45,079 nucleotides of DNA from Opitutaceae bacterium (GTDB taxonomy: Bacteria; Verrucomicrobiota; Verrucomicrobiia; Opitutales; Opitutaceae). Positions within the stretch are counted from its first letter, which is position 1, and every line of letters begins with the position of its first letter. The notes under the pieces are model-generated. The model made no database searches and was not told the DNA's origin. It was given only the letters and a program-made list of their open reading frames with translations. The DNA lies in assembly GCA_030693515.1 (NCBI GenBank), contig JAUYAK010000094.1, positions 1 through 45,079 on the forward strand. Reading direction: 5' to 3'. Shown piece by piece: positions 1 to 45,079 of the stretch. The position numbers and the translations under genes are program-made.

Positions 1-23
1 ATTCACAGCCGTAACGCAGGCGG

Positions 24-121
24 ACCATGCGGGCGCAGGGACGCGCCCGCCCACCTTTCAGAGGCGTGCACTCGCCTTCGGGCTCGCGTGCGCTTGGCGC
101 GGCGTTTCTAGTTTTGCGCTG
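24..121. other. Left-edge intergenic segment
   Basis: No gene is seen before ychJ. Around positions 29-52 lies a GC-rich stretch with the same core (a GGGACG block flanked by GCGGGC and GCCCGCC) as the palindromic arms at 1271-1296, 13516-13698 and 24747-24819. It looks like a degenerate copy. The last 30 bases before the ychJ start are T/C rich with no purine-rich ribosome binding site. Confidence 0.35.
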
Positions 122-637
122 ATGTCCTCTCCGACCACCACCCGTCCTCCTGTCGTCCCGAGTTCGCCGTGTCCCTGCGGCAGCGGCCGCACCTTTGGCG
201 AATGCTGCGAGCCGTTGCTGAAGCAGGCTCGCCCCGCCGCCACGGCGGAGGAGCTGATGCGCTCGCGCTTCACGGCCCACTGCATCGGCGATCACCGGCA
301 CTTGCATCGCACGTATCTCGAGACCTCGCGGCAGTCGTTTGTCGAGGAGGCGCCGACGGAGGAGGTGCAGTGGACGCGCCTGGTGATCCGCGCGCACGAG
401 GCCGAGGTGAAGCCCGACCGGTCCTATGTGGATTTCACGGCCTATTTCCAAGGCAACGACGGAGCCGAGCATCCGATGCACGAGAAGTCGGAGTTTCATC
501 GCATCGGCGGCGAGTGGTTCTTCGTGCGCCCGATCCGCGAAGGCCCGGCACCCGTGCGCGCGGTCGTGAAGGCCGGCCGCAACGACCCGTGCCCCTGCGG
601 CAGCGGGAAGAAATTCAAGCACTGCTGCGGACGCTGA
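122..637 (+). CDS. ychJ: YchJ-family SEC-C motif protein
   Basis: A 171-residue protein of the YchJ (UPF0225) family. Two zinc-binding SEC-C motifs bracket it: [13 protein letters not shown] near residues 17-29 and [15 protein letters not shown] at about residues 155-169. Between them is the YchJ core of about 110 residues, including the family segment beginning [18 protein letters not shown] motifs bind zinc and in SecA contact SecB or ribosomes; the role of free-standing YchJ proteins is not established, so only the family is assigned. Length and two-motif architecture match the family, so the gene looks intact. The ATG at 122 is the first start in frame and lacks an obvious Shine-Dalgarno. 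It is convergent with the membrane-protein gene at 772-1230, and the palindrome at 670-749 lies between them. Confidence 0.93.
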
Positions 638-669
638 GGGGGCGGCGAAAAGAACGTTTGGCTCCGAAG

Positions 670-749
670 GTAGGAGCCCGCTTGCGGGCGATTTCGCCGC
701 CTGCTCGTTCGGCGACGCCTTAACGCATCGCGCGCAAGCGCGCTCCTAC
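670..749. repeat. GTAG-type REP doublet (REPIN-like), copy 1
   Basis: An 80-bp element with 23-bp inverted arms (670-692 and 727-749), identical except at two positions. Each arm is also its own hairpin: GCCCGC-TT-GCGGGC on the left and GCGCGC-TT-GCGCGC on the right. The two differences fall on opposite sides of the arm hairpin and so preserve pairing. Outer ends are GTAG and CTAC. The same 80-bp element recurs at 36059-36138. It lies in the convergent gap between ychJ and the gene ending at 772. Two inverted REP hairpins in one unit is the REPIN architecture. Confidence 0.85.
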
Positions 750-771
750 CGCAGGCTTTTTCGACGCATTT

Positions 772-1230
772 TCATGCTTTCTCCGAGGGAACCTTACTCG
801 TCCAGCGCATCCAAGTGATCAGTAGCAATCCCCAATGCACTGGTGTGAGGAGTGCGCGGTCCAGAACATTGAAATGTGCCGGATAGATAAAGCTCCACAC
901 GTAGGAAGCGATCGCGACTAAACTGACAAGCAACCACACCGGCCAAAGAAATTGGTGTTCATCGCTGGCAGAACGAAAATAGGCCATCGCAGATGAGAAA
1001 ATGAATGGGGACGCGAGCAATAGAGCAATCGCGATGGATGTTACTATCGCGACAAATTGCCCACGGTGCGGGATGGCGACCACCACTAGAATGAACAACG
1101 CAGATGCGGCGATGAAACTCACGAATCCCACGGCCACCTTAGTGGCCCGCCTGACCTTGTCACCGGTGCTCACCGCATTCTCGCCAGGAAATGTCTGCAC
1201 GGTCTGTCGGCCCGCAGCTTTGCAGATCAT
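772..1230 (-). CDS. Small four-helix membrane protein, unknown function
   Basis: A 152-residue protein I do not recognise. Four hydrophobic segments are visible, at about residues 33-55, 58-82, 94-115 and 124-142, with a basic N-terminal tail (KVRRATK) before the first. No catalytic or binding motif stands out. The ATG at 1230 gives an N-terminus ending in ENAV; a GTG about 19 codons downstream (VSTGDKVRRA) is an equally plausible start. Base composition is visibly less GC-rich than the neighbours, and the gene stands alone, convergent with ychJ, which hints at acquisition. It could be spurious, but the coherent four-helix pattern argues for a real gene. Confidence 0.6.
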   Translation of the reverse strand: MICKAAGRQTVQTFPGENAVSTGDKVRRATKVAVGFVSFIAASALFILVVVAIPHRGQFVAIVTSIAIALLLASPFIFSSAMAYFRSASDEHQFLWPVWLLVSLVAIASYVWSFIYPAHFNVLDRALLTPVHWGLLLITWMRWTSKVPSEKA

Positions 1231-1270
1231 GGAGGGAATTCGGGGCCAACAGTCGGAGCGGAGACAAAGC

Positions 1271-1296
1271 CGGCGGGCAGGGACGCCCGCCGCTAC
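1271..1296. repeat. Single GTAGCGGCGGGCGTCCC-type palindromic arm
   Basis: On the minus strand this reads GTAGCGGCGGGCGTCCCTGC and continues to close a hairpin with a 7-bp stem (GGCGGGC/GCCCGCC at 1272-1278 and 1285-1291) and a 6-base loop. It sits 10 bp downstream of the stop of the oxidoreductase gene (1307), where it could act as a terminator, although no T-tract follows. Related arms occur in pairs at 13516-13698 and 24747-24819. Confidence 0.6.
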
Positions 1297-1306
1297 GTGG
1301 CACGGC

Positions 1307-2608
1307 TCACGCCGTCTTAATCTGCCGCGTCTTGGGATCGTAGGTCGTGCGTTTGCCGGTGTCGTAGGCGATGACGGCCATCATCACGGCCACGGCGTGC
1401 TGGTAGCCGGCGTCGATTGAGGCGTGCGGGGTCTCGCCGCTGCGCATGCACTCGAGCCAGTTGAGCCAGTGGTCCGGGCGCTTGATCGGGGTGACCTCGA
1501 CCTTGCCGCGGATGGAGCCGTCGCGCTTGCGGCCGCCTTCGGCGCTGTAGGAGGGAGCGTTCCAGTTATCGACGGAGAGGGTGCCTTTCTCGCCGTAGAA
1601 TTTCCGGGTGTTGCCCGCGCTGTTGCCGAAGTTGTTCGAACTCGTGACGACGAAGCCCTCGGGATACATCCACGTGGCGATCACGTTGTCGGGCGTGGTG
1701 AACTTGTTCTCGTCCTTCCAGGTCGTGACGCCGCCGAGGCACACGCAGGATTGCGGCAGGCCGCAGTCCATCACGTAGTGCATGAGGTCGAGGAAGTGCG
1801 CACCCCATTGCGGGACGGGGCCCTGGCAGAACTCGTAGTAGCCATACCAGGCGGAATACTTGCGCGCGTCGAAGGCCTGCTTCGGGGTGTCGCCGAGGAA
1901 CTCGTTCCAATCGACGTCTTCCTTTTTGACGTCCTTACCGAGGTAGGAATACCAGTAGGGGCGGTCGCCGTTGCGGCTCTCGTCGATGCGCATGACCTTG
2001 CCGAGCACGCCGGACTTCATGAGTTCGCGGGCGCCGACGACGCCGGGAAAACTGCGAAGCTGCGTGCCGACCTGGATGATGCTGCCGGCAGCCTGCGCGG
2101 CCTTGGAGGCATCGTAGGCTTTGACGAGCTTGGGGAAATCCGTGGCGAGCGGCTTCTCGACGTAGATGTGTTTGCGGGCCTTGGCGGCGGCCTCGAGGTG
2201 GGTGGTGTGCAGGTGATCGGGCGAGGCGATCATCACGGCGTCGATGCCGTCCATCGCGAGCAAGTCGCGGTAGGAGACGAACTCCTTGGCGGGCCGGCCG
2301 AAATTCTTTTGCACGACGCCGTTCATCTTTTCGCGGGCGACCTTCCACGGGTCGGCGATGGCGACGACCTCGAAGTTGGTGGCGTCCTTGTGCGGGAGGA
2401 TGCCGTTGACGAGATGAGCGTCGCGGCCGCGGCTGCCGCAGCCGATGTGGGCGATGCGGATGCGGTCGTTGGCGCCGATGGAGTTGGCGCGCTCCTTGGC
2501 GGTGAGGAAACGCGGGGTGGCGGCGGCGAGCGCGGTGCCGGCGGCGGCCTTGGCTGAGGTCTTGAGGAAGTCGCGACGGGGGAGGGGGGATTGGGCGGGG
2601 GTGTTCAT
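1307..2608 (-). CDS. Tat-exported Gfo/Idh/MocA family oxidoreductase
   Basis: A 433-residue NAD(P)-dependent oxidoreductase. A twin-arginine signal (RRDFLKTSAKAAAG, residues 11-24) is followed by an alanine-rich stretch, so it is probably exported folded with its cofactor. The Rossmann domain starts near residue 52 (RIAHIGCGSRGRD), and the family signature EKP is in HIYVEKPLATDFPK near residue 150. The C-terminal sugar-binding domain carries the QWGAHFLDLMHYVMD segment typical of Tat-secreted PVC and Bacteroidetes members. Relatives oxidise or reduce sugar hydroxyls, several at C3 of glycosides. It is the last gene of a minus-strand run after the isomerase and DUF1080 genes, separated from the isomerase by a gap holding a 29-bp inverted repeat. 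Family assignment is secure; the substrate is not known. Confidence 0.92.
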   Translation of the reverse strand: MNTPAQSPLPRRDFLKTSAKAAAGTALAAATPRFLTAKERANSIGANDRIRIAHIGCGSRGRDAHLVNGILPHKDATNFEVVAIADPWKVAREKMNGVVQKNFGRPAKEFVSYRDLLAMDGIDAVMIASPDHLHTTHLEAAAKARKHIYVEKPLATDFPKLVKAYDASKAAQAAGSIIQVGTQLRSFPGVVGARELMKSGVLGKVMRIDESRNGDRPYWYSYLGKDVKKEDVDWNEFLGDTPKQAFDARKYSAWYGYYEFCQGPVPQWGAHFLDLMHYVMDCGLPQSCVCLGGVTTWKDENKFTTPDNVIATWMYPEGFVVTSSNNFGNSAGNTRKFYGEKGTLSVDNWNAPSYSAEGGRKRDGSIRGKVEVTPIKRPDHWLNWLECMRSGETPHASIDAGYQHAVAVMMAVIAYDTGKRTTYDPKTRQIKTA

Positions 2609-2639
2609 GGTGATAAAAGAAGGCGTAGTTTCGTTTGGT

Positions 2640-2737
2640 TTGTCATTCTGAGCGCAGCGAAGAATCCACTTGGACCTTCGCAGCGCAGGGAGGATTCGTG
2701 GCTCATGCTGGATTCTTCGCTGCGCTCAGAATGACAA
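2640..2737. repeat. Perfect 29-bp inverted repeat (TCATTCTGAGCGCAGCGAAG type)
   Basis: Arms at 2640-2668 and 2709-2737 are perfect reverse complements over 29 bp around a 40-bp spacer that contains a degraded third half-copy (TTCGCAGCGCAGGGAGGATTC). The motif is a dispersed palindrome I recognise from many unrelated bacterial genomes. It almost fills the 138-bp gap between the isomerase and oxidoreductase genes and may uncouple their transcription. Confidence 0.85.
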
Positions 2738-2746
2738 TGAATGGGA

Positions 2747-3724
2747 TTAAGCGACGAGGATTTGGTCGAGTTTCTGGGAGAGGTGGTTGAGGAATTCCTG
2801 CGGCGGCAGGTCGCGCGGGGCGCCCTGCTCGGTGATCAGCCAGCCGGTGTAGTTGATCTCGTCGAAGGCCTTCATCACGGCCGGCCAGTCGCTGTCGCCG
2901 TGCAAGAGCTCGACGTTGAAGCCGGAATAAGGGCCCGTCTCGTCGCGCATCTTGCGGCTATATTCCTTCACGTGGACCGCCGCGATGCGCGGGCCGAGGA
3001 GGCGCGCCCATTGCTCGGGCCAGCCCAGGTTCACGACGTTGCCGACGTCGAAATGCCATTTCACCGCCGGCGATTTGAACGAATCGCAGTATTCCACCGC
3101 CTCGAGCGGGCTTAGGAGAAACTGGTTCCAGACGTTCTCGAGGGCGATCGCGACGCCGAGTTCCTCGGCGAGCGGCACGCACTTTTTGATCTCCTCGACG
3201 GAGCGCTTCCACGCGTCGGCGTAGGCGATGTCCTTCCTCACCACAGCCGGCACGAGCAGCACGGATTTCGCGCCATAGGCCTTGGCGTCGCGCAGCGCGA
3301 TCTTGAGGTTGTTGACGCTGGTCTCGCGGTCGGCGGGATTCGGCGATGAGAGCGGATGACTCCAGTGCGAAGCCATCAGCACGCTGGCGATCTCGAGGCC
3401 GGCGGCATCGCGGGCGGCCAGCACATCATGGTTGTTTTGGCCGCTGGTGACTTCGACGCCGTGGAAGCCGGCGGTCTTGAGCATCCGAAACTTCTCCGTG
3501 AGCGAGAGCGACTCCGTGCCGCGGCGCGGGAACGTCGAGAACATCAGGCCCTTCTTGTTCGCGCGCGGCGTGGTGCGCGAGGGCTTGAACGCCGCGGGAC
3601 CGGCGGAGGCTTCTGGCCGATTCGAGGGGCGTTTCTTTTTAGAATCGGCCTCGGCGCCGAGCAGCCCGAGCGGGGTAAGCGCGGCGACGGCGGCGGAGGA
3701 TTGGAGGAAAGTGCGGCGGTCCAT
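2747..3724 (-). CDS. Exported sugar phosphate isomerase/epimerase-like TIM-barrel protein
   Basis: A 325-residue protein of the xylose isomerase-like TIM-barrel (AP endonuclease 2) superfamily. The N-terminus MDRRTFLQSSAAVAALTPLG is a twin-arginine-type export signal, followed by a basic linker to about residue 55. The barrel begins at KKGLMFSTFPRRG. Likely metal ligands and strand ends include ALENVWNQF, WHFDVGNVVNLG, AAVHVKEYSRKM and WLITEQGAP, the usual E/D/H/E order of the family. The start lies 2 bp after the stop of the DUF1080 gene, so the two are almost certainly co-transcribed. Relatives act as isomerases, epimerases or lyases on keto-sugars. In this operon a role on an oxidised (3-keto) sugar is plausible but inferred. 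Confidence 0.88.
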   Translation of the reverse strand: MDRRTFLQSSAAVAALTPLGLLGAEADSKKKRPSNRPEASAGPAAFKPSRTTPRANKKGLMFSTFPRRGTESLSLTEKFRMLKTAGFHGVEVTSGQNNHDVLAARDAAGLEIASVLMASHWSHPLSSPNPADRETSVNNLKIALRDAKAYGAKSVLLVPAVVRKDIAYADAWKRSVEEIKKCVPLAEELGVAIALENVWNQFLLSPLEAVEYCDSFKSPAVKWHFDVGNVVNLGWPEQWARLLGPRIAAVHVKEYSRKMRDETGPYSGFNVELLHGDSDWPAVMKAFDEINYTGWLITEQGAPRDLPPQEFLNHLSQKLDQILVA

Positions 3725-3726
3725 GG

Positions 3727-5142
3727 TCAGAGGCGTTTGACCGCGAGATCCTTGAAGGCCACGGGGTCGTTGTGCCCGGCGAGCCCAAGGAAACCGGCGG
3801 TCCGGTCTTTGCCGGGGTGCGCCTTCTTGTCCATGACCGTCGCCATGTCGACCTTGGACACGTCGGCATCAAGGATGATGGTGCCGTTCAGCTCCACCTT
3901 GATGGTCGAGCCCTTGACGGTGACTTCCTGGAAATTCCATTCGCCGAGCGGGCGCTGGTAACCGGGAATGCCGGGCACCATGCCGTAAACCGAGCCGTGC
4001 TGCTGGCGCGGATCGAGTTTTTTGTCGGGCTGGTTGCGCGAGGCGTAGTAGTTTTCGTCGATGATCTGCAACTCGGTCATGCCGTCGTAGGCGGTGTTGC
4101 CCGTGCCGGGGTAACGGATGGCGAGGCCGTTGTTGCCGCCGGGCGGAATCTTGAACGCCACGCGCACCACGAAGTCGCGCAGCTCCTGGTTCCAATACGG
4201 CGTGCCGCCGCGGTTCGCCCGCCAGACGAGCGCGCCGTCCTTGATTTCCATCACGTCGAGCGGTGTCTTGATCGCGGGCTGATTCTTACCGGCAGCCTTC
4301 TCCTCGATGGTCCACCCGTCGAGGTTCTTGCCGTTGAAAATGCTCTCGAAGCCCGCGGCACCCTTGGTCGCCAGGAGCTTGTTGGCTTCGTCAGTGCCGA
4401 TTTCGCGGAGGTGGACGTTGCGCCAGTGCGTGGCGCCGCCGTGCGTCTGCAATTGGATCGGCCCGCGCGCCGGGATCGGGCGGCGTTCGTCAGGCTTCAG
4501 CTTCTTGTTGGCTTTGTCGTAGTAATTTTCGAGGACAGCGTGATCGACGACCAACTGGGCGTTGAGCCATACGCTCACGCGGCTGCCGACCATCACGACG
4601 CGGAGGGAATTCCATTCGCCGACAGGCTTATCGGCCTTCACGAGCGGGTCGCGGCCCGGGGTGCCCTTGGTGTTGTTCCAGAGACCGCCGGAGCCCTTGG
4701 CATAGCCGATGTCCTTGGTGTCGGGGATGCCGGTGTCCCAGATCTGCACCTGCGGCACGCCGCGGAGGTAGACGCCGGAGTCGGCGCCCTTCGCGAGCTT
4801 GTAGTCGAGGCGCAGCTCGAAGTCGCCGTAGTCCTTTTCCGTCGTCGCGTAGCGGCCCTCGCCGTCGTTGACCAGCACGCCGCCCTCGGCGCGCCAGTGG
4901 GGTTTGCCGTCCTTGAGTTCGGTGAGGCTCTTCGTCCACTCGGCGATCTTCTTCGCGCGATCCGCGGCGGTCATTTCGAGCAGCGCGCGGTGATCGAAGG
5001 TATCGCCGCCGCGCCAGCCGGCGAGGTCCTGGCCATTGAAGAGCGCGGTGAACCCCGGGGGCGGCGCCGAGGGCGTTTGGGAGCACGCGGAAAAACCGAG
5101 CAGCAGGGAGGGAAGAGCGAGGCGGAGCAGCAGGGAGCGCAT
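3727..5142 (-). CDS. Two-domain DUF1080 (3-keto-disaccharide hydrolase family) lipoprotein
   Basis: A 471-residue protein with a lipoprotein signal (LLLGFSAC, lipid-modified Cys20). Two DUF1080 domains follow, at about residues 30-250 and 263-471. Each opens with the family phrase, GFTALFNGQDLAGWRG and GFESIFNGKNLDGWTI, and continues in a concanavalin-like beta-sandwich (SGVYLRGVPQVQIWD; NNGLAIRYPG). Pfam now names this family 3-keto-disaccharide hydrolase. It is the first gene of the operon, ends 2 bp before the isomerase start, and has a C/T-rich leader in place of a ribosome binding site. Tandem duplication of the domain in one chain is less usual than the single-domain form seen at 12494-13192. 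The location is probably the outer membrane or periplasm. Confidence 0.9.
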   Translation of the reverse strand: MRSLLLRLALPSLLLGFSACSQTPSAPPPGFTALFNGQDLAGWRGGDTFDHRALLEMTAADRAKKIAEWTKSLTELKDGKPHWRAEGGVLVNDGEGRYATTEKDYGDFELRLDYKLAKGADSGVYLRGVPQVQIWDTGIPDTKDIGYAKGSGGLWNNTKGTPGRDPLVKADKPVGEWNSLRVVMVGSRVSVWLNAQLVVDHAVLENYYDKANKKLKPDERRPIPARGPIQLQTHGGATHWRNVHLREIGTDEANKLLATKGAAGFESIFNGKNLDGWTIEEKAAGKNQPAIKTPLDVMEIKDGALVWRANRGGTPYWNQELRDFVVRVAFKIPPGGNNGLAIRYPGTGNTAYDGMTELQIIDENYYASRNQPDKKLDPRQQHGSVYGMVPGIPGYQRPLGEWNFQEVTVKGSTIKVELNGTIILDADVSKVDMATVMDKKAHPGKDRTAGFLGLAGHNDPVAFKDLAVKRL

Positions 5143-5303
5143 GGCGGGGGGAGGGAGGCGAAAGTGTCTGGTTGGTTACACCCGCGCCGCAAACAGAATT
5201 TCCATGCGCGGCTGGCTTGGTCGCGTGGGGCGGAAAAGTCCGCTCCTGCGGGCGCGAAACATTGCGATTGGTTTTGGCCTATTCCCCGGTAGTAACGCCG
5301 CGC

Positions 5304-7886
5304 ATGAAATTGCCCCTGCCCCTGGGCTTAGCCGTTTTGCTCGGATGTTTGGCCGTGGGAATGCGTGCCGCGGATCCGGCGGAGGTCCGGCGGGTGGCAG
5401 CAGGTCCGGTCCCGGACTGGGTGCGATCGTGCGAATGGAATTTTCCGGCCGCGGCCAAAGGCGCGGCCAAACCGGACGACAAGCGCTACCTCCTTTACGA
5501 ACTCCAGGAGCATCCGGCGCGGACAGAGAAATTCGTGCGGATTGTTGTGCTGATGGAGAACGAGGCGGGCGTGCAGGACTCGGGCAATCTCTCGTTTGGT
5601 TTCAATGCGGGCTTCCAGGAACTGGTCGTCCATCGCGTGCAGGTGCATCGGGACGGCCAGGTGCTCGACCGGCTCGATGCGACCAAGATCAAAGTGATCC
5701 AGCCGGAGCGTGATCTCGACGATCACGTGCTTACCGGCGGGCAATCGGCCCTGCTGTTCGTCGAGGATCTCCGGGTCGGCGATGCGCTGGAATATTCCTA
5801 CACGACGCGCGGCGCCAACCCCGCGCTGGGCGGCCACTTCGCGGCGCGCTACAAGGTCCAGAGCAACATCGCGGTCGATCGGCAGCGCGTGCGCGTGGTC
5901 TGGACTTCGCCGGAGCCGCTGCGGGTGAAGCCCGACGCCGCGGGCATCACGCCCACCGTGCAGCCCTTTGCGGAAGGCACGGAACACGTGTGGGACTTTG
6001 CCGCGCTCAAACCGATCCCGTGGGAGGATTATTTACCCCCGGCCTTTGAACCGCACCCCTTTGTCGAGCTCAGCGATTTTCACGACTGGTCCCGCGTCGT
6101 CGATTGGGCGCTGCCGCTTTATCGGCTCGACGACGCCACGGTGCCGCCCGAGCTGGCGGATTTGATCGCGCGCTGGAAGACCGAGGAGAACAGCCCGGCC
6201 GGGCAGGCGCTCCGCGCGCTGGCGTTTGTGCAGGACGAACTCCGCTACACCGGCCTGGAGCTTGGCCCCGATTCCTATCGGCCGGCGCCGCCGCTGGAGA
6301 CGTTTCAAAAGCGTTTCGGCGATTGCAAGGGCAAGGTCATGCTCCTCTGCCTGCTCCTGCGGGAACTCGGCATCGAGGCCTGGCCCGCGCTCGTCGACAC
6401 CTACCTCCGCGACGGCGTGGCGCAGCGGCTGCCGTCGCCTTTCGCGTTCAACCACGTGATCGCGCGGATTGTGATTGGCGGGCGCAGCTACTGGGTGGAC
6501 CCGACCCGCTCGCACCAAGGCGGGCCGCTCGCGGAGCGCCAGATTTCTCCCTTCGGCAAGGCGCTCGTGATCCAGGCGGGCGGCCGCGAACTGGAGGACG
6601 TGCCCGTCCTGAAAACGACGGGATTGCAGCAGCGCACCGTCTCGACTTTTCAGATCAGAGGCTACGATGTGCCGGCGGAATTTTCCGTGAAGACGATTTT
6701 TCGCGGCGCCGGAGCCGACGACATGCGCGCCACGCTGGCGCGCTCGAAGCCCAAGGATATCGCCAAGGACTACCTGAATTTCTACGCCCGCTACTACCCG
6801 GGTGTCGCCGAGGCGGCCCCGATGACCTTCGCCGATGATCGGCGCGCCAACGTCATCACGATGACGGAGGCCTACGAGGTGCGCGAGCTGTGGAAGCCGA
6901 AGGAGGACAAACGTTGGCTGAAGGCGGAGTTCTGGCCGGAAAGCCTGATCGGCATGTTGCGTGAACCCTCGACGCGCCTGCGATCGATGCCGCTCGCGCT
7001 GCCCAACCCGCACCGGCGCGAACACGAGGTAATCGTCAAGCTGCACGACAAGGGGTGGGCCTTGCCGGAGGAGCGGATGAACGCGGAGCACGAGGCCTTC
7101 ACGTTCTCCTACCGGCGCACGGCGACGGAATCGAGTGTGCGGTTCCTTTATCGCTGCGAGACCTTGGCGCGGGAAATCCCGGCTGCTGCAGTGCCGGGCT
7201 ACCTGGCCAAGCGCAAGGAGGTCGAGGATCGGCTCGGCGACATGTTGTCCCGTGGGCCCGAGGCTGGTGCGTCCGGGATGGGGCGAATCAACTGGCTGAT
7301 GGTGGTCATCGCACTGTTCGGTTTCGTGGCCTGCGTGGGAGCGGCGATCGGGTATGCTTGGTGGTCGGCCCGGCCGCGCCCGGCGCTGGCCGGCATCATG
7401 CCGCCGCCGTTGCCGGGATTGGGTGGCCCGGTCGGCCTGGGCGGCTGGCTGGTGTTGGTGGGAATTGGCCTGTGCCTCGGACAGGTTCGGATCCTCTTCG
7501 ATATCGTCTCGGGCGCGGGTAACTACCTGCTGCTCGATTCATGGGAGGCGGTGGCGTCGCCCAAGGCCGACGGCTACCACCCTCTGTTCGGCCCGCTCCT
7601 GATGTTTGAGATGCTCGGCAACATCGCGCTGCTGGTGCTGAACGCCCTCGCCGTGACGCTCTTCTTCACCAAACGAAAAACCTTCCCGCGGGTTTACATC
7701 GCGCTGCTAGCCTACCAACTGTGCTTCCTCTTGGCTGATCATGTGCTGGGCGCGCAAATCCCGGCGGTCGCCAAGCAAACGGACGTCTCCGCGCTGCGCG
7801 ACTTGGTGCGAGCGTTCGCGGGCCTGGCCATTTGGGGCAGTTACGCCCTCGTCTCGAAACGGGTGAAGGCGACGTTTGTGCACTGA
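5304..7886 (+). CDS. DUF3857/transglutaminase-like protein with C-terminal DUF2569 membrane domain
   Basis: An 860-residue protein starting at ATG 5304 (MKLPLPLGLAVLLGCLAVGM, a signal peptide). A TTG-initiated extension to 5172 is possible but would bury the signal. The order is: a DUF3857 beta-domain (about residues 30-280), then a transglutaminase-like cysteine-protease core with the triad Cys341 (RFGDCKGK), His384 (FNHVIAR) and Asp399 (YWVDPT). A membrane helix follows at about 660-685 (WLMVVIALFGFVACVGAAIG), then a four-helix DUF2569-like domain (about 705-855, opening GLGGWLVLVGIGL). Such proteins are periplasmic, membrane-anchored and of unknown substrate. It is divergent from the DUF1080 operon, with 161 bp between the starts. 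Confidence 0.85.
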   Translation: MKLPLPLGLAVLLGCLAVGMRAADPAEVRRVAAGPVPDWVRSCEWNFPAAAKGAAKPDDKRYLLYELQEHPARTEKFVRIVVLMENEAGVQDSGNLSFGFNAGFQELVVHRVQVHRDGQVLDRLDATKIKVIQPERDLDDHVLTGGQSALLFVEDLRVGDALEYSYTTRGANPALGGHFAARYKVQSNIAVDRQRVRVVWTSPEPLRVKPDAAGITPTVQPFAEGTEHVWDFAALKPIPWEDYLPPAFEPHPFVELSDFHDWSRVVDWALPLYRLDDATVPPELADLIARWKTEENSPAGQALRALAFVQDELRYTGLELGPDSYRPAPPLETFQKRFGDCKGKVMLLCLLLRELGIEAWPALVDTYLRDGVAQRLPSPFAFNHVIARIVIGGRSYWVDPTRSHQGGPLAERQISPFGKALVIQAGGRELEDVPVLKTTGLQQRTVSTFQIRGYDVPAEFSVKTIFRGAGADDMRATLARSKPKDIAKDYLNFYARYYPGVAEAAPMTFADDRRANVITMTEAYEVRELWKPKEDKRWLKAEFWPESLIGMLREPSTRLRSMPLALPNPHRREHEVIVKLHDKGWALPEERMNAEHEAFTFSYRRTATESSVRFLYRCETLAREIPAAAVPGYLAKRKEVEDRLGDMLSRGPEAGASGMGRINWLMVVIALFGFVACVGAAIGYAWWSARPRPALAGIMPPPLPGLGGPVGLGGWLVLVGIGLCLGQVRILFDIVSGAGNYLLLDSWEAVASPKADGYHPLFGPLLMFEMLGNIALLVLNALAVTLFFTKRKTFPRVYIALLAYQLCFLLADHVLGAQIPAVAKQTDVSALRDLVRAFAGLAIWGSYALVSKRVKATFVH

Positions 7887-7914
7887 GTGCGATGCGCCCT
7901 TGGCGCTTTCGCAC
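7887..7914 (+). terminator. Stem-loop directly after the DUF3857 gene
   Basis: Immediately after the TGA at 7884-7886 the sequence folds as GTGCGA, then GCGCC-CTT-GGCGC, then TCGCAC, a two-part stem with a 3-base loop. It is followed by CAAAATTTG, so the T-tract is weak. Position and stability suggest a transcription terminator. Confidence 0.5.
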
Positions 7915-8064
7915 CAAAATTTGTCGCCCATCTTCTAGCGGGGGCGCGCTGGCTCGCGTAGTGTTTTCGGGATCGACCCCGCGGCTTTGGCTGCGGACGT
8001 TGACGGTGGCTGTTCCCTTTGACCCGACGGCCGCCGCTTCATCCCCTCCTTTTTCGCCCCGACC

Positions 8065-11000
8065 ATGACCTTCACCCTTTCCCGGCTCGTCCGGTTTGCT
8101 TTGATATTCACCGCGGCCATCGCCGCGCTGCCCGCCGCCGAGGCACCGCCGCTGCTGGCGCTGAAGGACGGCGACCGCGTGATCTTCCTCGGCGACGGCC
8201 TCATCGAGGGCGAGCAATACCATGGCTGGATCGAGCTGATGCTCACGACGCGCTTCGCCGGCCGCGAGGTGACGTTTCGCAACCTCGGCTGGAGCGGCGA
8301 CACGCCGGCGGGCGATTCGCGTTTTGGCCTCAGTCTCCTGCAAGCCGGCCGCGAGCCGGCCGACGAGGGTGGGGCGCAACTCGCGAAGCAAATCGAGGAG
8401 GCGAAGCCGACGGTGGTGTTCATCGCCTATGGCATGGCCAACTCGTTCGACGGTGCGGCGGGACTCGCGAAGTTCCGGGCCGACTACACCTGCCTGCTTG
8501 ATGTGATCGGAGACAAGGCTCCGGGCGCGCGGCTCGTGCTCGTCTCGCCCATCGCCCACGAAAATCTCGGCGCACCGTGGCCCGACCCCGCGTCGCACAA
8601 CGCCCAGCTCGCCGCCTACGCCCGCGCGGTCGGTGAAATCGCCGCCGCCCGCGGTGCGCACCACGTCGCGCTCTTCGATCTCACCTCCGGTCGCCGCGCC
8701 CCGCTCACGCATAACGGCATCCAGCCCACCGGCCCCGGCTACCGCGTGCTCGCGGAGTTGATCGAGGATCGTCTGTTCGGCGGCGCGCCCGGCGCGTGGC
8801 GCACGAGCCCGCAGACGGAGCCGCTGCGGCAGGCGATTCTGCGCAAGAACGAATGGTTCTTCCACCGCTCGCGGCCGGCCAACATGGCCTACATCTTCGG
8901 CTTTCGGAAACGCGAGCAGGGCAACAACGCCACCGAGGTGCTCAAGTTTGACGAGTTCATCGCCACCGAGGAGCAGCGCATCGCGCAGTTGCGCGCCCTG
9001 CAGCCGGCGCGCGTCCCCGAGATTCCGATGCGATCGGGCAACCTCGTCACGGAATTCCGCCCGCAGCCCCAGCCGCAGTTCGAGGTGGCCGACGGCTTCG
9101 ATGTCACGCTCTGGGCGGAGAATCCGCTGCTCCATAAACCGATTCAGATGAACTTCGACGCGCGCGGCCGCCTGTGGGTCGCCAGTTCCGAACTCTATCC
9201 GCAGATCGAGCCGGGCCAGGCCGCGAGCGATAAAATCATCGTGCTGGAGGACACCACGGGCGCGGGCCGCGCCGACAAGGCCACGGTCTTTGCCGACGGC
9301 CTGCTGATTCCCACGGGCGTCGCGCCCGGCGACGGTGGCGTCTACGTCGCGCAGAGCACGGAGCTGCTGCACTTCCGCGACACCGATGGCGACGGCAAGG
9401 CCGACGTGCGCCGCGCCGTGCTGCGCGGCTTCGGCACCGAGGACACGCACCACAATCTCCACACGCTCCGCTGGGCACCCGATGGCCGCCTGCAAATGGC
9501 CCAGTCCGTTTACACGCGCACCGATGCCGAGACGCCGCACGGCGTCGTGCGCCTGAAGGCCGGCGGCATCTTCCGCCTTGATCCGCGGGATCAAAAAATG
9601 GACATCCTCTACCGCGGCTGGGTCAACGCGTGGGGGAACCAGTTCGACGACTTCGGCCAGTCCTTCGTGACCGACGGCGCCGGGTTTCAGGGCATCAGCT
9701 GGGGTATTCCCGGCGCCACCTATCGCACCCTCGCACCCGCGCGCCGCGAATTGCAGAGCGTGAGCGCGGGAGCCTACCCGAAATTCTGCGGCCTCGAGAT
9801 TGTGCGCTCGACGCTGTTTCCCTCGGACTGGCAGGGCGACTTTGTCACCGCCGATTTTCGCGCGCACCGCATCGTGCGCTTCAAGGCCAGTGACCAAGGC
9901 TCAGGTTACGTCACGAAGGAGATGCCGGATGTGATGCGCACCACCGCCAATTCCTTCCGCCCGATCGATCTGCGCATGGGGCCGGACGGCGCGCTCTACA
10001 TCGCCGATTGGAGCAACCCCATCATCCAGCACGGCGAGGTGGATTTCCGCGACGTGCGCCGCGACAAGGCCCACGGCCGCATCTGGCGCGTCGCCCCCAA
10101 GGGCCGGCCGGCGCTGGCTCGGACGGATCTCACCAAGCTGGCCAACCGTGATCTGCTCGGGCGCTTGACCTCGCCCAACGGCTACGAGGTCGAGCAGGCG
10201 CGCCAGGTGCTCGCCGAGCGCGGCAGCACCAAGGTGCTCCCGGACCTCGCGGCGTGGACCGCAACGCTCGGCGCCGACGAGAGCGCCCGGCTGCGCGCGC
10301 TGTGGATGCATCAGTCGTTGGACGGGGTGCCTGCCGCCCTCGGGGAAAGCCTCCTCGCCGCCAAGGATCCGCGCGTCCGCGCCGCCGCCATCCGGGCCTT
10401 GCCGGTCGAGGGTGCGTTGCCCGCGCTCGAAAAACTCGTCGCCGACGAGCATCCGCGCGTGCGGGTCGAGGCCCTGCGCGCACTCGGCCGCCAAGGCACG
10501 GCGCGCGCCGCGGAACTCGCGCTCGGCGTGCTGGAGCGCCCCATGGATCCGTTCCTGGACTATGCGCTCTGGCTCACGATCAACGATCTTGCCGAGCCGT
10601 GGCTCGCTGCGGTGAAGAGCGGGGCCTGGAAAATCGCCGGGCGCGAAAAGCAGCTCGAGTTTGGCCTCAAGGCGGTCATGGCCGCGCAGGCCAGCGAGGT
10701 GCTCGGCACCCTGCTGTCGACCACCGGCATCCCGCGCGACGGCTCCGGTCCCTGGATCGAATTGATCGGCTCGGCGGGTGGCGCGCCCGAGCTGCAGACG
10801 CTCGTTGAGCACGTCATGCGCGGGCAGCTCAGCGAGACGGCCATCGGGCGCGCGCTCACCGCGCTCACGGAGGCCGCGCGCCTGCGCTCGGCCAAGCCGG
10901 CGGTGGTGCTGGATGGGCTTGATACCCTGCTGCAATCGGCGAATGCCACCCACCGCCTCGGCGCGATCCATCTCGCTGGAGCATGGAAGTTTGCCGCCGC

Positions 11001-12342
11001 GTCCGCGCGGTTGGTCGCGATCGCATCCGGGGCCGCGACCAAAGAGGACGAGCGCCGCGCGGCCTTTGTGGCCCTGCGCGAGATGGGCGGCTCAGCCACC
11101 GTGGCCGAGCTGAAGAAACTGGCCGCGCCGGCGAGCCCGCCGGCGGTGCGCCGCGAGGCGGTGCTCACGCTGGCATCGCTCGAACTGCCCACGGCGTTGC
11201 CCGAGATTATCGCGCTGCTGCAGGCGACCACGGGCGACACGGAGGCGGCCACGCTGTGGCGCGCGCTGCTGGCGATTCGCGGGGTGAGCGGGCGGCTTGC
11301 GACGGAGCTGCCGAAGACCGGGCTGCCACGCGAGGTCGCGCGCGCCGGGTTGCGCCCCGCCCGCGAAGGCACGCAGCACCAAGCCCTCGTCCCCGTGCTG
11401 CTCAAGGCCGCGGGTCTCTCTCTCGCCGATGTGCAACTGTCCGCCGCCGACATGCAGGCGCTGGCCCGCGAAGCGCTCGCCCAGGGCGACGCACGCCGCG
11501 GCGAGCACATCTATCGTCGCGCCGAACTCGCCTGCGTGGCCTGCCACGCGATCGGCGGCGCGGGTGGCAAGATCGGCCCTGACCTCACGAGCATCGGCGC
11601 GAGCGCACCGCCCGACTATCTGGTCGAGGCGCTGCTCTATCCGAGCGCCAAGATCAAGGAGGGCTACCACTCCGTGATGATCGCGACGAAATCTGGCGAG
11701 GAGCGCAGCGGCATGATCACGCGCGAGACCGCCACGGAGGTGGTCTTGCGCGATGCGACTGACGCCGAGGTCTCGATTCCGGTGAAGGACATCGCCCGCC
11801 GCACCAGCGTGGGCTCGCTCATGCCGGCGGGTCTGATCGACGACCTCGTGCCGGAGGAGCGCCTCGACCTGATCGCGTTTCTCGCTCAGCTCGGCAAACC
11901 GGGAGACTTCGACGCCTCGAAGGGCGGCGTCGCCCGCAACTGGCAGCTCTACCTCGTCGTCAGCCAAAACATGCACATCGGCATCGAGCCGGTGACGCGC
12001 GGTGATCTCACGCTCGCGGGCTGGGTGCCCGTGACCGCCCTCGCCAACGGCACACTCCCCCGCCAGGCGAGCGAGATCGCGTTTCCCAACCGCGGCAACA
12101 CCCGCGGCCTGTTTGCCGCGACGCAGTTCGACGCGACCAAGGCCGGTCCGGTGAAGCTCTCGCTGGGCGGAGAGATCAAGGGCGCCTGGCTCGACGGGGT
12201 GATTGTGCCCAAGCCGTCAGGCCTCGTGACGGTGAACGCCAAGGCCGGTCGCAACGTCCTCGTGCTCCAGATTGACGAGGCGAAGCTGCCCGAGGCCGTG
12301 AGCGTGCGCTCGGGCGAGGTGAACTTTGTGCTCGGGCCGTGA
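8065..12342 (+). CDS. Giant SGNH / PVC-type dehydrogenase / HEAT / cytochrome c fusion protein
   Basis: A 1425-residue secreted protein, signal peptide in residues 1-25. An SGNH (GDSL-like) hydrolase module spans about 35-235 (DRVIFLGDGLIEG; NLGWSGDT), with GDG in place of GDS. From about 333 (FEVADGFDVTLWAENP) to 672 is a beta-propeller-type PVC membrane-bound dehydrogenase domain with repeated RLWVASSE and GALYIADWSNP blades. Residues about 680-1110 are alpha-helical HEAT-like repeats. A cytochrome c haem site CVACH is at 1157-1161, in the Pirellula/Verrucomicrobium-type haem-binding domain (about 1130-1270). A final domain (1280-1425) resembles nothing I can name. This fusion is characteristic of Planctomycetes and Verrucomicrobia, probably oxidising a carbohydrate or alcohol in the periplasm; no substrate is known. 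Confidence 0.92.
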   Translation: MTFTLSRLVRFALIFTAAIAALPAAEAPPLLALKDGDRVIFLGDGLIEGEQYHGWIELMLTTRFAGREVTFRNLGWSGDTPAGDSRFGLSLLQAGREPADEGGAQLAKQIEEAKPTVVFIAYGMANSFDGAAGLAKFRADYTCLLDVIGDKAPGARLVLVSPIAHENLGAPWPDPASHNAQLAAYARAVGEIAAARGAHHVALFDLTSGRRAPLTHNGIQPTGPGYRVLAELIEDRLFGGAPGAWRTSPQTEPLRQAILRKNEWFFHRSRPANMAYIFGFRKREQGNNATEVLKFDEFIATEEQRIAQLRALQPARVPEIPMRSGNLVTEFRPQPQPQFEVADGFDVTLWAENPLLHKPIQMNFDARGRLWVASSELYPQIEPGQAASDKIIVLEDTTGAGRADKATVFADGLLIPTGVAPGDGGVYVAQSTELLHFRDTDGDGKADVRRAVLRGFGTEDTHHNLHTLRWAPDGRLQMAQSVYTRTDAETPHGVVRLKAGGIFRLDPRDQKMDILYRGWVNAWGNQFDDFGQSFVTDGAGFQGISWGIPGATYRTLAPARRELQSVSAGAYPKFCGLEIVRSTLFPSDWQGDFVTADFRAHRIVRFKASDQGSGYVTKEMPDVMRTTANSFRPIDLRMGPDGALYIADWSNPIIQHGEVDFRDVRRDKAHGRIWRVAPKGRPALARTDLTKLANRDLLGRLTSPNGYEVEQARQVLAERGSTKVLPDLAAWTATLGADESARLRALWMHQSLDGVPAALGESLLAAKDPRVRAAAIRALPVEGALPALEKLVADEHPRVRVEALRALGRQGTARAAELALGVLERPMDPFLDYALWLTINDLAEPWLAAVKSGAWKIAGREKQLEFGLKAVMAAQASEVLGTLLSTTGIPRDGSGPWIELIGSAGGAPELQTLVEHVMRGQLSETAIGRALTALTEAARLRSAKPAVVLDGLDTLLQSANATHRLGAIHLAGAWKFAAASARLVAIASGAATKEDERRAAFVALREMGGSATVAELKKLAAPASPPAVRREAVLTLASLELPTALPEIIALLQATTGDTEAATLWRALLAIRGVSGRLATELPKTGLPREVARAGLRPAREGTQHQALVPVLLKAAGLSLADVQLSAADMQALAREALAQGDARRGEHIYRRAELACVACHAIGGAGGKIGPDLTSIGASAPPDYLVEALLYPSAKIKEGYHSVMIATKSGEERSGMITRETATEVVLRDATDAEVSIPVKDIARRTSVGSLMPAGLIDDLVPEERLDLIAFLAQLGKPGDFDASKGGVARNWQLYLVVSQNMHIGIEPVTRGDLTLAGWVPVTALANGTLPRQASEIAFPNRGNTRGLFAATQFDATKAGPVKLSLGGEIKGAWLDGVIVPKPSGLVTVNAKAGRNVLVLQIDEAKLPEAVSVRSGEVNFVLGP

Positions 12343-12353
12343 GGCAGTTTCCT

Positions 12354-12410
12354 GTGGGAGCGAGCTGGCTCGCGACGGGTCGGGCAAGACGCGAGCCAGC
12401 TCGCTCCCAC
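12354..12410. repeat. Perfect 21-bp inverted repeat, REP-like (GTGGGAGCGAGCTGGCTCGC)
   Basis: Arms at 12354-12374 and 12390-12410 are perfect reverse complements around 15 bases. Each arm also folds on itself (GCGAG-CTGG-CTCGC). It begins 11 bp after the stop of the cytochrome fusion gene. The arm is very like the REP sequences known from Pseudomonas (GTGGGAGCGRGCTTGCTCGC). Confidence 0.85.
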
Positions 12411-12493
12411 GGCGCACCGGAATCTGAACATTCGCATCAAAACTAGCCTTGCCGCGTCTGGCCGCGCAACCTCGCGTTTCACTCTTTTCCCCC

Positions 12494-13192
12494 ATGAAAA
12501 ATCACCTCGTCTCCGCCTTCCTCGCCCTCGGCCTCGCGGCCGCCTCGGCGTTTGCCGCCGCGCCCAAGCCCAACACCCTCACGTCGGCGGAAAAATCCGC
12601 CGGCTGGCAGCTTCTTTTTGACGGCAAGTCGCTCGACGGCTGGAAGGCCAGCGAGGACAAAGGCGCGTTCACCGTGGAGGACGGCTGCATTGTCACGTTC
12701 AGCGACGCGAAAAAGGCCGCCGAGATGAAGTGGAAGAAGTCGCACCTCTTCTACGACGGCGCCGTGGCGAAGGCGAATTTCAAGAACTTCGAACTCTCGC
12801 TCGACATCATGACCGCGCCGAAGGCCAACTCCGGTGTCTACATCCACACAGAGTTTCAGGAGACCAATTGGCCCGCCAAGGGCTACGAGGTGCAGGTGAA
12901 TAACACCCACAAGGACGTGAAGAAGGGCGCCGGCCTCTACGCGATCAAGGACAACCTTGAGGCCCCGGCCAAGGACGGCGAGTGGTATACGATGGTCGTC
13001 CGCGTCGAGGGAAAGCGCATCCAGACCTTTGTGAACGGAAAGCAGATCGTGGACTTCACCGAGCCGACCCCGGCCGCGCCCCCGGCGAAGATGGAAGGCC
13101 GCAAGCTCTCGAGCGGCACCTTCGCCATCCAGGGCCACGATGCGGAGAGCAAAGTGATGTTTAAGAACATCAAGGTGCGCGTGCTGCCTTGA
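12494..13192 (+). CDS. Secreted single-domain DUF1080 protein
   Basis: A 232-residue protein starting at ATG 12494, preceded by a C/T tract (TCTTTTCCCCC). A signal peptide (MKNHLVSAFLALGLAAASAFA) is followed by one DUF1080 beta-sandwich: GWQLLFDGKSLDGWKAS, then NFELSLDIMTAPKANSGVYI, then WYTMVVRVEGKRIQTFVNGK. It belongs to the 3-keto-disaccharide hydrolase (DUF1080) family, like the two-domain lipoprotein at 3727-5142 but with only one domain and no lipobox. The preceding 150 bp hold the REP-like palindrome, so it probably has its own promoter. Confidence 0.9.
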   Translation: MKNHLVSAFLALGLAAASAFAAAPKPNTLTSAEKSAGWQLLFDGKSLDGWKASEDKGAFTVEDGCIVTFSDAKKAAEMKWKKSHLFYDGAVAKANFKNFELSLDIMTAPKANSGVYIHTEFQETNWPAKGYEVQVNNTHKDVKKGAGLYAIKDNLEAPAKDGEWYTMVVRVEGKRIQTFVNGKQIVDFTEPTPAAPPAKMEGRKLSSGTFAIQGHDAESKVMFKNIKVRVLP

Positions 13193-13216
13193 GGCAAGAG
13201 CGGCGAAGCGACATCC

Positions 13217-13519
13217 GTGAAAAAGGCCGGTAAGGTAGCGTGGTTGGCCTATGCGATCATCGGTTCCATTCTGTATTATTCGGATGGAGCCGCACGTGGA
13301 GAACACATTCTGGGGACGATGATTATCTTCGCTTACTCACTGCCGTCGTCACTGCTTCTGGCGGCAGTGGCGGCCAGTTTCGGTGCTTTCGATTACCTGA
13401 CGCCGGTGACATGGCTGCTGATGGTCACGCTAAACGGATGGTTGCTTTTCCGGCTTTTCTGCCTGTTCGAGAAACGAACGACCCACGTGAGCAAACTGAA
13501 GGAGCCAAAGGGACCGTAG
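13217..13519 (+). CDS. Small membrane protein, unknown function
   Basis: A 100-residue protein with a GTG start at 13217. Three hydrophobic segments (about residues 7-22, 31-55 and 60-86) and a basic C-terminal tail (EKRTTHVSKLKEPKG) suggest an inner-membrane protein. I do not recognise a family. It begins 24 bp after the DUF1080 stop and may be read through from it. Base composition is clearly lower in G+C than the flanking genes. Its TAG stop codon (13517-13519) lies within the GTAG that opens the palindromic element at 13516, so the insertion may have set the present C-terminus. Confidence 0.55.
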   Translation: MKKAGKVAWLAYAIIGSILYYSDGAARGEHILGTMIIFAYSLPSSLLLAAVAASFGAFDYLTPVTWLLMVTLNGWLLFRLFCLFEKRTTHVSKLKEPKGP

Positions 13520-13698
13520 CGGCGGGCGTCCCTGCACGTCGGGGCCCGAGGTAGCGCGAGGCTTCAGCCCGCGCAGGGGGAACACAATTTTTCCGCGCCG
13601 CGCGCGGGATAAAGCCTCGCGCTACTTGCAGTCCCGCTTCGGGAGAAGCGGGCTACCGGAAACGCAAACCACGGCGGGCCGGGACGGCCCACCGCTAC
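13516..13698. repeat. Nested GTAG...CTAC palindromic elements
   Basis: The outer pair runs from GTAGCGGCGGGCGTCCC (from 13516) to the imperfect reverse complement ending CTAC at 13698 (arm 13673-13698). Inside lies a complete element at 13551-13625 whose arms (GTAGCGCGAGGCTT, perfect over 14 bp, about 22 of 24 when extended) have a different sequence. A hairpin follows at 13633-13652 (CCCGCTTC/GAAGCGGG), ending in CTAC at 13656. The array fills the convergent gap between the 13217 gene and the ThuA-like gene, 4 bp from the stop of the latter. Confidence 0.75.
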
Positions 13699-13702
13699 GG
13701 GA

Positions 13703-14443
13703 TCACTTCGTCCACCCCGCTGCCCAGAGCAGGCCGCGGGTGATGAGCTCGATGAAGACCGGGTCCTGCCACGTCGCGTTGCTGTGGCCGTAGGTCGTGC
13801 CGAAGACGCGCGTGCCGTGGTAGTTGTTCGTCCAGATCACGGGCTGCACGCTGCCGTCCTTCTCGCTCTGGGAGGTCGCGAGGGACTTCGCCGTGGGCCA
13901 GAGTTTTTCGATTATGTAGAGTTCGTCCTTCGGCGTCGTCCACTTGGCGGGGAAGCCGGCAAAGACGGGGTGTTTCGGTTCGAGGACCGTGACGGGATAC
14001 TCGCTCTGGTGATCGTGCTTGCGGCTGGTGACGCCGAGGAACTCGCGCCAGTCGTCGATCGTGGCGGCGCGGTAGGTGTGCATCGCGCAGTGGATGACGA
14101 CGGCCGGTTTGCCGGCCTTGTGGGCGGCGGTGATCTTGCGGATGTAGGTTTCGTCGGTGGTGTTGGCGAAGCACTCGTTGTGCACGACGACGTCGTAGGG
14201 CTTGGCCCAGGCGGGATTGTCGTAGAGTGGGATCTGCGCGCTCGTGACCTTGCCACCCTCGTTGACGACGGTCCACACGATGTCGGCGAACTTCTTCGAG
14301 CCCTCGGTGTAGGCCTTGGCCTGGAGCTCGTAGTCGTGGCAGCAGCCGCCGGTGATGAGGAGCGCGCGCAGGGGTTTGGCCGGGCCCATGGCGAAGAGCG
14401 GGGCGGCGATCAGCGCGAAGGCGAGAGCGAGGTATTTTTTCAT
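13703..14443 (-). CDS. Secreted ThuA-domain protein
   Basis: A 246-residue protein with a signal peptide (MKKYLALAFALIAAPLFA) and a ThuA fold, a glutamine amidotransferase-like alpha/beta domain. Visible family segments are ALLITGGCCHDYE, YDVVVHNECFANTTDE, KPAVVIHCAMHTYR and GTTYGHSNATWQDPVF near the C-terminus. ThuA was named from Sinorhizobium, where ThuA/ThuB act in catabolism of trehalose through a 3-keto derivative; secreted PVC members have no settled substrate. It is downstream of ffh on the same strand, with 37 bp between, but ffh is a housekeeping gene and functional linkage is unlikely. The Gfo/Idh and DUF1080 genes in the window make a 3-keto-sugar role worth considering. Confidence 0.88.
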   Translation of the reverse strand: MKKYLALAFALIAAPLFAMGPAKPLRALLITGGCCHDYELQAKAYTEGSKKFADIVWTVVNEGGKVTSAQIPLYDNPAWAKPYDVVVHNECFANTTDETYIRKITAAHKAGKPAVVIHCAMHTYRAATIDDWREFLGVTSRKHDHQSEYPVTVLEPKHPVFAGFPAKWTTPKDELYIIEKLWPTAKSLATSQSEKDGSVQPVIWTNNYHGTRVFGTTYGHSNATWQDPVFIELITRGLLWAAGWTK

Positions 14444-14480
14444 GGGGAATAAAATCGAGCCGGTTGACGCTGCGCCGGAC

Positions 14481-15839
14481 TCAGCGTCGGAAGCCTCCGG
14501 GAGGGAAGCCGCCGCCTTTGCCCTTCATGGCTTCCATCTGGCGCATCATCTTTTTGCCGCCGCCGCCCTTCATCATTTTCATCATCTGCTGCATTTGCTG
14601 GAACTGCTTCATCAGCGAGTTCACCTCGACGATTTTCACGCCCGCGCCGTCGGCGATGCGCTTGCGGCGGCTGCCGTTGAGGATGTCGGGCTTGCGGCGC
14701 TCCTGCTTCGTCATCGACTGGATGATGGCCTCGGTGCGGGCCATCTGCTTGTCGGCGCCAGCAGGGAGCTGCATGCCGCTCATGCCGGGAATCATGCCCA
14801 TGATGCTCTGCATCGAGCCCATCTTTTTCACCTGCTGCATCTGCGCGAGGAAGTCTTCGAGGTCGAACTCGGCCTTCTTCAGCTTCTCCGCCATCTTCTC
14901 GGCCTCCTTCTCGTCGATGTTCTCCTGCGCCTTTTCGACGAGGGAAACCACATCGCCCATGCCGAGGATGCGCGAGGCGAGGCGTTCGGGGTAAAACGGT
15001 TCGAAGTCTGCCGTCTTTTCACCGACGCCCACAAATTTGATGGGCACGCCCGTGACCGACTTGATCGAGAGCGCGGCGCCGCCGCGCGTGTCGCCGTCGA
15101 GCTTGGTGAGGATGAGGCCGGTGAGCGAGAGTGCCTCGTGAAACGCCTGCGCGACGTTGACCGCCTCCTGGCCCAGCGCGCCGTCGGCGACGAGGAGCAC
15201 CTCGTCGGGCTGCACGCGGGCGCGGAGTTTCTTCACCTCTTCGATGAGGTCCGTGTCGATTTGCAGGCGGCCGGCGGTGTCGAAGATGATGCAGTCGGCC
15301 GAGGCGGCGAGCGCGGCGCTGAGGCCGGCGGCGCCGAGGGCGGGCACGTCCTTGGTGGCGCGATCCGAATAGAAACCGAGTTCCTCCTGCTTCGCCAAAA
15401 TCTCCAGCTGGTCGATGGCGGCGGGGCGGTAGATGTCGGCGCCGACGACGAAGGGGCGGTAGCCACGTTTTTTGAGGAGCTTACCGAGCTTGGCGGTCGA
15501 GGTGGTCTTGCCCGAGCCGTGAAGGCCGACCATCAGGATTTTCAACGGCCGTTTCGCTGAGAGATCCGTCGTGCCTTCGCCGAGGAGCGCGACGAGCTCG
15601 TCGTTGATGATTTTGACGATCTGCTGGCCGGGCGCGACGCCTTTGAGCACCTCCTGCCCGACGCACTTGGCCTGCACGCGCTCGACGAACTCGCGCGCGA
15701 CCTTGAAATGCACATCGGCCGCGAGCAGGGCGGTGCGCACCTCCGCGAGGGCGGCCGCCATATTTTCCTCAGAGAGTTTGCCGACGCCGCGGAGGTTGCG
15801 GAGTGCGGAGGAGAGTTTATCGGTGAGCGACTCGAACAT
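14481..15839 (-). CDS. ffh: Signal recognition particle GTPase Ffh
   Basis: A 452-residue SRP54/Ffh protein, starting at ATG 15839 ([20 protein letters not shown]); a GTG four codons upstream is the alternative. The N domain is followed by the G domain with P-loop [28 protein letters not shown] and [12 protein letters not shown]. The methionine-rich M domain starts near residue 325 ([19 protein letters not shown]) and includes the RNA-binding [12 protein letters not shown]. The tail is Met/Gly/Lys-rich. The P-loop has His where Gln is usual (GLQGSGKTT). It binds signal sequences and 4.5S RNA and delivers ribosomes to FtsY. It is an essential gene lying between the sulfatase island and the ThuA-like gene, with a 202-bp upstream gap for its own promoter. 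Confidence 0.97.
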
Positions 15840-16041
15840 GAGAGCCGACACCGTTGGGGGAATTCGCGTCGGGAAGCAACAGCGGGGAGCAAGCGGCTGC
15901 GATTGCTGGTGGCTTGTTGCTACGGTCGCACCGCCTCAATCATCGTCCGCTTCACGCTCGGGGCAGATGGTAAATCAGGCGCAGGCCACCCGCCCACAAT
16001 CGCGCGACGGGAGTTATTGACCTTTGCGACAGCAACGCCTC
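15840..16041. other. 202-bp gap upstream of ffh
   Basis: It separates the sulfatase island from ffh. I see no gene, no convincing palindrome and no SRP RNA-like hairpin (the GGAAGGNAGCA core is absent on both strands). It presumably holds the ffh promoter, but no clear -35/-10 pair could be chosen. Confidence 0.4.
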
Positions 16042-17565
16042 TCAGCGGCTGCGGCCGGCGGTGATGATGGCGGCGAGCTTGGCCTTCATCTGCTCGGCGC
16101 GCTCGGGGTGCTGGGCCAGCACATCGGTCTTCTCGCCGGGGTCTTGGGACAAATCGAACAGCTGGAACTGCGGCACGGGGGTGTTGGCGAGCTGCCGCTC
16201 GACGACGACGTTGCGCGCGGACTTGGTGTCGTAGCGCACGAGTTTCCAGGGGCCGACGCGGAAGCCGTAGTTGCCGGTGCCGCCGTTGTCCTGCTGCACG
16301 AGGTGCTCGCGGCCCTTGGCCCCGGGGCGGCCGAGCAGCGCGCCGGAGACATCGATGCTGTCGAGGCAGGCGCCCTCGGGGAGGGGAGTGCCGGCGATCG
16401 CGGCGAAGCTCGCGGCGAGGTCGATGGTGCAGACGACGTCGTCGGACACGGCGGGTTTGATCGTGCCTTTCCAGCGCGCGATGAACGGCGTGCGCGTGCC
16501 GCCCTCGAAGACGCTGTATTTGCCGCCGCTGAAGGGCCCGCCGGCGCGGTGGGCGCCGAGTTTCTCGAGGGCAAAGTCCTTGTAGCCGTCGTCCATCACG
16601 GGGCCGTTGTCGGAGCAGACGATGACGAGTGTCTTCTCGGCGAGGCCGAGGCGATCGAGCGTTTTCATGATCTCGCCGACCTGCCAGTCGAACTGGAGGA
16701 TCGAGTCGGCCCGGAAGCCGAGGCCGGTTTTGCCCTGGAAGCGCTCGTGCGGCATGCGGGGCACATGGATGTCGTGCGACGCGAGGAAGAGAAAGAACGG
16801 GCGGTCGCGGTTGGCCTCGATCCACGCGTTGGACTTCTCGGCCCACTTGTCGGCGAGGTCCTCGTCACGGAAGCGCGCGGCGTGGCCACCGGTGTAGAAA
16901 CCGATTCGCGAGATGCCGTTGTGGATGGTGGCGTTGTGGCCGTGGGACCAGTCCATCCTGAGCGTGGAGCGGTGCGTGATGCCGGTGGGGTGATCGCCGG
17001 CGGGGGCGCTGTTGCCGACCCAGAGCGGGTCCTTGGGGTCGAGGCCGACGATGCGGTAGTTCTCCAGATAGACTTGGGGCACGCGGTCGTTGGTGGTGGG
17101 CAGGAGGAAGTTGTAGTCGAAGCCAATCTCGCGCGGGCCGGGCTTGATCTCGTTGTTCCAATCCGGGCCCTTGCCTTCTTCGCCGAGGCCGAGGTGCCAC
17201 TTGCCGATGACGGCGGTGCGATAGCCGGCGTTCTTCGCGAGATCGGCGATGGTGACGGCGTCGGGCGGCACGACCATGTGGCCATTGGGCGGCGCGATGC
17301 CGGTGCCCTTGCGGCGGAAGGCATAGGAGCCGGTGAGAAACGAGTAGCGCGTGGGCGTGCAGGTGGAGGCGGAGCAGTAGCCGCTGGTGAAGCGCCGACC
17401 CTCGGCGGCGAGGCGGTCGAGGTTCGGCGTCTTGAAAGCGGTTGCGCCATAGGCGGAGACGTCGCCGTAGCCGAGGTCGTCGGCCATGATGACGATCACG
17501 TTGGGCTTTTCCGCGGCGAGCAGCGGGGCAAAGGCGGCGAGGAGAGCGAGGGCGAGGAGGCGCAT
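16042..17565 (-). CDS. Secreted arylsulfatase-type sulfatase (CTPTR)
   Basis: A 507-residue type I sulfatase with a signal peptide (MRLLALALLAAFAPLLAA). Metal ligands are in VIVIMADDLGYGDVS. The formylglycine motif is CTPTRYSFLTG (the Cys is converted post-translationally), followed by TAVIGKWHLG and, in the C-terminal half, IVCSDNGPVMDDG (Asp-Asn metal ligands). The ending QDPGEKTDVLAQHPERAEQM is the common sulfatase tail. It is the last gene of the sulfatase island, 41 bp after the preceding sulfatase. Closest in look to arylsulfatase A-like enzymes acting on sulfated sugars; exact subfamily not assigned. Confidence 0.93.
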   Translation of the reverse strand: MRLLALALLAAFAPLLAAEKPNVIVIMADDLGYGDVSAYGATAFKTPNLDRLAAEGRRFTSGYCSASTCTPTRYSFLTGSYAFRRKGTGIAPPNGHMVVPPDAVTIADLAKNAGYRTAVIGKWHLGLGEEGKGPDWNNEIKPGPREIGFDYNFLLPTTNDRVPQVYLENYRIVGLDPKDPLWVGNSAPAGDHPTGITHRSTLRMDWSHGHNATIHNGISRIGFYTGGHAARFRDEDLADKWAEKSNAWIEANRDRPFFLFLASHDIHVPRMPHERFQGKTGLGFRADSILQFDWQVGEIMKTLDRLGLAEKTLVIVCSDNGPVMDDGYKDFALEKLGAHRAGGPFSGGKYSVFEGGTRTPFIARWKGTIKPAVSDDVVCTIDLAASFAAIAGTPLPEGACLDSIDVSGALLGRPGAKGREHLVQQDNGGTGNYGFRVGPWKLVRYDTKSARNVVVERQLANTPVPQFQLFDLSQDPGEKTDVLAQHPERAEQMKAKLAAIITAGRSR

Positions 17566-17606
17566 GGGGAAGAGGGCGAGATGGAGAGTGGGGGGAGACG
17601 GCGAGA

Positions 17607-19088
17607 CTACTTGGACGAGGGCGCGGATTTTTTTGCGCCCTTTTTGGCAGCGGGGGATTTTTTGGCCCCGCGCTGGTCGAGGGGCAAGAGCGCACCGCCG
17701 CGGGCGTTCATCTCTTGATCGCAGAGGGCGCGCTGCTCGCGGAGGATCGCGGCGTGGGCGGGATCAGCGGCGAGATTGACGAGTTCGTCGGGATCGGCGC
17801 GGAGGTCGTGGAGAAATTCATAGGCGGGCTGCTGGTCGAAGTAGCGGGCGTAAACGTAGCGTTCGCCGCGCACGCCCTCCCACGTGAGCGTGGGCGCGAG
17901 GTCGAGGTGTTCGCAGAAAAAATGGCGGCGCCAGTCCGCGGGCGCGCGGCTCTCGACGAGTGGCGCGAGGCTGCGGCCTTCGTAGGCGGCGGGCGTTTTC
18001 GCGCCGGCCCAATCGAGAAACGTGGCGGGGAGATCGACGTTGAGGGCAAGCTGGTCGAGCACGCGGCCGCGCTGGGCCGCGGGCAGACGCGGATCGTAGA
18101 TCACGAGTGGCACGCGCAGCGACTCCTCGAAGTGCGACCACTTGCCCTGAAAGCCGCGGTCGCCGAGGTAGTAGCCGTTGTCGGCGGTGTAGACGATGAT
18201 GGTGTTCTCAGCGAGGCCGGCGCGTTCGAGCGCGGCGACCACACGGGCGAGCGCGCGATCGATGCCGGTGATCATGCGGAGGTAGGCGCGGACGTTGGTC
18301 TGATACTTTTCCGGGGTGTCGTAGCTCCAGAAGAAGCGCTCACGATTGATGGAGCTTTTGAGGAAATCCGGGTGGCGTTCGTAGATCGCGGGATCGCCGA
18401 GGCGCGGGGGAGGAATCACGCGGTCCTCGTAGAGTCCGTCGGCCGAGGGCGGCCACGGGTAGTGGCCGATGCCGGGGCGGCGATCATTATCCTCGGCGTG
18501 GGAGGCATTGAACCAGAGGTTGAGGGCGAAGGGCTGGCCTTTCGGCTGCGTCTGGAGGAATTCGATGGCGCGATCGGCGACGAGGTCGGTCTCGTGGCGT
18601 TTGGAGCCGTCGGGCAGCGTCTTGAAATACGGGTTGCGGCCGATGGCCTCGTAGCGGTCGAACTGCGCGGCGGGATCGAAGCCGGGCGGGGCGGTCATGT
18701 GCCATTTGCCGAAGTGACCGGTGCGGTAGCCGGCGGCGCGCAGTTGCAGCGGATAAATGGTGCTGAGGGCGGCGGGGGTCACCCGCGGGATGGCGTCGCG
18801 CTGCGCGTGCGAGCGTGCCCACTGGCCGGTGAGGATGACGGAGCGGCTGACCCAGCAGACGGAGGTGGTGACAAATGCATTGCGGAACCGCACGCCTTCG
18901 CGGGCGAGCCGGTCGATGGCGGGCGTCTGGATGATCGGGTGGCCGGCGACGCCGAGGGTATCGTGCCGCTGATCGTCGGCGAAGAAGAAGAGGATGTTGG
19001 GCGGGCTGGGTGTGGCGGCGGCCGCCGCTGCGACGCAGGGCGTGACGAGGCCGGCGGCAAAAGCGAGAAGTCCAAGGATGGTTTTCAC
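17607..19088 (-). CDS. Secreted sulfatase with non-canonical CWVSR active-site motif
   Basis: A 493-residue sulfatase starting at GTG 19088. It has a signal peptide, then PNILFFFADDQRHDTLG, the active-site segment VCWVSRSVILTGQ (codons 18843-18857), TGHFGKWHM and IVYTADNGYYLGDRG. The Cys and Arg of the C-x-P-x-R motif are kept but Pro is replaced by Val. The Lys-rich C-terminus (KKSPAAKKGAKKSAPSSK) is an unusual tail. It lies between the esterase gene (24 bp upstream) and the CTPTR sulfatase, so it is probably co-transcribed with them. The fold and metal ligands are complete, so an active enzyme is likely if the maturase tolerates the motif. Confidence 0.92.
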   Translation of the reverse strand: MKTILGLLAFAAGLVTPCVAAAAAATPSPPNILFFFADDQRHDTLGVAGHPIIQTPAIDRLAREGVRFRNAFVTTSVCWVSRSVILTGQWARSHAQRDAIPRVTPAALSTIYPLQLRAAGYRTGHFGKWHMTAPPGFDPAAQFDRYEAIGRNPYFKTLPDGSKRHETDLVADRAIEFLQTQPKGQPFALNLWFNASHAEDNDRRPGIGHYPWPPSADGLYEDRVIPPPRLGDPAIYERHPDFLKSSINRERFFWSYDTPEKYQTNVRAYLRMITGIDRALARVVAALERAGLAENTIIVYTADNGYYLGDRGFQGKWSHFEESLRVPLVIYDPRLPAAQRGRVLDQLALNVDLPATFLDWAGAKTPAAYEGRSLAPLVESRAPADWRRHFFCEHLDLAPTLTWEGVRGERYVYARYFDQQPAYEFLHDLRADPDELVNLAADPAHAAILREQRALCDQEMNARGGALLPLDQRGAKKSPAAKKGAKKSAPSSK

Positions 19089-19112
19089 GGGATCGAGGGC
19101 GGGGGCGTGCGG

Positions 19113-20069
19113 CTACTTCGGCCGGTGCGCGTCAAAGGTGCGCTGGTGGTGGCGCATGATATCGTCGCCGTTTTTGTCGTAGCTGCCGGTGGCAGTGTGA
19201 GCGACATCGGCGATGGCGAGGAACTCGTGGGCGACGCCCAGCGTTTTCAGGTAGGCGGAGAACTGGAGGTTGGCCTCGTAGTTGAAGCACTGGGTGCCGT
19301 CCCAGATTAGAATGTTCAGCGCCGGCCGGGCCGGGCGCGTCGCGTAGGCCTTGGCGAAGTCCCAGGTGTTGGTGCCGACGGGAAGGAAGCGCAGCGTGGG
19401 CGACTCATAGCCGTCGTTTTCCTGAATCTTTTTTTCAGGGCCGTAACCAGAACCGCCCGGTGCCACCGAAAGGAAGAGCTCCGGATACTTGAACATGATC
19501 CGCGTGGTCCCACGCCCACCCTGCGAGTAGCCTTCGAGGGCGCGACCCTCGCGCGTGCCCCAGGTGCGATAGGTCGCGTCGATGTGGGGGACGAGTTCTT
19601 TGATAAAGATCGTCTCGCCGAGTCCGTGCTTCAGCTCGGGCATATCATACCAGCTCACGGGCCCGCCGTTGGGGAAGACGTAGATCGTGGGTTTGATTTT
19701 TCCGGCTTTGACGGCGGCGTGCACGTAGTCGGCGAGCCGCACACTCTTGCCTTCCCCGCCCGGGCGGCCGCCTTGGAGATAATAGACGACCGGATAACGC
19801 TCCCGGCCCTCGGCATAGCCGGGCGGGAGGTAAATGTAGTAGCCCACCGCGACTCCCATGGACGGACTCTGAAACGCCACATGCTTCACCGTCGGCGGCA
19901 GGGCCTGCTTCGCCTTGCCGGTGTTCGCGAGCGGCGAGACCCACGAAAATGGCGCTTCTTGTTTCGCGGCCTTGGCGGCCTTCCCGTCTTGGGCGAAGCC
20001 GATGGCGGTGCAACCGAGGATGCCCAGGCTGAGCATCCCGAGGCGCAGAGCGAACAGGGCAGGGTTCAT
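19113..20069 (-). CDS. Secreted alpha/beta-hydrolase esterase (esterase D/feruloyl esterase-like)
   Basis: A 318-residue protein starting at ATG 20069 (MNPALFALRLGMLSLGILGC), a signal peptide. A longer reading to 20237 would run through a palindromic repeat and is rejected. The fold is the PF00756 esterase family: VGYYIYLPPGY, then YPVVYYLQGG, nucleophile elbow EGYSQGGRGT, and a late catalytic His region (DVAHTATGSYD). Members include feruloyl, acetyl and other carbohydrate esterases. Placement inside the sulfatase run, 24 bp before the CWVSR sulfatase, suggests it removes ester groups from the same polysaccharide. The substrate is inferred from context only. Confidence 0.88.
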   Translation of the reverse strand: MNPALFALRLGMLSLGILGCTAIGFAQDGKAAKAAKQEAPFSWVSPLANTGKAKQALPPTVKHVAFQSPSMGVAVGYYIYLPPGYAEGRERYPVVYYLQGGRPGGEGKSVRLADYVHAAVKAGKIKPTIYVFPNGGPVSWYDMPELKHGLGETIFIKELVPHIDATYRTWGTREGRALEGYSQGGRGTTRIMFKYPELFLSVAPGGSGYGPEKKIQENDGYESPTLRFLPVGTNTWDFAKAYATRPARPALNILIWDGTQCFNYEANLQFSAYLKTLGVAHEFLAIADVAHTATGSYDKNGDDIMRHHQRTFDAHRPK

Positions 20070-20129
20070 AAGAGATAGCTGCGGGACTTGGCACGGGTAT
20101 CTCATGGCTGCCCGGTCCAAGGCATGAGC

Positions 20130-20221
20130 CACAGAGTGCACAGAGTTCCGCCACGGAGGACACAGAGCAAAACACCTGGTCTCCTCTGTGAACTCTGTGG
20201 CGGAACTCTGTGCGCTCTGTG
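20130..20221. repeat. 25-bp inverted repeat (CACAGAGTGCACAGAG type)
   Basis: Arms at 20130-20154 and 20197-20221 are reverse complements except at one position; inner sequence (GGAGGACACAGAG / CTCCTCTGTG) extends the pairing. It occupies the 189-bp gap between the sulfatase ending at 20259 and the esterase start at 20069. The CACAGAG-rich palindrome is of a type dispersed in many genomes. It may terminate or attenuate transcription into the esterase. Confidence 0.8.
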
Positions 20222-20258
20222 ACAAAAAGATTCTCACGGAAAGTGTGATCTATTCGGG

Positions 20259-21803
20259 CTAGGCCTTTTTCTTCGCGGCTTTTTGTTTCGGTGCAGGCTC
20301 GGCGGGCGGCGTGAGGCCGTCGGCGGGCTGGTTCCACAACCGCCAGGGATCGTCGAGGCGGCGCATTTCGGCGAGGAGCAGGGCCTGCATCTCGGCGAGC
20401 TTGCCCGCGTGTTTCGGGTCGCCCGCGAGATTCACTTGATGCTTGGCGGGCGTCTTGCCGGTGAGGGCGATCACCTTGGGATCGTGGTGCTGGGCGAGAA
20501 ACTCGTGGGGGGTTTCGGCGAGGTTGAAGAGCTGCGTCTCGCGCACTTTGCCGTCCATCACATCGTATTGGATCAGTTTCCAGTCGCCCCGGCGCACGCT
20601 GCGCATGCCGGGCTTGGTGCCGCCGTTATACGCGCCGAAGAGGACGTCGCGGAGGACGGGTTTCTTGCCCTCGAATACGGGGCGGGCGCTGAGGCCCTCG
20701 TTCGAGGCGGGCGGTGTGATCCCCGCGAAATCACAGAGCGTGGCGAGCACGTCGAGCAGGTAGAGGTTTCCCTGGGCGCGCGTGCCGGGCTTGATCCCGG
20801 GGCCCTGCACGATGAAGGGCACGCGCCACGTGTGCTCGTAGAGGTTTTGTTTGCCCTGCAAACCGTGGCGGCCGATCGCCATGCCGTGGTCTGCGGTGTA
20901 GATGATGTAGGTGTTGTCGAGTTCGCCCATCGCACGGAGGCGGTCGAGCACGCGGCCGATTTGGATGTCGATGTTTTCACTGCACGCGAACTCGCGGCCG
21001 AGCTCGTTGCGGATGGTGACTTCGTCGCGTCGCTCCCAGACGCCGCTGACATCCACTTCGTCGCGCAGGCCGGGATGGCCATGGTGAAACGGATGCGCGG
21101 GCAGGTAGTTGCCGGGGAGGCGCGGGGCTTTGGGATTGGCGGGCGGAAGCGTGGCTTTGTCGGCGTGATTGACGGCGCCGTATTTGGCGAGCAGCTCGGG
21201 CTTGCCGTCGCGCGTGTCGTGCGGATGGGAGAAGCCGAAGTAGATCAGAAATGGATTGGTGTCCTTGGTCGCGGTGCGCTGTCCGAGGTAGGTGAGCACC
21301 TGCTCGGCGTGCCAGGCGCTGCCGGATTCGTCGGTGCCGCCACGCTTGGAGGCGTCCTTGCGGACCGTGAACTGCTGGTTGGCGCCCTCGTAACTGTTGC
21401 CGATTTTGCAGGTGCGCATCGTGGCGTAGCCGGCGCGGTTGAAGACGGCGGCGAGGGTGTTGATCTCCAGATTAGGCGGGCACAGGCCCTTCGCCAACGC
21501 GCCCGGCGCGATCGGGAGATGCCAGAGCGTGCGCCCGCTCATGATCATGTGGCGCGACGGGGTGCAGACGGCGCCACTGAACGAGCCCATGTGATACGCG
21601 CCGTCCACGACCATGCCGCCGGCGGCGAGCCGATCGAGCACGGGGGTCTGCAATTCCGAGGCTGGATTGTAGGCCTTCAGCTCGAAGGGCGACTGATCAT
21701 CGACGAGGATGAAAAGGATGTTCGGGCGCTTGGCGGCGGCGAAGGCCGTCGAACCGAGGACGAATGCGAGGAGGGCGGGGAGCAGGCAGCGTAGTTTGGG
21801 CAT
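20259..21803 (-). CDS. Secreted sulfatase (CTPSR), choline-sulfatase/S1-like
   Basis: A 514-residue sulfatase with a signal peptide (MPKLRCLLPALLAFVLGSTAFA). PNILFILVDDQSPFELKAYN carries the Asp pair, AVCTPSRHMIMSGRT the canonical formylglycine motif, and YIIYTADHGMAIGRHGLQGK the second metal/substrate site (Asp-His variant common in choline-sulfatase and N-sulfatase-like enzymes). Spacing and length fit the family; the C-terminus is Lys/Ala-rich (PAPKQKAAKKKA). It follows the CRPAL sulfatase by 52 bp on the same strand. Substrate unknown. Confidence 0.93.
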   Translation of the reverse strand: MPKLRCLLPALLAFVLGSTAFAAAKRPNILFILVDDQSPFELKAYNPASELQTPVLDRLAAGGMVVDGAYHMGSFSGAVCTPSRHMIMSGRTLWHLPIAPGALAKGLCPPNLEINTLAAVFNRAGYATMRTCKIGNSYEGANQQFTVRKDASKRGGTDESGSAWHAEQVLTYLGQRTATKDTNPFLIYFGFSHPHDTRDGKPELLAKYGAVNHADKATLPPANPKAPRLPGNYLPAHPFHHGHPGLRDEVDVSGVWERRDEVTIRNELGREFACSENIDIQIGRVLDRLRAMGELDNTYIIYTADHGMAIGRHGLQGKQNLYEHTWRVPFIVQGPGIKPGTRAQGNLYLLDVLATLCDFAGITPPASNEGLSARPVFEGKKPVLRDVLFGAYNGGTKPGMRSVRRGDWKLIQYDVMDGKVRETQLFNLAETPHEFLAQHHDPKVIALTGKTPAKHQVNLAGDPKHAGKLAEMQALLLAEMRRLDDPWRLWNQPADGLTPPAEPAPKQKAAKKKA

Positions 21804-21855
21804 GATGGCGGCGTAGGCTAATGCGCGAACGGGAGCGTTTCTTAACGGCGGAGCT

Positions 21856-23277
21856 TCACTCGGTCCACGTGGTCTGCGCTTTCCGGCCCTCGGGCCGCCA
21901 CCAGGCGTCGAGTTTGGCGGCGAGGCGGGCGACGACGGCGGGGTTTTGCGCGGCGAGGTTTTGGTTCTCGTGCGGATCGGCGAGGAGGTCGAAGAGCTGC
22001 GGGCGCTTCTCGTCGCGGGGGTTCGACGAGGCGTAGCGCGCGCTCACGGCCCCGTCGTAGGTGAGGAGGAGTTTCCATTTTCCCTCGACGACCCAGCGAT
22101 AGACGAGGCTGTCGGCCGGGCGGTCGATGTTCGTGACGTCGTGGGCGAAGGTCTCGCCGAGCACGCTGTCGCGCGGCGTGGGCGCGCCGGATTTCAGGAT
22201 TGGCAGGAGGTTGAGGCCGGGCAGCTCGCGCGGGATGGGCGCGCCGGCGGCGGCGAGCAGCGTGGGCACGATGTCGATGCTCGAGCAGAGCTGGTCGCCG
22301 CGCAGGCCGGGGCGAATGACGCCCGGCCAGCTGAAGAGTGTGGGCTGGCGCGTGCCGCCTTCATTGGCGGACTGCTTGGAGCGCGGGGCGAAGCCGTTGC
22401 CATCGACCTGCTGAATCCAGCCGTTGTCGGCGATGTAAACGAAGACGGTGTTTTCACGCAGGCCCTTTTGGTCGATGCGATCGACGAGCTGGCCGCAGGT
22501 CTCGTCGAACCACTCGACCATCGCGTAATACTTCGCGACATGATCGGAGGCGATGCCCTTGGCCTTGTATTTCTGGAACAGGCGATCCGGCGGCGTGTGC
22601 GGGGTGTGCGGCATGAAGGGCGCATACCAGACGAAGAACGGCTTTTTTTCCGCGACCGCGTGATCGATGAAGTCGAAGACGGGCTTCAGGCCCTCGCGGC
22701 CGATGACGAGTCCATCGTCGCCGTGGCGGCCGCCGGGCTGAGGGAAGCCGCGCGTCATCCCGTGAGTGAAGCCGCCGCGCTGGTAGGAACCTTCCCACCA
22801 TTTGCCGCTCTGGTGGCTGAGGTAGCCGAGCGTGCCGAGCTGCTTGATGAGCGAGGGCGCGCGGTCGTAGTTGGCGATGAGTTTTTCGCGGAGCGCGGCG
22901 TAGGCGGCCGGATCGCCGGCGCCCTTGGCTTGCTTGCCCTTCGCCTTGGGGGCCGCGGCGGGCGCCGGCGCCATCATCTCGGGCAGGAGCGCAGGATCGT
23001 TGCCGCTGATCTTGTGCTGGTGCGCGTAGAGGCCGGTGGCAAAGGTCGCGAGCGCGGGGCGGCAGAGGGCAGTAGCGACGTAGCCGCGCGTGAAAACGGC
23101 GCTGCGGGCCGCGAGTTTGTCGAGATGCGGAGTCTCGATCTGTTTATGGCCCATGAAACCGTAGTCGGTCCACGCGTGGTCGTCGGAGATGATGAAGACG
23201 ATGTTGGGCGGGCTCGACGCGGCGGCGGCACGGGCGACGAACAACGCGGAAAACAAGAGGAGGATTATTGTGCGCAT
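21856..23277 (-). CDS. Secreted sulfatase homologue with CRPAL in place of CxPxR
   Basis: A 473-residue sulfatase-fold protein starting at ATG 23277 (MRTIILLLFSALFVARAAAA). PNIVFIISDDHAWTDYGFMG carries the metal ligands. The active-site segment reads LCRPALATFATGLYAHQH (CRPAL at 23050-23064), keeping Cys and Pro but with Leu where Arg is nearly invariant. VFVYIADNGWIQQVDGNG supplies the second Asp-Asn pair. The rest is full-length and coherent, so this is not obviously decayed. I recall similar CRPSLAT segments in other PVC sulfatases, so it may be a distinct subfamily rather than a broken gene. The frame stays open upstream, but that part is the shadow of the frameshifted neighbour. Confidence 0.9.
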   Translation of the reverse strand: MRTIILLLFSALFVARAAAASSPPNIVFIISDDHAWTDYGFMGHKQIETPHLDKLAARSAVFTRGYVATALCRPALATFATGLYAHQHKISGNDPALLPEMMAPAPAAAPKAKGKQAKGAGDPAAYAALREKLIANYDRAPSLIKQLGTLGYLSHQSGKWWEGSYQRGGFTHGMTRGFPQPGGRHGDDGLVIGREGLKPVFDFIDHAVAEKKPFFVWYAPFMPHTPHTPPDRLFQKYKAKGIASDHVAKYYAMVEWFDETCGQLVDRIDQKGLRENTVFVYIADNGWIQQVDGNGFAPRSKQSANEGGTRQPTLFSWPGVIRPGLRGDQLCSSIDIVPTLLAAAGAPIPRELPGLNLLPILKSGAPTPRDSVLGETFAHDVTNIDRPADSLVYRWVVEGKWKLLLTYDGAVSARYASSNPRDEKRPQLFDLLADPHENQNLAAQNPAVVARLAAKLDAWWRPEGRKAQTTWTE

Positions 23278-23327
23278 GGGGGAGAGAGAAAAAACGAGGC
23301 GAGGTTTGGGTCGTGAGGGTGAGATGA

Positions 23328-24724
23328 TCAGCGTTTGGCCCCGGTCTTGTCGGGGCGTTTGGCTTGCAGCGGGAAATCCGGCGAATCGATCCGCGCGCTC
23401 GACAGCAGGGCCGTGAGGCGCGCCGTGATCGCGGGCTCGGCGGCGGCGAGGTCCTGCGCCTCCCCGATATCGCGGCCGAGGTGGTAGAGCTCGACCGGGC
23501 GGCCGGGCGCGGCGCGGTAGGCCTTCCAGTCGCCCTGCCGCACGGCCTGCTGGGGCGCGGCCTCCCAATAGAAATGATCGCGTCGCGCCTGAGCGGCGGC
23601 GGGCCGGCCGAGGAGAGTCGGGACGATCGAGACACCGTCGAGGCCGGCGGGCACCGCGGCGCCGGCGAGTTCGGCGAAGGTGGGAAACATGTCCGCGAAA
23701 TCCGAGACGAGGTCCGACACGCCGCCGCGCGTGATGCGGCCGGGCCAGCGCGCGATGAAGGGCACGCGGATGCCGCCCTCGTAGAGCGTGAACTTGAGGT
23801 CGCGGAGCGGGCCGTTGCTGTCGAAGAACTCGGGGTCCTGCCCGCCGGCGGTGATCGGGCCGTTGTCGCTGGTGAAGATGACGAGCGTGTTCTCCGCGAG
23901 CTTGAGCTCGTCGAGCAGATCGGGATGCGGCCGACATCGCGGTCGAGCCGCGTGATCATGGCGGCGCGGACGGCGCGGGGTTCCTTTTGCGCGGCGTAGG
24001 TCTTGGCGCCGGGAAACGGCTTTGGCTCGGGCCACCGGCCGCGGTATTCGGCGAGCGAATCCTCGGGCACGGCGACCTCGGCGTGCGGCGCGGTGAACGC
24101 GCCGTAGAAAAAGAACGGCCGGTCGCGGTGGCGGCGAATGAAGTCGAGGGTCTCGCGCGTGAAGAGATCCTGCGAGTAAACGGCGCGGCGGCCGCCTTGG
24201 TTTTCGGGGATGTCAAAGCGCCGGCCGTTTTTCCAGAGGTGATCGGGGTAGTGGGTGTGGGCGTGGGTCTGGTCGATGAAGCCGAAGAATTCATCGACGC
24301 CGAGGGCGGTGGGCGCGCCCGTGGAGCCGAGTTCGCCGAGACCCCACTTGCCGACCGCGCCGGTCGCGTAGCCCGCGGCCTTGAGCGCCTGGGTGAAGGT
24401 GCGGTCGGTGGCGCGGAGCGGGAGTTTGCTGTTGGCGCGGATGGTGGTGTGGCCGCCGTGGAGACCAGTGAAGAGCACGGTGCGCGACGGCTGGCACGAC
24501 GGTGCGCCGGCGTAATGCTGCGTGAAGCGCAGGCCCTCCTGCGCCATGCGGTCGAGCCGCGGCGTGTGGATCAGTTTTTGGCCATAGCTGCCGACGTCGC
24601 CGTAGCCGAGATCATCGGCGAGGAGGTAGATGACGTTGGGCCGGGCCGGCGAGGGCGCGGCGGTGGTCGTCGTGGGGAGCAGGGCGAACGGAGAAACGAG
24701 CAGAAGGAAGAGGAGACGGGGCAT
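23328..24724 (-). pseudogene. Sulfatase gene (CQPSR) with a frameshift
   Basis: Translation from ATG 24724 gives a signal peptide, then VIYLLADDLGYGDVGSYGQK, SCQPSRTVLFTGL (canonical motif) and GAVGKWGLGELGSTG, running to MITRLDRDVGRI. Homology then jumps frame to DLLDELKLAENTLVIFTSDN and continues to the stop at 23328 through DLKFTLYEGGIRVPFIARWP. The break is at 23922-23923, where two bases lie between the codons for Ile and Asp, so one base is missing (or two are extra). Both halves are otherwise well conserved, so this is either a very recent mutation or a sequence error. If intact the protein would be about 465 residues. It lies 50 bp upstream of the CRPAL sulfatase gene. Confidence 0.85.
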
Positions 24725-24746
24725 GGAGGAAACAGGAGGAGGTGCG

Positions 24747-24819
24747 GTAGCGGTGGGCGTCCCGGCCCGCCGGTTCAGGGCGTTCGCAAATTTCAGCGGG
24801 CAGGGACGCCCGCTGCTAC
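24747..24819. repeat. 73-bp GTAG...CTAC palindromic element
   Basis: Arms at 24747-24772 and 24794-24819 pair over 26 bp with four mismatches, around 21 bases. The arm core GTAGCGGTGGGCGTCCCGGC matches those at 1271-1296 and 13516-13698. The element lies one base from the stop codon of the iduronate-sulfatase-like gene (24821-24823) and 22 bp upstream of the next sulfatase start (24724). Confidence 0.8.
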
Positions 24820-24820
24820 G

Positions 24821-26368
<1,548 letters not shown>

Positions 26369-26445
26369 GGGGGAGTGGGGGATGTTCGGGCCGGCGTCTG
26401 ACCGACGAGCGGCAGCCTGAAAAGAAGCGTCCGCTGGCGGGCGGA

Positions 26446-26931
26446 TCAAGACTGGGCGGCGAAGGCTTTCTTCAATTCCGCGGCCACGTTGGGCGGAACG
26501 AAGTGCGCGACGTCTCCGCCGAACTTGGCGACCTGCTTCACCAGGGTGGAGCTGGTGTAGCTGAACTGCTCGTTGGGCATCACGAAGAGCGTCTCGATTT
26601 TGGGCTGCAGGTGGCGGTTCATGAGCGCCATGTTGAACTCGAACTCGAAGTCCGACAACGCGCGGAGCCCGCGGATGATCGCATCGGCCTTCTGCGCCAT
26701 GCAGAACTCGACGAGTAGTCCGTCGAAGGTGGTCACGCTCACGTGCGGCCAGGGCGCGACGTTGGCGGCGATGAGCTCGACCCGTTGCGCGGCGGGAAAG
26801 AGCGGCGCCTTTCCGGCGCTCACGGCGACGGCGACGGTGACCCTGTCGAATAGCTTCGCGGCGCGCGCGAGGACATCGAGATGGCCGTAGGTGATGGGGT
26901 CGAACGTGCCGGGATAGATGCAGTGGCGCAT
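26446..26931 (-). CDS. coaD: Pantetheine-phosphate adenylyltransferase CoaD
   Basis: A 161-residue PPAT that transfers AMP from ATP to 4'-phosphopantetheine, the penultimate step of coenzyme A synthesis in the cytoplasm. Landmarks: YPGTFDPITYGHLDVLARA (nucleotidyl-transferase TFDP and TxGH), AIIRGLRALSDFEFEFNMAL (the RG-R loop and adenine site) and YTSSTLVKQVAKFGGDVAHF. Length is exactly typical. It is divergent from pgsA, 146 bp apart, and tandem with the sulfatase start downstream, but unrelated in function. Confidence 0.97.
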   Translation of the reverse strand: MRHCIYPGTFDPITYGHLDVLARAAKLFDRVTVAVAVSAGKAPLFPAAQRVELIAANVAPWPHVSVTTFDGLLVEFCMAQKADAIIRGLRALSDFEFEFNMALMNRHLQPKIETLFVMPNEQFSYTSSTLVKQVAKFGGDVAHFVPPNVAAELKKAFAAQS

Positions 26932-27077
26932 GGGCAGGGCGCGCAGCCAAGACGAGGGCGCGGCGGCTGGCGATGGCGTTTTTTCGCGAGGGTCCGCGGC
27001 GGATTCCGGCGGGCACGGCCCCTCCGCGCTTGCGTTCGGCGCGGCGCGACCGTGTTTTCGCTGACTTGGCCGCTCCC

Positions 27078-27659
27078 ATGAACCTGCCCAACCTGCTCAC
27101 GATTTCGCGCGTGCCGCTCATGTTTGCGGTGGTGGGGCTGATGTATGCGGAGTTTGCCCATGCGGCCACGATCGCTTTCTGGCTCTATATCGTGGCGGCG
27201 CTCACGGACTGGCTCGATGGCAAGATCGCGCGGGAGCACGGCTTGGTGTCGTCGTTCGGCCGCTTCATGGACAGCGTGATCGACAAGGTGCTCGTCATCG
27301 GCCTGATGATCGCGCTGGTCAACGATCCCGCGAACTTCATGGGGCACACCGTCACGGCGATGCTCATCCTGCTGTGCATCCTGTGCCGCGAGTTCGCGAT
27401 CGCAGGGCTGCGCACCGCCGCCGCGACCAAGGGCCGCACGATCGAGGCGGACACCGGCGGCAAGGTGAAGACCTTTGTGCAGCTCAACGCCATCGGATGG
27501 CTGATGGGGGCGCGCATGCTGGAGCTGGATTTTCCCAATCCGGACACGGTCAAAATGACCCGCATGCTCGGCATGGCGCTCTTCGCGCTCTCCGCGGTGC
27601 TCACCCTCACGTCGGGCATCTCGTATTTCCGCCGTCACCGCTCGGTGCTCGCGGACTGA
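27078..27659 (+). CDS. pgsA: CDP-diacylglycerol-glycerol-3-phosphate 3-phosphatidyltransferase
   Basis: A 193-residue integral membrane CDP-alcohol phosphotransferase. The signature D-x2-D-G-x2-A-R-x8-G-x3-D-x3-D is complete in DWLDGKIAREHGLVSSFGRF followed by MDSVIDK. Several hydrophobic helices surround it. The N-terminus MNLPNLLTISRVPLMFAVVG is typical of PgsA and fixes the start at 27078 rather than an upstream ATG at 26973. It makes phosphatidylglycerophosphate, the precursor of phosphatidylglycerol. The next gene, 3 bp downstream, encodes the phosphatase for the following step. Confidence 0.95.
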   Translation: MNLPNLLTISRVPLMFAVVGLMYAEFAHAATIAFWLYIVAALTDWLDGKIAREHGLVSSFGRFMDSVIDKVLVIGLMIALVNDPANFMGHTVTAMLILLCILCREFAIAGLRTAAATKGRTIEADTGGKVKTFVQLNAIGWLMGARMLELDFPNPDTVKMTRMLGMALFALSAVLTLTSGISYFRRHRSVLAD

Positions 27660-27662
27660 GTC

Positions 27663-28181
27663 ATGCGCCAGCACGAACCCGCGTGGTCGCGCGCGCTGCC
27701 GGGCGGGCTGGTCGTGGCGCTCGCGACCCTCGGGCCGATCGGAAAAAAACTGCCCGCGCCGGGCACGTGGGGATCGGTCGCGGGCCTGCTGTATTTCGCC
27801 GCGTGCTTCCAGCACTCAAGCATTCGCGTTGTAGTGCTGGGCAGCGCGGTCGCCTGCGCGCTGGCCGTGGTGATCTGTGGCGCGGCCGAACATCGGCTGG
27901 GCAAAAGCGATCCGGGCGAGGTGATACTCGACGAGTTTGTCGTAATGCCGCTGTGCTTCCTCGGCTGGCGCGAACTGCCGGGGGCCCTGCCGCTGTGGGT
28001 CGTGTGGCTCGCGGGCTTCGCGTTGTTCCGGCTCTTCGACATTGCGAAGCCCCTCGGCATCGCGCGGCTCCAGTCGTTGCCCGGGGGCTGGGGCGTGGTG
28101 GCGGACGATGTGGCGGCCGCGCTCGCGGCGTGCGCGACCTTGCACCTGGGCGCGTGGGCTTTGAGTAGGGCGGGTCTCTGA
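27663..28181 (+). CDS. pgpA: Phosphatidylglycerophosphatase A
   Basis: A 172-residue membrane phosphatase that dephosphorylates phosphatidylglycerophosphate. Family landmarks: TLGPIGKKLPAPGTWGS near the N-terminus, SDPGEVILDEFVVMP (the conserved acidic metal-binding DE motif), and LFRLFDIAKPLGIARLQ before GGWGVVADDVAAA. It starts 3 bp after pgsA, a sensible two-gene operon for phosphatidylglycerol. Its last residues (SRAGL) and its TGA stop are read from the left arm of the palindromic element that begins at 28165, so the insertion rewrote the C-terminus. Confidence 0.95.
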   Translation: MRQHEPAWSRALPGGLVVALATLGPIGKKLPAPGTWGSVAGLLYFAACFQHSSIRVVVLGSAVACALAVVICGAAEHRLGKSDPGEVILDEFVVMPLCFLGWRELPGALPLWVVWLAGFALFRLFDIAKPLGIARLQSLPGGWGVVADDVAAALAACATLHLGAWALSRAGL

Positions 28182-28243
28182 CCCGCCTTTTGGGCGCGGG
28201 CCCACTCGGGGCGCGCCGAGGTCAGGTCACAGACCTGCCCTAC
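28165..28243. repeat. 79-bp GTAG...CTAC palindromic element (GTAGGGCGGGTCTSTGACC)
   Basis: Left arm 28165-28187 and right arm 28220-28243 pair over 23 bp with four mismatches. The left 17 bases are pgpA coding sequence including its stop; the right end is 1 bp from the stop of the NusG-like gene. The same family occurs at 42761-42834, also between convergent stops. It may act as a bidirectional terminator. Confidence 0.82.
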
Positions 28244-28244
28244 T

Positions 28245-28736
28245 TCACGGCAGCGGCTGCAATTGCTGCGCCGGCACGCGCACGAGCAGACCCTGGCGCA
28301 GCACGTCCACCGAGAGCACGACGCCCTGCGGCTTCGTCGGATCGTCCACGAAGCCTTCGAGCCCGTGCAGCGGGCCGCCGATGATGCGCACGCGGCGCCC
28401 GCGGGTGAGCAGGGGCATCACGCTGAGCTGGAGGCCCGATGCGACGATCGTGCGCACATCGGCGAGCTGGCGGAGAAACGTCGCCTCATCCTCGACCGCA
28501 ATTGCGCGCGCGAGGAGATCCTGCTGATGCAGGCGGGATTTTTTTTCGGCCGGCACGCAGGCGAAGACGTAGCCGGGAAAGAGGGGCTTGGTAAACGTCT
28601 TCGTGCGCGCGCCGTAGCGCCGGAGACTCTCGACGAGCGGCAGGTAGTGCTCGAGGCCCTCGGCCGCGAGCAGCGCGGCGAACTTCTTCTCGCAGCGCGG
28701 GCGGGTGTGGCAGACCAGCCAGGTCGCGCCGGCCAT
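28245..28736 (-). CDS. NusG-family transcription elongation factor paralogue (RfaH/UpxY-like)
   Basis: A 163-residue protein with a NusG N-terminal domain (TWLVCHTRPRCEKKFAALL; TKPLFPGYVFACVP, the PGY-F segment that contacts RNA polymerase) and a C-terminal KOW domain (GRRVRIIGGPLHGLEGFV). Housekeeping nusG usually sits by secE and rplK; this gene instead lies 3 bp after aroQ, with neither neighbour present, so it is probably a specialised paralogue of the RfaH/LoaP/UpxY kind that promotes readthrough of long operons. Which operon is unknown; the adjacent type III PKS or an unseen polysaccharide locus are candidates. It is convergent with pgpA, with the palindrome between. Confidence 0.85.
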   Translation of the reverse strand: MAGATWLVCHTRPRCEKKFAALLAAEGLEHYLPLVESLRRYGARTKTFTKPLFPGYVFACVPAEKKSRLHQQDLLARAIAVEDEATFLRQLADVRTIVASGLQLSVMPLLTRGRRVRIIGGPLHGLEGFVDDPTKPQGVVLSVDVLRQGLLVRVPAQQLQPLP

Positions 28737-28739
28737 GGG

Positions 28740-29168
28740 TCAGCCCTTCAGCAGAAAACGCAGCGCGGCGTGGTAGCCTTCGAGGCCGAGGCCGGTGATG
28801 ACGGCGACGCTCGCGGGCGCGGTGAGCGACTTGTGGCGGAAATCCTCGCGCTTGTAGATGTTCGAGATGTGGACCTCCACCGTCGGCAGATGCGCGCCGA
28901 GCAGCGCATCGCGCAGCGCCACGCTCGTGTGCGTGAGCCCGCCCGGGTTGATCACCAGGCCGTCGGCCTTGGCGTCGACGAGAGCGGCGATCTTGTCGAT
29001 GAGCGCGCCCTCGTGGTTGGACTGGAAAAATTCGAGCTGTGCCGTCCCGCCGAACTCCGCGCGCAACGCCTTCTCCAGATCGGCGAGCGTGGCGCGGCCG
29101 TAGATCTCGGGCTCGCGTTTCCCGAGGCGGTCGAGGTTGGGGCCGTTGAGGATGGCGATCGTTTTCAT
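28740..29168 (-). CDS. aroQ: Type II 3-dehydroquinate dehydratase
   Basis: A 142-residue type II dehydroquinase, third step of the shikimate pathway. ILNGPNLDRLGKREPEIYG contains the lid with catalytic Arg and Tyr. VINPGGLTHTSVALRDAL has Gly-Leu where Ala-Tyr is usual, and VEVHISNIYKREDFRHKS holds the catalytic His. Length is normal for the dodecameric enzyme. It precedes the NusG-like gene by 3 bp, so the two are probably co-transcribed. The NIF3-like gene upstream is separated by 81 bp. Confidence 0.95.
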   Translation of the reverse strand: MKTIAILNGPNLDRLGKREPEIYGRATLADLEKALRAEFGGTAQLEFFQSNHEGALIDKIAALVDAKADGLVINPGGLTHTSVALRDALLGAHLPTVEVHISNIYKREDFRHKSLTAPASVAVITGLGLEGYHAALRFLLKG

Positions 29169-29180
29169 CGGATACTTTCC

Positions 29181-29236
29181 CGCGAATGCACGCTAATCGG
29201 CGCGAATTGCCAAGGAATCATTCGCTGCCATTCGCG
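29181..29236. repeat. Possible small palindrome (CGCGAATG/CATTCGCG)
   Basis: In the 81-bp gap between the NIF3-like gene and aroQ, an 8-bp inverted repeat (29181-29188 and 29229-29236) brackets several variants of the word GCGAAT. It looks like a dispersed A/T-richer palindrome but is short; only weakly supported. Confidence 0.35.
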
Positions 29237-29249
29237 TGATTCCGGGAGA

Positions 29250-30002
29250 TCATAACGGATTGTTCGTCGCAATGAATTCCCACGGGAGCTTGAATTTTTT
29301 CGCCAGCTCGGCCGCGAGGGCTTTGACCGCGTGGACCTCGGTCGCGTAGTGGCCGCAGAGGTAAAGGTTGAGCTTTTCCTCCTGCGCGCGGTTGAACCAC
29401 TCCTCGCGCAGCTCGCCGGTGACGAGGGTGTCCACGCCGGCGGGGACGAGCGCCGGCACGGCGCTGTTGCCCGAGCCACTGCAAAACGCGATGGCGCTCG
29501 GGGCCGCCGCGCCGCACTCGATGGCGACGACGCGGCCGTAGAGTTTTTCCAGTTTCGTGCGGAGCGCGGCGCGCGTGAAGGTCGAGCGGGCGATGCAGCC
29601 GATGGCCTCGCCGTCGCGCACAAGGAAGGGCTTTGAGGGTTTCAGTCCGAGCTGCTTCGCGAGCAGCGCGTTGTTGCCGATCTCCGGGTGGCCGTCGAGG
29701 GGCAGGTGGTTTGAGTAGAGCGCGCAGTTGCCGCGCACGAGCGTGGCCACGCGGTCGTAGACGGGGCCGGTGAGCGGGCGGGGCATGTCCCAATACATGC
29801 CGTGGTGCACGATCAGGAAATCGACGCCCGCCGCCACGGCCTTTTGAAATGGCACGAGGCCCGCGTCCACGGCCGCGCCGATTTTGGTGACGCGGCCGTC
29901 ATTGGCGACCTGCAGGCCGTTGAAGGCGCCGGGCGCATCTTTGAAAGCCGTGAGCCGCGTGCGGCGATCGCAGTAGGAGACGAGGTCGGCGAGCTGGGTC
30001 AT
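29250..30002 (-). CDS. NIF3/YbgI-like dinuclear metal centre protein
   Basis: A 250-residue NIF3-like (GTP cyclohydrolase 1 type 2/YbgI) protein starting at ATG 30002, whose ATG overlaps the TGA of the polyketide synthase gene (ATGA). Metal-binding segments are FLIVHHGMYWD near the N-terminus, LYSNHLPLDGHPEIGNN, and near the C-terminus LYLCGHYATEVHAVKAL. The intervening VDTLVTGELREEWFN is also family-typical. These proteins form hexameric rings with two metal ions; the biochemical role is unsettled. The 4-bp overlap means it is translated with the PKS operon. That may be fortuitous, or it may process a product or precursor of that pathway. Confidence 0.9.
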   Translation of the reverse strand: MTQLADLVSYCDRRTRLTAFKDAPGAFNGLQVANDGRVTKIGAAVDAGLVPFQKAVAAGVDFLIVHHGMYWDMPRPLTGPVYDRVATLVRGNCALYSNHLPLDGHPEIGNNALLAKQLGLKPSKPFLVRDGEAIGCIARSTFTRAALRTKLEKLYGRVVAIECGAAAPSAIAFCSGSGNSAVPALVPAGVDTLVTGELREEWFNRAQEEKLNLYLCGHYATEVHAVKALAAELAKKFKLPWEFIATNNPL

Positions 30003-31036
30003 GGTTCGGTTCCGATTCGGCACGAGTGTGCGCTAAACCCCGCGCCGAAACTCACGAGCCAAAAATCGCCGTCCGACCCGGGCTTGGCCTCGCGGAGCGT
30101 CTCCTCCAACGCGAAGAGCACCGAGGGGCTGCTCATGTTGCCGCGCTCGTGCAGGACGTGCCGGCTCGCGGCGAGCGAATGCGGCGCGACCACCGGCTCC
30201 AGCGCATCGAGCACATCGCGCCCGCCGCCGTGAGAGACCACGCGCGCCACGGGCCGCGGCCCGCGCGCCCGCCAGAGATCGCCGACGGCCGCGGCGCCGA
30301 GTTCGGGCACGGCGCGATCGAGCAGGTTGCGGAGTTTGCCGTCGCGCTGCTCGAAGCGGAGCTTGTCGCGGTCGGCCGGCCGGTGCGTCGTCGAGAATTC
30401 AAACGCCCGCAGCGGCACGGCGGCCGGTGTGCTTTTCCAGATCGTGGCCGCCGCGCCATCGCCAAAGAGACACGCGCTGACAATCACACCCGGATCGTCG
30501 TCGAGGTAAAAGGCGGCGGAACACACTTCGACCGCGATGCACGCGACGGTGGCGCGCGGATTCGCGGCGAGGACATGGCTCGCGGCGCGCAGAGTGGGGA
30601 TGGCCGCGCCGCAGCCCAGGCCCACGAGGTCCTGTAGGAACGCGTCGGTGCGCAGGCCGAGCTGCTCCGCCACATAGCTCGTCACCCCTGGGCAGAGATA
30701 GCCGGTGCAGGTGCAGACCAGCAGGGCGTCAAGCTCGCTGGCGCGCACGCCCGCGCGATCGAGCGCGGCGGCAAGGGCGCGGCCGGCGAGGCGCGGGGCT
30801 TCGGCGCGGAAGCTGGCGTTGAGCTGATCGGCCGTGAGATCGAAGACGTTGGCGATCTCGGGCACGGCGAAGTGCCGCGCCGCGATGCCGTGGTCGCCGC
30901 GGAGCACCGAGCGCAGAATCAGCATGGAGCGCCGGCTCAGCCGCTCCCTCACTTGGGAGCGCTGGGCGATTTCCCAGCAATCGGCCTGCGTGTAGCGGGC
31001 TTCGGGGACGGAGGTGGCGAGGGCGTGGAGATACAT
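29999..31036 (-). CDS. Type III polyketide synthase (chalcone synthase-like)
   Basis: A 345-residue homodimeric-type ketosynthase of the chalcone/stilbene synthase superfamily, starting at ATG 31036. The catalytic triad is visible: Cys142 in QDLVGLGCGAA, His269 in VVSHGGGRDVLDA, Asn300 in RGNMSSPSVLFALEE. Thiolase-fold elements such as CTCTGYLCPG and FGDGAAATIW are present. Such enzymes condense an acyl-CoA starter with malonyl-CoA to give pyrones or resorcinols. It starts 2 bp after the FAD oxidoreductase stop and ends in a 4-bp overlap with the NIF3-like gene. The methyltransferase-flavoprotein-PKS set is functionally analogous to srsABC of Streptomyces griseus (methylated, hydroxylated phenolic lipids). 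The product here is unknown. Confidence 0.93.
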   Translation of the reverse strand: MYLHALATSVPEARYTQADCWEIAQRSQVRERLSRRSMLILRSVLRGDHGIAARHFAVPEIANVFDLTADQLNASFRAEAPRLAGRALAAALDRAGVRASELDALLVCTCTGYLCPGVTSYVAEQLGLRTDAFLQDLVGLGCGAAIPTLRAASHVLAANPRATVACIAVEVCSAAFYLDDDPGVIVSACLFGDGAAATIWKSTPAAVPLRAFEFSTTHRPADRDKLRFEQRDGKLRNLLDRAVPELGAAAVGDLWRARGPRPVARVVSHGGGRDVLDALEPVVAPHSLAASRHVLHERGNMSSPSVLFALEETLREAKPGSDGDFWLVSFGAGFSAHSCRIGTEP

Positions 31037-31038
31037 GA

Positions 31039-32061
31039 TTAGTGCAATGCGGCGAAGAGGGGACGAAAGGGCAGCAGGCGCGCCCGACCCAGCGCGGCCA
31101 GCCAGCGCTGCCGCCGCCGGCCGAGCAGAAACGGATGCAGCGCATCCGCCGAGACGAGGCGCATGCGGAATTTGTTCCGCTGCGCGCGTTGTGCAGCGCG
31201 CAAGGCTTCGGCCCACGGGGCGGTGCCGCGCGCGTAGGCGAGCAGCGGCGCGAGCGCGAGTTCGGCACTTTGGAATGCCATCGCCATGCCGTTGCCGGTG
31301 AAGGGCGGGATCATCGCGAGGGTGTCGCCGAGGCAAAGGCGCGTGGTCGGGGGCGGGCGGCGGTCAAACGCGACGCCGGCGACCGCGCAGACGCTGGCCG
31401 GATCGATGCGCGCCCGCGCGATCCGGTCGGCGAGCGCGGCGAGGCCGGCGGCGCGCAGACAGTTCAGCAGTAGAGTCGCGCCGGTGCCGGCCGCGAGGCC
31501 ACGGCGGAAGAGGCCGCAGACATTGACGCCACCGTCTTCGATGCGCGCGAGGCCGACGTAGCAATTTTCCCCGAGATGCATCTCGAGATCCTGCGCCAGT
31601 GAGAGACCGTGTGCGTGCAGTTTGAGTCCGAGCCACGGCGAGGCGGTCTGGCGGCGGCGGCCGGTGGCGAACACGCGGCCGGCGCGCGGCTCCACCGCTG
31701 CAACACGTGAACGCAGCCGCAAATCACCGCCGAGGGCCGTGAAGGTGGCCGCGAGCCGCGCATCGAGTGCGAAGCGACTGAGCGCGATCGCGGGAGCGGG
31801 CAGGGTGTGGCTGTGCGGCGGCGCGTTGCGCAGAAACCACGCGACGCGCCGGTGCTCGATCGCGCCTGCGAGCATGGGCCCGAGCCCGAGGCGCGCGATG
31901 GTCGCGGGGCGGAGGCCGGCGATGAATTCGCCGCAGACGCGGTGGCGCGGGTAGTCGCCGGCTTCGTGAAGGGTGACCTCGACTCCCTCCCGCCGCAGTG
32001 CGCAGCCGAGCGCCAGCCCCGCGAGCCCGCCGCCGATGATCTCGATCGGGCGCGGGGTCAT
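31039..32061 (-). CDS. FAD-dependent oxidoreductase (geranylgeranyl reductase/hydroxylase type)
   Basis: A 340-residue flavoprotein starting at ATG 32061, overlapping the methyltransferase stop by 4 bp (ATGA). The Rossmann dinucleotide motif IEIIGGGLAGLALGCALRRE is at residues 6-25, followed by YPRHRVCGEFIAG (the CGE motif of the geranylgeranyl reductase and aromatic hydroxylase superfamily). The second FAD motif is LCLGDTLAMIPPFTGNGMAM in the C-terminal half. Members hydroxylate aromatic rings or reduce isoprenoid double bonds. Next to a type III PKS and a methyltransferase, ring oxidation of a phenolic lipid (to a quinone) is the natural guess. The stop is 2 bp before the PKS start. Confidence 0.9.
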   Translation of the reverse strand: MTPRPIEIIGGGLAGLALGCALRREGVEVTLHEAGDYPRHRVCGEFIAGLRPATIARLGLGPMLAGAIEHRRVAWFLRNAPPHSHTLPAPAIALSRFALDARLAATFTALGGDLRLRSRVAAVEPRAGRVFATGRRRQTASPWLGLKLHAHGLSLAQDLEMHLGENCYVGLARIEDGGVNVCGLFRRGLAAGTGATLLLNCLRAAGLAALADRIARARIDPASVCAVAGVAFDRRPPPTTRLCLGDTLAMIPPFTGNGMAMAFQSAELALAPLLAYARGTAPWAEALRAAQRAQRNKFRMRLVSADALHPFLLGRRRQRWLAALGRARLLPFRPLFAALH

Positions 32062-32702
32062 GCGCGGCGGATGGCGACGAGGCGGTGCAGGCCGAGGAGC
32101 GTGGTGGTGGAACGCACTTCCCAGTCGGGCGCGGCGAGGCCGAGCGCGCGCGCCAGTTCGTCGTCGCGGAAGCCGGCGGCGATGCTCACCCGGGCATCGT
32201 GGCGCGTGACGTGGTTGGCCCCGAACAACGGCGCCAGCAGGCGGAAAAGCGTGTGTGCGCGGCGCACGCGCGCGGGCTCGCAGGCGACCACCACGCGGGC
32301 TTGGCGGCGAAGCGTGGCGCCGAGCGCGGCGAGTTCGTCGGCCGTGAAATGGTGGAAGATCAGGTTGCCCACGATCGCCGCGTAGGCGTCGTAACCGGTG
32401 AAGGTGCGCAGGTCCGCGCGGTGCCACGTCTGCGCCGCGAGCCAGCCGGCCGGCCGCGGCCAAGTGTCGAGGCCGTCGATCGCGACGCCCGCGGCGGCGA
32501 GGCGTGCGCCGAGTTCGCCGGTGCCGGCGCCGAGTTCGAGCGCGCGTTCGCCGGGGCGGAGGAGGGACGGGAGCGTGCGCGCGATCCAGCGGTGGCTGCC
32601 GGCGAGGGCGTTGGTGAGGCGCAGGTCGCGGCGGCTGTGCCGCGCATCGGGGTGATCCGGGGCGAGACCGTCGAGAATTTCAGGCTGGATCGTGCGCCGC
32701 AT
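32058..32702 (-). CDS. Class I SAM-dependent methyltransferase
   Basis: A 214-residue methyltransferase, first gene of the type III PKS operon. Motif I is ALELGAGTGELGARLA (about residues 54-69), the acidic end of strand 2 is IDGLDTWP, and YAAIVGNLIFHHFTADEL is the post-motif strand with the His pair often seen in small-molecule O- or C-methyltransferases. The stop TGA overlaps the ATG of the flavoprotein gene. The start at 32702 lies 62 bp from the divergent dCMP deaminase gene, so the operon promoter must be within that short gap. Probable target: the polyketide made by the downstream synthase. Confidence 0.9.
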   Translation of the reverse strand: MRRTIQPEILDGLAPDHPDARHSRRDLRLTNALAGSHRWIARTLPSLLRPGERALELGAGTGELGARLAAAGVAIDGLDTWPRPAGWLAAQTWHRADLRTFTGYDAYAAIVGNLIFHHFTADELAALGATLRRQARVVVACEPARVRRAHTLFRLLAPLFGANHVTRHDARVSIAAGFRDDELARALGLAAPDWEVRSTTTLLGLHRLVAIRRA

Positions 32703-32764
32703 GGAAAAGCGGAACGAAGGTTGCCCACGCGCGCCGAGCTGTCCAGATTCCGCGGCCGTTTCCC

Positions 32765-33271
32765 ATGAGCGCCTCCGCTTCGACTGATTTTCCGCCCGCC
32801 TCCGCCGCGACCCAGCCCGTCGATTTAATCGCGGAGGCCGCGGCGCGTTTCCCGCACCGTCCCTCGTGGGACGAGTATTTCATGGCGACCGCGGTGCTGA
32901 TGGCGTCGCGCTCGAATTGCGAACGGCTCCACGTCGGCTGCGTCATCGTGACCGGCGGCGAACGGAAGAACCGCCTCGTGGCCGCGGGCTACAACGGCTT
33001 TCTGCCCGGCACGCCGCATGTCTCGCGGCTGCGCGACGGCCACGAGCAGGCGACCGTGCATGCCGAGCAGAACGCCGTGGCCGACGCCGCGCGGCGCGGC
33101 AGCTCGGTCGAGGGCTGCGTCGCCTACGTGACGCATTTCCCGTGCATCAACTGCGCCAAAATCATGGCCGCCGCCGGCATCGCGGAGATCAAATACCGCC
33201 TCGATTACCACAACGACCCGCTCGTCGTCCCGCTGCTGGCGGACGCGGGGGTGCAGGTGTTGAAACTCTGA
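32765..33271 (+). CDS. dCMP/cytidine deaminase family protein
   Basis: A 168-residue zinc-dependent deaminase. The zinc motif is complete: His-Ala-Glu in TVHAEQNAVADAARRG and PCINC in THFPCINCAKIMAAAGI. The layout SWDEYFMATAVLMASRSNCE near the start followed by HVGCVIVTGGERKNRLVAAG is that of dCMP deaminase (ComEB-like), which supplies dUMP for dTMP synthesis. It has about 30 extra N-terminal residues rich in Ala/Ser/Pro. It is divergent from the methyltransferase operon; yqgE follows 29 bp downstream on the same strand. Confidence 0.92.
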   Translation: MSASASTDFPPASAATQPVDLIAEAAARFPHRPSWDEYFMATAVLMASRSNCERLHVGCVIVTGGERKNRLVAAGYNGFLPGTPHVSRLRDGHEQATVHAEQNAVADAARRGSSVEGCVAYVTHFPCINCAKIMAAAGIAEIKYRLDYHNDPLVVPLLADAGVQVLKL

Positions 33272-33300
33272 GCGCGCGGCGTGCGTCGGGATATTTTACC

Positions 33301-33855
33301 ATGGAAGGACGAGGCCAAGTAAAACGGGACAGCCTGGCGGGCACGCTCCTGCTCGCGCACCCGGCGATGAAGGATCCGAACTTCCGCCGCAGCGTGATCC
33401 TCATGTCGGCGCACACCGAGGAGGGCGCGATGGGCGTGGTGCTCAACCGTCCGCTGGGCAAGCGCCTCGGCGAGCTGAGCGGGGACTTTGCCCTCGGACC
33501 GCTCGCGGGCGTGCCCATTTTCACCGGCGGCCCCGTGCAGACCGACCAGCTCGTGCTCGCGGCCTGGCAGACGCGGGACGACGGCTTCCGGCTGCACTTT
33601 GGCATCGAGCCAGAGAAGGCGCGCGAGCTCGCCGCCGACGAGACCACGCATCTCCGCGCGTTTCTCGGCTACTCCGGCTGGTCGGCCGGGCAGCTGGAAA
33701 ACGAGATGAAGCACAAGACCTGGGTCGTGGCCGACGTGCCCGACGACCTGCTCGCGCAGGCTCAGGACGACACGCTCTGGCGCACGGTGCTCAGCCGCGA
33801 AGGCGCCGAGTGGAAGCTGCTCGCCGGCGAGCCGGAGGACCCGGAGGCGAATTGA
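33301..33855 (+). CDS. yqgE: YqgE/AlgH family protein (UPF0301)
   Basis: A 184-residue YqgE/AlgH protein. Family segments: [20 protein letters not shown] near the start, [35 protein letters not shown], and [18 protein letters not shown]. Function is not settled; AlgH in Pseudomonas was linked to alginate regulation. The start ATG 33301 gives the standard N-terminus; the frame is open further upstream but that part overlaps the deaminase gene. It precedes the transketolase gene by 103 bp. Confidence 0.95.
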
Positions 33856-33958
33856 GGGCGGGTGCGGTGGGCGGTTTCGCGTTCGCCCCATCTGTGTCAC
33901 CCGCGAGATTGGGCTTTCCCGGCGGCGCGGGGGGCGCTACGTCTGGCGCGATTTTTTC

Positions 33959-35947
33959 ATGACGCTGCAAACTCACCTCCTCGCCAAGGCGGCCAATCAG
34001 GCCCGTGGTCTTGCCATCGATGCCGTCCATGCCTGCTCGTCGGGCCATCTCGGCCTGCCGCTCGGCGCCGCCGATCTCGGCGCGGTGCTCTTCGGGCACG
34101 CGCTCTCGCACAACCCGGAGCGCCCGCGCTGGATGAACCGCGACCGCTTCGTGCTCTCCGCGGGCCACGGCTCGATGTTCCTCTACAGCTGGCTCCACCT
34201 CAGCGGCTACGATGTGCCGATCGAGCAGGTGAAAAATTTCCGCGTGTTGCACAGCACGACCCCCGGCCACCCCGAGTTTCATGAGACGCCCGGCGTCGAG
34301 GCCACCACCGGCCCGCTCGGCCAGGGCATCGGCAACGCCGTCGGCATGGCGCTCGCCGGCCAGATGGCCGCGGCGCGCTTCAACACCGCCGAGCACGCGA
34401 TCTTTGACTATCATGTCGTCTGCCTCGCGGGCGACGGCTGCATGCAGGAGGGCGTGGCGATGGAGGCCGTGGCATTTGCCGGCCACCAGCAGCTCGACAA
34501 CCTGATCCTCATCTACGACGCCAATGACGTGACGCTCGACGCGATGGCCGCCAAGACGCAGAGCGAAAACGCCGCCGCGCGCTTCAAGTCCATCGGCTGG
34601 GAGGTGCAGACCATCGACGGGCACGACATGGCCGTGGTGCTGAAGGCCTTCAACAAGGCGAAGAAAACCAAGAGCGGAAAGCCCCAGCTCATCATCGCCA
34701 AGACGATCATCGCGAAGGGCATCGCCGAGGTGCAGGGCACGGCCAAGGGCCACGGCGAGGGCGGCGCGAAGTTCGCCGACACCGCGCGCGCCTCGCTCGG
34801 CCTGCCGGCCGATCAGCACTTCTTCGTGAGCGACGACGTGAAGGGCTACTTCGCGTCGCACAAGGCCCGCCTCGTGCGCAATTGCAACAAGTGGCACAAG
34901 ACCCTCAAGGCCTGGCGCGAGGCCAACCCCGAGAAATCCGCGCTGCTCGATTCCGCTCCGAAGGCACCGAGCGCCACCGCGCTGCTCGAAAAAACTCCGG
35001 TTTTCCCGGCCGATGCGAAACTCGCCACGCGCGCCGCGGGCCGCGATGTGCTCCAGGCTGTCGCCGCGGAGCTGCCGCTGCTCATCGGTGGCAGCGCCGA
35101 CCTCTACGGCTCGACCCTCAACTACATCGCCGCCGACAAGGATTTCGACGCGACCAACCGCGCCGGCCGCAACATCCGCTTCGGCATCCGCGAGCACGGC
35201 ATGGCCGCGATCGCCAACGGCGTGGCCTACGACGGCCTCTTCCGCCCGAGCGTCGCGACGTTCCTCGTGTTTGCCGACTATTCGCGCCCCGCGATGCGCC
35301 TGGCCGCGCTGGCGAAGCTCCCGGTCGTCTATATCTACACGCACGATTCCATCGGCGTCGGCGAAGACGGCCCCACGCACCAGCCGGTCGAGACGATCTC
35401 CGGCCTGCGCGTGATCCCCGGCCTCGACGTGATCCGCCCGGCGGATCCGGAAGAGACGGCGGGCGCGTTTGCTGCCGCGCTCGAGCGCATCGATGGCCCC
35501 ACGCTCCTCGCGCTCACGCGCCAGGCGCTGCCCAATCTCAACGACATCCCGGTGCAGACGCGCCGCGAAGGTGCGATCAAGGGCGGCTACATTGCGCACA
35601 AGGAAACCGGCCCGCTCACGCACATCCTCATCGGCACTGGCAGCGAGCTGCAGCTCGCGCTCGCCGCGGCCAAGACCCTCGGCGCCGGCGTGCGCGTGGT
35701 CTCGCTGCCCTGCACCGCGCGCTTTGATCGCCAGTCGGCGGAGTATCGCGAGAGCGTGCTGCCGGCGTCGTGCCGCAAGCGCGTCGCGGTCGAGGCGGGC
35801 GTCACCGTGCTCTGGTCGAAATACGTCGGCCTCGACGGCAAGGTCGTAGGCATCGATCGCTTCGGCCTCAGCGCGCCCGCGCCCCTCGCGTTCAAGGAAC
35901 TCGGCATCACCGTCGAGGCCGTGGTCGCGGCGGCGCAGTCGGTCTGA
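33959..35947 (+). CDS. tkt: Transketolase
   Basis: A 662-residue full-length transketolase of the pentose phosphate pathway, thiamine diphosphate-dependent and cytoplasmic. The N-terminal ThDP domain has [40 protein letters not shown] and [15 protein letters not shown] (the GDG cofactor motif). The Pyr domain holds [19 protein letters not shown] and [20 protein letters not shown], and the C-terminal domain starts near [14 protein letters not shown]. The leader GATTTTTTC-ATG lacks a Shine-Dalgarno. It is convergent with the WYL regulator, separated by a 363-bp gap full of palindromes. Confidence 0.97.
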
Positions 35948-35975
35948 GCGGCGCGGGGCGCGCGTTTCAGGCCAT

Positions 35976-36014
35976 TGTCATTGCGAGGTGCGCGCAACGC
36001 GCCTCGCGATGACA
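35976..36014. repeat. Palindrome of the TGTCATTGCGAGG type
   Basis: In the 363-bp gap (35948-36310) between transketolase and the WYL regulator, 35976-35990 and 36000-36014 pair over 15 bp with two mismatches. The word TGTCATTGCGAGG is a dispersed repeat known from many genomes. It lies 29 bp after the tkt stop and could terminate it. The rest of the gap holds the REPIN-like copy 2 and the 36196-36267 element, and no gene. Confidence 0.65.
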
Positions 36015-36058
36015 GGTTAACAGGTCGGCCGAAAAGAGAAAAGGCCGCGGCTCGGAAT

Positions 36059-36138
36059 GTAGGAGCCCGCTTGCGGGCGATTTCGCCGCCGGTGCATTCG
36101 GCGACGCCGCGGCCCATCGCGCGCAAGCGCGCTCCTAC
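36059..36138. repeat. GTAG-type REP doublet (REPIN-like), copy 2
   Basis: The second 80-bp copy of the element at 670-749, with identical 23-bp arms at 36059-36081 and 36116-36138 (the same two internal differences between arms). The central 34 bases differ from copy 1 mainly in the last third. Same outer GTAG and CTAC ends, same length, same setting in a convergent gap. Confidence 0.87.
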
Positions 36139-36195
36139 CGCAGACCTTTGAGTCGACCGCTAAATTATGCTGCCAATCGCCCAATGGTTTTATCC

Positions 36196-36267
36196 GTAGG
36201 GCCGGACCTTGGTCCGCGCCTCGGCTGGACGCCCACGACGGAGGCATCGACCAAGGTCGAGCCCTAC
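36196..36267. repeat. 72-bp GTAG...CTAC palindromic element (GTAGGGCCGGACCTTGGTC)
   Basis: Arms at 36196-36214 and 36249-36267 pair over 19 bp with two mismatches. The inner part (GGACCTTGGTCCG) also folds on itself. It lies 43 bp from the stop of the WYL regulator gene. The arm sequence is not shared with the other GTAG...CTAC elements in the window, but the ends and size are. Confidence 0.8.
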
Positions 36268-36310
36268 CAAGAGGCAAAAGGATTAGGCGTTTGGTATATG
36301 CGCCCTGGCC

Positions 36311-37294
36311 TCAGCCATAGATCGCGCGCAGCGCGGTGGTGGTGGCGCGCAAGCGGTCGCGGAGTTCCTTGGGGTGCAGCACCTCGGCCTCGGCGCCCCA
36401 GCCGAGCACCCAGCGCTCGATCTCGGGCAGCGCGCCGAGGCGGAGCGTGAGTTCCAGGCGGCCGTCGGGCAGCTCGCGGCGTTCCTGCGATTCGTGCCAC
36501 TCCCGTTCGCGGATGTGGTCGGCCGCGGTGGCGGAGAAACGGATGACGACGCGATAATCGCGGTCGCCGCCGAGCACGCCGAGGGCGGTGGCAAAGAATT
36601 TCTCCGGCGAGAAATCCGCGGGCCGCGTGAAATGCGTGGTGAGCACCGTCACGCCGGCGAGGCGGGGCAGGGCAAAGGTGCGCAGCGCGCCGCGCTCGCT
36701 GTCGAAGCCCACGAGATACCACAGGTTCTCGCGGTGGGAGAGATGGTAGGGTCGCACGCGGCGGCGTTCGCTCGTTTTCGCGCCGGGCTTGCGGTAGTCG
36801 AACTCGACCTCGAACTGCCGCAGCGTCGCGGTGCTCAGGGCGTTGAAGGTCGCGAGGTCGGCGCGGCCGAGGCCCACGTTCTTGAACGAGACCGATTGCA
36901 GCTCCTCCGCCGGTGAAAACGTGATGTGGTCCTTCAGGCCCGCGGTGAGCTTGTCGAAGGAGTTTTCCAACTGCCGGTGGAAGGGCGTGCCGCGGTATTG
37001 CTCGAGGGCCTTGCGGGCGACGAGCAGCGCGAGCAGTTCGCCTTCGGTGACCTGCACCGTGGGAAACGCCGACACGGGGTGCGTGTAGCGGTAGGCATTG
37101 AGCTGCGCGTCGAACTCGATCGGCAGGTCGAGGCGGTCGCGCATGAAGGCGATGTCGCGGATGATGGTCTTGCGCGAGACCTCGAGGCTCGCGGCGAGCT
37201 TGGTGCAGTTGGTGAACGCGCCGCGGCGCAGCTCGTCGTGGATGCGCAGCATGCGCTCGAGGGGCGGGCGGGAGGAGGGGGAAGGGGAGGGCAT
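36311..37294 (-). CDS. WYL-domain transcriptional regulator (YafY-like)
   Basis: A 327-residue regulator starting at ATG 37294 (MPSPSPSSRPPLERMLRIHD); another in-frame ATG lies 14 codons later. An N-terminal helix-turn-helix (about residues 15-75: LRRGAFTNCTKLAASLEVSR and KTIIRDIAFMRDRLDLPI) is followed by a linker and the WYL domain, containing RPYHLSHRENLWYLVGFDSE at about residue 205. A C-terminal WCX-like part ends in WVLGWGAEAEVLHPKELRDR. WYL domains bind nucleic acids or small effectors; relatives control DNA repair, defence or metabolic genes. It is divergent from the 220-residue unknown gene at 37486, with a dyad between them that could be its operator. Confidence 0.92.
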   Translation of the reverse strand: MPSPSPSSRPPLERMLRIHDELRRGAFTNCTKLAASLEVSRKTIIRDIAFMRDRLDLPIEFDAQLNAYRYTHPVSAFPTVQVTEGELLALLVARKALEQYRGTPFHRQLENSFDKLTAGLKDHITFSPAEELQSVSFKNVGLGRADLATFNALSTATLRQFEVEFDYRKPGAKTSERRRVRPYHLSHRENLWYLVGFDSERGALRTFALPRLAGVTVLTTHFTRPADFSPEKFFATALGVLGGDRDYRVVIRFSATAADHIREREWHESQERRELPDGRLELTLRLGALPEIERWVLGWGAEAEVLHPKELRDRLRATTTALRAIYG

Positions 37295-37368
37295 GGAAAT
37301 GGAAAAGGGGGACGACCGGTCGGACGGCTGGCTTGTCATGGCGAGAAGCCCGCGCGGCGGGCGACGAA

Positions 37369-37390
37369 GCCATCCAACAGGCTGGATGGC
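37369..37390. repeat. Hairpin GCCATCCA/TGGATGGC in the regulator upstream region
   Basis: A perfect 8-bp stem with a 6-base loop, inside a longer stretch (37335-37412) starting GTCATGGCGAGAAGCCCGCG that looks like a member of the dispersed GTCATxGCGAG...CGAAGCCATCC repeats. It is about 75-95 bp upstream of the WYL regulator start. Confidence 0.6.
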
Positions 37391-37444
37391 CGCGCCCGCT
37401 GAGCCGGGCTCGCCTTCACAAATCATTTCCCGGTTTTTCGACCC

Positions 37445-37463
37445 TGGGACAAGCTTTGTCCCA
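37445..37463. promoter_or_regulatory. Dyad TGGGACAA-GCT-TTGTCCCA, candidate operator
   Basis: A perfect 8-bp inverted repeat with a 3-base centre, located 23 bp upstream of the ATG at 37486 and between two divergent genes, one of which encodes a WYL regulator. The spacing suits an operator for the regulator on the 37486 gene. It does not match the dispersed palindromes elsewhere in the window. Function is inferred from position. Confidence 0.4.
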
Positions 37464-37485
37464 CCCGGGGGCGTAGAGTGGGCCC

Positions 37486-38148
37486 ATGAACTCCACCCGT
37501 GCCCTCCGCGCCTCCGCCCGTCCCGCCCGCCTCAGCCGGGCGTTGCCCGCCGCCTCGCCCGACCTCGCCTGGATCCATGACGGCTGGCGCTGCCGCGCCA
37601 CGATCTGGCCCGAGGTGAAGTTTGAGCGCGAGGTCGCGCCCGGCGAATGGATCGAGGGCGACGTGGGCGAGGCGGCGCTGGCCTCCGCGGCCCTGGGAGT
37701 GGGGGCGGCGGCGTGGCGGACGTGGCTGGAGTTTGCGCCGGCGGACGTGCGCGAGTTCCTGCGGCCGTTTGGCCACGGGCGGATGGCGGCGCTGCATGTG
37801 ATCGTGCGGTGCCCGGCCCTGCGGCCGGACCTGGCCGAGGCGCCGGCGCTGACGGTGTTTCTGGCGACGCACCGGGCGCTGCGCGGCGGCGCGGCGGCGG
37901 CGTGGACGGAGATTTCCGCGGTCCACGAGCGCGAGGGGATTTTCGGCGTGCTGCAATGGCTCGGCCTCCCCGCCTCGCGGCAGACCCTGGCGATCCTGCG
38001 GCAAGTGGCCGATCCCGATCTGCCGCGGCGGCTGCTGGAGCCGTTGCGCGCGGCCTTGTGGGAGCCCGAGGCGATCTGGGCGCTATCCCACGCCCCCGCG
38101 CTCACAGACGAGCGCATCGCCGCGGCGTGCCACGCGCTGGCGGCTTAA
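37486..38148 (+). CDS. Unknown 220-residue protein divergent from the WYL regulator
   Basis: I do not recognise this protein. It is soluble-looking, very rich in Ala, Arg and Leu, with no signal peptide or membrane helix. It has mixed character to about residue 75 (GWRCRATIWPEVKFEREVAP), then long amphipathic helices (FAPADVREFLRPFGHGRMAA; VLQWLGLPASRQTLAILRQV) to the end. Base composition and third-position G/C preference match the resident genes, which supports coding. The start ATG 37486 follows the dyad at 37445-37463. Its last 4 bp overlap the convergent endonuclease-fold gene. Being divergently paired with the WYL regulator, it is the likely target of that regulator. Confidence 0.7.
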   Translation: MNSTRALRASARPARLSRALPAASPDLAWIHDGWRCRATIWPEVKFEREVAPGEWIEGDVGEAALASAALGVGAAAWRTWLEFAPADVREFLRPFGHGRMAALHVIVRCPALRPDLAEAPALTVFLATHRALRGGAAAAWTEISAVHEREGIFGVLQWLGLPASRQTLAILRQVADPDLPRRLLEPLRAALWEPEAIWALSHAPALTDERIAAACHALAA

Positions 38149-38265
38149 CGAGCCGAATTTATCGATGTCGAAGGCTGGCGAGGCGGCTGAACGGTGAATG
38201 GCAAAGTGGTAGCGGAAGCAGCCGCTGTGACGTGCGGAGAAGTTCGCTGTAGCGCATCGTTAGGC
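38143..38265 (-). repeat. attC-like element at the end of the EEP gene
   Basis: On the minus strand the segment opens GCCTAAC (38265-38259) and closes GTTAAGC (38149-38143), matching the RYYYAAC and GTTRRRY core sites of integron attC sites; the two cores pair with one mismatch. Length is 123 bp. It is translated as the C-terminal tail beginning NDALQRTSPHVTAAASATTL. I recognise NDALQRT-type tails as a recurring ending on unrelated database proteins, which fits a mobile 3' element. Inner arm pairing (L sites) is poor, so the attC reading is tentative. Confidence 0.5.
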
Positions 38266-38984
38266 GAAGTTCTGGGCTGCTGAGAAAACTCGCAAATCAG
38301 CGGCATGTGGTCGCTCTTGCGCGCCCATGTCGCATGCGTGCCGACGGCTACAATAAACGTTGAAGGCTGGAATCCACTGCTAGCGAAAATGTAGTCGATG
38401 TGGTAGCCGCGCTCGGCGTGGTGGTAGAGGTAAAATGTCTCCTCCGGCTCGTCTCCGTGTGGGCAGCCTCGTTGCTCGTGGTATAGGCTGCGAAATCCGT
38501 GGCCGTCGAGAAGGTGGACGAAGTCGCGGAACTTGTAGCGCCGGGATGGTCGGTCAAAGACGAAACTGGCGTTGAAGTCGCCAGCCCAGATAGCTTCTGA
38601 TGCCTCGATAAGCGGCCTGTAATGTTCAAACGCATCGAGCAACGGGTGGACGTAAGAGCGCGAATCGGAATGCGGCACTGTCCAGACGGCAAAGAGCAGA
38701 AACGAAGCAGGACCAGAAACGCGGAGTGGAACCACCCATCGGTGCCGAGGGTCATATTCCGGGTGAGGCTCAACGGCGTAATCGCCATATGAGAGCACCG
38801 CCAATCCCTTCTTCGGATTGCTGCCGAACCAATGGAACGATTTGACCAGGGCGCTCCCGAGCGGCTGTGGAATGCTCAATAATCGTTCGCATTCCGGGAC
38901 GATGAGTAAGTCGGGAAATAACTCCGAAATGGCTTCGTGTTTCCGCGCGAACGCTCCCTTGCAGTTCCAAGTTACGATGCGCAT
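38145..38984 (-). CDS. Endonuclease/exonuclease/phosphatase (EEP)-fold protein
   Basis: A 279-residue protein starting at ATG 38984. EEP landmarks: MRIVTWNCKGAFARKHEAIS (N-terminal Asn), LLIVPECERL (metal-binding Glu), AIWAGDFNASFVF (catalytic GDFN), HIDYIFASSG, and the terminal KSDHMPLICEF (Asp-His). Members are DNA repair nucleases, DNases or phosphoesterases; the substrate cannot be told. The EEP domain ends near residue 238 and the remaining 40 residues come from the attC-like repeat. The gene is visibly lower in G+C than its neighbours, stands alone, and overlaps the convergent 37486 gene by 4 bp, all pointing to acquisition. Confidence 0.87.
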   Translation of the reverse strand: MRIVTWNCKGAFARKHEAISELFPDLLIVPECERLLSIPQPLGSALVKSFHWFGSNPKKGLAVLSYGDYAVEPHPEYDPRHRWVVPLRVSGPASFLLFAVWTVPHSDSRSYVHPLLDAFEHYRPLIEASEAIWAGDFNASFVFDRPSRRYKFRDFVHLLDGHGFRSLYHEQRGCPHGDEPEETFYLYHHAERGYHIDYIFASSGFQPSTFIVAVGTHATWARKSDHMPLICEFSQQPRTSPNDALQRTSPHVTAAASATTLPFTVQPPRQPSTSINSAR

Positions 38985-39146
38985 GACGTGTGGAAGTCGA
39001 CTAATGGTTAGAGTGCAACCTTCCGGATCGGCATGGCGAAGAACTTGGGCCGAGTCAGAGGGAGGTCCATCGAATTTCCCTGCCGGCGCATGAGCCCGGC
39101 ACGTTTCGCCGTTGCACAGCTGGGAAACTCGCATGGTTTGGGAAGC

Positions 39147-39782
39147 GTGAATCTTCATGTGCTGCCGGCCGGGCCGATCCAGACCAATGCCTACCTGCTC
39201 ATTGCGCCCGAGCGCGGCGAAGCGGTGCTAGTCGATGCGCCGGGCGGCGTGTGGGCCGATGTCGCGCCGATCCTCGAAAAGGAGACATGCCGCCTCGTCG
39301 AACTCTGGCTCACGCACGGGCATTGGGACCACATGCAGGGCGCGGCCGAAATCGTCGCCGCCACGGGCGCCAAGACCCGCGCTCATGCCGAGGATCGCAT
39401 GCTCTACGAGACACCCGAGGTCATGGAGCGGCTGATGGGCGAGGACCTCGGCCTGAAGCCCGTGCCGATCGATCGGTGGGTGGGGCAGGGCGAGACGTTC
39501 GACGCGCTCGGGGTGCGGGTCGAGGTGCGGCATGTGCCGGGGCATTGCCCGGGGAGCGTGTTGTTCTACGTCGCGTCGCTTGGCACGGCGTTCGTGGGCG
39601 ATGCGTTGTTTGCCGGCAGCATCGGGCGCACGGATTTGCCGGGGGGAAACTTTGCACAACTAGAGCGTGCGATCCGCGGCCAGATCTTCACGCTCCCGGG
39701 TCCGACCGTGGTCTTGCCCGGTCACGGCCCCCAAACCACCGTCGCCCACGAACGCGCCCACAATCCCTATGTCCGCGACTGA
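39147..39782 (+). CDS. MBL-fold metallo-hydrolase (glyoxalase II-like)
   Basis: A 211-residue metallo-beta-lactamase-fold hydrolase. The zinc motif H-x-H-x-D-H is in LTHGHWDHMQGA; further ligands are in VRHVPGHCPGS, FVGDALFAGSIGRTDLPGG and VVLPGHGPQTTV. The layout matches YcbL/GloB-type enzymes hydrolysing thioesters. I prefer the GTG start at 39147 (VNLHVLPAGPIQTNAYLL), which has GGGA seven bases upstream and the usual length; an ATG at 39090 adds 19 residues with no ribosome binding site. Its end overlaps ribD by 14 bp, so the two are co-transcribed. It is divergent from the EEP gene. Confidence 0.92.
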   Translation: MNLHVLPAGPIQTNAYLLIAPERGEAVLVDAPGGVWADVAPILEKETCRLVELWLTHGHWDHMQGAAEIVAATGAKTRAHAEDRMLYETPEVMERLMGEDLGLKPVPIDRWVGQGETFDALGVRVEVRHVPGHCPGSVLFYVASLGTAFVGDALFAGSIGRTDLPGGNFAQLERAIRGQIFTLPGPTVVLPGHGPQTTVAHERAHNPYVRD

Positions 39783-40926
39783 ACACGAAGCCTTCATGCG
39801 CCAAGCGCTCGACCTCGCGCGGCGGGCGTGGGGCGCCACGCACCCCAACCCCATGGTCGGCGCCGTCATCGTCGAGGAGGGGCGCGTCGTCGCCGAGGGT
39901 TTCCACGAGCAGGACGGTGGCGCCCACGCCGAGCGCCTCGCGTTGCTCAACCGCGGCAAGATGCCGCGCCCCGGCGCCACGCTCTACGTGACGCTTGAGC
40001 CCTGCTCCACGCACGGCCGCACCGGCGCATGCACCGATGCGATCATCGCCTCCGGCATCAAGCGCGTGGTCGTCGGCGCGACCGATCCCAATCCCGGCCA
40101 CTCGGGTCACGGCTTCGAGGTGCTGCGCGCCGCCGGCATCGAGGTGATCACCGGGGTGCTGGCGCGCGAGTGCTCGGACCTCAACCTCATCTTCAACCAC
40201 TGGGTCGGGCACGGCCCGCTCATCGCGGCCAAGGTCGCCGCGACGCTCGACGGCAAGCTCGCGTGCCGCACCGGCGAATCGCGCTGGATCACCAACGAGC
40301 GCTCGCGCGCGGATGTCCACCGCTGGCGCCGGCTCTTTCCGAGCATCGCGGTCGGCGCGATGACGATCCTCAAGGACAATCCGCGCCTGACCGCGCGCCG
40401 CGCCGGCGAGGCGGAGTGGTGCCCCTGGCGCTTCGTCTTCGACGGCCTGCTGCGCACGGTCGTGGATAAAAACCTGCCCGCCGTCTTCACGGATGAATTT
40501 CGCCACCGCACGATCGTCGTCACCACGCCGCATGGCGGCCTCGGCTACGTGCGCAAGCTGCGCGAAATGGGCATCACGGTCTGGACCTTCGACTCGCCGA
40601 CGCAGCGGGTGCCGTTTGCCGATTTCCGGAAAAAATGCGCCGAGGAGCGCATCGCCGGCGTGTTTGTCGAGGGCGGGGCGCACCTCATCAGCGAACTCGT
40701 GCGCGCGCGCCAGCTCGACTACCTCTTCGCCTACCACGCCCCCCTCATCCTCGCCGACGACAAGGCCAAGACGATCTTCAGCGGCCTGCGGCCGGAGCGC
40801 ATTGAGCACGCCCTGCGCCTCGCCGACATGCGCCACGAAGTCTTCGACGACGACCTGCTGATGCACGGCCGGATGGTCTATCCCGAGAAGCTCCTAATCG
40901 ACGAGACGGCTTTTGGCGGACGGTGA
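39769..40926 (+). CDS. ribD: Bifunctional riboflavin biosynthesis deaminase/reductase RibD
   Basis: A 385-residue RibD, catalysing the second and third steps of riboflavin synthesis. The N-terminal deaminase domain (about 1-145) has THPNPMVGAVIVEEGRVVAE, the zinc motif HAERLAL and LEPCSTHGRTGACTDAII. The C-terminal reductase domain starts near 155 with LIAAKVAATLDGKLACRTGE and SRWITNERSRADVHRWR and ends with LADMRHEVFDDDLLMHG. GVFVEGGAHLISELVRARQL is the conserved late segment. The start ATG 39769 lies inside the end of the MBL gene in another frame. Other riboflavin genes are not in the window. Confidence 0.96.
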   Translation: MSATEHEAFMRQALDLARRAWGATHPNPMVGAVIVEEGRVVAEGFHEQDGGAHAERLALLNRGKMPRPGATLYVTLEPCSTHGRTGACTDAIIASGIKRVVVGATDPNPGHSGHGFEVLRAAGIEVITGVLARECSDLNLIFNHWVGHGPLIAAKVAATLDGKLACRTGESRWITNERSRADVHRWRRLFPSIAVGAMTILKDNPRLTARRAGEAEWCPWRFVFDGLLRTVVDKNLPAVFTDEFRHRTIVVTTPHGGLGYVRKLREMGITVWTFDSPTQRVPFADFRKKCAEERIAGVFVEGGAHLISELVRARQLDYLFAYHAPLILADDKAKTIFSGLRPERIEHALRLADMRHEVFDDDLLMHGRMVYPEKLLIDETAFGGR

Positions 40927-40978
40927 GTAGTCTGCCTCACGCGCGCGCCGCTGTCGCGTTTCCAATCTGATTTTCCCC

Positions 40979-42757
40979 ATGCACCGCTGTGTCCTCCCCG
41001 CTCCGATCACCTTCGTTATTTTGCTCGCGCTCACGTCCCTAGGGCGTGCCGCCGCCGATGACTTCCCGCCGCACCCCGACTCGATCGCGCGCCCCGGGGT
41101 GCCCAAGGGTGACCTGATCAAGTTCGAGTTTGCAGCGTCGAAGATTTTCCCCGGCACCACCCGCGAGGTCACGCTCTACGTGCCCAGGCAATACGACCCC
41201 GCGAAGCCCGCGTGCGTCTACGTGAACCAAGATGGCGTGCAGTGGGGCGCGCCTGTCGTGTTCGACAACCTGATTGCGCGCGGCGACATCCCGGTGCTCA
41301 TCGGCGTCTTTGTGCGGCCCGGCGTGGTCAAAGCCGCCCACGGCCAGACCGCGCTCGATCGCTTCAACCGCAGCTACGAATACGACGGCCTCGGCGACGC
41401 CTACGCGCGTTTCCTGCTCGAAGAATTGCTCCCCGCCATCGAGACGAAGACCACGCCCGATGGCCGCGCGATCCGGCTTTCGAAGGCCGGCGCCGACCGC
41501 GCGATCGGCGGATCGAGCAGCGGCGCGATCGCGGCTTTTACGGCGGCGTGGGAGCGGCCGGATGCGTTCACGCGCGTTTTCAGCAACGTCGGCACCTTCG
41601 TCGGCCTGCGCGGCGGCGACATCTACCCGACGCTCATCCGCAAGTATGAGCCGAAGCCCCTGCGGGTGTTTCTCGTCGATGGCTCCAACGACAACAACAT
41701 CTACGCCGGCGACTGGTGGATGGCCAACCAGACGATGCAACGCGCGCTCACCTTCTCGGGCTACGACGTGCGCCACGTTTGGGGTGAAGGCGGCCACAAC
41801 GCCAAGCACGGCACCGCGGTGTTTCCCGACGCGATGCGCTGGCTCTGGAGCGGCTGGCCCGCGCCCGTGAAATCCACCGCGCCCACGAAGAACACGTTTC
41901 TCGCCGCGCTGCTTATCCCCGGCGAGGACTGGCAGCTCGTGAGCGAAGGCCACCGGCTCACCGAAGGCCCGGCCGCCAACGCCCGCGGCGAAGTCTTCTT
42001 CACCGACATCCCAAATTCCAAGGCCTTCAAGATCGGCCTGGACGGCAAGGTCACGCTCGTGCGGGAAAACACCAATCGCACCAACGGCCAGGCCTTCGGG
42101 CCCGACGGGCGGCTCTACGTCGCGTCTACCGGCGCGCAGCAGGTGCTCGCTTTTGACGCAGAGGGGAAATCCACCGTCATCGCCGAGGGCATCGCGGGCA
42201 ACGACCTCGTCGTCGCGAAAAACGGCCACATCTACGTGACCCACCCGCCCGGCGGCGCGAGTCCGTTCAACGAGCCGAGCAAGGTCTGGCTCATCAAGCC
42301 CGACGGCACGAAGCAGGTCGTGGACACCGGCCTGCGCTTCGCCAACGGCGTCGCGCTCTCGCCCGACCAGACGCTCCTCTACGTGGCCGACTATCGCTCG
42401 AAATGGCTCTATTCCTACAACGTGCAGCCCGACGGCACGCTGGCTAACAAACAGCGCTTCTTCTGGCTGCACGAGCCCGACGCGATGGACCAGAGCTCGG
42501 CCGACGGCATCAAGGTCGATCGCGACGGCCGCGTCTATGTCGCCACCGCGCTCGGCATTCAGGTCTGCGATCAACCCGGCCGCGTGAACGCGATCATCCC
42601 CACACCAAACGGGAAAATCACCAACCTCTGCTTCGGCGGCGAAAAATTCGACATCCTCTACGCGACCTGCGCCGAGAAGGTGTATCGCCGGAAGCTCAAC
42701 ACCACCGGCGCCCACGCCTGGGCCGAGCCGCTCAAGCCGGCCACGCCGCGGCTGTGA
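40979..42757 (+). CDS. Secreted esterase fused to SMP-30/gluconolactonase domain
   Basis: A 592-residue two-domain secreted protein; signal peptide MHRCVLPAPITFVILLALTS. The N-terminal esterase (PF00756-like, about residues 40-295) has the nucleophile elbow AIGGSSSGAIAAF, LRVFLVDGSNDNNIY and the catalytic His in WGEGGHNAKHG. The C-terminal six-bladed propeller (about 310-585) is SMP-30/gluconolactonase-like: EGPAANARGEVFFTDIPNSK, FGPDGRLYVASTG, FANGVALSPDQTLLYVADY and SADGIKVDRDGRVYVATALG. The pairing suggests sequential ester or lactone hydrolysis of a sugar derivative, by inference. The leader GATTTTCCCC-ATG lacks a Shine-Dalgarno. The palindrome at 42761 starts 3 bp after the stop. Confidence 0.92.
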   Translation: MHRCVLPAPITFVILLALTSLGRAAADDFPPHPDSIARPGVPKGDLIKFEFAASKIFPGTTREVTLYVPRQYDPAKPACVYVNQDGVQWGAPVVFDNLIARGDIPVLIGVFVRPGVVKAAHGQTALDRFNRSYEYDGLGDAYARFLLEELLPAIETKTTPDGRAIRLSKAGADRAIGGSSSGAIAAFTAAWERPDAFTRVFSNVGTFVGLRGGDIYPTLIRKYEPKPLRVFLVDGSNDNNIYAGDWWMANQTMQRALTFSGYDVRHVWGEGGHNAKHGTAVFPDAMRWLWSGWPAPVKSTAPTKNTFLAALLIPGEDWQLVSEGHRLTEGPAANARGEVFFTDIPNSKAFKIGLDGKVTLVRENTNRTNGQAFGPDGRLYVASTGAQQVLAFDAEGKSTVIAEGIAGNDLVVAKNGHIYVTHPPGGASPFNEPSKVWLIKPDGTKQVVDTGLRFANGVALSPDQTLLYVADYRSKWLYSYNVQPDGTLANKQRFFWLHEPDAMDQSSADGIKVDRDGRVYVATALGIQVCDQPGRVNAIIPTPNGKITNLCFGGEKFDILYATCAEKVYRRKLNTTGAHAWAEPLKPATPRL

Positions 42758-42760
42758 GAA

Positions 42761-42834
42761 GTAGGGCGGTCTGTGACCCGCCCTTTCGCGTGTTGAGTGT
42801 CCGTATCTAGGGCGGGTCAAAGACCACGCCCTAC
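42761..42834. repeat. 74-bp GTAG...CTAC palindromic element (GTAGGGCGGTCTGTGACC)
   Basis: Left arm 42761-42783 pairs with right arm 42810-42834 (a 2-base indel and one mismatch). Same family as 28165-28243. It starts 3 bp after the esterase-SMP30 stop and its final CTAC directly abuts the galE stop codon (42835-42837), so it spans the whole convergent junction and could terminate both transcripts. Confidence 0.83.
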
Positions 42835-43827
42835 CTACCGGTCTGCGTAGCCGCGCGCGTGGGCCGAGTGCCATTTCCACGCGGTCGCGACGATGGACTC
42901 GATATCGGGGAACTTCACCTTCCAGCCCAGATCGGTCTTCGCCTTCGCTGAGTCGGCGTAGAGCGCCGGGGGATCGCCGGGGCGGCGCGGCTGCTCGATA
43001 ATTTTCACCGGTCGGCCAATGACTTTCTCGACGGCGCGGATCACGGCGCGGTTCGAGGTCGGGGTGCCGGTGCCGAGGTTGTAGAATAACTGCGCCCCCG
43101 GCACGGTGAGTTTATCGAAAACGGCGATGTGCGCGCGGCTGAGATCGTCCACATGCACATAGTCGCGCAGGCACGTGCCATCGGGCGTCGGGTAGTCGGT
43201 GCCGAAGAGCTCGAGGTGGGGGCGGCGGCCGACGGCGACGTCGATGGCGACGGGGATCAGGTGCGTCTCCGGGCTGTGGTCCTCGCCGATGGCGCCATCC
43301 TCGGCGGCACCGGCGGCGTTGAAGTAGCGGAAGGCTGCGAAACTCAGACCGTGAGCGGGCGCGAGGGCCTTGAGGGCGTGCTCGATGTCGAGCTTCGTCT
43401 GGCCGTAGGGATTGATCGGCGCTTGCGGCAAGTTCTCGTGGATCGGCAGGCTCGCGGGGACGCCGAAGGTTGCGCAGGTGGAGGAGAAGACGAACTTCTT
43501 CACCCCGGCGCCGATCATGGCGTTGAGCAGGTGCAGGGTGGCGACGACGTTGTTGAGGTAGTATTTCATCGGCGCCGTGACTGATTCGCCGACGTAGCAG
43601 TAGGCGGCAAAGTGCATCACGACTTCGATTTTTTCCTCGCGCAGCACGCGGCCGACGAACGCCTCGTCGCCGAGGTCGCCCTCGTGGAGCGTGACCCCGG
43701 GAGCGAGCGCGCCGCGGTGGCCATAGACGAGATTGTCGAGCACCACGGGCCGGTGCCCGGCGGCGGCGAGCTGGCGGACACAATGGCTGCCGATGTAACC
43801 GGCGCCTCCAATAACTAGAACGTTCAT
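42835..43827 (-). CDS. galE: UDP-glucose 4-epimerase
   Basis: A 330-residue extended short-chain dehydrogenase, starting at ATG 43827 (MNVLVIGGAGYIGSHCVRQL, the NAD-binding GxxGxxG). The catalytic region is FSSTCATFG (Ser/Thr) and YGQTKLDIEHAL (Tyr-x3-Lys). AAFRYFNAAGAAEDGAIGED and GTCLRDYVHVDDLSRAHIAV are GalE signatures, as is the terminal LGWKVKFPDIESIVATAW. It interconverts UDP-glucose and UDP-galactose for envelope polysaccharides or galactose use. It is divergent from the beta-ketoacyl synthase (61 bp) and convergent with the esterase-SMP30 gene. Confidence 0.95.
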   Translation of the reverse strand: MNVLVIGGAGYIGSHCVRQLAAAGHRPVVLDNLVYGHRGALAPGVTLHEGDLGDEAFVGRVLREEKIEVVMHFAAYCYVGESVTAPMKYYLNNVVATLHLLNAMIGAGVKKFVFSSTCATFGVPASLPIHENLPQAPINPYGQTKLDIEHALKALAPAHGLSFAAFRYFNAAGAAEDGAIGEDHSPETHLIPVAIDVAVGRRPHLELFGTDYPTPDGTCLRDYVHVDDLSRAHIAVFDKLTVPGAQLFYNLGTGTPTSNRAVIRAVEKVIGRPVKIIEQPRRPGDPPALYADSAKAKTDLGWKVKFPDIESIVATAWKWHSAHARGYADR

Positions 43828-43838
43828 GTGGACGAGGC

Positions 43839-43868
43839 TTGTATTGCTTTCGCGGGGGTGATGGCTAG
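43839..43868 (+). promoter_or_regulatory. Possible sigma-70-type promoter of the ketosynthase gene
   Basis: TTGTAT (43839-43844) and GGCTAG (43863-43868) are 18 bp apart, 20 bp upstream of the ATG at 43889. Neither box is close to consensus and the gap is only 61 bp, shared with divergent galE. Offered as a weak candidate. Confidence 0.2.
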
Positions 43869-43888
43869 CGATTTTCCTTTCCGTCGCA

Positions 43889-45079
43889 ATGAAGCCCTCG
43901 CGCATCGTCATTACCGGGGTCGGTCTCACCGCCCCCAACGGCAATTCCCTGCCGGAGTTCCGCCGCAACCTGCTGGCCGGGGTCGCGGGCATTGAGCGGA
44001 TCGAGGTCCGCTACATGGGCCAGCAGCTCGCCGGTGTGTGCCACTACGATCCGTTGAAATGGCAGAAGAAAAAGGAAGTCCGCGTCGGCACGCGCGCCGG
44101 GAGCATTTCGATCTACTGCGCGCGCGAAGCGCTGGCCGATAGCGGCGTGGCTTTCGATGCGATGCCCAAGGACCGCATCGGGATCTACATCGGGTGCACC
44201 GAGCACGGAAACGTCGAGACGGAGAACGAAATCTACAACATCTCGAAGTTTTCCTACGACACCAAGTTCTGGTCGCACTACCACAATCCCCGCACGGTCG
44301 CCAACAACCCCGCGGGCGAGGCCTCGCTCAACCTCGGCATCACCGGCCCCGCCTACACCATCGGCGCGGCCTGCGCGGCCGGTAACCTCGGCCTCATCCA
44401 CGCCACGCAGATGCTGCGGCTCGGCGAGGTGGACTTCGCGATCTGTGGGGGCGTGAGCGAGAGCATCCACACCTTTGGCATTTTCGCCGGCTTCAAGTCC
44501 CAGAACGCCCTCGCGACCCACGAGGACCCGCACAAGGCCTCGCGGCCCTTCGATCTCGCGCGCAACGGCATCGTGATCGCCGAGGGGGGCGCGCTCTACA
44601 CGCTCGAGCGCCTGGAGGACGCCCAGGCCCGCGGCGCCAAAATCTACGGCGAGATCGCCGGCTACCACGTCAACAGTGACGCCAGCGACTACGTGCTGCC
44701 CAATCCCGTGCGCCAAGCCGAGTGTGTGCGCGCTGCCGTCCGCCGCGCCGGCCTCACACCGCGCGACATCCACCTCGTCAACACCCACGCGACCGCCACG
44801 CCGCTCGGAGATATCCAGGAGTGCGAGGCGATCCGGGCGGTTTTTGGCGAAGGGTGTCCCGACACGCACATCAACAACACGAAAAGCTACATCGGCCACT
44901 GCATGGGGGCCGCCGGGGCCTTGGAACTGGCGGGCAACCTGCCGTCGTTCGACGACCTCGTGGTTCACCCCACGATCAACGTCGACAACCTCGATCCGCT
45001 GTGCGCGCTGCCGGGGCTCGTGCTCAATCATCCGCGGAAGGTTGCGAAAGTGGACACCATCCTTAATAACTCCTTCGGG
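43889..45079 (+). CDS. Beta-ketoacyl-ACP synthase (KAS I/II family), 3' end outside window
   Basis: Reading from ATG 43889 the frame stays open for 397 codons to the window edge, so the gene is partial. It opens MKPSRIVITGVGLTAPNGNS. Catalytic residues are Cys162 (YTIGAACAAGNLGL), His300 (VNTHATATPLGD) and His337 (YIGHCMGAAGALELAG). The last codons encode TILNNSFG, just before the usual glycine-rich end, so only about 20-30 residues are missing. KAS enzymes elongate acyl-ACP chains in fatty acid or polyketide synthesis. The segment ENEIYNISKFSYDTKFWSHY is a distinctive insert, so it may not be housekeeping FabF. No acyl carrier protein is seen in the window. Confidence 0.9.
   Translation, partial: MKPSRIVITGVGLTAPNGNSLPEFRRNLLAGVAGIERIEVRYMGQQLAGVCHYDPLKWQKKKEVRVGTRAGSISIYCAREALADSGVAFDAMPKDRIGIYIGCTEHGNVETENEIYNISKFSYDTKFWSHYHNPRTVANNPAGEASLNLGITGPAYTIGAACAAGNLGLIHATQMLRLGEVDFAICGGVSESIHTFGIFAGFKSQNALATHEDPHKASRPFDLARNGIVIAEGGALYTLERLEDAQARGAKIYGEIAGYHVNSDASDYVLPNPVRQAECVRAAVRRAGLTPRDIHLVNTHATATPLGDIQECEAIRAVFGEGCPDTHINNTKSYIGHCMGAAGALELAGNLPSFDDLVVHPTINVDNLDPLCALPGLVLNHPRKVAKVDTILNNSFG

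What the first reader, a model, noticed from the sequence alone, without database searches (positions are those of the whole stretch)
670..42834. Seven palindromic elements of 72-80 bp with different arms but common GTAG...CTAC ends
Seen: 670-749 (80 bp), 13551-13625 (75), 24747-24819 (73), 28165-28243 (79), 36059-36138 (80), 36196-36267 (72) and 42761-42834 (74). Arm sequences fall into at least five types (GTAGGAGCCCGC, GTAGCGCGAGG, GTAGCGGTGGGCG, GTAGGGCGGGTCT, GTAGGGCCGGACC), yet every one starts GTAG, ends CTAC and has nearly the same length. Known: REP sequences mobilised by RAYT transposases often carry a GTAG signature and occur as inverted doublets (REPINs). Inference: this genome hosts several parallel REPIN populations, perhaps served by one or more RAYTs recognising only the tetranucleotide and stem, which would be unusual diversity.
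Basis: partly seen in the sequence, partly recalled or inferred. Interest (0 to 1): 0.72.

Follow-up and report, generated by a model that had tools for sequence, protein, structure and literature searches.

The report
Parallel REPINs; transposases inside essential genes
The seven palindromes are ordinary members of a known kind of tiny bacterial mobile DNA (REPINs) served by separate dedicated transposases, but following them showed that one of these transposases, and a family of its relatives in other Verrucomicrobiota, lies in frame inside housekeeping genes such as the alanyl-tRNA synthetase gene.

Summary
Observation confirmed: all seven elements are there, far above chance (6 pass a strict detector, 0.01 expected; the seventh has an arm lacking a base). 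They are REPINs, head-to-head pairs of GTAG-type REPs of five families. Eleven arm families, three of them tagged GTGG, coexist in a 24% sample of this Opitutaceae-like genome. The idea of few RAYTs reading only tag and stem is not supported: F2, F4, F8, F9, F10 and F11 each lie beside their own RAYT; F1, F3, F6 and F7 have none. Coexisting families with matching RAYTs are in print (PMC3733652, PMC3686654). Unusual: one RAYT lies in frame inside the genome's only alaS gene. Of 80 related loci kept from other genomes, nearly all named Verrucomicrobiota, 75 lie in frame in alaS, recG, metH, thrS, carB or (by eye) priA; 68 show the host gene on both sides. Catalytic residues are kept in 78 of 81, dN/dS is low, and 13 of 13 genomes checked show no second copy of the host gene. 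Six paper searches aimed at this showed no report of it in their listings.

The parts
670..749 (.). REPIN, family F3 (GTAGGAGCSCGC), with two different stems (CCCGC / GCGCG)
13551..13625 (.). REPIN, family F6 (GTAGCGCGAGGCTTCAG)
24747..24819 (.). REPIN, family F2 (GTAGCGGCGGGCGTCC); the family flanks the RAYT of contig C120
28165..28243 (.). REPIN, family F1 (GTAGGGCGGGTC), the commonest family in the sample; no RAYT flanked by it was found
36059..36138 (.). REPIN, family F3
36196..36267 (.). REPIN, family F5 (GTAGGGCYSGACCTTGG); its CTAC end gives the TAG stop of the minus-strand ORF 36264-37373 (whether that ORF or the overlapping 36311-37426 is the gene was not tested)
42761..42834 (.). REPIN, family F1, one arm lacking a base; lies between the stop codons of two convergent ORFs (40979-42757 and 42835-43992, both with Pfam matches)
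29..54 (-). lone REP, family F10 (GTGG tag)
1272..1296 (-). lone REP, family F2
13516..13540 (+). lone, diverged REP, family F2, beside the F6 REPIN

Best explanation
The seven palindromes are REPINs: two GTAG-tagged REP hairpins of one family, head to head around a spacer. Shown: the genome carries at least eleven such arm families; six of them (F2, F4, F8, F9, F10, F11) each sit beside their own RAYT gene. Inferred from published work on RAYTs: each RAYT, an HUH tyrosine nuclease, recognises its own hairpin and tag in single-stranded DNA and moves the pairs in trans; families without a RAYT (F1, F3, F6, F7) are left from a lost or switched RAYT. One RAYT of this genome, with a further small REP family (F14, GGGGAGCGC...), is carried as an in-frame insert in the only alaS gene, so it is predicted to be made as a domain of alanyl-tRNA synthetase.
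For: Palindromes far above chance. Arm families are multi-copy in 1.61 Mb (24.3% of the genome): tag-bearing arms F1 40, F2 24, F3 12, F4 12, F5 9, F6 5, F7 10, F11 6 (GTAG) and F8 22, F9 17, F10 16 (GTGG) (of the 22 F8 arms scores 11 as F3 with a GTGG tag). Of 67 neighbouring tagged pairs within 100 bp, 57 are same-family and these 57 are head-to-head; 10 join different families. RAYT flanks: C38-F4, C25-F8, C6-F9, C70-F11 on both sides; C120-F2 as pairs on one side and one arm near the contig end on the other; C89:59151-F10 on one side; C56 lies among GTGACACAGACATTCC repeats. alaS: PF01411 is split 1-378/379-537 with no other match in the genome; the insert scores 82.7 bits for NF047646 (cut-off 80); inverted repeats of 51 nt, 84% complementary, at its ends; 12 F14 arms genome-wide, two of them the alaS pair, against 0 for the backwards pattern.
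Against: F1, the commonest family, and F3, F6 and F7 have no flanking RAYT in this 130-contig assembly, so the match is seen for 6 of 11 families. An F3 pair does lie about 0.8 kb from the C25 RAYT, outside its F8 arms. At C70 the F11 and F5-like arms stand tags-inside, not head-to-head. Before both-strand readings of the same palindrome were removed, one search also counted same-family tags-inside and tandem pairs (F1 10 and 9, F11 2 tags-inside, F8 1 tandem), so 57 of 57 depends on letting the tag set the orientation. Two of the six matching RAYTs (C6, C89:59151) carry an internal TGA. The F9 pattern matches its backwards control more often than itself (47 against 29) and F3 has 11 against 42, so F9 rests on its tag and on the C6 flanks. 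The sample was taken from contigs already known to hold hits, so it is not random. No movement was observed. Family names F1-F14 are mine.
Confidence: 0.9

Rival explanations
1. A single RAYT, or very few, serve all arm types by reading only the tetranucleotide and the stem shape.
For: All GTAG families share the tag, the length class and the paired layout; four families have no RAYT of their own in the assembly.
Against: Six RAYTs each lie beside one arm family (F2, F4, F8, F9, F10, F11), and three of these families carry GTGG instead of GTAG.
Confidence: 0.08
2. The palindromes are intrinsic terminators or mRNA 3' stem-loops that arose independently; their likeness reflects selection for hairpins at gene ends.
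For: At least two lie directly at stop codons of ORFs (36196-36267 and 42761-42834), a position also described for REPs in print (PMC3733652, section 15).
Against: The same arms recur at many places in the sample, often in pairs, with GTAG or GTGG tags not needed by a terminator, and the same arms flank transposase genes. A secondary role as 3' hairpins is not excluded.
Confidence: 0.03
3. The RAYT in alaS is an assembly or annotation artefact, or a dead passenger awaiting deletion.
For: Most of the 80 records are titled MAG; in the record that I take for an isolate, Ereboglobus sp. PH5-10, the two halves of alaS lie at two contig ends; in L278 the metH frame stops just after the RAYT.
Against: Host gene on both sides of the RAYT in 68 of 80 loci, in five host genes, six more cut only by the end of the stretch held; RAYT dN/dS 0.13-0.30 in nine of ten pairs of the five-genome alaS set, the tenth saturated; His/His/Tyr kept in 78 of 81.
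Confidence: 0.05

Closest known systems
REPINs and GTAG REPs with RAYTs in Pseudomonas and Stenotrophomonas (SMAG) (PMC3116915, passages; PMC3686654, abstract and section 8; PMC3733652, abstract, passages and sections 5, 15, 16)
   Same: GTAG tag, hairpin arms, inverted pairs (common spacings 71 and 110 bp in PMC3116915), several classes per genome, class-specific RAYTs, orphan classes explained by RAYT loss
   Different: Here at least eleven families and nine RAYT or RAYT-like genes plus one broken copy in one genome, against at most four RAYTs in PMC3686654; three families tagged GTGG; a different phylum
Opitutus terrae GTAG families, including the GTGG-tagged GTAG-20 (PMC3733652, sections 5 and 15, passages)
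   Same: Verrucomicrobia, several coexisting families, GTGG variant, many REPs inside genes
   Different: The sections read report REPs and REP dimers inside genes, more than half of the inserts being dimers or groups that encode 20-30 residues, and no RAYT gene inside a gene. The figure with the consensus sequences is not held, so family identity was not tested
TIRYTs/TIRtrons (PMC3733652 section 16) and TnpA subclass 2.1 (PMC6006769, passages)
   Same: RAYT-like genes flanked by inverted repeats other than GTAG REPs, some with a GGGG-rich motif; the alaS insert has GGGGAGCGC ends
   Different: In what I read they are not described as lying inside other genes; [quoted passage not shown]
Rickettsia palindromic elements in protein-coding genes (as cited in PMC3733652 section 15; otherwise recalled)
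   Same: Palindromic repeats read in frame inside host proteins
   Different: Short elements without a transposase (recalled); here the whole transposase gene is part of the insert
Inteins with homing endonucleases (recalled, no call)
   Same: In-frame nuclease inserts in conserved housekeeping genes, patchy distribution, same sites in distant relatives
   Different: No splicing domain was matched: the insert matches only RAYT/IS200 transposase models in Pfam and NCBIfam; flanked by REPs

Membership tests
GTAG REP superfamily | 20-40 bp palindrome with an unpaired GTAG motif at one end, many copies | tested here: met
   118 GTAG-tagged arms of eight families in a 24% sample; a tag-only hairpin scan was weaker, GTAG ranking fourth of 256 tetramers
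REPIN | Two REPs of one class as an inverted pair around a spacer, the commonest arrangement | tested here: met
   57 of 67 neighbouring tagged pairs are same-family, these 57 head-to-head; F11 arms at C70 are an exception
REPIN | Association of the class with a RAYT gene flanked by the same REPs | tested here: met
met for F2, F4, F8, F9, F10, F11 (6 of 11 families); not met for F1, F3, F6, F7; F5 only loosely.
REPIN | Mobility (excision or insertion) | not testable with these tools
   one genome assembly, no reads
RAYT (REP-associated tyrosine transposase) | HUH motif and catalytic Tyr, NF047646 model match | tested here: met
   13 matches at E<=10 in the own genome: nine RAYT or RAYT-like genes (three over the cut-off: C6, C44 in alaS, C38), two pieces of one broken copy, one IS200-type gene, one at noise level. 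HUH and Tyr were checked only in the alaS clade
GTAG-20 or another named O. terrae family | Consensus sequence of the published figure | not testable with these tools
   figures are not held
Intein | Self-splicing (Hint) domain at the insert ends | tested here: not met
   no such domain matched in the fused protein or the insert; ends are REP-encoded

The most novel reading that the evidence does not exclude
A clade of RAYTs has become a protein-embedded mobile gene: stop-free, flanked by its own in-frame REPs, it lives inside housekeeping proteins (AlaRS, RecG, MetH, ThrRS, CarB, PriA) across the Verrucomicrobiota and in one Kiritimatiellota genome, stays at each site for long times, occasionally moves to another such site, remains an active nuclease, and moves small REPIN populations in trans; the essential host gene protects it from loss and expresses it.
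Probability: 0.5. Interest if true: 0.86.

Novelty: new variant of a known kind. Interest (0 to 1): 0.68.

Why it matters
The palindromes themselves enlarge a known picture: one genome can keep many separate REPIN populations, several with their own transposase and even their own tag. The transposase in alaS bears on an open question about RAYTs, namely how a transposase that does not copy itself like an insertion sequence (recalled) survives for so long. Sitting in frame in a gene the cell cannot lose is a simple possible answer, and one that can be tested. It would also mean that alanyl-tRNA synthetase, RecG and methionine synthase in many Verrucomicrobiota carry a DNA nuclease domain, and that such genes are easily dismissed as fusions or annotation errors.

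Tried and rejected
Counting the bare tag pair genome-wide: rejected as evidence, the backwards control was higher (91 against 144). Single-hairpin scan by tag: GTAG 18 per 1000 against a median of 9, but TAGG, AAAA and AGTA score higher; too noisy. De novo 14-mers in 0.81 Mb: of 13 groups only F1, F2 and one non-REP repeat stand apart from GC-rich coding words. F12 (GTAGGGCGGGGTCGCC), tried as a family, gave 0 in the sample and was dropped, although one element of that kind was seen.

Taking RAYTs from the Y1_Tnp model alone missed C6, C38, C56 and the second C89 copy; the NF047646 search corrected this. Looking for RAYTs of the orphan families in 90 fetched loci that hold RAYTs or their surroundings (L103-L131 and L187-L247, own genome included): F1 and F6 were found in none, F3 only in the C25 locus of the own genome, F7 in one (the isochorismate synthase RAYT held as L203 and L222).

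Long open frames are not proof of embedding: of 19 RAYT matches with frames of 500 aa or more that I picked by eye from the rows listed (a capped list), four (L228, L230, L231, L232) look like chance upstream frames on reading, and one (L223) stops just after the RAYT. Structure prediction of an AlaRS-RAYT fusion was not possible. Host-site labels on the RAYT tree need 19 changes (least possible 8; 200 shuffles: mean 42.7, none as low), so neither one insertion per site nor free jumping fits; the tree is a quick one with 33 of 84 inner branches under 80% support.
Full report
1. The elements. All seven palindromes are present as described. A strict detector finds six; 200 dinucleotide shuffles of the window average 0.01 (maximum 1) and never reach six, and no other non-palindromic tetranucleotide tag does as well. 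The seventh, 42761-42834, has lost a base in one arm. The window also holds an eighth pair with the tag GTGG (12354-12410) and three lone REPs. The bare tag pair without palindromic arms is not enriched in the genome (91 against 144 for the backwards pattern), so the tag counts only together with the arms; among outermost ends of inverted repeats in 0.81 Mb, GTAG leads with 14 of 99, the next four tetramers having 4 each.

2. Families. The window is contig C66 of a 6.65 Mb, 130-contig genome. With the window it is 1.61 Mb, 24.3% of the genome. Arms were counted with up to 3 mismatches to patterns that I wrote from the elements seen, and the four bases in front of each arm were read off as the tag. 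Tag-bearing arms: F1 GTAGGGCGGGTC 40, F2 GTAGCGGCGGGCGTCC 24, F3 GTAGGAGCSCGC 12, F4 GTAGGGCGSSGACTCC 12, F5 GTAGGGCYSGACCTTGG 9, F6 GTAGCGCGAGGCTTCAG 5, F7 GTAGGGGCGCAGTCTTG 10, F11 GTAGGGCCTSAGCTTG 6; with GTGG: F8 GTGGGAGCGAGC 22, F9 GTGGGGCCGSTTCTCC 17, F10 GTGGGCGGGCACGTCC 16 (one search scores half of the F8 arms as F3 with a GTGG tag). Backwards controls were 0-2 per pattern except F3 (11 against 42 hits) and F9 (47 against 29), so the F9 pattern alone proves nothing. A twelfth pattern, F12, gave no hit. Because the arms are palindromes, each can match on both strands; after keeping the reading with the better tag, 67 neighbouring tagged pairs lie within 100 bp: 57 same-family, these 57 head-to-head, and 10 of different families. 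Before that step same-family tags-inside and tandem pairs were also counted. The window's seven listed elements belong to F1 (2), F2 (1), F3 (2), F5 (1) and F6 (1).

3. Transposases. The Y1_Tnp model finds seven matches and the RAYT model NF047646 thirteen at E up to 10: nine RAYT or RAYT-like genes (three over the model's cut-off, two with an internal TGA, one inside alaS), two pieces of one broken copy, one IS200-type gene and one match at noise level. Flanks: C38 lies between F4 pairs, C25 between F8 arms (with an F3 pair about 0.8 kb away), C6 between F9 pairs; C70 has F11 and F5-like arms on both sides, tags inside; C120 has F2 pairs on one side and one F2 arm near the contig end on the other; C89:59151 has F10 on one side. 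C56 lies among repeats of the type GTGACACAGACATTCC, a further family. C42 has only one F9 arm well downstream, and the broken C89 copy none of the families tested. So six arm families match six RAYTs, and the tag differs with the RAYT. F1, F3, F6 and F7 have none here; PMC3686654 (section 8 read) describes classes without a RAYT in other bacteria and explains them by RAYT loss or by mutation of the flanking REPs. This part of the finding is a rich example of a known kind: PMC3733652 (sections 5, 15 and 16 read) reports several coexisting families in Opitutus terrae, a GTGG variant there, many REPs inside its genes, and repeat-specific RAYT units in species with several families.

4. Where the genome belongs. 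Pfam matches of nine ORFs tested (Gfo/Idh dehydrogenase, sulfatases, 3-keto-disaccharide hydrolase and others) fit many environmental bacteria. I infer Opitutaceae, Verrucomicrobiota; no record of the genome itself was named.

5. A RAYT inside alaS. The RAYT at C44:25660-26085 has no stop and lies in one 1127-aa frame with alanyl-tRNA synthetase. The AlaRS model PF01411 matches in two pieces, positions 1-378 and 379-537, on either side of the insert, and nowhere else in the genome at E up to 0.001. The fused protein scores 795 bits for alaS (cut-off 457), the insert alone 82.7 bits for the RAYT model (cut-off 80). The insert ends in inverted repeats of 51 nt, 84% complementary, of a type GGGGAGCGC... 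(F14) that occurs 12 times in the genome, two of these in alaS, against 0 for the backwards pattern, with apparent pairs on C70, C104 and C118. Among 273 genomes of the order, three (own included) had a match over RAYT plus AlaRS; among 200 of the family, five matched the RAYT at 66-100% identity, four in frames of 1127-1164 aa and G114 in one of 730 aa that begins at a contig end, and the next best listed RAYT was at 45%. Of 44 AlaRS frames compared (one genome twice, five without the anchors), 29 have 28-34 residues between the two anchor motifs, seven have 42-88, and three have the RAYT.

6. Age and constraint. In the five family members the 147-codon RAYT part has dN/dS 0.13-0.30 in nine of ten pairs (dS of the tenth is saturated), against 0.23-0.29 for the N part (six pairs) and 0.24-0.57 for the C part of AlaRS. 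RAYT and AlaRS C-part identity go together in some pairs (80% and 80% for G349-G114, 77% and 76% for G204-G312) but not exactly (78% and 66% for G000-G204). dS is high, so the ratios are rough.

7. A clade of such RAYTs. A scan of the collection of 84,980 species genomes with the five-sequence RAYT alignment kept 80 of 95 relatives, in records titled as Verrucomicrobiota of several orders, one Kiritimatiellaeota and one unnamed bacterium. 75 of 80 lie in frame in longer ORFs (463-1619 aa) and five in short ORFs of 211-234 aa. The pieces beside the RAYT match alaS in 35 of 80, recG 25, metH 9, thrS 4, carB 1; L301 I read as priA by eye. 68 of 80 match the host on both sides; six are cut by the end of the stretch held (L251, L271, L275, L301, L312, L320), and in L278 the metH frame stops just after the RAYT. 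The four loci used as host references besides the own alaS match themselves; they were named by NCBIfam, as were one more metH and one alaS locus. alaS has two insertion sites (31 of 36 with the own gene labelled as the linker site, two of these by their C piece only where the N piece is missing, and 5 at a second place), metH two. L303 carries two RAYTs in one alaS. The first HUH His is kept in 79 of 81 (own included), the second in 81, Tyr in 80; 78 keep all three. The search chose sequences with two conserved peptides, so 75 of 80 is a figure for this clade, not for RAYTs in general.

8. Sole copies. In seven more genomes with the insert in alaS (chosen from those at hand), PF01411 matches only the two pieces; in Ereboglobus sp. 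PH5-10 these sit at two contig ends. In five of the 25 recG cases looked at, the only matches reaching both ends of the RecG model are the two pieces of the split gene (other matches are partial and, I take it, related helicases such as Mfd), while two genomes with the insert in thrS have RecG without such a split at that place. With the own alaS this makes 13 genomes.

9. A second set. More distant RAYTs of the family and order also lie in frame in other genes: isochorismate synthase in five genomes (over the subfamily cut-off) and HsdR (L233, over the cut-off); weaker, below the curated cut-offs, a creatininase-like gene (L226; L227 by eye), a PglX-like methyltransferase (L225; L223 by eye stops after the RAYT) and adenosine deaminase (L220). 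Their flanks encode REP-like peptides on reading.

10. How it may work. Shown: in-frame, stop-free RAYTs with REP ends in housekeeping genes without a second copy where checked, kept catalytic residues, constraint, persistence at sites with some changes of site (19 changes on the tree against 42.7 in shuffles; quick tree). Inferred: insertion by the known single-strand nuclease chemistry, survival only of in-frame inserts at tolerant linkers, protection and expression by the host gene, service of REPINs in trans. Not known: whether the fusion is cut, whether the domain is active, whether the cell gains.

11. Literature. Nine paper searches ran (one search failed); six were aimed at a RAYT inside a housekeeping gene. 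Of these, searches found no paper, 47 listed 11 of 11, 93 one of one, 84 ten of 295 and 92 ten of 36; no listed title or abstract start reports it. The library holds only open-licence papers. PMC6006769 (passages seen) states that a few unexpectedly long TnpA proteins, taken as gene fusions or annotation errors, were discarded. PMC3116915 was seen in passages.

One search was added to count host matches on both sides.

Noticed in passing
L052:4238-7600 (G000:C44:24238-27600): REP-associated tyrosine transposase in frame inside the only alanyl-tRNA synthetase gene of the genome.
   Followed up: yes
L248-L327: 75 of 80 relatives of that RAYT lie in frame in alaS, recG, metH, thrS, carB or (by eye) priA; 68 with the host on both sides; L303 has two RAYTs in one alaS.
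   Followed up: yes
L219, L221, L222, L224, L229 (isochorismate synthase); L226, L227; L225; L233; L220: A more distant set of RAYTs in frame in other host genes, five of them in isochorismate synthase.
   Followed up: partly
window 2640-2737; L047:1827-1924; L057:7338-7426: Inverted repeats of 89-98 bp with TTGTCATTCTGAGCGCAGCGAAG-like arms at three places in the sample, another repeat family without the GTAG tag.
   Followed up: no
window 20130-20221: 92 bp inverted repeat with CACAGAG-rich arms; an arm of similar kind at L061:2355-2420.
   Followed up: no
L243:1114-1946 (G000:C56): RAYT surrounded by GTGACACAGACATTCCTGTCTGTG repeats, some of them apparently inside its own reading frame.
   Followed up: partly
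L310:3474-7499: carB carries, besides the RAYT, a second in-frame stretch that looks REP-encoded (GSARIPHA...NVRATR), read by eye.
   Followed up: no
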